Shown: positions 1 through 64,000 of the stretch, one piece after another
Layout: the number at the start of each line of letters is the position of its first letter
Position numbering within the stretch: the stretch's first letter is position 1
Assembly (NCBI GenBank): GCA_024663395.1
Contig: JANFAH010000007.1
Coordinates: 806,001 to 870,000, forward strand
From: Pisolithus tinctorius
Lineage: Eukaryota; Basidiomycota; Agaricomycetes; Boletales; Pisolithaceae
DNA: 64,000 nt
Reading direction: 5' to 3'
Notes under the pieces: generated by a model
Database searches by the model: none
What the model was told of the DNA's origin: nothing
What the model saw: only the letters and a program-made list of their open reading frames with translations
Program-made: the position numbers and the translations under genes

Positions 1-1411
1 TCTCCCAACTCCAACTAAGCCTTGGTGGTCCCTGGACTCTGACAGTCTACTCCACCTTGACAGTTGCATCTTTGTCCCTGACATTGATGACCTCTGCCTT
101 TGAGTGCTTCGGTTTAAGCATGACCATCCTCTAGCAGGCCATTTTGGGCAAAACTGCACCCTAGAACTCATCTGCAGGGACTACATGTGGCCTAACCTCC
201 ACTCTGATGTGAAAGAATATGTCAGGTCTTGCACCACCTGTGGATGAAGCAAAACTCCACATCACTGCCCCTATGGTCTACTGAAGCAACTCCCTGTCCC
301 AGAGAGACCTTGGAACTCCATCTCCATGGACTTCATTGAACACCTGCCCAACTCCAATGGCTACTCCGCCATCCTCATGGTAGTGGACTGCCTCTCAAAG
401 CAAGTGGTGTTCATCCCCACTCATGACTCCATCACCTCTGCCAAACTCACTAAGCTCTTCCTTACCCATGTCTTCTCCAAGCACAGAGTACCAGCTAATG
501 TCACCTCTGACAGAGGTCCTGAGTTTGTCTCACACTTCTTCTGCTCTTTAGGAAAGGCCCTTGACATGCGTCTTCACTTCACTTTGGGTTACCACCCAGA
601 AGGTGATGGCCAGACCGAGTGAACGAACCAGACCCTCGAACAGTACCTTCATGTCTACTGTACCTACCAACAAGACAACTGGGCTGAGCTGTTACCTCTA
701 GCAGAGTTTGCCTTCAACAACACACCAAGTGTGACTACTGGAGTTTCTCCCTTCTTTGCTAACAAGGGATACCATCCAAACCTGTCTGTGGTCCCTGACC
801 AAGACTTCACCTCTCCAAGGGCTCATGACTATGTCATTGAGCTCTCTGCCCTTCATGACTTCCTCCACTCCAAAATGTCTGCCACTCAGCAGTGCTACCA
901 GGGTCCAGCAGATGCCAAATGCATACCTCTGCCTGAGTTCAAGGTTGGAGAACAGGCCTATGTCAAAGCCAAGTACTTCTGCTCCACTTGTCCTTCGGAA
1001 AAACTCCCTGAAAAGTACTTAGGTCTGTTCACCATCTTGGCCAGGCCAGGTACGCATTCTGTCACCCTTAAGCTCCCTGACTCTATGCACTCAGTACATC
1101 CAGTCTTCCATGTCTCACAACTGGAAGCCACTGTGGCTAACCCTTTCCCAAACTGACATCAGCCTCTGCCTCCACCAGTGGATGTTGATGGCAACCTTGA
1201 GTACAAAGTGTCAGAGATACTCGACTCTAAGGTGGACCACTTCCACCACCACTGTCAACTCTTGTATCTAGTCCACTGGGCTGGTTATGAGAACACCAAT
1301 GAAGAAACCTCTTGGTTGCTTGCAACTGAGCTAGATCATGCTTCCAACATAGTATCTGCTTTCCATGAACACTATCCACACAAACCTGGCCCGTACCAAC
1401 CTCTGCCATAA
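1..1411 (+). pseudogene. Integrase core and chromodomain, 3' end of pol (copy A1)
   Basis: The region reads in one frame (codon starts at positions 2 modulo 3) with no frameshift but with stops at 101-103, about 247, 620-622 and 1154-1156, all TGA. Recognisable parts are the zinc-binding end (CTTCG-type motif, degraded), the DDE integrase core (MDFIEHLPNS near 326, TSDRGPEF near 506, DGQTE near 605) and a C-terminal chromodomain (LVHWAGYENT near 1270). The stops fall at codons that are CGA, CGG or CAA in other copies, for example CGA in copy A4 and CAA in A2 at the position of the stop at 101. The gene product would have inserted the cDNA, and the chromodomain would have steered it to chromatin. 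It is a pseudogene. Confidence 0.88.
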
Positions 1412-1613
1412 TACTCTGCCTACATAATCCTCCTCCACAGGCCAACTCTGCCTCTTACTGAACTACCTTAAGTACTTTAGAATTTTCTCTGTTTATCCAT
1501 TTCACTTCTCAGAGCCACAAACAAAATCACAAGTCTATCTTGTAGTAGTACAAAAAATATACAAACTAAAGACAAACAAAAAAAAAAAAAAAGAAAAACA
1601 AAACAAAACTACT

Positions 1614-2796
1614 CTACTCTTCCATCGCTTGTTCTCCACCACCCTCCTGTTCTTCTCCACCTTCCTTCTCTCCTCCAACTTCTTCCTCTTCCTCATTATC
1701 CCCCTCCACACCTTCATCTGCTTCCTTGTTCTTGTCCTCCACTGCCTCCAACTGAGGCCTCTTCCATCCTCCACCTGTGTGCTCAAGCTCAGCCATCCTG
1801 GCCTCTCACACATCCTCCCTCCTCCTCATCTCTGCCCATTCTGCCCACTCATGGTACAGCCTCCACCATCTGCTCTGCTGCCCTTGCCATCCTCTCGAAG
1901 GCTGTTGCAGCCTTCTTGTGCACTGCCACATACCTCTCTGCAGCCTGCAGCTGCCACTCCCACTCCCACTCCATCCACCAGGAAGAGACCCTCGCTCCTA
2001 TGGGTCCCTCATGCAGTGTTGCTGGCTCCTCCTTGTCTTCTCTGCCTATCTCCCACTTGTTGTCTGCTTCCTCCATCTCTGTCACTTTCTCCTTCCCCTT
2101 CCCTCATGTCCTCTTCTTCTTCTATCCTCAGGAGCTCCCTGTCCCTGCTCTCTTCCATGAGGGCCCCACTGCCACCTCTTCCCATGTCCAACTGCATGTC
2201 TTCTTCTTGTTATGACAGGGCATGCAGGCCCTGGTCTTACCTTGCCCCGGCTCACACTGCCCTGCCATCAGACTCACTATACAGTGAGTGCAGGGGGCTC
2301 TCTTGGTCACAGTGACCACCACAGAGGCTCCAGGGACCTTCTGGGCAGTGTTGACATCATACACCATGCCACATAATCTAAGAAAATAAAACTGTGAGTC
2401 AGCTCCATCTGACTCACAGTACTCCACCACTCACCTTTGTGCAGCCTCATCCAACCTGGCCTGGGCCCTCTGCCTTTGCCTCTCTGCCTCCTCTGCCACC
2501 TTCTTCCTTCGAGCCTCCTCTTCCTCCTCCACTCTCTTCCTCTGCTCTGCCTCCAGCCTCTCTTCCTCTGCCTTCTGCCTCTTGGCCTCCTCACGCTTGG
2601 CCTTGCACTCTGCCTTGCACTCTCTCTCCCTCTGCTTGGCCTCCTCTCATCAGCGCACCTTCACCACAGACTTCTCTCACTTAGTGTCAGTGGAGTCATC
2701 AGTCAGGACAACCAACTCTTCATCTGCAACTTGGGAATAGTCATGGACATGACCAGGGGTTGGCTGGGGGGTTTTGCTCTGGCACTGGGAAGACAT
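1614..2796 (-). pseudogene. Antisense accessory gene of family A, decayed (copy A1)
   Basis: Read on the minus strand, this is the homologue of the open gene at 38732-39944. It has the same start (MSSQ), a Lys/Glu-rich coiled coil, a short GTGAGT...TTAG intron near 2380-2432, the six-cysteine segment near 2290-2190 and an acidic C-terminal tail ending at a TAG at 1614-1616. Several CpG-derived stops interrupt it. It points toward the chromodomain end of pol, so the two genes converge with about 200 bases between their stops. The long Leu/Ser-rich plus-strand frame over the same bases is only its complement. Confidence 0.75.
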
Positions 2797-2989
2797 AATG
2801 ATGGGAGGAAAGGACAAAGGTTCAGTACCCTATCACATTTTTTTAAGCAGTACTTCGAACTCCAATGGAGCTCCACCGCAGCTAAAGCCATCAGCCTCAA
2901 GGCATCAAAATAATTTCAAATGATCAACTTGTGTTGATCTCATCCCATACATGTGGCCTTCAGGGGTTCAGGCCCTAAGGGGGGGGCAC

Positions 2990-3691
2990 TGTCATAACCG
3001 TGCATTCACTCTAGGTCCTTACTCACTCTGCACCAGCTCTGCCCAACTTCTGTTGGTTACGAACCATCTCTGCTCCGACTACTGTCGGACTTGTGTTGCC
3101 CTTCTACCAGACCAAGCGGACCATTCTCTGAGGAGTCATGTGACTACCTTCAGACTTCTCCCTGACAGCGCACAGTCAGGTACTCCACAGCACATGCACT
3201 GCATGTTCCAGCACCTGGACTGTTTCCTTTTCTGGATGTTCTATGTTACCTGCTCATATGTCCTCTGTCTACCCTTCATTCATCATCTGGGAAGTTTTAC
3301 TTGAAATTTTATGAGTCTCTGTATGTCAGTTCCAATTCTGGTTATTGTACCTCTGTAATGGTATAAAAGCATGTATCGTACTCCACTATTCTTTAGTATG
3401 AATATCAACTTAGTTCCTACTCCCTCTGACTCCATCTTCTGCCTGTCAGAGTTATCTCCGACTCTCTGTCTGTACTCTCCCTCTGAAATATGAGGGCTGA
3501 GATTGTGCAAGGGGGTAGTGCATGAGCTAAACCCAACACCCTCACTCTGCTCCACCTTTGTCTTGGTGGACTTCATTCCTGCCAACACTCCACTAGTTGG
3601 AGTTCTGCCTTCTTGTGTCGGACTTGCTTCCAAACCCTTCTCTAGACCTTATATAGCATTGGAGTTGGTTGGAGTAGGCCTGGACTTGACA
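2990..3691 (+). repeat. 3' LTR of copy A1
   Basis: Starts TGTCATAACC directly after a polypurine tract (CCTAAGGGGGGGGCAC) and ends GACTTGACA, matching the 714-base LTRs of A2 and A4. The TATA-like TATAAAAG near 3362 precedes the conserved transcript start. Length is about 702 bases. Confidence 0.85.
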
Positions 3692-5410
3692 CAGAATGAC
3701 AATGTCAGAGTAGTTATTAATGAATCATCTGTAGAAATTTGTGAAGCCAAGGAAAGACTGGATGTCTCACACCTTCCATGGCTCAGGCCAGTCATGGACT
3801 GCCTGAACCTTCTCAGTGGACATGGTGAGACTGGAGGGAGAAAGAACATAACTGAGGTACTCAACAGAGTCAGAGTGAAACTTGCACTTCTCTGGCTTGG
3901 CATAAAGACCATGCTTTCAAAGGTGGCAGAGTACCTCTTTTATGTGTTCATGATGCAACTCCACATCCTGTGAATAAATTAGGATGTCATTGAGGTATAC
4001 CATGATGCAGACATCAAGCATGTCTGCAAAGATGCTATTAATGAATTGCTGGAAGGCCACAGGCATGTTAGTCAGACCAAATGGCATTACCCACCACTCA
4101 TAAGAACCATAATGAGTGCAGAAAGCCATTTTCCATTCATCTCCATCTGCAACGCAGACTAGATGATAGGCATGGCAGAGGTCGATCTCGGTGTAGACTT
4201 TAGCATGGCTTGGAGAGTTGAGTAGGTTGGAGATGAGTGGCAGTGGATAGCAGTCTTTTTTCATGATTTTGTTGAGTCCTCAATAGTCTATGCAGAGGCA
4301 GAGTGAACTGTCCTTCTTCTTTACAAAGAGGACAGGGGCACTGTGAGCAGAGGTAGACTGTTTGATGAAGCTGTAGCCAAGGTGCTTGTCAATGAAGGTG
4401 TGGAGAGCTTCAAGCTCTGGCAGAGAAAGAGAGTAGATTGTGCCAATGGGCAGAGAAGCTCCTTCCTTGAGGTCGATCTTGAGATCAAATGAGCAGTGTG
4501 GCAGAAGTTCAGTGGCCTTGTCTTTACTAAAGACATCAGCAAACTCATGATACTCAGGAGGGACCAAGGAGAGGTCAGGAGGTGGAGAAGAAGCAGAGGA
4601 TGCATGAAGCTTCACATCATCAGTGGAGAGCTGCAAGCAGAACTGTCTAGAGCCAGGGAGAGCACAGGCTCTGACATATGTGGCAGCATTGATGAGTGAG
4701 ATGAGTGGAGCAGAGTGCAGCGAGTCAGTTGGAGTTGCAGTCAGAGCTGCAGATGGAGTGGAGGGTGTTGGATCCAGAGTGGAGGTCACAGCAGAAGGTG
4801 ATGAAGGTGCCTGGGGTGTTGGCATTCCCTGTAATGATGGTTTGAATGATATACTGCCCAGTACCCAGTCAATCGACAGATTGAAGTGGGTGAGCCAGTT
4901 GTGTCCTAATACCAGCAAACATGAAGAGTCCAACAGAGTAACATAAAATGAAATGGAGTCGACATTGCTGGAAGGAAAGCAGAGGGAAAGATCTACTTCT
5001 TGGGAAATGACAGCATTTGTACTACCATCAAACAAGTGGAGCAGAATTGGCAGAGAAACAGAGGAAACAGGAATGGCATATTTTTTGATTATAGACAGGT
5101 CTACAAAACAATGAGAAGAGCCAGAGTTGATCAATGCAGAAACAGTATCAACAGAATAGTCAAGAAGAGTAACAGATGGAAGTAAAGAGGTCAGACTAGA
5201 GAGAGCAGATGCATTGAGTTGGATGTCCAGTTGTGCACAGTTGGGATCAACACTTCCTCCAGGCTGTGTGAGCTCCCTGGAGGAGGTGGAGTTCCAGCCA
5301 TAGCTGCATGGGCTTTGGTTGCATGGGAGGTAGACTTGGGACAGTCCTTGGCAGAGTGGCCAGCCTTGCCACAGAAGAGGCAGAGGTTGTTCTTCATCCT
5401 GCACTGGCAT
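3692..5410 (-). pseudogene. Protease-reverse transcriptase part of pol (copy A3)
   Basis: Minus-strand translation shows an aspartic protease active site (INSGSSHCFVDLS; the usual DSGS is altered to NSGS) near 5110, the dimer-core segment around 4900, and an RT domain with VYLNDILIY in place of VYLDDILIY near 3990. Both changes hit catalytic aspartates, so protease and RT would be inactive even apart from the stop near 4265-4280. Homologous, catalytically complete versions are at 44620-42913 (A2) and 61126-59588 (A4). Confidence 0.82.
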
Positions 5411-6535
5411 TCAGCAGAGGTGAGTTTGCCATCCTTGCCCAGAAGATGGGCAATGTTGGACTTGGACACATCGGACTTGGGTGGTTCTTTCTGTTTGCCC
5501 TTGCCCTTGGCATCAGACTTTGGAGTGGAGGCAGAGGATGATGATTTAGCTTTACTGTTGGAGTTGGAAGACTGCAACTTGTCAGTGGTGGGCTTGTTGG
5601 TGTGTGAAATTTCTGCTTTATGTTCCCAGTAGCATGCATCAATAGTCTGGGTGAGTTTGTGGAGTTGCACCAGAGTAGAAGGCTTTCTGACTTGAGCAAT
5701 CTTGTCTTTGGTGCAGTCTGGAAGTCCACTATAGAAGCGGTGGCGGAGTGCACTGACACTGTAGTCCTTGACCTGTGAAGCCCAGTGATTGAACTCCATG
5801 ACATATTTGGTGATTCAAGAGCCATCCTTCATAGTAAGGTTCTCAAGTTGTTGCACAGCATCTGCTATGGCATCATGTGGACCAAAATTAGCTGTGAGCT
5901 CTTGCAAGAACTTGTGATAGTCATCCATCCAGAGTGGGTGGTCATAATTGTCAGGGTTTAGTAGGTCTGGCTCAAACCAAGCCAGAGCCATACCCTTAAG
6001 GTAAGACTGAGTGAAGGTAACCTTTGCTCTGTTGGAGCAGAATGCATGGTCTTAAAAGTTCAGCTCACATTGAATGAGGAAATTGCAGAGTTTCTTAGGG
6101 TTGGAGCCATCAAAGGTGTCAGGCTCACAGACTTTGGTTTTTGGAGTGGAGTCCCCAGTGTGCAAACTAGACCATGCAAGCACATGGACAGCTCTAGCAA
6201 GAGCTATGAGGGGATCCTCTGGTGGCTCAGCTGGGTCTTTGGGGATATCCCCATCACTGCTGCCCCCACCATCAGAATCACCATCAGGATAATCAGGGTC
6301 AGGGTTGGGTCCATCATCTTGATTATGAGGAGACAGAGTATGGAAGGTTGTTGGGTGGAGGTCAGAGTGACCAGCTTGCAAAGCACTTTCACCTTCAGCG
6401 TGAGAGCAGTGTTGAGCAGAGAATGATTGGAACTGTTCAACGACGGAAGGGAGTCAATGCAGATTAGCTAGCACAGCAGTGAGGTTCTCAGTGACCTCTC
6501 TCTGGGATTGAGCTTGAGTTCTCATAATGGTGTGA
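5265..6535 (-). pseudogene. Gag (copy A3)
   Basis: The start MRTQAQ at 6535 matches A2 gag. The protein contains the acidic linker, the capsid segment and a zinc knuckle of the form C-x2-C-x4-H-x4-C (CLFCGKAGHSAKDC near 5370). Stops and deletions interrupt it. The gag stop and A-rich slip site seen in A2 are deleted here, so gag runs on into protease sequence out of frame. Confidence 0.75.
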
Positions 6536-6596
6536 GTTTTTCAGAAGACAGGAAATGAGATTGTACAAGTGTGAGTATGAATATACTGTCAAGTCT

Positions 6597-7352
6597 GGGC
6601 CTACTCCAACCAACTCCAATGCTATATAAGGTCTGGAGAGAGGTTCAGAAGCAAGTCCAACTCCAGGGGACAGAACTCTGACTGGCAGAGTGTTGGTAGG
6701 GATGAAGTCCACCAAGACAAAGGCAGAGCAGAGTGAGGGCATCAGGTTTAGCTTGTGCACTACCCCCTTGCACAATCTCAGCCCTCATATTTCAGAGGGA
6801 GAGTACAGATGGAATGTTGGAGGTAACTCTGACAGGCAGAAGACAGAGACAGAGGGAGTAGGAACTAAGTTGATATTCATACTGAGGAATGGCAGAGTAT
6901 GATACATGCTTTTATACTACTATGGAGGTACAGTAACTGGAATTGGAACTGACATATGGAGACCCAGAAATTTTCAAGTAAAACTTCCTAGATGATGAAT
7001 GAAGGGTAGACAGAGGACATACAAATGGGTAACATAGAACATCCAGAAAAAGAAACAGTCCAGGTGCTGGACCATGTGGCACATGTGCTATGGAGTACCT
7101 GACTGCATGCTGTCAGGGAGAAGTCTGAAGGTAGTCACATGACCCCTCAGAGAATGGTCTGCTCAGTCTGGTAGGAGAGCAACACAAGTCTGACAGCAGT
7201 TGGAGCAGAGATGGTTTGTAACCAACAGAAGTTGGGCAGAGTTGGTGCAGAGTGAGTGAATGACCAGTGGAAGAGGGTGTGAAGTGAGTGAATGACTGGC
7301 AGAAGAGGGTGTGGAGTGAGTAAGGACCTAGAGTGAATGCACAGTTATGACA
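6597..7352 (-). repeat. 5' LTR of copy A3, with internal duplication
   Basis: Matches the A2/A4 LTRs from TGTCAAGTCT to GTTATGACA but is 756 bases long. The extra length is a tandem duplication of about 40 bases at about 7255-7320 (two copies of a unit GTGAGTGAATGAC...GAGGGTGTG). Confidence 0.85.
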
Positions 7353-7418
7353 AGTAGCAGCCTTCAAAGGTTTGCAAGCTGCTACTAATCGCAATAAGCT
7401 ATTGGAAGGGTCTGTAAG
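7353..7418. other. Spacer between A3 and B1
   Basis: This 66-base stretch between two retrotransposons has no coding capacity. It begins with a perfect 9-base inverted repeat (AGTAGCAGC at 7353-7361 and GCTGCTACT at 7378-7386). The last five bases, GTAAG, are the left target-site duplication of B1. Confidence 0.6.
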
Positions 7419-7916
7419 TGTCATAGTCATGCCTCAACCCCAGCTGGCCTTGGCCTCGCCTGTCCCATATCTCCAGTTGGTCTAGCGTGGTGGACACTGC
7501 TTTGCAGTGTCTGTCACTTCAGTTAAGTCCTGCCCGGTCTTGTCCCTGGTCCACTCTGTCCTGGTCTCCATTGTCTTAGTCATATCTTACTAATACCTGT
7601 CTTACCAATCACCTTAGCAATCTTTGCAAGACCGGCATTACTGGTCTCCATACTATAGTTGTCTCTAGTATATAAACTCATAGATACTTGGCCTGTACTC
7701 CTCAGTTTGAAATCAACAAAGTTTACTCTAGTAACCCTGTCTTGGCCTTGGACTCAGACTGAGACCCACACAAGGGAATAGTGCTGTACTCTCAGTCACT
7801 AAGTCCAAATAGTCCAACCATCTGAATCCTCGACTTCACTCCTGATCCCAACCCCTTGGTCTCATGCCCACTTCAGTCTCCAGTCCAGCCTCAACCCAGA
7901 CTTCCCAAACTTGACA
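7419..7916 (+). repeat. 5' LTR of B1
   Basis: Runs from TGTCATAGTC to CTTGACA, 498 bases. A TATA box (TATATAAA) near 7669 lies about 35 bases upstream of the inferred transcript start CTC|AGTTTGAAAT at 7704. Compared with the 3' LTR it lacks about 27 bases near its start. Confidence 0.88.
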
Positions 7917-7918
7917 GT

Positions 7919-7928
7919 ATTTCAAACT
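7919..7928 (+). promoter_or_regulatory. Self-priming site of B1
   Basis: ATTTCAAACT lies two bases (GT) after the 5' LTR and is complementary to AGTTTGAAAT at 7704-7713, the inferred first bases of the transcript. This is the arrangement known from Tf1 of fission yeast, where the RNA 5' end folds back to prime reverse transcription. Pairing is 10-11 bases. Confidence 0.75.
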
Positions 7929-7953
7929 GCCACTTGTGTGGGTCTAAACCATC

Positions 7954-9318
7954 ATGGCAACCAAGACTTGTTTTCAACCTCCCCATGGTCGTTCTGCCAC
8001 TAACCCCAACTCTGCTTCAGCCAGTGGGGCTTGCTGCAAAACAGCTCTAGCTGTGTTGGGCACCACTAGGTGCTCCCCAGACCCTGTCAGTCCTTTCAGG
8101 GGCTTCTCAGCCTGCACATCCAATACCCCCACCCCACGTCATCCCACTGCTCCCATCCCCGAGGGTGACCCCGGCGATGATGGGCCAGGCAACGATGATG
8201 ACAACAACCCAGATGATGATGACCCCAGTGATGATGGTCCCAGTGATGATAATCCAGAGGATGAACTGGACCTCCCAGATCCAGACACTGAGCCTGCCAT
8301 TATAGTCTTAGATAACCTCACATTGGCCATCAAACTGTTGGCTTGCAATGCCCACACTAGTCCTGAGTCCTCAAGCAGGACCAAGTTGTGTGAGCCTGAC
8401 ACTTTTGATGGAACCGACCCCAAGAAGCTCTGTGCTTTCTTTATCCAGTGTGAGCTCAATTTCCAAGACCAACCCTGGGCTTTCAGGACCAACCACACCA
8501 AAGTCATCTTCATGCAATCCTACCTCAAAGGCATGGCCCTTGAGTGGTTTGAGCTGGACTTGCTCAGGCTTGACAACCCTGATGACTGGCCTCTCTGGAT
8601 GGACTCCTGGAGGGAGTTTGTCCTAGAGTTGCAAACCACCTTCAGCCCCCACGACCCAGTTGCTGACACTGAGAGTCAGCTTGACCATCTACATATGAAG
8701 GAAAGTCAGCGCATTAACAAATACATAGTGGACTTCAATCGGCTTGCTTTGCAAGTCTGAGGCTACAGAGATGGTGCGCTGTGCCATCATTTCTATTCCA
8801 GTCTCCCAGACCGAGTCAAAGATGAGGTCTGTTGGGTTGGCAAGCCCCAGACACTTCATGAGCTCTGCCACCTTGCCCAGGAGATAGATGCATGCTATTG
8901 GGAGCACAAGGAAGAGATCCAACAGGCAAGTAAGCACCAGAGCTCCTCCAACAGCAACAACAATAAGTCTGGTGGCTCCGGCAACAACAACCAGCCCAAG
9001 ACCAGCCAAGATAAATCCAAGACTGGCAGTAACAATAACTCCAGATCTTCCCCCAAGCCAGCTTCATTGAAGCCAGGCAACAATAATAGCAGCAACTCAT
9101 CCAAGCCCGAGCCTAGCAAACTCAGAAAGGATGGGAAGCTCACCCCAGAAGAACACAAGTGTCACATCGAGGGCAACCTCTGCATGTTCTGTGGAGGCCC
9201 TGGCCACTTTGCTGAGAAGTGCCCCAAGAAGACTGGAAAGGCCAAGGCTTGCACCATGGCCACCACTGAGGCCGCACTGGCCTCGGGCTCAGGTACTACC
9301 CCCAAGACAAAAAAATAG
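7954..9318 (+). pseudogene. Gag of B1 with one stop
   Basis: Starts at ATG 7954. An acidic Asp/Asn/Pro repeat region (about residues 65-110) is followed by the capsid segment (EPDTFDGTDPKKL near 8392; LKGMALEWFE near 8527) and a zinc knuckle CMFCGGPGHFAEKC near 9181. The frame is open for 455 codons except for a TGA at 8758-8760, where element D has an arginine codon (CGG). It ends in an A7 run and TAG at 9316. Confidence 0.85.
9309..9318 (+). other. Gag/pol -1 frameshift site of B1
   Basis: Seven A bases (9309-9315) directly precede the gag TAG stop (9316-9318). Pol continues in the -1 frame with no stop up to the protease (SALSSPNS near 9400). The same layout recurs in A2 (44674-44683), A4 (61204-61213) and D (28502-28511). 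Confidence 0.65.
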
Positions 9319-12300
9319 GTAGCAGCTCCTGGGACTCTGCACAATCTGGGAGCTGTGTTGACTCTGGTTGTGCAAACTTGGAGGCTTGTCTCAATGTGTC
9401 TGCTCTTTCCAGTCCAAATTCTTTAACCCCCTGTGTCACATTAGAAAACCATGATTTACCTTGGCTTCATACTTCAGTGGACTCTGGCTCCACCCATTGT
9501 TTTATAGATAATCAATTTGCTAATCAACATTCATTTACCCCATACTCAGTCTCCCCAATCTGACTCCAGCTCTTTGATGGAACGTCCACCTTTACTATAA
9601 CCCAAGCAGTTGTCATAGCCATGTCTCGACCCCAGTTGGACTCGGCCTCACACTCACTTAGTCCAGCATCAGCCTCGCCTGTTCGCTATCCCCAGATGTC
9701 CTAGTGTGGTAGACACTGCTTTGCAGTGTCTGTCATTTTGGTTAAGTCCTGTCCCCGGTCCTGTCCCTGGTCCACCTGTCCCGGTCTCCACTACCTTAGT
9801 CATACATTAGTAATCCTTGTCTTACCAATCGTCTTAGCAATCCTTGCGAGACTGGCATTACCGGTCTCCGTACTATAGTTGTTTCTAGTATATAAGCTCG
9901 TAGATACTCGGCCTGTACTCCTTAATCTGAAATCAACTAAGTTACCTCTGATAACTCTGTCTCGGCCTTGGACTCAGACTGAGACTCACACAAGGGAATA
10001 GCGCTGTATCCTCAGTCACTAAGTCCAAACAGTCTACCCACCTGTACCTTCGTCTTTACCCCTGACCCCGACCCCTCGGCCTCGCACCTGCTTCAGTCTC
10101 TGGTCCGGTCTCAACCCAGACATCCTGTACTTGACAGCAGTAGATGTCAATATCCGCTTCATGTCTGGTGATGTCACCCCAGTAACCCTGTATCTAGCCC
10201 CATTGGATTCTGAGTGTAAGATAGTTCTCAGACATGACCGGCTCACCCACTACAATCTGTTGATTGATTGGGTATTGGGCAGTCTAACATTCCAGACTCC
10301 TGCACAAGGAATGCCAACCCTGTTGACACCCCCTGTAAGCCTGGTCTCCACTGGCCTTCCTGACCCCAGTCCTAGTGACCAACCTGGCTTCATGCCATCT
10401 GTACCAGTCTCTGACTCCCTGGCTCACACCCCTCTGAAGGCCCCTCTGGTTTCCCTAATCAATGCAGCCACTTTTGTGTGTGCCTGCAAACTAGAAGGGT
10501 CTGTCCAGTTCCAACTTCAGCTCTGCCCCTCAGACTCAGCTCAAGCCCAATTGGCCTTGGCTTCCCCTCCCCTGGCCCTACCCAATGTACTGGAGGAATA
10601 TCATGATTTTGCTGATGTATTCAGCAAGACCAAGGCCTCAGCACTCCCACCACACCAGGAGTATGACCTGAAGATAGAGCTCAAAGAAGGAACAACCCTG
10701 CCTCTCAGCACAATCTACTTGCTGTCCCTGGTCGAGCTCCAAGCTCTCTGGACTTTCATTGATGAAAACCTTACTACCAGTTTCATTCATCTGACTTCTT
10801 CCCCTTATGCTGCACTGGTCCTCTTTGTCAAAAAGAAGGACAGCTCCCTCCAGCTTTGCATAGACTTCCGCAGCCTGAATAAAATCACTAAGAAGGACCA
10901 CTACCCACTCTCACTCATCTCCGACCTCTTGGATTCACTGAGCCATGCCAAAATCTATACTAAGATTGATCTTTGGCATGCTTACCATCTCGTCCAGATC
11001 ACCCCAGGTGATGAATGGAAGACTGCCTTTCAGACTCAGTATGGATCCTATGAGTGGTTGGTGATGCCCTTCGGCCTCACCAATGCCCCAGCTGCTTTCC
11101 AGTGCTTCATCAACACTATCTTTGCAGATATGTTGGATGTCTGCATAGTTGTCTACCTGGATGACATCTTAATCTACTCCGGAGATAAAGAGTCCCATAA
11201 GCAGCATGTCCGAGAGGTACTCCACTGGCTTCAGCTTCATGGCCTTCATGCGAAGCCAGAGAAATGTGAGTTTCACTCAGACTCGGTCAAATACCTCGGA
11301 TTCCACCTTTCCCCCACTGGCCTCACAATGTTGAAGGAAAAGGTCCAGACCATCTGCGACTGGCCTGAACCTTGCAAGGTCAAGGACATTCAATCTTTCC
11401 TCGGCTTTGCAAATTTCTACCACTGGTTTATATTTAATTACTCGGACATTGTCATACCACTGACTTGGCATACCCACAAGGGGGCTCCTTGGAACTTCTC
11501 TGAGGAGTGCCACCAGTCATTCAACAACCTCAAGGCCACTTTCATGACCATGCCAGTCTTAACTCACTTCATCCCTGGGGTCCCCATCACCATCGAGACT
11601 GATGCTTCAGACTATGCCATTGCCAGCATCCTCTCTATCACCTGTGGTGATGGCCAGATCCACCTGGTCACTTTTTACTCCCAGACTCTGATGGCCCTGG
11701 AGTTGAATTATGACACCCATGATAAGGAATTGCTTGCAATTTTTGAAGCATTCTGGACCTGGCATCACTACCTTGAGGGCTCAGCCTCACCAGTCGACGT
11801 TGTTACTGACCACAAGAATCTCAAGTACTTCTCTACCTCCAAAGTCCTCACCTGCCACCAAGCTTGCTGGTCTGAATTCCTTTCACAATTCAATATGATC
11901 ATCAGGTTCAGGCCTGGTAAGCTCAGGGCTAAGCCCAACACCCTAACTAGACGATGGGATGTCTACCCCAAAGAGGGGGATAGTGGCTATGCCTGAGTGA
12001 ACCTGCAGAACCTGAGGCCAGTCTTCACCCAGGAGCAGCTAGCGGTCTCCCTCTGTGCCACTTACCTTGAGTACCCAGTCTTATGGGCAGTTGCACTAAT
12101 GGATATAGAAAAGCTCCATAATGATATCCTGACTGCACTACCAGACGACCCAGTCTCACAAATCCACCTGTCTGACATGTCTGATCCCTGGTGGTCAGTA
12201 GATGACACCAGCTTCCTTTGGCTTGATGGAAGGATCTACATGCCAGACTCAAATGACCTCTGCCTTAGGGTCTTGCACCTCAAGCATGACCACCCTCTGT

Positions 12301-13551
12301 CTGGCCACTTTGGCCAAAACCACACACTAGAGCTCATACAGTGTGAATATACCTGGCCTGGCCTCAGGACCTTTGTCAAGGACTATGTCCAGTCTTGCAT
12401 GGCCTGCACTTGGGCTAAGGTTCCCCACCACCAGCCTTATGGCCTCCTCAAACAACTTCTGGTGCCAGAGAAGCCATGGAATTCCATATCTATGGATTTC
12501 ATTGAGCAACTTCCAGCCTCAACCGGCTTCACAGCCATCCTCATTGTAGTTGACCGGCTTTCCAAGCAGGCCATATTCATCCCCACCCACGACACCATAA
12601 CAGCCCCAGAACTCACCAAACTATTCCTACTCCATGTCTTTTCAAAGCATGGAGTGCCGGCCCATGTAACCTCAGACCGAGGCTCGGAGTTCATCTCTCA
12701 CTTCTTCTGGTCACTCGGTAAGGCCTTGGATATGCACTTACATTTCACCTTGGGCTACCACCCCGAAGGTGATGGCCAGACTGAGCAGACTAACCAGACT
12801 CTTGAACAATACCTCTGAGTGTACTGCAACTACCAGCAGGACAATTGGGCCAACTTACCACCTCTGGCCAAGTTCACTTACAACAATGCCCCTAGCACTA
12901 CTACTGGTGTTTCACCTTTCTTTGCTAATAAGGACTATCATCCCAACATCTCGGTATACCCAGAGCATGATCTCACCTCCACTCAGGCTCATGACTATGC
13001 AGTTGACTTAGACTCACTGCATCAATACCTACAGGAGGAAATGACTCTTGCTCAACAATGATACCAAGGCCCAGCCGATGCCAAATGCATGCAAGGTCGG
13101 TGACCAAGTATATGTCAAAGCCAAATACTTCCGGTCTACTCGGCCTTCCAAGAGGCTCTTGGAGAAAAACCTTGGACCATATCTGGTCATAGCTCAGGCT
13201 GGTACTCATTCATTCACACTGTGCCTGCTGGACTCAATGCATGCAGTCCACCCAGTCTTCCATGTCTCCCAACTCAAGCCAGCCACCCCTAATACCATCC
13301 CGAACCAGACTCAACCACCACCTCCACCAGTTGAAGTTGATGGTGAACTAGAGTTTGAAGTAGCAGAGATCCTCAACTCTAAGGTCGACTGGTGTTGCCG
13401 GTGTTGGCTTCAATACTTAGTCCAGTGGACCAGCCATGAGGGGACCAATGAAGAAACTACTTGGGTACTCACCACTGAACTAGACAATGCCTCTGAACTC
13501 GTACAAGAGTTCCATTCCTGCTATCCCAATAAACCTGGCCCTTTCCAATGA
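9319..13551 (+). pseudogene. Pol of B1: protease, RT, RNase H, integrase, chromodomain
   Basis: The protease active site VDSGSTHCFID is near 9478. The frame is cut by the solo LTR (9611-10136) and resumes at 10137. RT shows VVYLDDILIY near 11150, RNase H ETDASDYAI near 11595 and DHKNLKYF near 11809, and the integrase has SMDFIEQLP near 12490, TSDRGSEF near 12671 and DGQTE near 12772. The chromodomain (YLVQWTSHEG near 13416) ends the protein at 13551. Breaks are TGA at 11994, TGA at 12816 (arginine in the other families) and a frameshift near 13050. The RT catalytic residues are all present. Confidence 0.88.
9611..10136 (+). repeat. Solo LTR of family B inserted in B1 (TSD GCAGT)
   Basis: Runs from TGTCATAGCC to CTTGACA, with GCAGT on both sides (9606-9610 and 10137-10141). 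It keeps more CpG than the LTRs of its host element, so it is a younger insertion that later lost its interior by LTR-LTR recombination. Removing it with one TSD rejoins the protease sequence. Confidence 0.9.
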
Positions 13552-13730
13552 GGACCAGCTTCGACCAGCCTCAGTTTTCTGTTTTGTCTTCTATCGGTTT
13601 ATAGTTCCTTTTGATCCCTTACTTACTTTGTTTTCTCTTTCTTGTTTTCTCTTACTGTACTATAGAGAACTGGACACTGGATGCTGGACACATGACATTC
13701 ACAGAAGCCTACAAGATCCTACACTACGGG

Positions 13731-14778
13731 CTACTTGGCCTCATCCTCCCCTTTGGTCTCCTCCTCTCTGTCCTTGCCATGGGCTTTTAGCCACTCAGCC
13801 TCCTTGCACAGCTTGTCGGAATCAAGCTCAGATGAGCCCAAGTCTGAGGGGGACACCACCATCCTGTACCCATAGGACTCATCAAGCAGCGACTTGAGAG
13901 CATCAGCAATGCAGCCTGAGTGTTTGACTGTGGCCTCTTGGAGTTCAAAGAGGCCTGCCAGGTTCTTGGCGATGAGCCCTGCAACATCGATAAGTTGCTC
14001 GAGTTTGTCTTCTAAACCTGAGAACCCCCCCGCACCAGTCTTCCTCACCCTGCTCCCACCGTCTTTGGGCTCATCGATCTCCAGCACCTCAGTCAGTTTT
14101 GACTTCACTTGTTTCTTCTGGCTGGGCCCGGGCTCAGGTGACTCCTCATCAGCCTTCCATTTCTTCCCCTTGTCAGCCTTGGTAGTGGCCTTGGGACCAG
14201 CCTTGGCATCTTTCCCATCCCCAGACCACTGGCACTTGCCTTTGGACTGGTTGCAACACATGCAGGCAACCCTCTTTTTGTTGCCATCCACAAGGAATTT
14301 GCAGACAACTTGAGCCTGGGCACAGCACGTGCAGCTAGAAAAAAATGTCAAGAGGATTATGCACAAGATGGGAGGTTACTCACCCAGGGTCCATAATCAC
14401 CTTTTTTACTTTGCTGGCCTTGCTACCACCAGCACCAGCTTTGGCCTCAGCCTTGCACTTTCACTCAGCCTCCTTCTCCTCCTCAGCTCTACACTTCTCC
14501 TCTTCCTTGTGTGCCCTCTCCTGTTCAGCCTCCTGTGCTGCCCTCTCAGCTTTGGCCTTCTCCCTCTCTGCCCTCTTGGCCTCAAGCTGAGCCTGTTCTT
14601 CCCACTGGGCTTGCTCAGCCACCTTGTGCCACTTCCTCTCTTTGGCCTTGGCCCTCATCATCTCCTCTTCATTGTCAGTGTCATACTTGATAGCATCATC
14701 CGACACCTGGGTCCAGTCAATCATGGCCTGGCCTTCACTGTTGTTGTTGGCTGTGGTAGTTGGTCTCAAAGTGGACAT
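13731..14778 (-). pseudogene. Antisense accessory gene of B1 (coiled coil plus Zn2Cys6-like cluster)
   Basis: Exon 1 (14778-14384) starts MSTLRP and is rich in Glu, Ala, Lys and Arg with a long predicted coiled coil. A 49-base GTGAGT...CTAG intron follows (14383-14335). Exon 2 (14334-13731) opens directly into a cysteine cluster (14333-14232) with spacing C-x2-C-x6-C-x12-C-x2-C-x6-C, the spacing of fungal binuclear zinc clusters. The rest is charged and ends at TAG 13731. Total 332 codons with one TGA (14461-14463). Its 3' end faces the chromodomain stop at 13551, 180 bases away. Function is unknown; DNA or RNA binding is an inference from the cluster. Confidence 0.72.
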
Positions 14779-14916
14779 GGTGGGTAGGATATGAAAGAAA
14801 GGATGCAAAGGGCTTAGCAAGCCACAAGTACCAGTTTTTTGAACTCAGCCAGTTTTCGGACTCAGCCCACCACCCTCGCAGGGGTCTCATGGGTTTGACC
14901 CCTAAGAGGGGGATAC

Positions 14917-15441
14917 TGTCATAGTCGTGCCTCAACCCTGGCCAGACTTGGCCTCACACTCACTCAGTCCGGCCTCAGCCTCGCCCGTCCCATATCTCCA
15001 GTTGGTCTAGTGCGGTGGACACTGCTTTGCAGTGTCTGTCACTTCAGTTAAGTCCTGCCTGGTCTTGTCCCCAGTCCACTCTGCCCCAGTCTCTGTCATC
15101 TTAGTCATATCTTACTAATACCTGTCTTACCAATCACCTTAGCAATCTTTGCAAGACTGGCATTACTGGTCTCCATACTATAGTTGTCTCTAGTATATAA
15201 ACTCATAGATACTTGGCCTGTACTCCTCAGTTTGAAATCAACAAAGTTTACTCTAGTAACCCTGTCTCAGCCTCAGACTCAGACTGAGACCCATGCAAGG
15301 GAATAGTGCTGTACTCTCAGTCACTAAGTCCAAATAGTCCAACCATCTGAATCCTCAACTTCACTCCTGATCCCAACCCCTTGGTCTTGTGCCTGCTTTG
15401 GTCTCTGGTCTGGCCTCAACCCGGACTTCCTGAACTTGACA
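14917..15441 (+). repeat. 3' LTR of B1
   Basis: 525 bases, TGTCATAGTC to CTTGACA, preceded by the polypurine tract CCCTAAGAGGGGGATAC. Followed by the TSD GTAAG. Confidence 0.9.
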
Positions 15442-15560
15442 GTAAGGCAGAACAACTCAAATGACACAGTCACATGACAATGATGCATGGACATACTTAT
15501 ACCTACATGAGTCACATCCTTAGGGGCTCACATTTTCTCCCCCCTTACTTCTTCTCTCCC

Positions 15561-16565
15561 ATGGATGACATGCTGCCAAACCCAAATTCTTCCAAGTCCA
15601 TTGTTGTCAAAGGCCATTAAAGCAAGAAAAGAAAGTAAGTACTAGTACATGCTACTCATATAATAGTACTGTGAGACTCTGGAAGAATTGAAGATGACCC
15701 AATGGTCATTTACTGTACCATGGGATGCCACCTCACTTATACTGTAGACATGTGTCTCCATTGTGTTTGGAGTTGGTATAGCTTGCAATAAGGGTGGAAC
15801 TCCTGGATTCCCATTGTAAGTTCATTGTGTGGTCAATGATGCCCCAGTACTCACCATATTGATGTTTCAAGGCCTGAGGATGACAAAGAATGCTTTCTCC
15901 AAACATATCAAGCCATCCTTGAAGCAGTCCCTGACTTGTCCAAAGCAATCGATGATGTGAATGGGCAAAAGCTTGAGGAAGCCCTCGAAATGGTAAGTCA
16001 TTCCATTCTCCATTCATCTAACTGCATATATGCACATTGTTTTAGGTCCAGGAAGGTGTTACCTGCTGCTGCACTGATGACTGTGGCTCCCTCAAATGGC
16101 CTGGTCTTAACTATGTTCTGCTCAACACATCTGCCCTCATGCCTTCCATTCCCCCAACTGACACTTCCAAGTCATTGTGTGGTTTCCACCATCCTCAACT
16201 AGTGCATCTCTTGTGTCTGCACAAGTACATTTCTGAATTTGACCAGAATTCAAACCAGTAAGTCACTCCAAGTCACTATCTTACAGCATACATGCTGACT
16301 ATGTCACATACTCACTCAGATACATAGACCATGTCTTGAATGGGGACCTCATTTTCAAAGTCTGGCTGCTACCATCATTCCTATACAACCAAACAAAGCC
16401 TTATAATCCAGATGACATCCGAGACGGTCTCTTCTGTGGCCATGTGTTGGTACACATAAGCCAAGTTCACCTGTGTTGCATTGATTGATCATTAACATCC
16501 TATTGGTAGCAGTTTTATAAACACATCTTCTGTGGTTGCTTGACTGCTGTGGGTGCCTCCACAAT
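15561..16565 (+). pseudogene. 5' half of a DUF6698-like host gene, split by a transposon
   Basis: Exons with good splice sites are about 15872-15992, 16046-16257, 16320-16449 and 16510-16565; a possible first exon is 15561-15634 (it contains a TAA). Phases agree at each of the last three introns. The translation contains GFHHPQLVHLLC, an YNPDDIRDGLFCG motif and a KHIF segment, which I recall from a widespread Agaricomycete family of unknown function (DUF6698). The reading frame continues at 20328 once the transposon and one AAT copy are removed. The region has very few CpG dinucleotides. The family name is recalled, not searched. Confidence 0.55.
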
Positions 16566-16910
16566 AGTGGCGCTCAAGGTGGCTTTGGAAGTGCTCTGGC
16601 AGCACTCTGGAAGTGCTCTGGAATCGCGCTGCTGCTGCTATAAAATTTGACTCCGACATGCCAGCACTGCTTGACTAGCAATACATGTAGTTACTTATCC
16701 TGGAAGATACATGTCAAATAACATATCAAACTCGCATTAATGCATTGTACATGATCGATAAACATCTACCCATCATTCAAGAGCTACCAGATGCCCCGGA
16801 AATCTGTCTGCCAAGATCTGCTCAAACAGCTGGACAAGACTAGCCTTCATGTTGCGATAGCAAGGCTTGAAAATGCATGACGTGGAGTTGACAGTAGCAG
16901 CTCAGAATCT

Positions 16911-18271
16911 ATGTCAACGTCGCTGAGTTCAGGCTCCAGCTCCCCCACAACTCTCTTCTTCATCACTCCGCCAGTGCCAGTCACTCCGATCCTGTCAGAT
17001 TTCGAATCCAGTGCCTCCGATGACACAGACTCCACAGCTGAGCGCGATGGGCATTATGCTCGGCTGCTAAACGCGATCACGGCTCTCAGAGATGAAGTAG
17101 AGCATGCGCGTATCCTTGAGAGACCTGAGATGCCAATGATGCGGGCATCTCAGCTGTGCCTCCTCGAACATTTCACGGATCATCGGCCCCACCTGTTTCA
17201 AAAGCGCCTTTGTGTAGACCCACCAATTTTTGATTGCATTCTGGATCAGATTAGTGGACACGCGATATTCCAAAGCAATTCCGAAAACCATCAGCTGGCA
17301 GTCGCAGTCCAGTTGGCGATCTTCCTTTTCCGCGCAGGGCATTATGGAAATGCAGCATCGCCTGAGGATGTAGTGCAGTGGGCCGGTGTTAGCATTGGCT
17401 CAGTTGTCAATTGTATGAACCGTGTGATGGTAGCTATACTGGATGAGCACGATAGATTCATCAATATTCCATCTGAAGACTCACAGGAGATGGAGAGAGC
17501 GCAGGTTTTCACTGAGTCACACACCTGTTCAGCCTGGAGGAATGGCGTGTTCGCCGCTGATGGTTCGAGTATTCCCCTCTTTGAGAAACCACATATCTTC
17601 GGGGAAATGTTCTATGATAGAAAATCTAGGTACTCGTTGAACTGTCAGGTGTGTACTCAAACGCTGAGTGCAAACAGCAGAAGAAACTTACCGAGATAGC
17701 TTATTGTTTTGCTGCACAATCTTCTTGTCGTGGACTACAGACTTGGACATCCGGGAAGTGTCCATGATGCATGGGCCTTCCAGGGGACTCGCATCGCTTC
17801 AAATCCTATGCAGTTGATTCCACGTGATCATTGGACATGGGCGGACAGTGCATACCCATCGGAGACATGGTGTGTTGTCCCCTTCAAAAAACCTAAAGGT
17901 GGGAGATTATCTCGAGATCAGAATGTGTATAACAAGTACCTTTCAAAGGTACGCACCTAGTTTTGCCGCAGTATATTGGCTGACAGCTTTGGAAGATCTG
18001 CGTATGAGTTGAACATGCATTTGCTGCCTTGAAAGGGCGCTTTCAAAGCCTCCATGAAGTGCGTCTGAAAATCCAGATGGAGAAAGATATGAAAGTCACA
18101 ATTTACTGGGTGCTTTGTTGCATCATCCTACACAACATGATCATCTGGTTTGAGGAGGAAATGGATGATACGATTGAGCGTTCAACTGACTGGGCGGTCA
18201 ACGAAGGAAGCAGCCTTGATGATGGGGACGGAATTGCTGTGGTGGAGGCTGTGGAGACTGTTGGTCAGTGA
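16911..18271 (+). pseudogene. Harbinger-type DDE transposase
   Basis: Exon 1 is 16911-17648, intron 17649-17699 (51 bases), exon 2 17700-17948, a short intron 17949-17986, and exon 3 from 17987. The DDE residues can be placed: first Asp in FAADGSSIPLF (about 17554), second in GSVHDAWAF (about 17755), Glu in EHAFAALKGRF (about 18011). The N-terminal helical part resembles the DNA-binding half of HARBI1-like proteins. A TGA at 18005-18007, just before the catalytic Glu, breaks the frame; CGA to TGA would explain it. Only this lesion was seen, so inactivation may be recent. Confidence 0.8.
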
Positions 18272-18505
18272 TTTCGAACGAAGCTATTGGATCAGTTGTT
18301 TCAACATCTCGGACGGGAACGAACCCATTAATAGCAGTTGTGGGAGACAGTAGTATTAGCAAGATGAAAAAAATACATTCACCGTATGTACATCTTGCGA
18401 GAGAATAGCAGAAACACGAATATGATGCGAGTACATAGTGGGAACGCGCCGGAGATGGATACAGCGGGGAAGTGTGAGTAAAAACTTGGCCATGACAAGA
18501 TAAAC

Positions 18506-20124
18506 CTATGCAGCAGGAGGGGTTGCGTCCGAATCAGCCTTCATGAGTTTCGCAAGCTCGATTTTGAGGCGAAGCGTCTCTGCCTCACTGTTGAAGGTGA
18601 TCTCCTGGGCCTTCATCAGCTGGATGTCGAGTTTCTTCGCCTCCAACTCCAATTCCATCTTAGTCGCCATTTCCGCCTGCTCTTTCATCAATTCCTCCTT
18701 CCTACGAAGATATTCCATCTTGACCATATAGTGTTTAGTCTTCCCAGAAGAAGAAGAAGCCACTAACGACTCAGCTTCGTGACTCAAGTCAATGACCTGG
18801 TCTTGAAGCTGAGACTTGCCACATTTAGTTAGCGTCGAACTTGGCTTCATCAAACTTGTCTTTGATGATGAGTCCCAGAGGGACTGGCTAGGTTTTCGGG
18901 AAGAGCTACTGGAGGATTCAGATGTTGTCGTAGAGGCGATACTTGCAGATGAAGGAGGAGGGCGAAGATACAGCGAAGACCGAGAGAAGGCGATTTGGCT
19001 ATCCGATGAGGGCGTACGACCCCTTCGCAGGAGGGAGAACCTAGAGGGGAAATGAGTGTCACTTGGCGTTGAAGGCCATTGTAACTAGCAATAACTTATC
19101 AGTAAAATTTCATTAACGTTGCTCTGAATGAACATGAACATACCTTGTCACCCTGCACAGATGCAGAGTCCATGTTGACATCGGGGGACTCATCACCACC
19201 AGTCTGCTCATCCCCAAACCCCAGCATTGCCTCATCAAACCCAGCTCCACCATCTTCTTCGCCCACATTAGTGACTTCACCGCCAGCTTGAGATGGCATG
19301 TCCTCCTCGGCTTCCTCAAGTTCCCCTGCTGTCCCCCCCGCACCCATGCAATCACCTGCAATCTCAGCCCCAGCACCCGAAACGTTCTTCATACCAAGTG
19401 TCTTGTTTTGGATAACCGCTAAGAAGCCCTCTGCATGGTTTTTGTTCGGCTCAGAGTTGAAGGGCTCGGGATCGAACGATGGGTTCCCCTGCCAAATGGA
19501 ATGTAAGTCGTCATACCAAGGAAAACTGTTGAGAACGACATCTGTATGTACACATAAGCCCCTGCATTCTTGTACATCGGTCATGTAACATACCATGAAG
19601 GTTGGTGAATTTTGGATGGCCAGGTATGATGCCTTCCCCAGACTGTTTGAATCGCACACGGCACTTTCGATAGCTTGCTTTCAGCCTAGATGATCATTAG
19701 TGAATCCTGGGTTTATCAGATGATCAGAGACTCATGTATTGAGATGGTTGCCCACACTGACTTGAAACTTGGCAGCACTCGCTGTGTACATGTCCTTGTA
19801 GATGCAGTCATCCTCGAAAACGGCTTGAGTGATCATCGCTTGGACCTCCTTCTTGTTGTGGCCCACCGGTCTCTCAGTCGAAGTAGATGATAATGATGGG
19901 GGTAAGTCGCCTGAGTTTTTGTTGCTGAAAAGAATCCTGCAGTTAGCAGGATGGCTAAGGAGCCACTGGACGAGTATTTCGGTACAAGGAGTATCCCAAT
20001 TGATGTTTTTCGGCTGGGTACTTTCCATCGAGGAGTCAGCCACTGGCTGCTTGTTGGATGCTGGGCCCTTCCCTTTACTCCCACTCCCAGGTACTTGTGA
20101 GGACGATCCACCAGCAGTAGTCAC
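18506..20124 (-). pseudogene. Second Harbinger gene, Myb/SANT-like DNA-binding protein
   Basis: The first exon (from 20124) is a Ser/Gly-rich leader followed by a WDTPCTEILVQWLL segment typical of the Myb/SANT-like partner of Harbinger transposases in basidiomycetes. Further exons at about 19685-19594 (KASYRKCR) and from about 19525 (FPWYDDLHSIW, then an acidic stretch) lead to a C-terminal coiled coil (18800-18506) ending at TAG. The first donor reads ATGAGT where GTGAGT is expected, again a CpG-type change (AC-GTGAGT to AC-ATGAGT), and one exon junction appears one base out. The protein would help the transposase bind the TIRs. Confidence 0.6.
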
Positions 20125-20327
20125 AGTTACAGAAGGCCTTCCTCAACAAGCTTGTCCACTCAATGAAGCCATGGGTTTTGATAAGAGTGTCTGCAGGCAA
20201 GCAGACCGTCGAGGGTGTCGTCGATAGGGAGGCATAATTTTCAAACTCCATCACGGCATTGCTCTCGAATTTGCCACTTCCAGAGCGCTTCCAGAGCGCT
20301 TCCAAAGCCACCTTGAGCGCCACTAAT

Positions 20328-21148
20328 CACAACAAAACCATCCAAGAACAAGATCCACAGTATCAACAAAGTTTCAGAATTCATGATCACTTATGCAGCA
20401 GTAATGGCATACTTTACTTTATCATCAGAGGAAATGTTCAGGAAGGCAGTGGGAGGACTCATTTATGGAGACTTTTATTGTATGATCATCTTGCTTTTTG
20501 AGGAGAAGGAGACTGATCTGTGGGTGAAGGAAACTTTGGCCTGGTGGAACCAGTGAGTACTCCAATTTGCTAATTGTTTTGCTTCCAACCTTACTATCAT
20601 CTTACAGGCAGATTTATGGCAATAATTCTTCCAAAGACTTGAACAGCAATTTGGGTTCTGAGGAGGAGTGACAAGCCATCATTGCACAGTGTGCTGCTCA
20701 TCACTGGCTCAACCAAGTCAACTCTGTGTCCATCGATCCTGTGTTGAGAGGTAAGCCCATCAGTCTTCCCACATGACCAATCTCAACTGAAACCATCACT
20801 GTAGGGGCTTCAGCCACTGCAAGCACCTCCTCTGTGCATAATGGAATGCAGGCCACAACCACTGTCTCCTCTGGCATTGCCCTCTCCTCTGTGCATAATG
20901 GAACACAGACTGTGACCACCATCAACACTGAGAGTGCCTTCCCCTCTGCACATAATGGAATGCAGACTGCAACCACCATCAACATCAACAGTGCCCTCTC
21001 CTCTGTGCATAGTGAAACACACCTTGCCCCATCACCCCTCTCCAGTCCTGAGCCCAAGGCTCATCCTCCTCCCCACTCCACTGCTTCTCATGGAGGACCA
21101 AAAGGAAGAGGAAGAGGCCATGGAAGGGGTGCTTGCCAGGGGGCTTGA
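20328..21148 (+). pseudogene. 3' half of the split DUF6698-like host gene
   Basis: Exons are 20328-20552, 20608-20750 and 20805-21148, with introns of 55 and 54 bases and matching phases. The translation contains MAYFTLSSEEMF, an LLFEEKETDLWV segment and WWNQQIYG, which correspond to the C-terminal part of the DUF6698-like family. A TGA at 20669-20671 interrupts it. The last exon encodes a 19-residue repeat followed by an Arg/Gly-rich tail. Together with 15561-16565 it would give one continuous gene. Confidence 0.55.
20831..21020 (+). repeat. 57-base coding minisatellite
   Basis: Three full units begin at 20831, 20888 and 20945, and a partial fourth at 21002. Each starts TCTGTGCATAATGGAA or a close variant. 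The unit is a multiple of three (19 codons, SVHNGMQ...) and keeps the frame of the last exon of the split host gene. Confidence 0.8.
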
Positions 21149-21618
21149 ATGGGTATCTTCTGATCCCTTTTTGCTCCTTATCTCACTGACCATCACTTCT
21201 CAAGCAGATGCTGCAATCTTCCACATCTGTGCCATTACCCACTTGAGTGTTGTCTTTGCTCTGCCACCTTTTTCTCTCACTCATGCAAGTGCTCTCAATT
21301 GTTTCTGCTGTCCTGTTGCCTGCTTCATCCCATACTGTCCATTTTCTGCTGTCCATGGACCAATGTCATGACTGGATTTGCATGTAATGGGTGCAAAGCT
21401 GCAAAAAAAGTGCAGTAATAAACTTATAATCACATTGTAAGTTGAATATAATGCCTTACAGGGCCCTGTAAAGCTCACAAGATGTCGTCAGAGATGGCAA
21501 CCTTATAAGCCTCACAATGGGCTTATAAACTCATGAAAGGCTTATGACGGTCATGTGGGGGTACATAAGTCTTACAGGCTCCCGCCCAAAAGGGAGGTTA
21601 GTTTGCTTACAGGCCTTA
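21149..21618. other. Non-coding stretch with palindromes next to element C
   Basis: No gene is seen. The first 200 bases are probably 3' UTR of the split gene. From about 21419 there are clustered palindromes: TTACAGGGCCCTGTAA (21456-21471) and a hairpin TTATAAGCC/GGCTTATAA (21503-21511 and 21520-21528). After element C the same style continues (CCTTATAAGG near 47697), so C probably landed inside a small palindromic repeat. Confidence 0.45.
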
Positions 21619-21907
21619 TGTAATGCCGATAAGAAGTGCAGTACTTTTAACAGTGGCACAACAGGAAGGATTCTTCAGTCTACTTGGCTTTCCAGACAAT
21701 GGTGTCTTATTTCGAGGTAGAAAAAGAAGTCCCCATACAGTACGATACATGGCCTATTTTATAGGGTAGAGACTTAGGCACGAGATATGTCAGAGTATCT
21801 GTATGGGCTAAGTAGGATCAGAGAATAAATGAGAAAAGTCATAGATCTGTCACAAAGAAACCAACATCTAACCATACGGTCGACAGTGTCGGACCGAATC
21901 CTTACAT
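21619..21907 (-). repeat. 3' LTR of element C
   Basis: TGTAATGCCG to CCTTACA. On the minus strand a polypurine tract (GGAGGGGGGAA) stands directly before it. TATAAAATAGG in the LTR is a good TATA box. Confidence 0.9.
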
Positions 21908-21956
21908 TCCCCCCTCCAGGGTACAAAGTACCCTTCCTTCGTGAAGTGCATGCTTA

Positions 21957-22995
21957 CTAAGCAGCACCACCGGCGTTTTCCGCATCATCGCCCTGTTCCA
22001 TCGTGTCATCCTCGCCTTCTGCATCAGCCATGCCATCGTACCCTTCCTTGTATCCCTCCTCAAGACCATCAATGGCGATGTCAATGCCTACCGAGTCGAC
22101 CGTGACATTAGAGGGGTCATGAGCCAGATACCCAGCGGGATCAGTGAGTTTGCCAAAGGGTGGGATCGCATCCAAGGTGGTGGTAGAGGAACTAGCGATG
22201 GGAGTAGGCAAGCGCGAGCGGGTGCGTGTCTGGTGGCCTCCTCGGAATCTACTCGCCCTAGTGGTCTCCTGCCACTTACTCGAGTTGGACTTCTCAGTGC
22301 GACGATCCTCGAACATCGAGGAACTAGGGTGGTTGCCCAGGGGCCCCCTAGCGTGATGATCATCCTCTCTGCAACCATGGCGATCCTGGTACCCTTGTTG
22401 GAATTGCTCACGTTGTTGCTTGAGCCACTCTGCCACATCCCAGAGCATACTATTGAGCATCTCCGTCTCGGCACCATTAAGTACTTGTCCTCCCTCCCTC
22501 TCTTCCTTACTACACAGGTCCGTGTCTGTTCCCAAAACCTCCTTCTTAGTTGGAGCTGGGCCCGTGATGACTATATGAGCATTATCTCCCGGCTCGTAGT
22601 ATGCAAAGCATGACCGTGTGGTAGCATTGCAGTTGTAGGCCTCTCTAAACTGGAGGTATCCAGCAGGTACGTCGAGGGGGTCTCCTGTTTTATGACGCAA
22701 GGCTTTATCATATTGGAAGTAGGAGCGAACTTGCTCGCAATGGGCCAGGACATGATCCTCTGGGTTCCCTGATCTAGGGTCGCCCCAGATGACGAAGAAA
22801 TCAGGGTTAGCCCGCTCAATTGAATTATCTCCATCAACGTCTGACATGTTACCTGCACAGTGTTGTCTTGCGTCAGGTAAGGGGTTGATAGCTAGACTCT
22901 GGAGGTCACTAATGATGTCAAAGAGTGTGCAGTGGAGTCTCTCTGCAGAGTCAGGGCTTAAGTCCCGCAGTCTCGAGGGTCGGGATATCAAAGGG
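21957..22995 (-). pseudogene. C-terminal extension of the element C polyprotein
   Basis: About 345 codons continue in frame from the chromodomain-like part at 31090-30402 across the D insertion; the codon at the junction uses 30403, 30402 and 22995. There is no start codon of its own (position 22991 is TTG), so this is a tail, not a separate gene. It has a conserved-looking N-terminal part (DFFVIWGDPRSG), an Arg/Ser-rich middle and a strongly acidic end rich in Glu, Asp and Gly, and it stops at TAG 21957. No known domain is recognised. Confidence 0.7.
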
Positions 22996-23479
22996 TGTTA
23001 AGTTCGTGACTGGGGCGGGGGTCGAAGGTTAAAGGCCGAGCGCCGGGGGCAACAACCCTTGGTCTTAGCTCGTGCGCTAGACCCTTGCGCAAGCCGGGTT
23101 GAGGTCAGAGAAAGCCGAGGGGATCAGGAGCGAAAGCCGAGAGTCAACTCGGGCTTAAGCTAGGGACTTGGGTGAACTAAGTTGATATTCAGACTGAGGA
23201 ACTAAGTACAACGTACGTAGAGTATATATACCGAAGACCGGCAACCCGAAGGCCGATGTTACCGGTGAGGAACTAAATAGCTGTGCAAGGAACTAACTAA
23301 AGATTAAACGAGAAGGCGGGGATCGGAGAGCCGAAGACAGACACTGCCCTGGCACAAGCGAGGGTGGTACAAAGACTAACTAGAAAAGTATAGTAAGAAA
23401 ACAGACCTTGTCTCAGCATTCGGCATTGACCCGGCGTTCAGTACCTAAGACCGAACCGTGGGTTTCTCGGTATGTGACA
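22996..23479 (-). repeat. 3' LTR of element D
   Basis: TGTTAAGTTC to GTATGTGACA, 484 bases. On the minus strand the polypurine tract CCTAAGGGGGGGATAC lies directly before it (23480-23497). Confidence 0.92.
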
Positions 23480-23553
23480 GTATCCCCCCCTTAGGGTCGA
23501 GCCCTCGAGACCCGCCCTAAGGTACACGAGGTCGGCAGTTGCCGTGCCGACGG

Positions 23554-23563
23554 AACACGTGTT
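23554..23563. promoter_or_regulatory. AACACGTGTT palindrome upstream of the D accessory gene
   Basis: A perfect 10-base palindrome containing the E-box CACGTG lies 58 bases before the ATG at 23621. The same ten bases occur at 38685-38694 before the A2 accessory gene, and AACACGTGTC at the equivalent place in A4. It may be a bHLH-type binding site in the antisense promoter. Confidence 0.45.
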
Positions 23564-23620
23564 CCCCGGGGTTAAAAGGTGCATCTTTGCGAAGACTTGT
23601 TTTCTCCCGACCCCATCATC

Positions 23621-24724
23621 ATGTCTTCTACTCGTCAAGCCTCCCCGCGCGTACCCAACGACCCGACCGGCTTTCAGAAAGCCACCACACCCGAACTTCA
23701 GATCACCAGCGACGACGAGGAGGCCGACATCCAGGCCAAGATGGCCGAGCGCAAGCGGCGCAAGGCGTTGAGGGAAGAGGCCGCTCGGTTGGAGGCGGAA
23801 AGGCTCGAGAGAGAGCGACTGGAAGCCGAGCAGCGCGAGAGGGAGCGGTTGGAAGCCGAGCAGCGTGAAAGGGAGCGGGTGGAGGCCGAAAAGCGGGAGC
23901 AGGAGCGGTTGGAGGCCGAGAGGAAGGAGCAGGAGCGGGTGGAAGCCGAGCGCCGAGAACGGGAGGTCCAGGTGCAACAGAAGACAGGGGAGCCGAAGGG
24001 CAAGGCGCAGGCTACGAGTACCGGTGTTGCGAACACCATATCGTGTCGACAGTGCGAGAAGGGGCGGGTGCCGTGCACCTTTAGTTGCGCGCAGCAGAGT
24101 AAGCGCAAGAAGAGGACGTGTGACCGGTGCACCGAGATGAAGGTCAAATGTGAGTTGCCCGAGGGAGTGGAGCCCGAGATTGAAGAGGCTGGGGTAAAGG
24201 CCGGGAAGAAAAGAGCACCGGAGGATGTTACGTCGCCGAGGGCCGGGGAGAAGAAGAAAGTCACCCGAACCGAGTCTAGGGTGCCCGGTGAGTCGGAAGC
24301 CGGCCCCTCGGGAGTGGTTGCGCCCGCCACCGCCTCCTCCGACCCTCTGGTTGCGGCGGTGGTCAAAGGTTTTGAGCTGATCGCGGCAGCCATGGACCGT
24401 CAGACCGCCGAGATGCGAGCCGGGAGGGAGGCCCAGCGCCGATTCAACAGTCGGCTGGGTGATTTACTGGGTGAGTTCGAGTTCGCTCTTCGTCCGTCCA
24501 CCCCGTCGTCCGAGTCCAGCGAAGAGCTGCACTCGGACATGGCAGACCTGGAGCTCGAGAGCCTCCAGTCGGATCGCGAAAGAGCGGGGGTGGAGTTGGA
24601 CGAGGGGATCATGCGCCGGCCCGAGGACGTGCACATGAAGGGTCGGTGGTCTGACTCGGGGAGCGGGGAGGAAAAGGAGCTTCGGGCGAGCGATGGGGAG
24701 GTGTTCGAGGGGGACTCCGAGTGA
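23621..24724 (+). CDS. Antisense accessory gene of element D (coiled coil, Zn2Cys6-like)
   Basis: An open frame of 367 residues from ATG 23621; the upstream in-frame GTG at 23579 is less likely. Residues about 40-135 are a highly charged Glu/Arg/Ala coiled coil (repeats of [10 protein letters not shown] type). The cysteine cluster at 24044-24151 has spacing C-x2-C-x6-C-x14-C-x2-C-x6-C with a seventh Cys inside the long loop and many Lys/Arg, like GAL4-type binuclear zinc clusters. A second helical, acidic part follows. It runs against pol, and the two stops are 120 bases apart. No intron is seen, unlike in A and B. Function is unknown; a DNA-binding regulator or a nucleic-acid chaperone are possibilities. 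Confidence 0.75.
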
Positions 24725-24844
24725 AAACCGGTTAGGACCGAACGCCGATGTATGTACATAGTACTAGTGGAATGAACCGTCCTTTGGTATAGTAAGGAAA
24801 AACAAGAGTAAGGGAACAAGGGAGAAAGAAGAGAAAGGCATGTT

Positions 24845-27800
24845 TTAACTAGTGACTGGGCCGGGTTTACCGGGGTAGGCGGCATGAAATGCAGTGAGCA
24901 GATCTTCGGCATTACCCAGCTCGGTGGCCGGTAGCCAGGATGTTTCTTCGTCGGTGCCCTCGTAGCCAGCCCAGCGTACCAGGTACTGTAGCTTACACCT
25001 CCGTCGTCGGTCTACCTTTGAGTCGAGGATCTTGGCGATCTCGTACTCCGGTTCACTGTCGACCTCGACCGGAGGTGGTGGTGGCTGAGTTCGGTTCGGA
25101 ATGGTGTTGGGGTGTGCCGGTTCTAACTGTGATACGTGGAACACCGGGTGTACCGCACGCATGGAGTCCGGGAGGCGAAGGGTGAATGAGTGGGTGCCGG
25201 GTTGGGCTATTACCGGGTAAGGACCTAGGTTCTTGTCTGCGAGTTTCTGTGATGGTCTTGTGGTCCGGAAGTACTTGGCTTTGACGTAGACCTGGTCGCC
25301 GAGGTTGATCTCGGGCGCCGGTAGCCTTTTCGCATCTGCCGGACCTTGGTATCTGGCTTGGGCTAGTGCCATCTCTTCTCGTAGGAACTGGTGTAGTTCG
25401 TCTAGGTCCACGGCGTAGTCCCTAGCCCGTACCGAGGATAAGTCCCTTTTGGGGAAGACTGAGAGGTTAGGGTGGTAGCCCTTGTTGGCGAAGAAAGGGG
25501 AGACACCGGTGGTGGCACTCGGGGCATTGTTGTAGGCAAACTCGGCCAACGGAAGTAGCTCGGCCCAGTTGTCCTGTTGGTAGTTGCAATATACCCGGAG
25601 GTACTGTTCCAAGGTCTGGTTTGTTCGTTCGGTCTGGCCATCTCCTTCCGGGTGGTATCCAGAAGTGAAATGTAGGCGCATATCCAGCGCTTTACCCAAG
25701 GACCGGAAGAAGTGCGAGACGAATTCAGAGCCTCAGTCGGAGGTTACATGTGCCGGGACACCGTGTTTTGAGAAGACATGGAGTAGAAAGAGCTTAGCAA
25801 GCTCAGGGGAGGTAATAGTGTCGTGGGTGGGTATGAACACAGCCTGCTTGGATAGTCGGTCCACGACCACCAGGATAGCGGTGTGACCACCGGACGCCGG
25901 TAGGTGTTCAATGAAATCCATAGAAATGGAATTCCATGGTTTTTCCGGTATCGGCAGTTGTTTCAGGGTGCCATATGGTCGGTGTCTGGGTGTTTTGGCT
26001 CTCGCGCACGTAGTGCAAGACCTCACATACTCTTTGACGAAGGTGCGGACGCCAGGCCAGGTGTACTCTCGCTGGATCAGTTCCAATGTCCGATTCTGGC
26101 CGAAGTGTCCTGACAGTGGGTGATCATGCTTGTACCGAAGGACCTTGAGCCGAAGGTCGTTGGCATCTGGTACATAGATCCGGTTATCGAGGCGCAGCAG
26201 ACCGGTGCTGTCGACCGACCACCGAGGGTCGGAGGTGTCTGTAAGTCGGTGTTGGGACAGTGGGTCCGAGGGTAGTGCGGCGAGTATTTCGTTGTGGAGT
26301 TGTTCTACGTCCATTAGAAGGCTGGCACGTAGTACGGGGTACTCCAAGCATGTGGCGCGGAGAGCCGAGACCAACTGTTCTTGCGTGAACACCGGTCAGA
26401 GGTTGTGGGGGTTTGCCTGGGCATAGCCCCTATCCCCCTCTTTGGGGTAGACGTCCCATCGTCTAGTGAGAGCGTTGGGCTTAGCACCGAGCTTACCCGG
26501 GCGGAAACGGATGACGAGGTTGAACTGTGACAGGTACTCGGACCACCGGGCTTGCTGGCGTGTGAGTACCTTAGAGGTCGAGAAGTATTCGAGGTTTTTG
26601 TGGTCGGTGACCACATCAATGGGTAGAGGAGAACCCTCCAAGTAGTGTCTCCAGGCCTGGAAGGCCTCAAAGATAGCAAGCAGCTCCTTATCGTGGGTGT
26701 CATAGTTGAGTTCCGGCGCAGACAGTGTTCGGGAGTAAAAGGCGACCGGGCGAAGTTGGTTGTCTTCGCCGGTAATGGACAGTATGCCGGCGATGGCATA
26801 GTCCGAGGCATCGGTTTCTACTGTGAGTTGAGCGCCGGGAACGAAGTGAGTAAGGACAGGAGCGGTGGTGAAAGCTTCTTTGAGCTTATTGAAGGCTGAT
26901 CGGCACTCCTCGGAGAAGTTCCAGGGTATGTTTTTCTGTGTGAGGCGGGTCAAGGGGACGACGATGTCCGAGTAGTTGTAGATGAAGCGTCGGTAGAAGT
27001 TGGCGAAGCCTAGGAAGGATTGGATGTCCTTGACCTTCCGGGGCTCGGGCCAGTCGCAGACGGCTTTGATCTTTTCACCAGACATGGTGAGGCTGGTCGG
27101 CGAAAGACAGTAGCCTAGGTATTCTACCGATTCGGAATGGAACTCACATTTTTCCGGTTTGGCATACAGGCCATGTTTCCGGAGTCGGCGCAGGACCTCT
27201 TTAACATGCTGCCGGTGCGAGTTCTCGTCGTTGGAGTAGATGAGTATGTCGTCCAGGTAGACCATGACGCACACGTCTAGGAGGTCGGCGAACACTGTGT
27301 TGACGAAGCGTTGGAACGCCGCCGGGGCGTTGGACAGGCCGAAAGGCATAACAAGCCATTCAAAGGACCCATACCGAGTGCGGAACGCGGTTTTCCATTC
27401 ATCACCATCGGTGATCCGGACCAGGTGATATGCGTGTCTGAGGTCGATTTTGGTGTAAACCTTGGCCCGGGATGGCGAGTCTAGGAGGTCGGTGATGAGG
27501 GGAAGTGGGTATCGGTCCTTTTTGGTGATCTTGTTCAAGCCCCGAAAGTCGACACAAAGCCGAAGGGAGCCGTCCTTCTTTTTGACAAAGAGGACCGGCG
27601 CTCCGTGGGGGGAAGAGGTCGGTCGGATGAACCCGGTGGTCAGATGCTCGTCTAGGAAGGCCCGGAGAGCTTCAAGCTCTACCGGTGACAGGGAGTAGAT
27701 AGGGCCGAGGGGTGGTGATGAGTCTCCTTCCAGCTCGATCTTAAGATCGTGTTCTCGGTGGGGTGCTAGGGTAGTGGCTTTGGATTTACTGAACACGTCG

Positions 27801-28501
27801 GCATACTCATGGTACTCCGGTGGAACGCCGGAGAGGTTCGGTGCGTCTTCTACTTTTGAAGACCGAAGGGAGGTGAGGGCCGAGGGATGAAGCTGGAGGC
27901 TGAACTGAGAAGACCCTTCAAGTTTACATGCCTGGACATAGGCTGCGGCATTGATGAAGGCGATAGGTGGGCAAGTCAAGCCCGGTGCAACCGGTTTCTC
28001 TAATTGCGGGGTCAGGGGGTGACGTCGGGGGGTCTGGCACTCGTTGTACAGGCGTCTGGAATCTAATACTGCTCGAGACCCAGTCAATCGACGGATTGTG
28101 TTGGGTGAGCCAGTTGTATCCTAAGACTGCCTTGCACTCGGAGTCCAGCGGGGTTGCATAGAGGGTGACCGGGGTTGCATTGCCGGAGGGAAAAACGAAG
28201 ACGAGGTCTGCTGCCTGGGTGATGACCGAGTTGGACGTGCCGTCAAACAGCCGAAGCTGGACCGGCGGGACGGAGTAAAGGGGAGCAGAGATTTTATTTG
28301 CAAACTTTATATCTATAAAACAGTGCGTAGAGCCGGAGTCGACGAGTACTGGGAACGCCGGCTCGTCGTAGGATGCTAGAGAAATGGTAGGCATAAGACT
28401 ATTCGGGTTACAAAGAGCGGACGCGTTGAGCTTAACCTCCGAGAGCACACCACCGGAGTCAACGCGGTCCTCGGGGTGTGCGAGGTTATGAGGACCGCCG
28501 A
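24845..28501 (-). pseudogene. Pol of element D: protease to chromodomain
   Basis: Protease (VDSGSTHCFID near 28340), RT (MVYLDDILIY near 27260), RNase H (ETDASDYAI near 26810), integrase (SMDFIEHLP near 25915; TSD near 25735; DGQTERTNQ near 25640) and chromodomain (YLVRWAGYEG near 24985) are all recognisable. A frameshift lies in the protease/RT linker (about 28000-28087). TGA codons stand at 26396-26398 and 25733-25735; family B has CGA at the second position. The catalytic residues of RT, RNase H and integrase are kept. It would need only three repairs to be open, in line with its young LTRs. Confidence 0.9.
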
Positions 28502-28511
28502 CTATTTTTTT
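28502..28511 (-). other. Gag/pol -1 frameshift site of element D
   Basis: On the minus strand seven A bases (28511-28505) precede the gag stop TAG (28504-28502). The -1 frame is open from there into the protease (EVKLNASAL). Confidence 0.65.
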
Positions 28512-29872
28512 GCCTCGGTGGAGGCCTCCAGTGTGGCTTCCGGAGCTGCCGCAGCTGCTCTAGCTTTGGCCACCTTCTTGGGGCATTCCTTGGCTACGTG
28601 ACCATCCCCTCCACAGAACATGCAGAGCTTTAGGTCGAAACGTCGCTTTCGCTTGGCAGCCGTTAACTTTCCGTCCTTGCCGAGTTTGTTGCTGGCTGTT
28701 TCGGGCTTTGAAGACCCGGCGTTGGTACTGCCGGTCTTTGGTGTAGCGGGGGACTGGGAGGTGTTGGATGCCGAGGTTTTCCCTTTGTCGGTGTTTGAGT
28801 CTCTATTGCCAGTCTTTGACGAGTTCTGGTTACTGGAAGACCGGCTCTGACGTTGGACCTCCTCGCGTCGTTCCCAGTAGCGAGCGTCTATGTCCTGGGC
28901 TAGGCGACGAAGGTCTTCAAGGGTGCGGGGTTTGCCTACCCGGCTTATCTCGTCTTTGATTCGGTCGGGAAGACCGGCATAGAAGAAGTGGCGGAGGGCC
29001 CCGTCGCCGTAACCCCGGACCTGGGTAGCTAGCCTGTTGAACTCGACCATGTATTTGTTGATACGGTGGGTTTCTTTCATGGTTAGGTGGTCGAGCTGGT
29101 TCTCGGCTTCTGCTACCGGGTCATGGGGGCCGAAGGTCGACTGGAGTTCGACGACAAACTCGCGCCAGCTATCCATCCACAGGGGTCGGTCCTCAGGTTC
29201 GCCGGTGAGAAGGAGGTCCGGCTCGAACCATTCGAGTGCCATTCCCTTGAGGTAGGATTGGGCGAAGGTTACCTTTCGGCGGTCGTCGCGGAAAGTTCGG
29301 GGTTTGTTCTGGAAAGTCAACTCGCACTGGACGAGGAACTGGCGAAGCTTCTTTGGGTCTGTGCCATCGAAGGTGTCTGGTTCTCGGACCTTGGCTGATC
29401 CTGAGCTTCCTTCAGTGTCTCGGCGGGAAGACCGGGCGAGGGACTGTACGGCCCTGGCGAGGCTGTCTAAGACCCTCAGTTGCAGGTTTCCTTCAGTTTC
29501 CTCGTGTTCACCTTCCTCGGGATTAGGCCCGAAAGGATCATCGTTGTTATCATTGTTGTCATCACTGGAGTGATGGTCAGAGTCGTCCGGGTCGTCGTCA
29601 CCATCACCTCTGGGGTTACCAAAGGGAGCGGGAGGTCGACGACCGGCTGGTGTTGGTGTACCTCGGTCGTTGGAAGCCGGTGCAGTACCGGAACGACGGG
29701 CTGAGAATCCTTGGAACTGCTGCACGACCGCAGAAGTCCGGCGGTGACTGGCGAGGGAACTGAGGGCCGACTGGCGGCGAAGGTCGTTTGAGGTTTCGGG
29801 TTGGGTTGGTCTCGAAGCAGAGGCAGATTCTAAAGCGCGGTCTGCTCGAGCTTGGGTGCGAGTTCTGGTCAT
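28502..29872 (-). CDS. Gag of element D
   Basis: Intact, 456 residues, starting MTRTRTQARAD 41 bases inside the 5' LTR. It has an Asp-rich linker (about residues 90-125), a capsid segment (EPDTFDGTDPKKL, LKGMALEWFEPD), a DARYWERR motif and a zinc knuckle CMFCGGDGHVAKEC near the C-terminus. It packages the element RNA in the cytoplasmic particle and, by -1 frameshifting, is the N-terminal part of Gag-Pol. Confidence 0.9.
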   Translation of the reverse strand: MTRTRTQARADRALESASASRPTQPETSNDLRRQSALSSLASHRRTSAVVQQFQGFSARRSGTAPASNDRGTPTPAGRRPPAPFGNPRGDGDDDPDDSDHHSSDDNNDNNDDPFGPNPEEGEHEETEGNLQLRVLDSLARAVQSLARSSRRDTEGSSGSAKVREPDTFDGTDPKKLRQFLVQCELTFQNKPRTFRDDRRKVTFAQSYLKGMALEWFEPDLLLTGEPEDRPLWMDSWREFVVELQSTFGPHDPVAEAENQLDHLTMKETHRINKYMVEFNRLATQVRGYGDGALRHFFYAGLPDRIKDEISRVGKPRTLEDLRRLAQDIDARYWERREEVQRQSRSSSNQNSSKTGNRDSNTDKGKTSASNTSQSPATPKTGSTNAGSSKPETASNKLGKDGKLTAAKRKRRFDLKLCMFCGGDGHVAKECPKKVAKARAAAAAPEATLEASTEAKK

Positions 29873-29899
29873 GGGTGATAAGTGACTTGCACAAGTGGA

Positions 29900-29910
29900 A
29901 GTCTGAATAT
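29900..29910 (-). promoter_or_regulatory. Self-priming site of element D
   Basis: On the minus strand ATATTCAGACT starts two bases after the 5' LTR and is fully complementary to AGTCTGAATAT within the LTR (30112-30102), which lies about 35 bases after the TATA box and is the inferred transcript start. This is a Tf1-like fold-back primer of 11 base pairs. Confidence 0.8.
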
Positions 29911-29912
29911 AC

Positions 29913-30396
29913 TGTTAAGTTCGTGACTGGGGCGGGGGTCGAAGGTTAAAGGCCGAGCGCCGGGGGCAACAACCCTTGGTCTTAGCTCGTGCGCTAGACC
30001 CTTGCGCAAGCCGGGTTGAGGTCAGAGAAAGCCGAGGGGATCAGGAGCGAAAGCCGAGAGTCAACTCGGGCTTAAGCTAGGGACTTGGGTGAACTAAGTT
30101 GATATTCAGACTGAGGAACTAAGTACAACGTACGTAGAGTATATATACCGAAGACCGGCAACCCGAAGGCCGATGTTACCGGTGAGGAACTAAATAGCTG
30201 TGCAAGGAACTAACTAAAGATTAAACGAGAAGGCGGGGATCGGAGAGCCGAAGACAGACACTGCCCCGGCACAAGCGAGGGCGGTACAAAGACTAACTAG
30301 AAAAGTATAGTAAGAAAACAGACCTTGTCTCGGCGTTTGGCATTGACCTGGCGTTCAGTACCTAAGACTGAACCGTGGGTTTCTCGGTATGTGACA
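29913..30396 (-). repeat. 5' LTR of element D
   Basis: 484 bases, nearly identical to 22996-23479. A TATA box (TATATATAC) lies near 30140 on the minus strand, ahead of the conserved CTC|AGT start. Confidence 0.92.
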
Positions 30397-30401
30397 AAGG
30401 G

Positions 30402-33400
30402 GGAGTATCTGACCGACAAGCTTGCTTGTTCTGATGGTGAGAAGGGTTGTAGCTCCTGCAGCGAGATTGGGTGCGACACCGATGGTTATTTGAGTTTGGG
30501 CATCTATTGCTGAATCTCTGGTGATAGCAACTTGGTGTACGACAGTAGTTGTGGCAGGTATAGGTTCTGTGCAGGCCAGTACGATGATTAGCACGAGGAC
30601 CCACGCAACGAGGATGAACTTGGGGCGAGTATGAGGGTTGATGAGGACGAGCACAATGATTGGGAAGACAAGTGTGGTGGTGTGGGCGAGGTTGAGTGCT
30701 GGTGTTGGCATGGTGGTTTCGAGGTTGTGATGATTTGGCCAGAGGGGGATTCCGGTATGCGGGTTGAGTTCTACAATTGGGACATCGGCGGCTTAAATGG
30801 GCCCTGCAGGTATGCAGTGCCAAGTGTCCTAAAAACACCTGGGGGTCGTCATCCAACAAACCCCTGTCACCTGCGTCCTTCAATTTCTCAATCCCATCAA
30901 CCCCAATGGCCTCGAAATAATCGGTAAGCACTTTCAGATGCACAATCTCATCATATGGTAACCACGTTCGGTCGCCAGCTGTCCACTGGACCTCGAACGA
31001 TGCCTCGGAATGGCTGCTGCGGTGTCTTATTATTCGATCGACAGACCATTCACGGCTTGTTCCTCTGAACTCTGGGACCTGGTTGTCCATTTGGCCAGGG
31101 AATTTTCAGTCATCGTTAGGTATGTGCACTCTCAGTAGTGATGCATGGAACACATCATGAATACCCCTTTGCTTTAGATTATCGGGCAATGCAATGTGAT
31201 AAGAATTATTACCAAAGTCGTCTGAGATTCGGTAGGGTCCAATAAATTTCAGCACTAGTTTTCATGACGTCCCCTTTGACAGACTGATATTCTTTGTAGA
31301 GATGTATACGAGGTCCCCTGTAGAGAATGGACATGCCTGGCGCTTTTTATTAGCGCCTCCTGTCTGCTTCACTCGAGCTTTAAGAATGGCATCATGAGCG
31401 TCCAATAAGGTCAGCTTCATTTTATTAGCAAATGCTCGTACACTCGGGTACTCATCCCTCGTAGGAGCATCCCATATCATTCTGCGAGGCATCCATCCTG
31501 TATTCAAGAAGAAAGGTGCGTATCCAGTCGATTCTGACATCGCATTGTTGATGGTGAATTCGATCACAGGAAGTCTCGACACCCAGTCCTTTTGGTTTGG
31601 ACCAATACAACATCTTAGCATTTGGCTGATCATTCGGTTGGCGCACTCCGTAGCACCATCAGTCTCAGGGTGGTAAGCACTTGACATTTTTTGCCGTATT
31701 CCGATTAGATCATTCAGATGTTTCCAGAATGCACTTGTGAATAAAACATTGCGGTCACTGATAATCGCCCGAGGTAACCCATGGTGTTTATACACCTCAG
31801 CGAACATTAATTCTGCAACCTCGCGGGCGGTGTAAGTCGTTCTGCTTGGTATGATGTGTACCATGGACGTTAATAGATCTATGATCACAGTTATCGAATC
31901 GTATTCTCCGTCACGATCCTTGGACTCTGGGAGAGGTCCAACAAAGTCGACTCCAATTGCTTCCCAAGGCTTCGATGGTACGGACAGTGGGTTTCACAGT
32001 CCAAACGGTTTATGGGTAGGGGGTTTACTTTGCTGACATGTCTGGCATGACATACAGAAGGTGGTGATGTCTTTCACCATGGAATCCCACCATAGGAACT
32101 CGCATATATATGACACAGTCTTTTTGGCACCCAGGTGGGCTAATAGGGAGTGGGCATGGTCGATGACAGTTTCTCTAAGCCGTTTCCTGTTTACTTCAAT
32201 GTCCGGTATGCAAAAGACGGTACGATCTGGGAGTTTCAAGCTTATGAATCCATCAGGCGTGATCTCAAAGTTTTTGAAAGCCTGTGGCTCATCAATTATT
32301 TGCTTGAAAAACAGGTCTTTGTCATACTTATGTTGGGCTGCCTTAAGCACACCCTCGTTCCCTGGGTATACAACTAATGGGACATTCGTTACTGTGGTAG
32401 TAGAGTCATTCACGTGCGATGCGTGTTGATCCACGCTTGGCAATACATGTGTGTTCTGCAACGTGTCTGCATTGGGTGCATCATGTGTACTTGCAGTAGG
32501 GGATCCACTGTCCTTCCCCCCCTTCCTTCGTTTGCCTGGGCCCAGCAAGACAAAGCAATCTTTCATCCTACAAGCAAACTCGATGCCCATTTCTGGTCGA
32601 CCCATTTCCGCTGGAGGTGTAGGAGAGCGACAACGTCGAGTAGTCACTTTCTTCTGGCTGGTTTGACCAGGTGCGTCTATCACAGCACCATCCTTATCTC
32701 TCTCTCCACTGATCACAGGTGGACCCGGGGTTTCCATCGCAGGTCTTCCCGCATCCTCAGTAGGTGCGGATGCCGCCAATGGAGGCCTCATGATCAACTT
32801 CACTCGACACACTGGAGGTTTCTCCGTACTTCCAACGGCAGGGACAGGCTGTTGCTCATGTTCACGTTCACTCTGCATATGGGATCTAGTGGAGATCGCC
32901 ATCGCCTCAACACCAACGTAAACCGGTGCGCTGATGATTTGCTCATCCCTTTGCGTTTCTGCTGATTCCTCGACATCTAGGTCGTGGTGCAAGTATTCAC
33001 CTGGCGCGTGGATCGTCCCGGGTGCATCAAACTTGTACATCCTGGAGAGAGCATCAGGAAGGACATTTTCCACACCCAGTACATACTTGATATCGAAATC
33101 GAATTCAGCCAATTTTTCTAACCAGCGTGCCTGTCTTCCGGATAGGTCCTTTTGTTCCAACAGGTACGTCAAACTCTTGTGATCGGTTACCCATGTGAAA
33201 CTCGTTCCTTGCAGGATGTCGCAATGTCTTAACATCGTCTCGACCCCTGCGAGGAGTTCCTGCTCATGTACTGGGTAATTCCATTGTGCTGACGACATTT
33301 TTGCAGAATAGAAAGCAGCAACTTTCGCTGACTTCCAGTCCATTCCCTGTGCAATCACACCACCTATGCCATTTCCACAGGCATCTGTCATTACCCAGAT

Positions 33401-35071
33401 GGGGTCGCAACCGGGTCTGTACTCCAAAGGAATGCGACTATGGTCCACGCATGCAGTGATGTATCATTTTACAGTTTCGAACACTCGCTGTTCGGTGAAG
33501 GTCCATTGGAATGGCCGGGTCTTGGCACTGGCCTCAGCTAATACTCCCAAAGGTACGTGAACTTTGTATATGTCGTCCGCAAGGTATCTGACTGATCCGA
33601 TGAACCCCTTGCACAGTGTTCGATTGGTAGGTACTTTCCAATTCATGATTCGGTCAACCTTCTCAGGGTCCATCTTTATGCCATCATCAGTGACGACATG
33701 GCCCAGGATCTTAACTTCGTTGCACAAGAATCGGAGCTTCTTCTCACTGAGGTAAAGTTTCTCACTAGTGAGGATTTCAAGTACGATCTTAACGTGCCAT
33801 ATGTGATCTTCCAGCGTTTCCGAGTAGATAATGATGTCGTCCAAATACACGTCCATGAACGTTCCAATATGCTCCCCGAATATATGGTTCATCAAAGCCT
33901 GGTAAGTTGCAGGCACGTTACAGTCGCCCTGTTGTACTACAAGACTAACCATGTTTCCATCAGGGGTGGTCACCGCTGTTTGCTCAACATGCTCCAGAAT
34001 CACTCGGATTTGCTCATAGGCATCAGCTCCGTCTATTATCGAACAGTAAGGTCTCTTTGCCACTCGCTGTAGTATGCCATCCATGTCTGGCATCGGTGAT
34101 GACAGTTTATGCATGTTTTTATTGTGCTCATGCAGGTCAACCACTATGCGCAGTCTGGGCGGGTTCCCTGCCTTTGGTATGAGTAACATCGGGCAGGTAT
34201 TACACACGGCTGTCAGCTCCCAACGGCCAGTCTTCAGGTACACTTTTTTCTTTTCGGCCCAGAGGGGTCATAACGCCTCTGGACATCTAGATGGCCTCCA
34301 GGGATAAATCTTCTTCTCATCAATCAGTGGAATTTCGTGATTAATCGCTCGGAACAGGTGAAGAGCTGTCGCCCCTACTTGGGAACACAGCGGCCTAGCC
34401 AGCCCTTGTAAGTGTTGTCTTGCCCGTTCTATACTCTCGTGATATATCTCAGTAGTGCGCGATTCCAGTGTTGAGACCTGTTCGCCCTTCATCTCCGTTG
34501 GTCTCGAGCTGCCGATCACTACCCTTGGAGAGTGCAAACCGACCATCACTTTGTGTTGGTACAAGAACAGTGTCCCGAGTATCAGGTCATAGTTTTGGAG
34601 GTTCATCACATCGAAGTGATGCTCACAGTCGATACCTTGGTATTGGAACCTCACCTTCGCACTGAAGTTTACTTTCGATTGTGAACCTTGGATGGCCAGC
34701 TGTATGGTAAGTGGCTTTTCGAGCAGGATCCGTTTGACTTTCAATTGCTCAGCAAGTGTCACCGACATAAAGTCCACTAACGATCCAGTGTCAATTAGGG
34801 TGCACACGGGGTGGCCATTGATGTGAACCACCACTACCAGCGGTTTCAGTACTTTCCACGTAAAGTCTTTGGCTACTGATGTGTTCCTTTGCAGGGTCAT
34901 TCGATCTTCAGCGTGGGCATCTCCCCCTTTCACATGGATCACATTACATGGTAGGCCATTCTCAGTATCACGTTGTATGTTATCTGACCTGGGCATATGT
35001 CCATCGAGCAGCGATCTGATCCCCATGTCATCATCCTCAAAGGGGTCGTGACCAGCCAGGGTCATGCACAA
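30402..35071 (-). pseudogene. Pol of element C: protease, RT, RNase H, integrase, chromodomain-like end
   Basis: One frame throughout. Protease: LIDTGSLVDFMS near 34780. RT: DVYLDDIIIY near 33840. RNase H: VMTDACGNGIGG near 33390 and TDHKSLTYLL near 33180. Integrase zinc finger: H...H...CMSCQTC near 32050; core D near 31885, D in IISDRNVLF near 31770, E in ETDGATE near 31660. Chromodomain-like part: EWSVDRIIRH...WTAGDRTWLPYDE near 31050-30950. Stops at 34268, 33464, 31994, 31262 and 31106 are all TGA. The domain order is that of a Metaviridae element, but the protein is only distantly similar to families A, B and D. Confidence 0.88.
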
Positions 35072-37822
35072 TCAAAACACTCCTTTAGTGTGCCAGTGGA
35101 CAACATCAAAATCAGGGATCGCGGTCTTGCTCGAGGGGAGTTCAAGCCAAATGCCCAGGTGATAATCAGATATCAGGAAAGTTGCAACATCTTTCTTATC
35201 ACACTCAAATCGATCTACATTCCCTCTTTCCAGGATCTGAAGTGCATGGTCTTGAAGTTTGGTGACAATCCGTTCCTCGACTGGATATCCCATCGAGGTC
35301 GAAGCCCACTTCCTATCCCTTTCTAGGTTTTGTATCTCCGTCGCAGTGAGACCTAGGCTCTGGCCCTTCTTAATCCAATACCAGCAGTCAATCCAAAACG
35401 TCGGGTCTGCCAGTAGGTGGGTTTCGATCAAGACTCTATCCTCTGGACTCAACACATCCCTTTCACTTTCCACGATCATGTGTCGACTGTCCTTCAAATC
35501 ATAAACAAGGAAACGAGTGTCCATATAGGTACGTAGAGAATCCAGATCGTCCCCTGGGTAGCATATCCCTGATAATAGTTCCCTAGTGCGATCCATGATT
35601 GGCTCGCCTATTCTGGTTTCCAGCCACTGACTTTCTCATATCTGACGATTGGAGTAAGCATATATCATTATCCCATCATTGGGGCCCTCGCCATCGGTAG
35701 TGACTCCATCACTGGTATCGTACTCGTCATCATCTGAGACACTCTCCAGATCAGGAAAGTTGTTCTCGGGTTTGTTTTCATCGTCTTGGACCGTAGGTCC
35801 CCTGGTCTGAATGAAATTCACTAATACTTCGTTGTCATTTTCGGTTGATCTGGCTAGCTGTCGCTGGCATTCGACATCCCTGAAGTCTACATTCACCCCA
35901 AAGCTAGTAATACCTGGAGGTTTGCCTGATGAAGACATGGTATGTCTATCAGGACAGTTCCTGGAGAAATGTCCGGACTTATGACAGATGAAACAAAGTC
36001 CCTCTGCCATATGGCGCTCCCGCTCTTCTTTGCTCAGTTTAGGATTATCGTGCTTTCACTTGTCCTGGTTTCTCGCACATCGTCCCCCATTCTTGACAGG
36101 TTCAGCAGGTGCGGGGTCCCTTGTCATCCCCTCGCCCTTGTATCTCCTCTTGCAGGTGCGATGTCACCTGTGCCTCAGACTTTCAGGGTCCCCTGCTGAG
36201 ATGGCTGTGCTTTTGACGGTACGTTTGTTACTTCATCGTCTTCGCGACTTATGGGTGTAGTCTCCAGTTATGGATTGCGCGATCTCAAGAATCTCTGTGG
36301 ATGCTACAACTTTCTTCAGTGTCGAGACCTCCAGGTTCAGTTTCTCCCTCCACAGGTCGCGCTGAAGTTCTTTTTGTAGACCTGACCAGAACTTATGTAC
36401 CTTGGTATGTTCATTGGTCTCTCTGATCATATTCCAGATTTCATTGAGCTCATATAGATAGTTTTTCACTGTTTTAGAGTTTTGATAGCAAGATTGTAGT
36501 TTCTCCCACTGATGCATTCGGAAGTCAATGGGGAAGCAATAGTTAAACAATTCCATAAAGAAATCCGATAACCTCCACTTGTAGGGATCTCCAGACACTT
36601 TGCACACGTAGAACTCATGTGCCTTTCCCGTTAGGTAGTGCAACAAAATAAATGCACGCTTCTTAGTCTCCACACAACCATCTTCAACATATGCAGTTCC
36701 TTCTGTTACGAAATGATGGAACACATGAGGGTTGTCTGACCTGTTGTACTTCGTGGGTGGGATTGGTTTTAGCATCATCTTCTGACATGATCAGGATCTC
36801 TTCTTCAATTTATGTGATTGGCGACTATGGTTTCTTTGCCGCTTGGACTGCCCTCGCCATCGATGTTCTCGCAACCTACTAGAGTCATCTGAGGACATAC
36901 TGGGGCTTGAAAAGCTGCCAGATGTGCTCAAAGTGTCGTCTGAGCTCAAAGTCGAATCATCATTACTCGAGCTGCTAGGATCTGAGCTCGGGTCGTCACT
37001 TGAGGAGCTGATTTCAGAATCATCGCTCAAACTACGGTCAGAATCGCTATCATCGGATGATTCGCATCGACGAGAGGACTTATGTTTCCTCTTTGTCCTG
37101 CTGGTGCATCTCTCATCCTTCTCGAGTCGCTTGAATGCCAACCCGATATAACTTTTGGGATTAATTTGTTTCACAGGTTCCATAGCTTTTGGAGTCTTTT
37201 GTCGCTTGCACCGTTTATGGTCCTGACACACAACCCTATCGACCATATCCTTTACAGGATTGGGAGGAACCTTGGGTGGCTTCGGTACAGTTCTCCTATC
37301 CTTAACCCTTTGTTTTGATCTTTTCTTTTCTGAAGTTCATTTGGGGTGATCGTTAGCCAGGTTCTGGGAAGCATCTTCGTCGTTCAACGTGACACCTTCC
37401 TTAACGGCCTTTTGTGAGGGCCCAGGTGGGTCATCATTCCCTTCATATGCTAGCTTATTTGCAACGTTCCAGGATGCGAGAGCAGCGCATTGCGCTTCTG
37501 GGTCCATCTCCCCATCGCTAAGGTCCAAGTCCCCCCAGTTCCTTGGGTCAGGTCCCTTCCCTTTATGATTCTCGGTGATTGGTGGCTCATTGCCTTCCGT
37601 CGTGGGGCTGTCAAGGTTATTCCTCGTCAGGGACAATGATCTTCTTCAGATCCTGTCCCATTCTTCTGGGGTCAGTCATCTTTCGGCCTTTCGGACGATG
37701 TCTCTCTGATCAGACCTCAGCATACTGTGAGCGCATTGTTCACATGATCGTCTTCGCACTACTTCCGTCCAATCACCTTGCTCGACATCTACTTCACTTG
37801 CAGGAAAGATGGAGTCGCATCG
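35072..37822 (-). pseudogene. Gag part of the element C polyprotein
   Basis: In frame with the upstream piece at 47268-46738 once A2 and one CATCG are removed. Parts in order: an acidic region (37636-37340), a Ser/Asp-rich low-complexity stretch (about 37080-36880), the capsid domain (36778-36236; FHHFVTEGTAY, FWSGLQKELQRDLW), a zinc knuckle CFICHKSGHFSRNC near 35990, and a spacer of unknown role before the protease. Eight in-frame TGA stops lie between 37678 and 35636 and one at 35072; no frameshift was found. Confidence 0.8.
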
Positions 37823-38536
37823 TGTCAAGTCCGGGCCTACTCTGACCAACTCCGACGCTAAACAAGGTCTAGAGGAGGGTCCGGAAGCAAGTCCGACACA
37901 GAAGAACAGAACTCCGACTAGCGGAGTGTTGGCAGGAACGAAGACCGCCGAGACAAAGGCGGAGCAGAGTGAGGGCGTCGGGTTTAGCTCGTGCGCTACC
38001 CCCTTGCACGATCTCAGCCCTCGTATTTCAGAGGGAGAGTACAGACAGAGAGTCGGAGATAACTCCGACAGGCAGAAGACAGAGTCAGAGGGAGTAGGAA
38101 CTAAGTTGATATTCATACTGAAGAACAGCAGAGTACAGTACATGCTCTTATACTGCTATGGAGGTACAGTAACCGGAATCGGAACTGACATACGGAGACT
38201 CATAAATTTTCAAGTAAAATTTCCTGGACGATGAATGAAGGGTAGACAGAGGACATACGAATGGGTAACACAGAACATCCAGAAAAGGAAATAGTCCAGG
38301 CGCTGGACCATGCGGTGAGCGCGCTGCGGAGTACCTGACTGCGAAGGTAATCACATGACCCCTCAGAGAACGGTCCGCTCGGTCCGACAGGAGAGAAACA
38401 CAAGTCTGACAGCAGTCGGAGTGGAGACGGTTCGCAACCAACAGAAGTCGGGCGGAGTTGGTGCGGAGTGAGTGAATGACCGGCGGAGTAGGGTGCAGAG
38501 TGTGTAGGGACTTATAACGAACGCACAGTCGTGACA
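37823..38536 (-). repeat. 3' LTR of A2
   Basis: TGTCAAGTCC to GTCGTGACA, 714 bases. On the minus strand it is preceded by the polypurine tract CCCTAAGGGGGGGGCAC (38537-38556). Confidence 0.93.
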
Positions 38537-38586
38537 GTGCCCCCCCCTTAGGGCCTGAACCCCTGAAGGCCGCATGTTCGGGACGA

Positions 38587-38604
38587 GATCAACACGAGTT
38601 GATC
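38587..38604. promoter_or_regulatory. Conserved hairpin near the A2 polypurine tract
   Basis: GATCAAC-ACGA-GTTGATC forms a 7-base-pair stem. It is kept in A4 (about 55887-55904) and, apart from loop changes, in A1 (about 2920-2940). It lies between the polypurine tract and the start of the accessory gene. Role unknown. Confidence 0.4.
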
Positions 38605-38684
38605 ATTTGAAATTATTTTGATGCCTCGAGGATGATGGCTTTAGCCACGGCGGAGCTCCATTGGAGTTCGAAGTACTGCTTAAA

Positions 38685-38694
38685 AACACGTGTT
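38685..38694. promoter_or_regulatory. AACACGTGTT palindrome upstream of the A2 accessory gene
   Basis: Identical to the palindrome at 23554-23563 in element D, although the surrounding sequence is unrelated. It lies 37 bases before the ATG at 38732. Confidence 0.45.
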
Positions 38695-38731
38695 AGGGTA
38701 CCGAACCTTCGTACCTTCCTCCCTCACCACC

Positions 38732-39944
38732 ATGTCCTCTCAGCGCGAGAACACAACCCCCCAGCCAACCCCAGGCCACTCCCGCGACTACTCCCAAGTC
38801 GCGGACGACGTGCTGGTCGTCCTTACCGATGACTCGACCGACACCGAGTGCGAGAAGAACGCGGAGAAAGCACGTCGGCGAGCGGAGGCGGAGCAGAAAG
38901 AGAAAGAGCGCAAGGCGGAGCGCAAGGCCAAACGGGAGCAGGCCAGACGACGAAAGGTGGAGGAGGCGCGACTGGAGGCGGAGCGGAGACAGAAAGAAGA
39001 GGAGGAAGCGCAGAGGAAGAAGGCGGCGGAGGAAGAGGCCGAAAGGCAAAGGCAGAGAGCCTCTCAGGAGAGGGCCCAGGCCAGGCGGGATGAGGCCGCG
39101 CAAAGGTGAGTGACAGAATCCTACGAGCCAGGCGGAGCTGACTTGTATTTTTTATTTCAGGTTAAGCAGCGCAGTCTATGACGTCAACACCGCCCAGAGG
39201 GTCCCTGGGACCTCTGTGGTGGTCACCGTGACCAGGCGGCCCCCTTGCACTCGCTGCATAGCGAGTCTGACGGCGGGTCAGTGCAAGCCAGGGCAAGGTA
39301 AGACCAGGGCTTGTGTGCCCTGCCACAACAAGAAGAAGACCTGCAGCTGGACGCGGGAAGAGGTGGCGGCGGGACCCTCGCAGAAGAGGGCAGGGACAGG
39401 AAGCTCCCGAGGGGAGAAAAAGAAGAAGCCGCGAGGGAAGGGGAAGGCAAGAGCGACGGAGACGGAGGAGGCTGACGACGAGCGGGAGGCAGGCGGAGAA
39501 GACGACGAGCCAGCGACCCCGCTCGAGGGTCCCTCAGGCACGGGAGTCCACACACGGTGGGCGGAGTGGGAGCGGGAAAGACAGCTGCAGGCCATGGAGA
39601 AGCAGGCCGAAGCGCACGAGGTAGCTGCGCTGGCCTTCGAGAGGATGGCAGAGGCAGCGGAGTGGATGGCGGAGGCAGCGGAGAGGACTGCCGATGAGTG
39701 GGGGATGTACTGCGCATGGGCGGAGTGGGCAGAGATGAGGAGAAGGGAGGACGCGCGAGAGGCCAGAATGGCTGAGCTCGAGCGCACAGGCGGAGGATGG
39801 AAGAGGCCTCAGTCGGAGGCGGCGGAGGACAAGAACGAGGAAGCGGATGAAGGTGCGGAGGGGGATAACGAGGAAGAAGTCGAAGGAGAGCAGGAAGGTG
39901 GTGAAGAACAGGAGGGTGGCGGAGAACAAGCGATGGAAGAGTAG
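38732..39944 (+). CDS. Antisense accessory gene of family A (copy A2, open, one intron)
   Basis: Exon 1 is 38732-39105, intron 39106-39160 (55 bases, GTGAGT...TTTCAG) and exon 2 39161-39944; spliced it encodes 385 residues. Residues about 50-124 form a Lys/Arg/Glu coiled coil. The cysteine cluster (39246-39344) has spacing C-x2-C-x8-C-x9-C-x2-C-x6-C. Then come an SRGEKKKKPRGKGK basic patch, an alanine-rich helix (repeats of AEAAEWMAEAAERT type) and an acidic, Gly-rich tail. The stop is followed by a T-rich tract (39953-39987). It converges with pol, which ends at 40149. The gene being open while pol is broken may be chance or may reflect a separate role. Function unknown. Confidence 0.75.
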
Positions 39945-40148
39945 AGTGGTTTTGTTTTTCTTTTCTTTTTTTTTTTTTTTTTTTTTGTCTTTAGTTTGTA
40001 TATTTTTGTACTACTACGAAATAGACTTGTGATTTTTTGTTCACGACTCTGAGAAGTGAAATAGACAAGCGGAGAAAATGCTAAAGTACTTAAGGTAGTT
40101 CGGTGAGGGGCAGAGTTGGCCAGTGGAGGAAGGTTATGTGGGCGGAGT

Positions 40149-43100
40149 TTATGGCGGAGGTTGGTATGGGCTAGGTTTGTGTGGATAGCGTTCATGGAAA
40201 GCGGACACTATGTCGGAAGCGTGATCTAGCTCAGTTGCAAGCAACCAAGAGGTTTCTTCGTCAGTGTTCTCGTAGCCAGCCCAGCGGACTAGGTACAAGA
40301 GTTGACAGTGGCGGTGATGGCGGTCCACCTTAGAGTCGAGTATCTCTGATACTTCGTACTCAAGGCCACCATCGACATCTACTGGCGGAGGCGGAGGTTG
40401 TTGTCGGTTTGGGAAAGGGTTAGCCGCTGCGGCTTCCAGTTGTGAGACATGGAAGACCGGATGTACCGAGCGCATAGAGTCAGGGAGCTTAAGGGTGACA
40501 GAATGCGTACCTGGCCTGGCCAGGATGGTGAACGGACCTAAGTACTTTTCGGAGAGTTTTTCCGAAGGACGAGTGGAGCGGAAGTACTTGGCTTTGACAT
40601 AGGCCTGTTCTCCAACCTTGAACTCAGGCGGAGGTATGCGCTTAGCATCTGCTGGACCCTGGTAGCGCTGTTGAGTGGCGGACATTTCGGAGCGGAGGAA
40701 GTCATGAAGGGCAGAGAGCTCGACGACATAGTCACGAGCCTTTGGAGAAGTGAAGTCTTGGTCAGGGACCACAGACAGGTTTGGATGGTATCCCTTGTTA
40801 GCGAAGAAGGGAGAGACTCCAGTAGTTGCACTTGGTGCGTTGTTGAAAGCGAACTCCGCTAGAGGTAACAGCTCAGCCCAGTTGTCTTGTTGGTAGTTAC
40901 AGTAGACACGAAGGTACTGCTCGAGAGTCTGGTTTGTTCACTCGGTCTGGCCATCGCCTTCTGGGTGGTAACCCGATGTGAAGTGAAGATGCATATTAAG
41001 GGCCTTTCCTAGAGAGCGGAAGAAGTGCGAGACAAACTCAGGACCTCTGTCGGAGGTGACATTAGCTGGTACTCCGTGCTTGGAGAAGACATGGGCTAGG
41101 AAGAGCTTAGCGAGTTCGGCAGAGGTGACGGAGTCGTGGGTGGGGATGAACACCGCTTGCTTTGAGAGGCAGTCCACTACCACGAGTATGGCGGAGTAGC
41201 CATCGGAGTTGGGGAGGTGTTCGATGAAGTCCATGGAGATGGAGTTCCAAGGTCTCTCTGGGACGGGGAGTTGCTTCAGTAGACCATAAGGGCGGTGACG
41301 CGGAGTTTTGCTCCGTCCACAGGCGGTGCAAGACCTGACGTACTCCTTTACGTCGGAGCGGAGGTTGGGCCACACGTAGTCCCTGCGGACGAGTTCTAAG
41401 GTGCAGTTTTGCCCGAAATGGCCTGCTAGAGGATGATCATGCTTGAACCGAAGCACTTGGAGGCGGAGGTCATCAATGTCAGGGACAAAGATACAACCGT
41501 CAAGGCGGAGTAGACCATCGGAGTCCAGGGACCACCGAGGCTTAGTCGGAGTTGGGAGATGGCTGGTGGAGACAGGGTCTGAGGGTAGGGCGGAGACGAT
41601 GTCGGAGTGCAAGCACTCAACATCGAAGACCATGGCAGCGCGGAGTACAGGTGCCAAGAGGGTGGTGGTACGGAGGGACGACGCGAGTTGCTCCTGTGTA
41701 AACATAGGGCGGAGATTGTGAGGATTTACCTGCGCGTAGTCCCTATCCCCCCCTTTTGGGTAGACGTCCCAACGTCGCGTAAGTGCGTCGGGTTTGGCTC
41801 CTAAGCGGCCAGGTCGGAAGCAGATAGAAAGATTAAACTGGGAAAGGTACTCCGACCAGCGGGCCTGTCGACGAGTGAGAACCTTAGAGGTAGAAAAGTA
41901 CTCAAGGTTTTTGTGGTCCGTCACCACGTCAACAGGTAAGGCGGAGCCTTCTAAGTAATGCCACCAATGGCGGAAGGCCTCGAAGATAGCCAACAGCTCC
42001 TTGTCGTGGGTATCATAGTTGAGTTCTGGCGCGGTCATGGTGCGAGAGTAGAAAGCGACCGGGTGGAGTTCACCGTCGGAGCAGGTGATCGACAAAATGC
42101 CAGCAATGTGTCAAAGTCGGACAACACCCCTGGCTCCTTCTTAGGGCGGAGTTGGAGCGGGTTGGGTCGCGGAGTACAGCAGTCAAAGTCCGAAGCGAAT
42201 CCGACCACTGGGTGGCGAGATATTCGACGAACAGTGAGCGGAGGGGTATGAAGGAAAGTTTCGGAGACTGAGGTCGGAGTCGGAGCCGGAGGTCAGAGGT
42301 CGGAGGTCGGATGAGAGGGCGTTGGGTTCAGCTAGTGCGCTGCCCCCTTGCGCGAGCTCAGCCCTCGTATTCCAGAGGTGGAGCGGACTCAGAGGAAGTG
42401 GAGACGAAACTCCGGAGGGGACTGAGAGCGAGTCGAAGGTGGGGACTTTATTCGATATTCGTACTGATTACATCGGAGTACTACGTGGCCTTATATACGA
42501 TGTAGGTCAAGGGCGGTGCAGTACGGAATGTAAACCAATAAGTGTATAGTGGGTTAGAGTCCTTCCGAGACAAGGGACAGAGGGTAGGGATGACGGGGAC
42601 CTTAACTGAGACAAGGAAACTACTACAACGAGGAAAAGAGGGTAAATACCAAAGGAGCGGAAGAATGGAGAAAACCGACACGAGGGCGGAACCCTATCTA
42701 GAATGCAGGGCCGCAAGTCCGACAGCCCATGTGACCAACCTTAGGGCGGAGTTGAGCGGAGTTGGTCAGGGGACCTTGGAGAGGTGTGGAGATGTGTCGG
42801 GAGGGTCGGAGGAGCGCGGGAACACGTCGGAAGAGGGCGGAGAAGCACGGGAACATGTCGGAGGAGGGCGGAGTAGGTATTAGGGGCTTACGCTGGTGTC
42901 ATGGTCATGACACAATGGCATAGTCGGAGGCGTCAGTTTCCACTGTAAGCGGAGCGTCAGGGACCCAATGAGTGAGAATGGGAGCGGAGCTGAAGGCATC
43001 CTTCAGGCAGAGGAAAGCGGAGCAGCACTCCTCAGAAAAGTTCCAAGGAGCACCCTTTCGCGTGAGGTGAGTGAGCGGAACGACGATGTCGGAGTAGTTA

Positions 43101-44673
43101 TTAATGAATCGTCTATAGAAATTTGCGAAACCAAGGAAAGACTGGATGTCTCGCACCTTCCGTGGCTCAGGCCAGTCGCGGACTGCCTGAACCTTCTCAG
43201 CGGACATGGTGAGACCGGAGGGAGAAAGAACATAACCGAGGTACTCGACGGAGTCGGAGTGAAACTCGCACTTCTCTGGCTTGGCATAAAGACCATGCTT
43301 TCGAAGGCGGCGGAGTACCTCTTTTACATGTTCGCGATGTGACTCCATACCCTGCAAATAGATTAAGATGTCATCGAGGTATACCACGACGCAGACATCG
43401 AGCATGTCCGCAAAGATGCTATTAACAAACCACTGGAAGGCCGCAGGCGCATTAGTCAGACCGAATGGCATTACCCGCCACTCGTAAGAACCATAACGAG
43501 TGCGGAAAGCCGTTTTCCATTCATCTCCGTCTGCGATGTGAACCAGATGATAGGCATGGTGGAGGTCGATCTTGGTATAGACTTTAGCGCGGCTTGGAGA
43601 GTCGAGTAGGTCGGAAATGAGCGGCAGCGGATAGCGGTCTTTTTTCGTGATTTTGTTGAGTCCTCGATAATCTACGCAGAGGCGGAGTGAACCGTCCTTC
43701 TTCTTCACGAAGAGGACAGGGGCACCGTGAGCGGAGGTGGACTGTTTGATGAAACCGTAGCCAAGATGCTCGTCAATGAAGGTGCGGAGAGCGTCAAGCT
43801 CTGGCGGAGAAAGAGAGTAGATTGTACCAATGGGCGGAGAAGCTCCTTCCTCGAGGTCGATCTTGAGATCGAACGAGCGGTGTGGCGGAAGTTCTGTGGC
43901 CTTGTCTTTACTAAAGACGTCAGCGAACTCGTGATACTCAGGAGGAACCGAGGAGAGGTCAGGAGGTGGAGATGAAGCGGAGGACGCACAAAGCTTCACA
44001 TCATCAGCGGAGAGCTGTAAGCGGAACTGTCTAGAGCCAGGGAGAGCACAGGCTCTGACATACGCAGCAGCATTGATGAGTGAGATGAGCAGAGTGGAGC
44101 GCGGCAAGTCTGTCGGAGGTGCAGTCGGAGCTGCAAACGGAGCGGAGGGTGTCGGATCCGGAGTGGAGGTCGCAGCGGAAGATGACAAAGGCGCCTGGGG
44201 TGTCAGCATTCCCTGTAGCAATGGTTTGAACGATATACTGCCCAGTACCCAGTCAATCGACGGATTGAAGCGGGTGAGCCAGTTGTGTCCTAATACCAGT
44301 GAACATGATGAATCCAACGGAGTAACATAAAATGAAACAGAGTTGACATCACCGGAAGGAAAGTGGAGGGAAAGATCTACTTCTTGGGAAATGACAGCAT
44401 TGGTACTACCATCAAACAAGCGGAGCGGAATTGGTGGAGAAACGGAGGAAACAGGAATGACATATTTTTTGATTACAGACAGGTCTATGAAACAGTGAGA
44501 GGAGCCGGAATCGATCAACGCAGAAAAAGTATCAACAGAATAATCCGGAAGAGTTACAGACGGAAGTAAAGAATTGGGACTAGAAAGAGCGGACGCGTTG
44601 AGTCGGATGTCCGGTTGCACACAGTTGGGTTCAACGCTTCCTCCAGGCTGTGCGAGCTCCCTGGAGGAGCGGA
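40149..44673 (-). pseudogene. Pol of A2: protease to chromodomain, one TGA and a solo LTR insertion
   Basis: Protease (IDSGSSHCFIDLS near 44505), RT (VVYLDDILIYLQ near 43375), RNase H (ETDASDYAI near 42935, DHKNLEYF near 41920), integrase (HDHPLAGHFGQN near 41430; SMDFIEHLP near 41240; TSDRGPEF near 41055; DGQTE near 40945) and chromodomain (YLVRWAGYENT near 40290). Discounting the solo LTR with one CAATG, the frame is continuous (809 added bases). The only other lesion is TGA 40940-40938, directly after the catalytic Glu of the integrase. The same TGA is in A1 and A4. Confidence 0.9.
42109..42912 (-). repeat. Solo LTR of sister family F inserted in A2 (TSD CAATG)
   Basis: TGTCAAAGTC to GGTCATGACA, 804 bases, with CAATG on both sides (42104-42108 and 42913-42917). 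Part of it resembles the family A LTR (the AGCTAGTGCGCTGCCCCCTT stretch near 42330). On the minus strand TATATAAGG (about 42490) precedes AGTACGAATAT, the same start bases as family A. It is CpG-rich, so the insertion is young. Confidence 0.9.
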
Positions 44674-44683
44674 CTAATTTTTT
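44674..44683 (-). other. Gag/pol -1 frameshift site of A2
   Basis: On the minus strand the heptamer A-AAA-AAT (44683-44677) directly precedes the gag stop TAG (44676-44674). It fits the X-XXY-YYZ rule for -1 slippage, and the -1 frame is open into the protease. Confidence 0.7.
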
Positions 44684-45957
44684 GACTCTGCCTTCTCCAC
44701 AGGCGGAGTAGGCGGAGTTTCAACCATAGCTGCACGGGCTTTGGCTGCGCGAGAGGTGGACTTGGGACAGTCCTTGGCAGAATGGCCAGCCTCGCCACAG
44801 AAGAGGCAGAGGTTATTCTTCATCCTGCGCTGGCGTTCAGCGGAGGTGAGTTTGCCATCCTTGCCCAGAAGATGGGCAATATCGGACTTGGACGTGTCGG
44901 ACTTGGGCGGGTCTTTCTGTTTGCCCTTGCCCTTGGCATCGGACTTCGGAGCGGAGGTGGAGGACGACGATTTACTTTTGTTGTCGGAGTTTGAGGACTG
45001 CGACTTGTCGGAGGCGGACTTGGTGGTGCGCGAGATCTCTGCTTTGCGCTCCCAGTAGCGCGCATCGATGGTTTGGGCGAGTTCGCGGAGTTGCGCGAGG
45101 GTAGAAGGCTTACCGACGCGAGCAATCTCGTCTTTGATGCAGTCTGGAAGTCCGCTATAGAAGTGGTGGCGGAGTGTGCCGACGCCGTAGTCCTTGACCT
45201 GTGAAGCCCAGCGATTGAACTCCACGACATATTTGGTAATATGAGAACTGTCCTTCATGGTAAGGTTCTTGAGTTGCTGGACAGCATCTGCTATAGCATC
45301 GTGTGGACCGAAATTAGCTGTGAGCTCTTGTAAGAACTCATGGTAGTCATCCATCCAGAGCGGGCGGTCATAGTTGTCGGGGTTTAGCAGATCTGGCTCG
45401 AACCAAGCCAGGGCCATACCCTTAAGATAGGATTGAGTGAAGGTAACCTTAGCTCTGTCGGAGCAGAATGTGCGAGGGTGGTCTTGGAAGTTCAACTCGC
45501 ATTGAACGAGGAACTTGTGGAGTTTTTTGGGGTCGGAGCTGTCGAAGGTGTCAGGCTCGTGGACCTTGGTTTTCGGAGCGGAGTCCCCAGTGCGCGAACT
45601 AGACCGCACAAGCGCATGGACAGCTCTGGCAAGAGCTACGAGGGGATCCTCTGGCGGCTCAGCCGGGTCTTCGGGGATATCCCCGTCACCGCTGCCCCCA
45701 CCGTCGGGATCACCGTCAGGATAGTCAGGGTCAGGGTCGGGTCCATCATCTTGGTTACAAGGAGACGGAGTATGGAAAGCTGATGGGTGGAGGTCGGAGT
45801 GACCAGCTTGCGAAGCGCTTTCGCCTTCAGCGCGAGAGCGGCGTCGAGCGGAGAAGGATTGGAACTGTTCGACGACGGAAGGGAGTTGACACAGATTAGC
45901 TAGCGCTGCAGCGAGGTTCTCAGCGACCTCTCTTTGGGATTGAGCTTGAGTTCTCAT
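44674..45957 (-). CDS. Gag of A2
   Basis: Intact, 427 residues, from ATG 45957 (MRTQAQSQRE). An N-terminal helical part, an Asp/Pro/Gly-rich linker (DYPDGDPDGG), the capsid segment (EPDTFDSSDPKKL, LKGMALAWFEPDLL), DARYWERK, a Ser/Lys-rich spacer and the zinc knuckle CLFCGEAGHSAKDC can be seen. The start lies 61 bases inside the 5' LTR. Confidence 0.9.
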   Translation of the reverse strand: MRTQAQSQREVAENLAAALANLCQLPSVVEQFQSFSARRRSRAEGESASQAGHSDLHPSAFHTPSPCNQDDGPDPDPDYPDGDPDGGGSGDGDIPEDPAEPPEDPLVALARAVHALVRSSSRTGDSAPKTKVHEPDTFDSSDPKKLHKFLVQCELNFQDHPRTFCSDRAKVTFTQSYLKGMALAWFEPDLLNPDNYDRPLWMDDYHEFLQELTANFGPHDAIADAVQQLKNLTMKDSSHITKYVVEFNRWASQVKDYGVGTLRHHFYSGLPDCIKDEIARVGKPSTLAQLRELAQTIDARYWERKAEISRTTKSASDKSQSSNSDNKSKSSSSTSAPKSDAKGKGKQKDPPKSDTSKSDIAHLLGKDGKLTSAERQRRMKNNLCLFCGEAGHSAKDCPKSTSRAAKARAAMVETPPTPPVEKAESKN

Positions 45958-46005
45958 GATGGCGTAAGTTTTTTGGAAGACAGAAAAGGAGACCGTACAA
46001 GTGCG

Positions 46006-46016
46006 AGTACGAATAT
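46006..46016 (-). promoter_or_regulatory. Self-priming site of A2
   Basis: On the minus strand ATATTCGTACT, two bases after the 5' LTR, is fully complementary to AGTACGAATAT in the LTR (46315-46305), 33 bases after TATAAGAG-type TATA sequence. Same arrangement as in D and B1 with different bases. Confidence 0.8.
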
Positions 46017-46018
46017 AC

Positions 46019-46732
46019 TGTCAAGTCCGGGCCTACTCCGACCAACTCCGACGCTAAACAAGGTCTAGAGGAGGGTCCAGAAGCAAGTCCGACACAGAAG
46101 AACAGAACTCCGACTAGCGGAGTGTTGGCAGGAACGAAGACCACCGAGACAAAGGCGGAGCGGAGTGAGGGCGTCGGGTTTAGCTCGTGTGCTACCCCCT
46201 TGCACGATCTCAGCCCTCGTATTTCAGAGGGAGAGTACAGACAGAGAGTCGGAGATAACTCTGACAGGCAGAAGATGGAGTCAGAGGGAGTAGGAACTAA
46301 GTTGATATTCGTACTGAGGAACAGCGGAGTACAGTACATGCTCTTATACTGCTACGGAGGTACAGTAACCGGAATCGGAACTGACATACGGAGACTCATA
46401 AATTTTCAAGTAAAATTTCCTGGACGACGAATGAAGGGTAGACGGAGGACATACGAACGGGTAACACAGAACATCCAGAAAAGGAAATAGTCCAGGTGCT
46501 GGACCATGCAGTGAGCGCACTGCGGAGTACCTGACTGCGAAGGTAATCACATGACCCCTCAGAGAACGGTCCGCTCGGTCCGACAGGAGAGAAACACAAG
46601 TCCGACAGCAGTCGGAGTGGAGACGGTTCGCAACCAACAGAAGTCGGGCGGAGTTGGTGCGGAGTGAGTGAATGACCGGCGGAGTAGGGTGCGGAGTGTG
46701 TAGGGACTTATAACGAACGCATGGTCGTGACA
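46019..46732 (-). repeat. 5' LTR of A2
   Basis: 714 bases, TGTCAAGTCC to GGTCGTGACA, followed by the TSD CATCG. Differences from the 3' LTR include reciprocal CA/TG pairs (for example GAAGACAGAG against GAAGATGGAG). Confidence 0.93.
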
Positions 46733-46737
46733 CATCG

Positions 46738-47268
46738 GATGTGAATGGGTGGGATCTCGCTTACTTCGTGAGTCAGTACCCAGACTCTAATGGTGTGAGC
46801 ATTTTCAGCTCCTGGGATTTCCTTATCACCGGGGTTTACTGGTGAGTTAACTCTCAAGCCAGGAGACCTCGACGGGATGGGCCTCAGTTCAGGGCGCATC
46901 AGCAAGGTAGCTCTCAAGCCTGGCTGAGTGGGCGAGGTATTTCTCAAGCCAAGGTACATTGGCGAGATAGCTCTCAAGCCTGGGTCCACTGGCAAGCTAA
47001 CTCTCAAGCCAGGGACATTAGCGATCACTTCTTTGGACATCAGGCTTGGATCCCTCGAGCCTGTTCTTACCACATCACTATAACTCCAGACGTTATCTGC
47101 AATGGGCCTTTCGATAGGGGTGGAGTATTGACTTCCTAGTGGAGTCAATTTCGGGAGTGGGGAGTTGTCGATGATGTCAGCACCAGGCTGAGCCATCAGT
47201 GGACTGGGAGGTAATGATGATGCTCGAGCTCTCGTAGCTCGGCGGGTAGAGGCATGGGTATTAACCAT
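46738..47268 (-). pseudogene. N-terminal part of the element C polyprotein
   Basis: Starts at ATG 47268 (MVNTHASTRRATR). It contains short degenerate repeats of a PGLR motif (VPGLRVSLP, DPGLRAISP, SPGLRVNSP and others, period about 11 residues). A2 cuts it at CATCG; the frame continues at 37822. The function of the repeat is unknown. Confidence 0.72.
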
Positions 47269-47399
47269 TTTGTTTATTGAGTGTATGATACTTACTCTTG
47301 TCTTCACAGCAGATCAGTTCTGTGAATGATCGAGAAGGTATCTGGAGTTTTTGTTATTGTGTTCGAGGTAAGACCTTGATTTTTTGCAGGAAAAAAATA

Positions 47400-47687
47400 T
47401 GTAATGCCGATAAGAAGTGCAGTACTTTTAATGGTGGCACAATGGGAAGGATTCTTCAGTCTACTCAGCTTTCCAGACAATGGTGTCTTATTTCGAGGTA
47501 GAAAAAGAAGACCCTGTACAGTACGATACATGGCCTATTTTATAGGGTAGAGACTTGGGCACGAGATATGTCAGAGTATCTGTACGGGCTAAGTAGGATC
47601 AGAGAATAAATGAGAAAAGTCATAGATCTGTCACAAAGAAACCAACATCTAACCATATGGTTGACAGTGTCAGACCGAATCCTTACA
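47400..47687 (-). repeat. 5' LTR of element C
   Basis: TGTAATGCCG to CCTTACA, 288 bases, then TSD CCTTA. No self-priming site like that of A, B and D was found in the adjacent interior (47399 downward), nor a clear tRNA primer site. Confidence 0.9.
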
Positions 47688-48114
47688 CCTTAGTACCCTT
47701 ATAAGGACTTACGGCCCTTATCAGGCAATTACAAGGTTTCCGATGTTTTGCTGATGACTACGGCGGCAATGCGCACTAAATCCGGCATGGTCCATGCGCC
47801 AGCTGCAGTGTTGACGGCGCCTGATTTCATACACCGTCAACACTTTTCCTTTACGCCCTCGACATTGAACCAAGGTTCAGACCTGAAACGTTCCGCTAGC
47901 ACTTCCCAAGTATCCATTTCTCAATGGCTAGAACGCAGTCAAGGAAACGTCGTGTTTTGGGATTTACGAGGGCATCTTACTCCACAGCAGGCTTTGCCTC
48001 AGTGCGTAACCATCCATTCCTCGGGATGTATTTACCAATCTGCAAAAAAAGCAGGTGCCCGGATTGTCTGAGGCTCGAGCAGGGGATTTCTCCTCTTTGC
48101 CTGAATCATCGGGC
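47688..48114 (+). promoter_or_regulatory. Upstream region of the NLR gene with two palindromes
   Basis: No convincing gene lies here. It holds GCATGGTCCATGC (47785-47797) and a perfect 10-base inverted repeat GTGTTGACGG/CCGTCAACAC (47808-47817 and 47834-47843), about 270-330 bases before the ATG at 48115. They could be operator-like sites or chance palindromes. Confidence 0.4.
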
Positions 48115-51100
48115 ATGACCTCTCCGGGTTTGCTCGTCAGAATTCGGAGGCGCTTCTTCCATGGATCAAACCAGGGTCCCTCAACTACTATTGCGACGGA
48201 AGCTACTGATACAGGGATCGGTGGGAGAGCTCCAGAGAAACAAGAACAGTCGCAAGCAATTCCAGATCAGAATGTATGTGATCTGTTAACACCTTCAATT
48301 GTTGTTATGATTTTAAGCGGTTCGTCGAGCAGGCTGCCACCACAGGCACCAGTGGCAGGGCTCAGGAGCAACAACAGAAACCCCTGATGGCTCTGACTGA
48401 GGACGTATGTGATCCGTGAGGCCCAGCTACTGCGTTGATCGAGTAACTCTGTTGGACAGGCTAAAGAGTCAATCCCCAAACCCGAACCTGCACTCACCCT
48501 AGCGTCGGCTGGTAAGGAGATCGATGCTGCAGTAAAAAACTTTGGCGTCATTGATGCCATTCCAAATGTTGCCAAAGATGTTGTCGATACGGTCGATATC
48601 GCCAATACTACTTCCTCCGAGGTTCAAATCTTGAGTGATACATACCTCAAACCTTTCAAAGTTTTCAACCAAGTCGTCTCTACTCTTGCCAATGTAAGCA
48701 CTTCACTTTTTGCGTCTATCCAGTGATCACATGCGCGTGCCAGGTCCATCCCTACGCACAAATTGCGCTAGGAATCCTAACTTCTGCTGCTCAGGTTTGT
48801 TTCAGCTTATCACTGGCATTTTGCATCTCATGTGGCTATCTGTAGTTGCTCGTAAATCAAGTGAATCTAGATAAGGCGGTATGCGACCTTGTCGACATGG
48901 TGCGAGGTGTCTACGAATTTCTTACGGAAGATGAAACCATAAAGAATATCGACGCAATGAGAGATACCCTTGCAAAGATCGCACGAACGATAAGTGACTC
49001 TGCGCAGTTTATCAACAACTATTCTGTAACGAAAAGCTTCTGTAAGTCACATGCCGTTCTCGCCTTCAGGCCCTCACACAATACACTCCTAGGGAAAAGA
49101 ACTGGAAAAAACATTTTCTCTGAGACGCAGGCTGTCATTGGTGGCTACGTCAAGACCCTTGATGGCTTGATGCAACAATACCGTGACCGCACCGCTCGGG
49201 ACATTCATGTTAACACATACCGTATACTTGAAGATCTGAATCTCGACGGCATGGCGTATGTAGGGGGCGCGGGGTTGAACACGACGAAGAGATGCCTCGA
49301 TGGCACAAGGAAGGAGACTTTGCAGGAGATTATAAACTGGATCAATGATCCTGCTGTTGATGCTCCTCGCGTCTTGTGGCTTCATGGGCAAGCGGGAAGA
49401 GGGAAATCGGCCATTGCTCATACAATTGCGTCATGGATCAAGGACGTGGGAGGATTCGGCTCTTGCTTTTGTTTTGCTCGTGACCGGCAGGATGAGCATC
49501 GCGAAGAGAAGATTCTGACGACGATTGCTCGTGATTTGGCTGATCGTGATCCATCTTTTCGGCGAGCTTTAGCAGACGCCGTGGCGAAGGACCACTCGCT
49601 GAAGACCACGCCTGATGTAATGCGACAGTGGCAGCAGCTCATTTTGGAACCGCTGTCCAAGGTTGATGGAGAGATAGTTGGGAACGTCGTATTGGTGATC
49701 GATGCCTTGGACGAAAGCGGGTCAGTCAAGTCGAGGAAGCATATCTTGTCACTGCTCTCGTCGACCGCAACTGCCTGTCTCCCTTCGAACTTCCGCATCC
49801 TCTTGACCTCGAGACCATTGCAGGACATTAGACGTGCCCTGGGCTCCACTCAACGCGTGAAGGTGACCTCGTTGGACGACATCTCTTCAGTATCGGCAGA
49901 ACGGGATATCCGGTTGTATGTTTCTAGCGAGCTCGCGGAACTTCCGGAGATTGGGGACACAGAGATCCAGAAAATCGCCGAGAATTCAAGTGGTTTATTC
50001 GAGTGGGCTCGTCTAGTCTGCGAGTTCATCGAGCCCAACAAACCCGGCCGAACTGTCATGGAGCGCTACAACGAGGTCATGTCCCATCGTTACGGAGAAG
50101 GAGGGGCTTTGTTGGACATTATGTATAGAACAATCCTGGAAGACACGGTACCCAAGGATAGGACCTCGCTTGCACGGTTTGGTTCCGTGATGCAACAGAT
50201 CATGTTGACGACCATGCCTCTGCGATTGGATACTTTAAATGAGATGCGCAGACACTTCCCTCGGGAGGACGACCATTTCGACGTGACTATCATTCTAGAA
50301 TTCATGGCCCCACTGTTGAGTGGGATTGCAGACAGGTGCTCTGTTGTCCGACCTCTCCATGCATCATTCTATGACTTCCTTGGGGATCAGTCACGGAGTG
50401 AGGATTATTTTGTTGGTGCACCTAGTATGCATGGTCTCCTTGCCTTTGCTTCATTGCACACTCTTTGCAGTGAGCTCAAATTCAACATATGCAAGTTGGA
50501 AAGTTCCTACTCTGGGAACTCAGAGGTTGTCAATTTGCAGGAAAGAATCAGCAAACATATTTCACAAAATCTATCCTACTCATGTCAATACTGGGGACAC
50601 CATCTGCAGAGAACTGATTTTGACTCAGAACTGGCCACATTGGTAGAGGCTGTTATTGGATGTGAAAAGCTCCTCTTCTGGCTTGAGACACTGAGCCTTC
50701 TCAGTGAACTTGGACATGTCACAAGTGCTCTGGCCTCCACTATAGCATGGCTACAGGTAGGTGAATTACAGTAATGTCTGGCTTCATCTAATGTGATGTC
50801 CAAGGGCCAGAATGGTTTTGAGGATACCATGGCATTAGCACAAGATGGGATCAAATTTCTGCATAATTTTGGCAGGATAATCTCACACAGCACCCCACAC
50901 CTTTACATTTCTGCATTGCCATTTACACCATCAGCTACAATGTTCTCAAGAATGCTCATGCCAAAATTCTCTTGCTTTGTTGGACTTTCTATAGGACAGC
51001 TTAAAGAATGGCCAGTTGCTCAGCTTACATTGGCAGGGCATACTGGTTCAGTCTTGTCTGTTGGATTCTCCTCTGATGGCAAGAGGATTGTCTCAGGCTC

Positions 51101-53246
51101 AACTGACAACACTGTGAGGATCTGGGATGCTGAGAGAGGTGCCCAGATTGGTGGCCCCCTTGAGGGGCATACTGGTTCAGTGCTGTCTGTTGGATTCTCC
51201 TCTGATGGGAAGAAGATTGTCTCAGGCTCAGCTGACCAGACTGTGAGGGTCTGGGATGCTGAGAGAGGTGTCCAGATTGGTTGCCCTCTTATGGGGCATA
51301 CTGGTTCAGTCTTGTCTGTTGGATTCTCCTCTGATGGCAAGAGGATTGTCTCAGGCTCAACTGACAACACTGTGAGGGTCTGGGATGCTGAGAAAGGTGT
51401 CCAGATTGATTGCCCTCTTGAGAGGCATACTGGTTCTGTCAACTCTGTTGGTTTCTCCTCTGATGGCAAGAGGATTGTCTCAGCCTCATGTGACAAGACT
51501 GTGAGGGTCTGGGATGCTGAGAGAGGTGTCCAGATTGGCAGGCCCCTTGAGGGGCATACTGATTGGGTCTTATCTGTTGGATTCTCCTCTGATGGCAAGA
51601 GGATTGTCTCAGGCTCAGCTGACAAGACTGTGAGGGTCTGGGATGCTGAGAGAGGTGTCCAGATTGGTGGCCCTCTTATGGGCCATACTGATTGGGTTTT
51701 GTCCATTGGATTTTCCTGTGATGGCAAGAGGATTGTCTCAGGCTCAGATGACAAGACTGTGAGGGTCTGGGATGCTGAGAGAGGTGTCCAGATTGGTTTC
51801 CCTCTTGAGGGGCATACTGATCAGGTCAGGTCAGTTGGATTCTCCTCTGATGGCAAGAGGATTGTCTCAGGCTCAACTGACAACACTCTGAGGGTCTGGG
51901 ATGCTGAGAGAGGTGTCCAGATTGGTTGCCCTCTTGAGGGGCATACTGGTTCAGTCTGGTCTGCTGGATTCTCCTCTGATGGGAAGAGGATTGTCTTGGG
52001 TTCAGATGACAAGACTGTGAGGGTCTGGGATGCTAAGAGAGGTGTCCAAATTGGTGGCCCTCTTAAGGGGCATACTGATTCAGTCTTGTCTGTTGGATTC
52101 TCCTCTGATGGCAAGAGGATTGTCTCAGGCTCAGCTGACAAGACTGTGAGGGTCTGGGATGCTGAGAGAGGTGTCCAGATTGGTGGCCCTCTTATGGGCC
52201 ATACTGATTGGGTCTGGTCTGTTGGATTCTCCTCTGATGGCAAGAGGATTGTTTCAGGCTCAGCTGACAAGACTGTGAGGGTCTGGGATGCTGAGAGAGG
52301 TGTCCAGATTGGTGGCCCCCTTGAGGGGCATACTGATTGGGTCCGGTCTGTTGGATTCTCCTCTGATGGCAAGAGGATTGTCTCAGGCTCAGCTGACAAG
52401 ACTGTGAGGGTCTGGGATGCTGAGAGAGGTGTCCAGATCAGTGGGCCCCTTGAGGGGCATACTGATTGGGTCCGGTCTGCTGGATTCTCCTCTGATGGCA
52501 AGAGGATTGTCTCAGGCTCAACTGACAAGACTGTGAGGGTCTGGGATGCTGAGAGAGGTGTCCAGATTGGTTACCCTCTTATGGGGCATACTGGTTCAGT
52601 CTGGTCTGCTGGATTCTCCTCTGATGGCAAGAGGATTGTCTCAGGCTCAGCTGACAAGACTGTGAGGGTCTGGGATGCTGAGAGAAGTGTCCAGATTGGT
52701 GGCCCTTTTAAGGGGCATACTGATAAAGTCCTGTCTGTTGGATTCTCCTCTGATGTCAAGAGGATTTTCTCAGGCTCACAAGACAAGACTATGAGGATCT
52801 GGGATGCTCATGGCTATGAATCTGGGCAGTCAGGCTGGGCTGCTTACAACACAGAGGGTGTGTCTCACCCATCCCACACCATCACTTGTGAGTACTACCT
52901 ACTTGCCATGTATCTGACTTTACTCAGTTGACTTATACTATTTATTACAGCATACTCAGTTTGCTTTTCATCAGACTCATCACATGCTCTGCATGACAGC
53001 CAACAACTCCTTGATGGCCTCCTGCAGGAAGATGTCAATGTGGGGCATGAACCAGTCAAACTTTTTGATGATGGCTGGATCAGAGGTCCAAAGGGGAGAT
53101 TGTTGCTCTGGGTACCTCCAACATTTCAGAGGCCATTTTATTCAATGTGGAACACAGCAGTTATCCCAAAAGGTAGTTGCTTGGAGCTGGATTTAAGCCA
53201 GATAGTTCATGGTAGAGAGTGGCATCAATGTTTTAAGGCAGTTTAG
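48115..53246 (+). CDS. NACHT-WD40 STAND protein (fungal NLR)
   Basis: Eight exons with consistent phases: 48115-48273, 48318-48404, 48460-48693, 48744-48794, 48846-49041, 49093-50756, 50805-52887 and 52951-53246, giving 1589 residues. The N-terminal 260 residues are helical and resemble the MLKL/HeLo-like effector parts seen in basidiomycete NLRs (recalled, not searched). NACHT follows with Walker A GQAGRGKSA (near 49387) and Walker B VVLVIDALDE (near 49690). Fourteen near-identical WD40 repeats follow, then a C-terminal tail (LLLWVPPTF, MWNTAVIPKG) typical of the family. Such proteins act in heterokaryon incompatibility and non-self recognition. The start is the first in-frame ATG; an upstream exon is possible. 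No stop or frameshift was found. Confidence 0.85.
51036..52815 (+). repeat. Fourteen WD40 repeats of 129 bases (43 codons)
   Basis: Units run head to tail without interruption. Most positions are identical between units at the DNA level. Differences concentrate at unit positions 4, 5, 7, 9, 23, 25, 40 and 43. The last unit is diverged (RIFSGSQDKTMRIWDAHG). Only two CpG dinucleotides occur in the array (52344 and 52473). Confidence 0.93.
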
Positions 53247-53778
53247 TTTTGATATAACCTTGTATTTTACAATGCATCTACATGCTCACAGATTGTCCAT
53301 ATATGTAAACATCTGAGCTATCCTTGCACATACCATCACAACTTTTGACGTGACATCCATATGTGAATGGTAAGTTTTATCTCAGTATTCCATACATCTC
53401 TGATCCTGAAGCTGATCTGTCCTCTCCAAAGACATTGAAAAACTCTTTATGTAAATTGTGCTTGTGGAGTGGCATACATCTAGCTGGACATCACCACCTA
53501 CTTAACATATGACAAGTATGAAGTCAATATTGAGTACACATGTGAACCACAGCCAAGATAGTGTGGGTTAGCAAAGTTGCAAAACTATGTTGAGAAATAC
53601 CAAATCTAGTATGAAGCATGTCAATTGGCAGGCTACTGTCTAAATGGTATCCTGGGTAGCTCTTGACTCTTGAAAGCCAGAAAGGCCACTTGTGCTTGAG
53701 AACAAAAGGTATGACCTCCCTTCTTCAACATTGACTGACTCATATGAGATAATCTCAAGCTTTTTCCACTGCCCAAGC
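53247..53778. other. Intergenic stretch, nothing recognised
   Basis: Probably the 3' UTR and downstream region of the NLR gene. No open frame with recognisable content, no LTR end and no repeat match to the other elements was seen. CpG is scarce. Confidence 0.5.
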
Positions 53779-54069
53779 AGCTCAGTTGCAGGCAACCAAG
53801 AGGTTTCTTCATTGGTGTTCTCATAACCAGTGCAGCAGACTAAGTACAAGAGTTGGCAGTGGCAGCAATGGCAGTCCACCTTAGAGTCAAGTATCTTGGA
53901 CACTTTGTACTCAAGGTCACCATTGACATCAACTGGCAGAGGTGGAGGTTGTTGTTGGTTTGGGAAAGGGTTGGCTGCTGCAGTTTCCAGTTGTGAGACA
54001 TGGAAGGCTGGGTGTATCCACTGCATAGAGTCAGGGAGCTTTAGGGTGACAGAGTGTGTACCTGACCTG
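53779..54069 (-). pseudogene. Integrase C-terminus and chromodomain fragment (copy A5)
   Basis: Minus-strand translation gives VFHVSQLE-like and chromodomain (LVCCTGYENT) sequence of family A, CpG-depleted and truncated on its left, where the accessory gene and 3' LTR are missing. It is cut on its right by an LTR in the opposite orientation. Confidence 0.75.
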
Positions 54070-54805
54070 TGTCATGACCATGTGTTTATCCTAAGTCCCC
54101 ACTCACTCTGCACCCTGCTCCACTGGTCATTCACTCACTGCACACCAACTCTGCCTGCCCTCTTTCATTTATGAGCCTTCTCCACTCTGACTACTGTCAG
54201 ACTTGGTATCAGCATGCCATCAGACTGCACAGACCATTCTCTAAGACATCATGTGACCTCCCTTTGGACTTCTCCTTGACAGCATGCAGTCAGGCACTCC
54301 ACAGTGCATGCACCTCATGGTTCAGTGCCTAAACTATTTCCTGTTTGGTTTGTTCTATGTTACCCATCATATGTTCTCCATCTCCCCTTCATTCATCATG
54401 TAGGAAGTTTTTACTGGAAAATTTGTAAGTCTCTGTATGTCAGCTCTGATTCTGACTACTGTACTTCTGTGGTAGTATAAAAGCATGTACCATACTCCAC
54501 TGTTCCTCAGTACAAATATCACCTAAGTTCCTACTCCATATCTCTCCATCTTCCATCTGTCAGAGTTATCTCCAATCTTCCATCTGGTCTCTACCTCTGA
54601 AATACAAGGGCTGAGATCATGCAAGGGGGTAGCTCATGAGCTAAACCCAATGCCCTCTTTCTGTTCCACTTCTGCCTCAGCAGACTTCATCCCTGCTGAC
54701 ATTCTGCTAGTTGGAGTTCCATTTGTCTGTGTCAGACTTGCTTCTGCACCTCTCCCCAGACCTTGTCTAGCATTGGAGTTGGTCAGAGTAGGCCCAGACT
54801 TGACA
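54070..54805 (+). repeat. Family A LTR in inverse orientation, no matching TSD
   Basis: TGTCATGACC to AGACTTGACA, about 736 bases. The flanks are different parts of a family A pol (integrase on the left, protease linker on the right), and the adjacent five bases differ (ACCTG and GGAGG). It is therefore not a simple solo LTR; recombination has removed the RT to integrase part of A5. Confidence 0.75.
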
Positions 54806-55122
54806 GGAGGGTGACATAGGTGCCTGGGGCATTGGCATTCCCTGTAATGATGGTCTAAATGATATACTGCCCAATACCTAGTCAATTGACAGAATGAAGC
54901 AGGTGAGCCAGTTGTGTCTTAATACCAGTGAACAAGAAGCATCCAATGGAGTAACATAAAATGAAATGGAGCTGACATCACCAGAAGGAAATTGGAGGGA
55001 AAGATCTACTTCTTGGGAAATGACAGCATTTGTACTACCATCAAAAAAGTGGAGTGGAATGGGTGGTGACACAGAAGAAATAGGAATGGAATATTTTTTG
55101 ATTATAGATGGCTCTACAAAAC
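54806..55122 (-). pseudogene. Protease fragment of copy A5, left of A4
   Basis: Matches the protease and linker of family A on the minus strand (SPPIPLHFFDGSTNAVI). It continues at 63263 after the A4 insertion. Confidence 0.75.
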
Positions 55123-55836
55123 TGTCAAGTCCAGGCCTACTCCGACCAACTCCGACGCTATATAAGGTCTAGAGAGGGGTTCGGAAGCAAGTCTGACACA
55201 GAAGAACAGAACTCCGACTAGCAGAGTGTCAGCAGGAACGAAGACTGCCGAGACAAAGGCGGAGCGGAGTGAGGGCGTCGGGTTTAGCTCGTGCGCTACC
55301 CCCTTGCACAATCTCAGCCCTCGTATTTCAGAGGGAGAGTACAGACGGAGAGTCGGAGATAACTCCGACAGGCAGAAGACGGAATCAGAGGGAGTAGGAA
55401 CTAAGTTGATATTCGTACTGAGGAACAGCGGAGTACAGTACATGTTTTTATACTGCTACGGAGGTACAGTAACTGGAATCGGAACTGACATATGGAGACT
55501 CATAAGTTTTCAAGTAAAATTTCCTGGACGACGAATGAAGGGTAGACGGAGGACATACGAATGGGTAACACAGAACATCCAGAAAAGGAAGCAGTCCAGG
55601 CGCTGGGCCATGCGGTGAGCGCGCTGCAGAGTACCTGACTGCGAAGGTAGTCACATGACCCCTCAGAGAACGGACTGCTCGGTCCGGTAGGAGAGCAACA
55701 CAAGTCCGACAGCAGTCGGAGCGGAGATGGTTCGCAACCAACAGAAGTTGGGCGGAGTTGGTGTGGAGTGAGCGGATGCCCGGCAGAAAAGGTTGCGGAG
55801 TGAGCAAAGACCTATGACAAACGCACGGTTATGACA
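55123..55836 (-). repeat. 3' LTR of A4
   Basis: TGTCAAGTCC to GGTTATGACA; the polypurine tract CCCTAAGGGGGGGGCAC follows on the right, that is, before the LTR in element orientation. Confidence 0.92.
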
Positions 55837-56029
55837 GTGCCCCCCCCTTAGGGCCTGAACCCCTGAAGGCCGCATGTATGGGACGAGATCAACACGAGTT
55901 GATCATTTGAAATTATTTTGATGCCTCGAGGATGATGTCTGTAGCCGCGGTGGAGCTCCGTCGGAGTTCGAAGTACCGCTTAAAAACACGTGTCAGGGTA
56001 CCGAACCTTCGTACCTTCCCCCCATCATC

Positions 56030-57291
56030 ATGCCTTCCCAGTGCCAGAGCAACACCCCCCAGCCTACCCCCGGCCACGCTCACGACTACTCCCAAGTCGC
56101 GGATGGAGAGCTGGTCGTCCTCACCGACGACTCCACTGACACCGAGCGAGAGAAGTCCGCGGAGAAGGCGCGCCGATGAGAGGAGGCCGAGCGGAGAGAT
56201 AGAGAGCGCGAGGCAGAGCGCAAGGCCAAGCGTGAGGAGGCCAAGAGGCAGAAGGCGGAGGAGGAGCGGTTGGAGGCGGAGCGGAAGAAGAGAGCAGAAG
56301 AGGAGGCTCAGAGGAGAAGGGCAACGGAGGAAGAGGAGGCTTGAAAGAAGAGGGCGGCAGAGGAAGAGGCAGAGAGGCAGAGGCAGAGAGCCTCTCAGGA
56401 GAGAGCCCAGGCCAGGAGGGACGAGGCCGCACAGAGGTGAGTAGCAGACTACTGCAAGTCAGGCGGAGCTGACCCATTTCTTTTTCGACCTTACTCTATT
56501 TCAGGTTAACCGGAGCGGTGTACGACGTCAACACCACCCAGAAGGTCCCTGGGGCCTCTGTGGTGGTCACCGCGACCAAGAGAGCCCCCTGCACTCGCTG
56601 TATAGCGAGTCTGACGGCGGGGCAGTGCGAGCCGGGGTAAGGTAAGACCAGGGCCTGCATGCCTTGTCATAACAAAAAGAAGACGTGCAGTTGGACGCGG
56701 GAAGAGGTGGCGGCGGGGCCTTCGCGGAAGAGAGCAGGGACGGGGAGCTCCCGAGGAGAGAAGAAGAAGAGGACGTGAGGGAAGGGGAAGGAGAAAGCGA
56801 CAGAGACGGAGGAAGTGGACAACGAGCGGGAGATAGGCGGAGAAGACGAGGAGGAGCCAGCAACACCGCACGAGGGACCCTCAGGGGCGGGGGTCTCCTC
56901 CTGGTGGACGGAGTGGGAGCGGGAGCGGCAGCTGCAGGCTGCGGAGAGGTACGCGGCGGCGCACAAGAAGGCTGCGACAGCCTTCGAGAGGATGGCACAG
57001 GCAGCGGAGCGGATGGCGGAGGCAGCGGAGCGGACTGCCGACGAGTGGGGAATGTACCGCGCATGGGCGGAGTGGGCGGAGATGAGGAGGAGGGAGGATG
57101 CGCGAGAGGCCAGGATGGCCGAGGTCGAGCGCACAGGCAGAGGATGGAAGAGGCCTCAGTCGGAGGCGGCGGAGGACAAGAACGAGGAAGCGGATGAAGG
57201 TGCGGAGGGGGATAATGAGGAAGAAGTCGAAGGAGAGCAGGAAGGCGGTGAAGAACAGGAGGGTGGTGGAGAACAAGTGATGGAAGAGTAA
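56030..57291 (+). pseudogene. Antisense accessory gene of A4, with stops
   Basis: Same plan as the A2 gene: ATG 56030 (MPSQCQSN), coiled coil, GTGAG...TTTCAG intron near 56438-56504, cysteine cluster near 56588-56690, alanine-rich helix and acidic tail to 57291. Stops are TGA near 56174 and 56342, TAA near 56638 (CAA in A2) and TGA near 56777 (CGA in A2). Confidence 0.75.
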
Positions 57292-57487
57292 AGTAGTTGT
57301 GTTTTCTTTTTTTTTTTTTTTGTCTTTGTTTTTAGTTTGTATATTTTGTATTACTACGAGATAGACTTGTGATTTTGTTTGTGACTCTGAGAAGTGAAAC
57401 GGATAAGCGGAGAAAATTCTAAAGTACTTAAGATAGTTCGGTAAGAGGTGGAGTCGGCCCACAGAGGAAGTTTATGTGGGCGGAGTA

Positions 57488-60400
57488 CTATGGCGGAGTT
57501 TGGTACGGGCCAGGTTTGTGTGGATAGCGTTCATGGAAAGCAGATACTATGTCGGAAGCGTGATCCAGCTCAGTTGCAAGCAACCAAGAGGTTTCTTCGT
57601 CGGTGTTCTCGTAACCAGCCCAGCGGACTAGATACAAGAGTTGACAGTGGCGGCGACGGCGGTCCACCTTAGAGTCGAGTATCTCTGATACCTCGTACTC
57701 AAGGTCACCATCGACATCCACTGGCGGAGGCGGAGGTTGTTGTCGGTTTGGGAAAGGGTTAGCCGCTGCGGCTTCCAGTTGTGAGACATGGAAGACCGGA
57801 TGTACCAAGCGCATAGAGTCAGGGAGCTTAAGGGTGACAGAATGCGTACCTGGCCTGGCCAAGATGGTGAACGGACCTAAGTACTTTTCGGAGAGTTTTT
57901 CCGAAGGACGAGTTGAGTGGAAGTACTTGGCTTTGACGTAGGCCTGTTCTCCGACCTTGAACTCAGGCAGAGGTATGCGTTTAGCATCTGCTGGACCCTG
58001 GTAGCACTGTTGAGCAGCGGACATTTCGGAGCGGAGGAAATCATGAAGGGCGGAGAGCTCAACGACATAGTCGTGAGCCCTTGGAGAGGTGAAGTCTTGG
58101 TCAGGGACCACAGACAGGTTTGGATGGTATCCCTTGTTAGCGAAGAAGGGAGAAACTCCAGTTGTCGCACTTGGTGCGTTGTTGAAAGCGAACTCCGCTA
58201 GAGGTAACAGCTCAGCCCAGTTATCCTGTTGGTAGTTACAGTAGACACGAAGGTACTGCTCAAGGGTCTGGTTCGTTCACTCGGTCTGGCCATCGCCTTC
58301 TGGGTGGTAGCCCGAAGTGAAGTGAAGACGCATATCAAGTGCCTTTCCTAGAGAGCGGAAGAAGTGTGAGACGAACTCAGGACCTCTGTCGGAGGTGACA
58401 CCAGCTGGTACTCCATGCTTGGAGAAGACATGGGTTAGGAAGAGCTTAGCGAGTTCGGCGGAGGTGACGGAGTCGTGGGTGGGGATGAACACTGCTTGCT
58501 TCGAGAGGCGGTCCACTACCACGAGTATGGCGGAGTAGCCATTGGAGTTGGGGAGGTGTTCGATGAAGTCCATGGAGATGGAGTTCCAAGGTCTCTCTGG
58601 GACGGGGAGTTGCTTCAGTAGACCATAAGGGCGGTGACGCGGAGTTTTGCTCCGTCCACAGGCGGTGCAAGACCTGACGTATTCTTTCACGTCGGAGCGG
58701 AGGTTGGGCCACACGTAGTCCCTGTGGACGAGTTCTAGGGTGCGGTTTTGCCCGAAATGGCCTGCTAGAGGATGGTCATGCTTGAACCAAAGCACTCGGA
58801 GGCGGAGGTCATCAATGTCAGGGGCAAAGATATGACCGTCAAGGCGGAGTAGACCGTCAGAGTCCAAGGACCACCGAGGCTTAGTCGGAGTTGGGAGATG
58901 GCTGGCGGAGACAGGATCAGAGGGTAGGGTGGAGATGATGTCAGAGTGCAAGCACTCAACATCGAAGACCATGGCGGCGCGGAGCACAGGTGCCAAGAGG
59001 GTGGTGGTACGGAGGGACGATGCAAGTTGCTCCTGTGTAAACACAGGGCGGAGATTGTGAGGATTTACCTGCGTGTAGTCCCTATCCCCCCCTTTTGGGT
59101 AGACATCCCAACGTCGCGTAAGTGCGTCGGGTTTGGCTCCTAGGTGGCCAGGTCGGAAGCAGATGGAAAGATTGAACTGGGAAAGGTACTCCGACCAGCG
59201 GGCCTGTCGACGAGTGAGAACCTTAGAGGTAGAAAAGTACTCAAGGTTTTTGTGGTCCATCACCACGTCGACAGGTAAGGCGGAGCCTTCTAAGTAATGC
59301 CGCCAATGGCGGAAGGCCTCGAAGATAGCCAACAGCTCCTTGTCATGGGTATCATAGTTGAGTTCTGGCGCGGTCATGGTGCGGGAGTAGAAAGCGACTG
59401 GGCAGAGTTCACCGTCGGAGCAGGTGATCGACAAAATGCCAGCAATGGCATAGTCGGAGGCGTCAGTTTCCACTGTAAGCGGAGCGTCAGGGACCCAATG
59501 AGTGAGAATGGGAGCGGAGCTGAAGGCATCCTTCAGGCGGAGGAAAGCGGAGCGGCACTCCTTGGAAAAGTTCCAAGGAGCACCCTTTCACGTGAGGCAA
59601 GTGAGTGGAATAACGATGTTGGAGTAGTTATTAATGAATCGTCTGTAGAAATTTGCGAAACCAAGGAAAGACTGGATGTCTCGCACCTTCCGCGGCTCAG
59701 GCCAGTCGCGGACTGCCTGAACCTTCTCAGCGGACATGGTGAGACCGGAGGGAGAAAGAACATAACCGAGGTACTCGACGGAGTCGGAGTGAAACTCGCA
59801 CTTCTCTGGCTTGGCATAAAGACCATGCTTTCGAAGGCGGCGGAGTACCTCTTTTACGTGTTCGCGATGCAACTCCACATCCTGCGAATAGATTAAGATG
59901 TCATCGAGGTATACCACGACGCAGACATCGAGCATGTCTGCAAAGATGCTATTAACAAACTGCTGGAAGGCCGCAGGCGCATTAGTCAGACCGAATGGCA
60001 TTACCCGCCACTCGTAAGAACCATAACGAGTGTGGAAAGCCGTTTTCCATTCATCTCCGTCTGCGATGCGGACTAGATGATAGGCATGGCAGAGGTCGAT
60101 CTTGGTGTAGACTTTAGCGTGGCTTGGAGAGTCGAGTAAGTCGGAGATGAGCGGCAGCGGATAGCGATCTTTTTTCGTGATTTTGTTGAGTCCTCGATAG
60201 TCTACGCAGAGGCGGAGTGAACCGTCCTTCTTCTTTACAAAGAGGACAGGGGCACCGTGAGCGGAGGTGGACTGTTTGATGAAACCGTAGCCAAGATGCT
60301 CGTCAATGAAGGTGCGGAGAGCGTCAAGCTCTGGCGGAGAAAGAGAGTAGATTGTACCAATGGGCGGAGAGGCTCCTTCCTCAAGGTCAATCTTGAGATC

Positions 60401-61203
60401 GAACGAGCGGTGTGGCGGAAGTTCAGTGGCCTTGTCTTTACTAAAGACGTCGGCAAACTCGTGATACTCAGAAGGAACCGAGGAGAGGTCAGGAGGCGGA
60501 GATGAAGCGGAGGACGCACGAAGCTTCACATCATCAGTGGAGAGCTGTAAGCAGAACTGTCTAGAGCCAGGGAGAGCACAGGCTCTGACATATGCAGCAG
60601 CATTGATGAGTGAGACGAGCAGAGCGGAGCGCGGCGAGTCTGTCGGAGGTGCAGTCGGAGCTGCAAACGGAGCGGAGGGTGTCGGATCCGGAGCGGAGGT
60701 CGCAGCGGAAGATGACGAAGGCGCCTGGGGTGTCGGCATTCCCTGTAGCGATGGTTTGAACGATATACTGCCCAGTACCCAGTCAATCGACGGATTGAAG
60801 CGGGCGAGCCAGTTGTGTCCCAACACCAGCAAACATGAAGAATCCAACGGAGTAACATAAAATGAAACGGAGTTGACATCGCCGGAAGGAAAGCGGAGGG
60901 AAAGATCTACTTCTTGGGAAATGACAGCATTTGTACTACCATCAAACAAGCAGAGTGGAATTGGTGGAGAAACGGAGGAAACAGGAATGACATATTTTTT
61001 GATTACAGACGGGTCTATGAAACAGTGAGAGGAGCCGGAATCGATTAACGCAGAAAAAGTATCAACAGAATAATCCGGAAGAGTTACAGACAGAAGTAAA
61101 GAATTGGGACTAGAAAGAGCGGACACGTTGAGTTGGATGTCCGGTTGCGCACAGTTGGGTTCAACGCTTCCTCCAGGTTGTGCAAGCTCCCTGGAGGAGC
61201 GGA
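57488..61203 (-). pseudogene. Pol of A4: protease to chromodomain, two TGA stops
   Basis: All parts are in one frame: protease (IDSGSSHCFIDPS near 61035), RT (VVYLDDILIYSQ near 59900), RNase H, integrase (HDHPLAGHFGQN near 58770; SMDFIEHLP near 58575; TSDRGPEF near 58395; DGQTE near 58283) and chromodomain (YLVRWAGYENT near 57630). TGA at 59590-59588 replaces CGA of A2. TGA at 58279-58277, after the integrase Glu, is shared with A1 and A2. RT and integrase catalytic residues are intact. Confidence 0.9.
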
Positions 61204-61213
61204 CTAATTTTTT
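61204..61213 (-). other. Gag/pol -1 frameshift site of A4
   Basis: Identical to the A2 site: A-AAA-AAT (61213-61207) before TAG (61206-61204). Confidence 0.68.
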
Positions 61214-62487
61214 GACTCTGCCTTCTCTGCAGGCGGAGTAGGCGGAGTTTCAGCCGTAGCTGCACGGGCTTTGGCTGCACGAGAGGTGGACTTGGGACAG
61301 TCCTTGGCGGAATGGCCAGCCTCGCCACAGAAGAGGCAGAGGTTATTCTTCATCCTGCGCTGGCGTTCAGCAGAGGTGAGTTTGCCATCCTTGCCCAGAA
61401 GATGGGCAATATCGGACTTGGACGCATCGGACTTGGGCGGGTCTTTCTGTTTGCCCCTGCCCTTGGTGTTGGACTTCGGAGCAGAGGCGGAGGACGACGA
61501 CTTAGTTTTGTTGTCGGAGTTGGAAGACTGTGACTTGTCGGAGGCGGACTTGGTGGTACGTGAGATCTCTGCTTTGCGCTCCCAGTAGCGCACATCGATG
61601 GTTTGGGTGAGTTCGCAGAGTTGTGCGAGGGTAGAAGGCTTACCGACGCGAGCAATCTCGTCTTTGATGCGGTCTGGAAGTCCGCTATAGAAGCGGTGGT
61701 GGAGTGCACTGACACCGTAGTCCTTGACTTGCGAAGCCCAGCAATTGAACTCCACGACATATTTGGTAATACGAGAACCATCCTTCATGGTAAGGTTCTC
61801 GAGTTGCTGGACGGCATCCGCTATAGCGTCATGCGGACTGAAATTAGCTGTGAGCTCTTGTAAGAACTCATGGTAGTCGTCCATCCAGAGCGGGCGGTCA
61901 TAGTTGTCGGGGTTTAGCAAATCTGGCTCGAACCAAGCCAGGGCCATACCCTTAAGATAGGACTGAGCGAAGGTAACTTTAGCTCTGTCGGAGTGGAATG
62001 CGCGGGGGCGGTCTTGGAAGTTCAACTCGCATTGAACGAGGAACTCGTGGAGTTTTTTGGGGTCGGAGCCGTCGAAGGTGTCAGGCTTGCGGACCTTGGT
62101 TTTCGGAGCGGAGTCCCCAGTGCGCGAACTAGACCACGCAAGCGCATGGACAGCTCTGGCAAGAGCTACGAGGGGATCCTCTGGCGGCTCAGCCGGGTCT
62201 TCAGGGATATCCCCGTCACCGCTGCCCCTGCCGTCGGGATCACCGTCAGGATAGTCAGGGTCGGGGTCGGGTCCATCATCTCGGTTACGAGGAGACGGAG
62301 TATGGAAAGCTGATGGGTGGAGGTTGGAGCGACCAGCTTGCGAAGCGCTTTCGCCTTCAGCGCAAGAGCAGCGTCGAGTGGAGAAGGATTGGAACTGTTC
62401 GATGACAGAAGGGAGTCAACGCGGATTAGCTAGCGCTGCAGCGAGGTTCTCAGCGACCTCTCTATGGGATTGAGCTCGAGTTCTCAT
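61204..62487 (-). pseudogene. Gag of A4 with one stop
   Basis: Starts MRTRAQSHRE at 62487, matches A2 gag along its length and ends SKN at 61204. A TGA near 62418 stands where A2 has CAA; both can come from an older CGA. The zinc knuckle CLFCGEAGHSAKDC is intact. Confidence 0.85.
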
Positions 62488-62535
62488 GATGGCGTAAGTT
62501 TTTTGGAAGACAGAAAAGGAGACCGTACAAGTGCG

Positions 62536-62546
62536 AGTACGAATAT
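62536..62546 (-). promoter_or_regulatory. Self-priming site of A4
   Basis: ATATTCGTACT on the minus strand, complementary to AGTACGAATAT at 62845-62835 in the 5' LTR. Confidence 0.78.
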
Positions 62547-62548
62547 AC

Positions 62549-63262
62549 TGTCAAGTCCGGGCCTACTCCGACCAACTCCGACGCTATATAAGGTCTAGAG
62601 AGGGGTTCGGAAGCAAGTCTGACACAGAAGAACAGAACTCCGACTAGCAGAGTGTCGGCAGGAACGAAGACCGCCGAGACAAAGGCGGAGTGGAGTGAGG
62701 GCGTCGGGTTTAGCTCGTGCGCTACCCCCTTGCACGATCTCAGCCCTCGTATTTCAGAGGGAGAGTACAGACAGAGAGTCGGAGATAACTCTGACAGGCA
62801 GAAGACGGAGTCAGAGGGAGTAGGAACTAAGTTGATATTCGTACTGAAGAACAGCGGAGTACAGTACATGCTCTTATACTGCTACGGAGGTACAGTAACC
62901 GGAATCGGAACTGACATACGGAGACTCATAAATTTTCAAGTAAAATTTCCTGGACGACAAATGAAGGGTAGACGGAGGACATACGAATGGGTAACACAGA
63001 ACATCCAGAAAAGGAAGCAGTCCAGGCGCTGGGCCATGCAGTGAGCGTGCTGCGGAGTACCTGACTGCGAAGGTAGTCACATGACCCCTCAGAGAACGGA
63101 CTGCTCGGTCCGGTAGGAGAGCAACACAAGTCCGACAGCAGTCGGAGTGGAGATGGTTCGCAACCAACAGAAGTTGGGCAGAGTTGGTGTGGAGTGAGCG
63201 GATGCCCGGCGGAAAAGGTTGTGGAGTGAGCAAAGACCTATGATGAACGCACGGTTATGACA
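62549..63262 (-). repeat. 5' LTR of A4
   Basis: TGTCAAGTCC to GGTTATGACA, 714 bases, followed by TSD AAAAC. Confidence 0.92.
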
Positions 63263-63366
63263 AAAACAATGAGAAGAGCCAGAGTTGATCAACACAGAAA
63301 CAGTATCAACAGAACAGTCAAGAAGGGTTACAGACAAAAGTAAAGAATTGGGACTAGAGAGAGCAG
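63263..63366 (-). pseudogene. Protease fragment of copy A5, right of A4
   Basis: Continues the protease of A5 from 55122 (the same bases occur uninterrupted near 5100-5205 in A3). It ends abruptly where the LTR of element E begins, so E is inserted into A5 too. Confidence 0.72.
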
Positions 63367-63763
63367 TGAAGCAACCAAAGACAAAGTCTTCTCAGCTATC
63401 ACTTCAAACCAGAGAGTGTGGGAGTGGAACCTGTTGATTGAGGACCAAGCTCAAAACAAACTAGATTAAGGAACTGGCTATGACAAACAACAGGACTTAT
63501 ATACTGCCTTACTGTTGGTACATACTGCCACAAGAGAACATTTGAGAAGAAAGTAAACAAAAGAGAGAACTATGCTATTGGATGAACATGAACATGTGGT
63601 GTCAGCAAGGCACAGCCTTGCCAAGTATTGTGTAAGCATAGCAACATAAGTAAAGGAAAAGTCTGAGAGGACTAAGCATCCCTAAAGCATAACCCTAACC
63701 AGAGGGTGGATAGATATAGGCAAGTAGGGAAATGCAGAAGTGAAAAGTCTACTGGCTGTTACA
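63367..63763 (-). repeat. 3' LTR of element E
   Basis: TGAAGCAACC to GGCTGTTACA. A TATATAAG box lies near 63500 on the minus strand. It differs in sequence from the A, B, C, D and F LTRs. Confidence 0.65.
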
Positions 63764-63902
63764 CTATCCCCTCCTAAGGTTCAACTTCCAGGCAAGACCA
63801 AATAGGATGAATGGTAGTAAACAGTTCTGGCACAGGTGTGAACAAGCTCTCAAAGCTTTCAGATGAAAGGAGAGATAATTTATGGGGGGCCCCAGGGTGG
63901 GA

Positions 63903-64000
63903 TCAGTAAAAGTCCTTGATCACCAACTGTGAGTTCTTCAAGGTGGAGGCTGGCTCCCAGGTGTGATCTTCTTCAGGGTATCCACTCCAATGGATGAGGA
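63903..64000 (-). CDS. Chromodomain, C-terminal end of pol of element E (partial)
   Basis: The minus strand reads LIHWSGYPEEDHTWEPAST and then about a dozen residues to a TGA at 63903, which is the second half of a chromodomain (aromatic Trp and Tyr, EEDHTWEP). The rest of pol lies right of 64000. It is too short to judge whether the gene is intact. Confidence 0.7.
   Translation of the reverse strand, partial: LIHWSGYPEEDHTWEPASTLKNSQLVIKDFY

Follow-up and report, generated by a model that had tools for sequence, protein, structure and literature searches.

A selected antisense gene in three chromovirus families of Pisolithus tinctorius, probably encoding a nuclear DNA-binding protein with a half-reversed zinc cluster

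An antisense gene named brtn was reportedly described by Zhao et al. in 2011 in the Boty-like elements of Botrytis cinerea. Boty is a fungal Gypsy element with a CHROMO domain in its gag-pol (PMC4227169), and brtn is an extra antisense gene located between pol and the 3' LTR (PMC7264820; also cited in PMC8365987), as given in the portions of these papers that deal with it. The elements studied here resemble Boty in being chromodomain Gypsy elements and in carrying an antisense gene at that place, but Boty has an ascomycete host, and BRTN enters this comparison by its description and not by its sequence. In plants, antisense aORF-3R genes include Grande gene23, that of RIRE2, Retand TRP28 and PvRetro13 ORF2, some of their proteins are nuclear or have a predicted DNA-binding ability, and gene23 has its own promoter (relevant parts of PMC7264820 and PMC11963269). 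What antisense accessory genes do for LTR retrotransposons is yet unknown, according to an extract of the former review (PMC7264820). The plant genes are like ours in position, convergent orientation and presence in most copies, but their products carry TRP28, SMC or no known domain, and the same extracts mention no six-cysteine cluster.

HBZ of HTLV-1 is a spliced, coiled-coil, basic zipper protein. It is encoded by an antisense gene near the 3' LTR and acts as a nuclear regulator (parts of PMC11963269 and PMC10186651). Compared by anatomy, the likeness lies in an LTR-proximal antisense gene for a nuclear regulator (a putative one in Pisolithus), but HBZ has a basic zipper without a zinc cluster, and no bZIP family was found among the Pfam matches of the D and B-type proteins. 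VANDALs are DNA transposons. The VANC anti-silencing proteins of Arabidopsis VANDAL act on noncoding regions of their own family, where the targets are tandem repeats (extract of PMC10398659). As an element-encoded protein acting on its own family, VANC offers an analogy only for the Pisolithus gene. The position itself is not new, since Grande, Retand and fungal Boty also have an antisense gene there, but the preliminary description of this locus knew of no GAL4-like cluster gene in this place. Among the open-licence papers listed, Pisolithus papers included, none describes a retrotransposon with an antisense gene of the Zn2Cys6 type, the available parts of PMC3411680 and PMC10799480 do not mention one, and the part of the open-licence literature searched for a permuted zinc cluster gave no account either.

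The window, that is, the whole stretch of 64,000 nucleotides of Pisolithus tinctorius DNA that was analysed, contains gene-bearing elements of three related chromovirus families, A, B and D:

37823..46732, minus strand: family A element (38-46 kb copy), LTRs 37823-38536 and 46019-46732, TSD CATCG
7419..15441, plus strand: family B element, LTRs 7419-7916 and 14917-15441, GTAAG on the flanks
22996..30396, minus strand: family D element, LTRs 22996-23479 and 29913-30396, TSD AAGGG
55123-55836 and 62549-63262: LTRs of a third family A element in the window

The two LTRs differ at 22 of 714 nt in the 38-46 kb copy of family A and at 7 of 484 nt in the family D element. Family A pol matched RVT_1, RT_RNaseH, Integrase_H2C2, rve, SH3_Tf2-1 and Chromo of Pfam, the last with 31.5 bits against a cut-off of 25.1, and with reverse transcriptase, RNase H, integrase and chromodomain all present it is that of a chromovirus. 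The B and D pol pieces matched RVT_1 and RNase H, with SH3_Tf2-1 also in D; Chromo had no match in the B and D pieces scanned, of which the B set is without the pol end.

In A, B and D the antisense gene lies past the end of pol and before the 3' LTR, on the opposite strand and convergent with pol, and its product combines an N-terminal motif and a coiled coil with six cysteines, a basic stretch and an acidic tail:

38732..39105, plus strand: family A antisense gene, exon 1, N-terminal motif and coiled coil
39106..39160, plus strand: family A predicted intron, phase 2, 55 nt, GTGAGT...CTGAC...TTTCAG
39161..39944, plus strand: family A antisense gene, exon 2 (whole gene 38732-39944 without internal stop)
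39246..39344, plus strand: family A six-cysteine cluster, C-x2-C-x8-C-x9-C-x2-C-x6-C
14384..14778, minus strand: family B antisense gene, exon 1, in-frame TGA at 14463-14461
14335..14383, minus strand: family B predicted intron, phase 2, 49 nt, abutting the first Cys
13731..14334, minus strand: family B antisense gene, exon 2
14232..14333, minus strand: family B six-cysteine cluster, C-x2-C-x6-C-x12-C-x2-C-x6-C
23621..24724, plus strand: family D antisense gene, one open exon, 367 aa
24044..24151, plus strand: family D six-cysteine cluster, C-x2-C-x6-C-x14-C-x2-C-x6-C
1590..3060 (region read), minus strand: second family A gene copy, broken, cluster at 2194-2292 intact
about 56000..57330, plus strand: third family A gene copy, broken, four internal stops, one within the cluster

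The frames and cysteine spacings were found where the preliminary description had placed them. Its statement that the genes are open in A2 and D is right if A2 denotes the 38.7-kb copy, but it had missed the in-frame TGA in the B frame. The second A copy, at about 1.6-2.9 kb, has several stops and a frameshift (the latter by eye). The intron said to be shared by A and B near the cluster was recovered, being of phase 2 with a GTGAGT donor in both, and is followed by 28 residues before the first Cys in A and by none in B. The 15 further family A copies that were read have an intron of 54-77 nt, each with donor and acceptor signals; in family B it measures 46-56 nt in 29 of 30 loci, window copy included, and L050 is without a donor in a search that used GTRAG-type donors and is blind to other kinds. 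The splice signals in A and B are sensible only for an antisense transcript, whose splicing is predicted.

The antisense frame is under purifying selection in all three families. Pooled dN/dS was 0.159 in B, 0.190 in A and 0.225 in D, and 0.13-0.15 with CpG changes masked, in copies ascertained by protein similarity and taken among the best matches, which biases them toward conserved copies. The sole pol-based check of ascertainment concerned gene presence in family B and is silent on dN/dS. L050 and exact duplicates were left out of the B set (29 to 27), one duplicate out of the D set (20 to 19) and the broken 1.6-2.9 kb copy out of the A set, in which L058 and L059 are represented by exon 2 only. 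A dN/dS of about 1 had been named beforehand as evidence against the gene, and the values of 0.16-0.23 lie below it; those of pol at the same loci are close to them (0.132 B, 0.220 D). The pairs with dS below 0.1, a total of 10, gave 0.38-0.65, which suggests that it is source lineages, and not individual copies, that selection acts on. The cluster is the most constrained segment, with a CpG-masked pN/pS of 0.08-0.10 against 0.15-0.24 for the N-terminal and coil, post-cluster and C-terminal segments. The cysteines are retained in other copies, with 365 of 366 cells kept over 61 copies: the cluster was complete in 15/15 copies counted in A, and 161/162 cells were kept in B (27 copies) and 114/114 in D (19 copies). 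Among the six frames of B and D, the antisense one has the lowest pN/pS (0.227 and 0.307) and the fewest stops per copy (0.41 and 2.00). This selection in one of six frames, together with cysteine retention, upholds the view that the accessory gene is real and beyond chance.

Full-length profile alignment joined A to B at 1.6e-12 and B to D at 1.8e-15, the best reversed control reaching 1.2e-4, and A-B and B-D homology extends past the cluster; exon 2 of A alone gave a weak signal (A-B 4.7e-5, A-D 0.011). The shared plan is older than the families, as had been proposed, with the amendment that it reflects homology. The coding sequence is kept in most copies, as in the antisense aORF-3R genes: of 150 B places ascertained through pol, at least 95 carry the gene, convergent and 172-315 nt downstream, and none has it on the same strand within 2.5 kb, and family A exon matches number at least 147. 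Twenty chromodomain loci sampled from other families all lacked the gene by a six-cysteine pattern that required an open frame and would miss decayed genes. Nineteen of these loci look like elements and one, L079, resembles a host CHD-type gene by motif; gene-bearing and gene-less chromodomain elements thus occur together in one genome. In protein searches, all 21 matches of D residues 136-345 and the best 120 of 175 matches of B were from Pisolithus. Whole D had 38 matches among 8000 candidates scored, 23 from Pisolithus and 15 others, of which the three inspected look like coiled-coil matches. The viral_contigs search with the B alignment returned 49 pattern matches and no relatives.

The cluster had been taken for a plain GAL4-like one, an identification that our results do not sustain. 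Against the curated PF00172 (Zn_clus) cut-off of 21 bits, cluster fragments reached 18.9 (B), 15.1 (D) and 11.8 bits (A); with whole proteins D scored 10.6 bits, window A and B exon 2 had no match, and among B-type proteins the first scored 13.2 bits and 12 of 39 rows matched at E up to 1 (best 0.022). Of the half-clusters searched singly, one of six pieces matched (D second half, to profile positions 2-14), probably owing to HMMER's filters. The PROSITE form of the Zn2Cys6 spacing is C-x2-C-x6-C-x5-12-C-x2-C-x6-8-C, which B fits (6/12/6). B and D have two C-x2-C-x6-C halves, each alignable with yeast LEU3 and Aspergillus AlcR, but in swapped order and below the Pfam cut-off, while the D linker has 14 residues and the first half of A is x8. 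In Zn2Cys6 clusters the basic half comes first, but against LEU3/AlcR the swapped order scored better in 26/26 B, 18/18 D and 1/1 free-standing half pairs, these rows being related sequences, and the LEU3-AlcR control preferred the straight order. B versus AlcR was negative in both orders (-6.4, -14.0), and the swapped-half matches are singly weak (domain E-values 1 to 83). These alignments suggest that the clusters of B, D and a free-standing relative resemble those of LEU3 and AlcR with the halves swapped, which is new; if real, it would mean that the halves of the pseudo-symmetric zinc cluster can be permuted. Among zinc proteins of known structure, the B and D clusters are matched best by DNA-binding transcription factors, and PUT3 was a further match in the structure search listing. 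Of the earlier interpretation, a cluster that likely binds DNA is upheld. The family A cluster matched no Zn2Cys6 structure, and no zinc cluster came up when PDB was searched with a profile of the B alignment.

Judged from its sequence, the selected accessory gene probably encodes a nuclear DNA-binding protein with a half-reversed zinc cluster, and a putative DNA-binding regulator of the element is its most likely function. The cluster is KR-rich and strongly basic, the C-terminus is DE-rich and K/R motifs are present. AF2 modelling of one B-type protein (mean pLDDT 59, pTM 0.26) gave a confident helix at about 41-110 and a confidence of about 50 in the cluster. A promoter within or beside the 3' LTR would drive an antisense mRNA that undergoes splicing in families A and B; the protein would pair via its coiled coil, enter the nucleus via its K/R-rich stretches and bind element DNA with the half-swapped cluster, and through its acidic tail it might then activate element copies in trans or counter their silencing. 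Retrotransposition goes through the sense RNA, which is why an intron on the antisense strand can persist. We consider the chances about even that one chromodomain Ty3/Gypsy clade inherited this gene and that its protein acts in this way. A more specific version, in which the element's own sequence-specific DNA-binder with a half-swapped Zn2Cys6 cluster, made from a spliced antisense mRNA, binds noncoding element ends in trans and opposes host silencing like VANC, with copies of it later fixed as free-standing genes beside telomeres, is put forward tentatively and is rather doubtful. Strong selection, many copies and a defined domain that suggests a zinc and DNA-binding test give the case its value.

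HBZ represses HTLV-1 sense transcription and a truncated Gag limits Ty1 copy number, and the Pisolithus protein might likewise limit the copy number of its own element. Its anatomy is that of an LTR-proximal antisense nuclear factor, and selection and position fit either sign, but the high copy numbers given above speak, though not decisively, against a negative regulator, which we regard as unlikely. Ranked after it, and also unlikely, is a protein that binds genomic RNA with a role in export, packaging or priming, for example at a stem-loop beside the PPT:

38552..38571, minus strand: family A, GGCCT/AGGCC arms
14881..14902, plus strand: family B, GGGGTC/GACCCC arms
23494..23513, minus strand: family D, GGGTC/GACCC arms

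This structure of 20-22 nt, with a similar loop and a covarying stem, occurs in all three families (59/65 copies examined), and the strongly basic cluster would suit RNA, but the structural matches of B and D are DNA-binding factors and the stem-loop may serve plus-strand priming without a protein. Apart from this PPT-side box, no DNA site shared by families A, B and D was found, which counts against the DNA-binding reading. A CGGn4CGG direct repeat that looked enriched in the noncoding ends of B and D loci was set aside; neither the A ends nor the window B copy contain it, and the loci compared are not independent of one another.

An antisense transcript of an LTR element can exert regulation as RNA alone (PMC7264820, in part), and the protein could then be a by-product, but the low dN/dS of the coding frame and the almost unvarying cysteines make this very improbable. 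Least probable of all is a truly coding sense strand with the antisense frame as its shadow: the sense strand also has long open frames, and the reverse frame sharing third positions has a lowered pN/pS (0.325 B, 0.421 D), but these values and its stops per copy (1.74 B, 3.32 D) exceed those of the antisense frame, and it is the antisense strand to which the splice signals, start and cysteines belong. We find it improbable, if less so, that a host transcription-factor gene was captured with its host role kept or regained, the subtelomeric genes being ancestral or domesticated. Intact free-standing relatives do lie at three contig ends with telomere repeats, in tandem on two, pol had no match around them (C2:1-11000, C45:1-4000, C55:374390-382131), and the tandem partners have a dN/dS of 0.37, in effect one comparison. 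Against capture, two decayed internal copies of the free-standing block have an element layout with a chromodomain-like remnant, and the 5' region of the free-standing genes resembles that of family D by eye, so that these genes look element-derived.

The safest claim for chromovirus families A, B and D of Pisolithus tinctorius, an ectomycorrhizal mushroom, is that they carry a selected antisense accessory protein gene, and antisense genes of this kind already have known precedents. The six-cysteine antisense frames of the preliminary description were recovered at the coordinates claimed for them, in these genes and elements of the window:

38732-39944, + strand: antisense gene of family A
14778-13731, - strand: antisense gene of family B
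23621-24724, + strand: antisense gene of family D
38-46 kb: element A, paired LTRs, 5-bp target-site repeat CATCG
55-63 kb: element A, paired LTRs, 5-bp target-site repeat AAAAC
Element B: paired LTRs, 5-bp target-site repeat GTAAG
Element D: paired LTRs, 5-bp target-site repeat AAGGG

The reading of this frame as a gene depended on dN/dS across many copies, which was not close to 1; pooled ratios from pairwise NG86 comparisons were 0.159 for B (27 copies), 0.225 for D (19 copies) and 0.190 for A (15 copies), and 0.125, 0.147 and 0.141 with CpG-type changes masked. Codon-bootstrap intervals of CpG-masked pN/pS were 0.146-0.219 in B, 0.147-0.248 in D and 0.145-0.227 in A, and in both B and D the antisense frame ranked lowest of the six frames for pN/pS as well as for number of stops. 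For comparison, dN/dS of the C-terminal pol region at these loci was 0.132 in 23 B copies and 0.220 in 18 D copies, falling to 0.051 and 0.086 after CpG masking, so by the masked measure constraint in these two families is stronger on pol than on the antisense gene. Median dS of the antisense gene was roughly double the pol-end value at the same loci (0.74 vs 0.39 in B, 0.59 vs 0.23 in D), an excess that may reflect recombination between subfamilies or different constraint.

The ratio climbed at dS below 0.1 (B 0.61, 2 pairs; D 0.65, 4 pairs; A 0.38, 4 pairs), the pattern that decay of inserted copies should produce. In-frame stops arose most often by a change of CGA to TGA: this accounts for 12 of the 19 stops in A, 10 of the 13 in B and 15 of the 39 in D, together 37 of 71. 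It is a sign of CpG decay, and such a deamination pattern would be consistent with methylated cytosines in the A, B and D elements. Within the protein, CpG-masked pN/pS was lower in the cysteine cluster than in any other segment, in all three families (A 0.084, B 0.081, D 0.098); unmasked, the B cluster (0.198) was not below the preceding 12 residues (0.167). The cluster cysteines are kept in other copies, with Cys in 365 of the 366 cells formed by 6 positions and 61 copies, while only 3 of 19 D copies retain a seventh Cys.

Profile comparisons link the three genes. Full-length hhalign alignments of B with D (E 1.8e-15) and A with B (1.6e-12) span the N-terminal motif, coil and cluster; that of A with D is weaker (4.2e-7) and stops short of the cluster. 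Five reversed controls all scored 1.2e-4 or worse, and A exon 2 alone gave weak profile matches (4.7e-5 with B, 0.011 with D). The intron described as common to A and B is needed by both genes and is predicted in phase 2 in each, with donor GTGAGT, acceptor TTTCAG or TTCTAG and, in A, a CTGAC-type branch region; the D gene is a single exon. Predicted introns measure 46-56 nt at 29 of the 30 B loci and 54-77 nt across 16 A copies, and are 49 nt in the B gene and 55 nt in the A gene listed above. Despite these length changes both flanking exons hold a single reading frame, as expected of spliced introns. The same exon join appears in most of the aligned B-type gene models.

The 92.5 Mb genome searched contained at least 112 matches to the D protein, 150 to B exon 2 and 147 to A exon 2, counted as fragments, with B-type and free-standing relatives included in the D list. 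Among the matches listed in a protein search, the closest catalogued proteins were from P. tinctorius and P. orientalis. At least 95 of 150 B pol end places were followed, 172-315 nt downstream, by a B antisense match, always convergent and never on the same strand; 95 is a lower bound, as the antisense comparison used the best 150 matches, and the remaining 55 may carry the gene. Three of these 55 match in the D search (lists compared by eye). Identity among the RT regions of the three families is 63-74%, against about 29% for C, the element adjoining D. At 20 loci sampled from 150 listed PF00385 places, the 2.3 kb examined contained no open six-cysteine frame in either orientation. Taken with the B pol places, the RT identities and these loci suggest that the antisense gene is a property of one clade.

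The cluster had been described as GAL4-like. Searches of 177,635 PDB sequences suggest a Zn2Cys6-type likeness for B, D and a free-standing relative, but with the halves in swapped order, and returned no zinc-cluster match for A. The only PDB match of the D cluster up to E 10 was the fungal transcription factor AlcR (E 0.0082), with the second half of D aligned to the first half of AlcR and the first half of D to the second. The free-standing relative gave the same swapped AlcR alignment (E 0.041) plus two weaker unrelated matches, and for B a swapped alignment to LEU3 (E 0.42) was the best of 12 weak matches, thanatin and PUT3 included. Taken singly, no half-cluster match reached significance (E-values 1 to 83). 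An ungapped score against LEU3 and AlcR, cysteines excluded, preferred the swapped order for B (26/26), D (18/18) and the free-standing relative (1/1), the half pairs being related to each other and therefore not independent trials. The LEU3-AlcR control preferred the straight order (13 vs -11), and B against AlcR was negative in both (mean -6.4 swapped vs -14.0 straight). From these alignments and scores, it is possible that the cluster of B, D and the free-standing relative is a Zn2Cys6 module with exchanged halves.

Open relatives of the D gene, 52-55% identical, occur at three contig ends with telomere repeats (loci L064, L085, L089 and L090):

C2:2594-5356: two tandem genes, 2.6-5.4 kb from the contig end
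C45:476-1537: one gene, 0.5-1.5 kb from the contig end
C55:373400-376162: two tandem genes, 6.0-8.7 kb from the contig end

Tandem partners differ by a dS of 0.52 and a dN of 0.19, and no pol match was found in C2:1-11000, C45:1-4000 or C55:374390-382131. Decayed copies of the block on contigs C23 and C42 (L091, L092) retain, in the layout of an element, a remnant resembling a chromodomain (36% identity, E 4.9e-8). On sequence grounds, we read the contig-end genes as putatively element-derived and retained beside telomeres.

A protein built of a coil, a zinc-type cluster, basic stretches and an acidic tail would fit a nuclear DNA-binding regulator, a role also proposed for plant antisense proteins (PMC7264820, PMC11963269). 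Activation or anti-silencing would be our first choice over repression, given the high copy number and the analogy with VANC (PMC10398659); the evidence does not separate the two.

At its inner edge, the 3' LTR has a conserved box that can fold in the sense RNA, directly followed by the polypurine tract (PPT). Candidate folds are GGCCU-UCAGGGGUUC-AGGCC in A, GGGGUC-UCAUGGGUUC-GACCCC in B and GGGUC-UCGAGGGCUC-GACCC in D. The PPT-side stem-loop or inverted repeat lies in the window at:

2955-2974
14881-14902
23494-23513
38552-38571
55852-55871

It was present in 59 of 65 copies examined, as 38 distinct sequences. Both sides of three of the five stem pairs are changed between A and B/D (by eye), and the loop is similar between families. 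With 3 or fewer mismatches, the genome has 284 occurrences of the 36-nt B form and none of its reversed pattern. Candidate roles for the box are a site for a protein, a structured RNA element and a signal for priming.

The sequence around element D was read at 22991-22995 and 30397-30410; its right flank, AAGGGGGAGTATCTGAC, resembles the PPT of another element together with the start of its LTR (by eye). Elsewhere in the window, a host-like open frame with NPHP3_N/NACHT domains (48846-50774, + strand) is directly followed 3' by an open frame of about 14 tandem 129-nt repeats (50775-52931, + strand).
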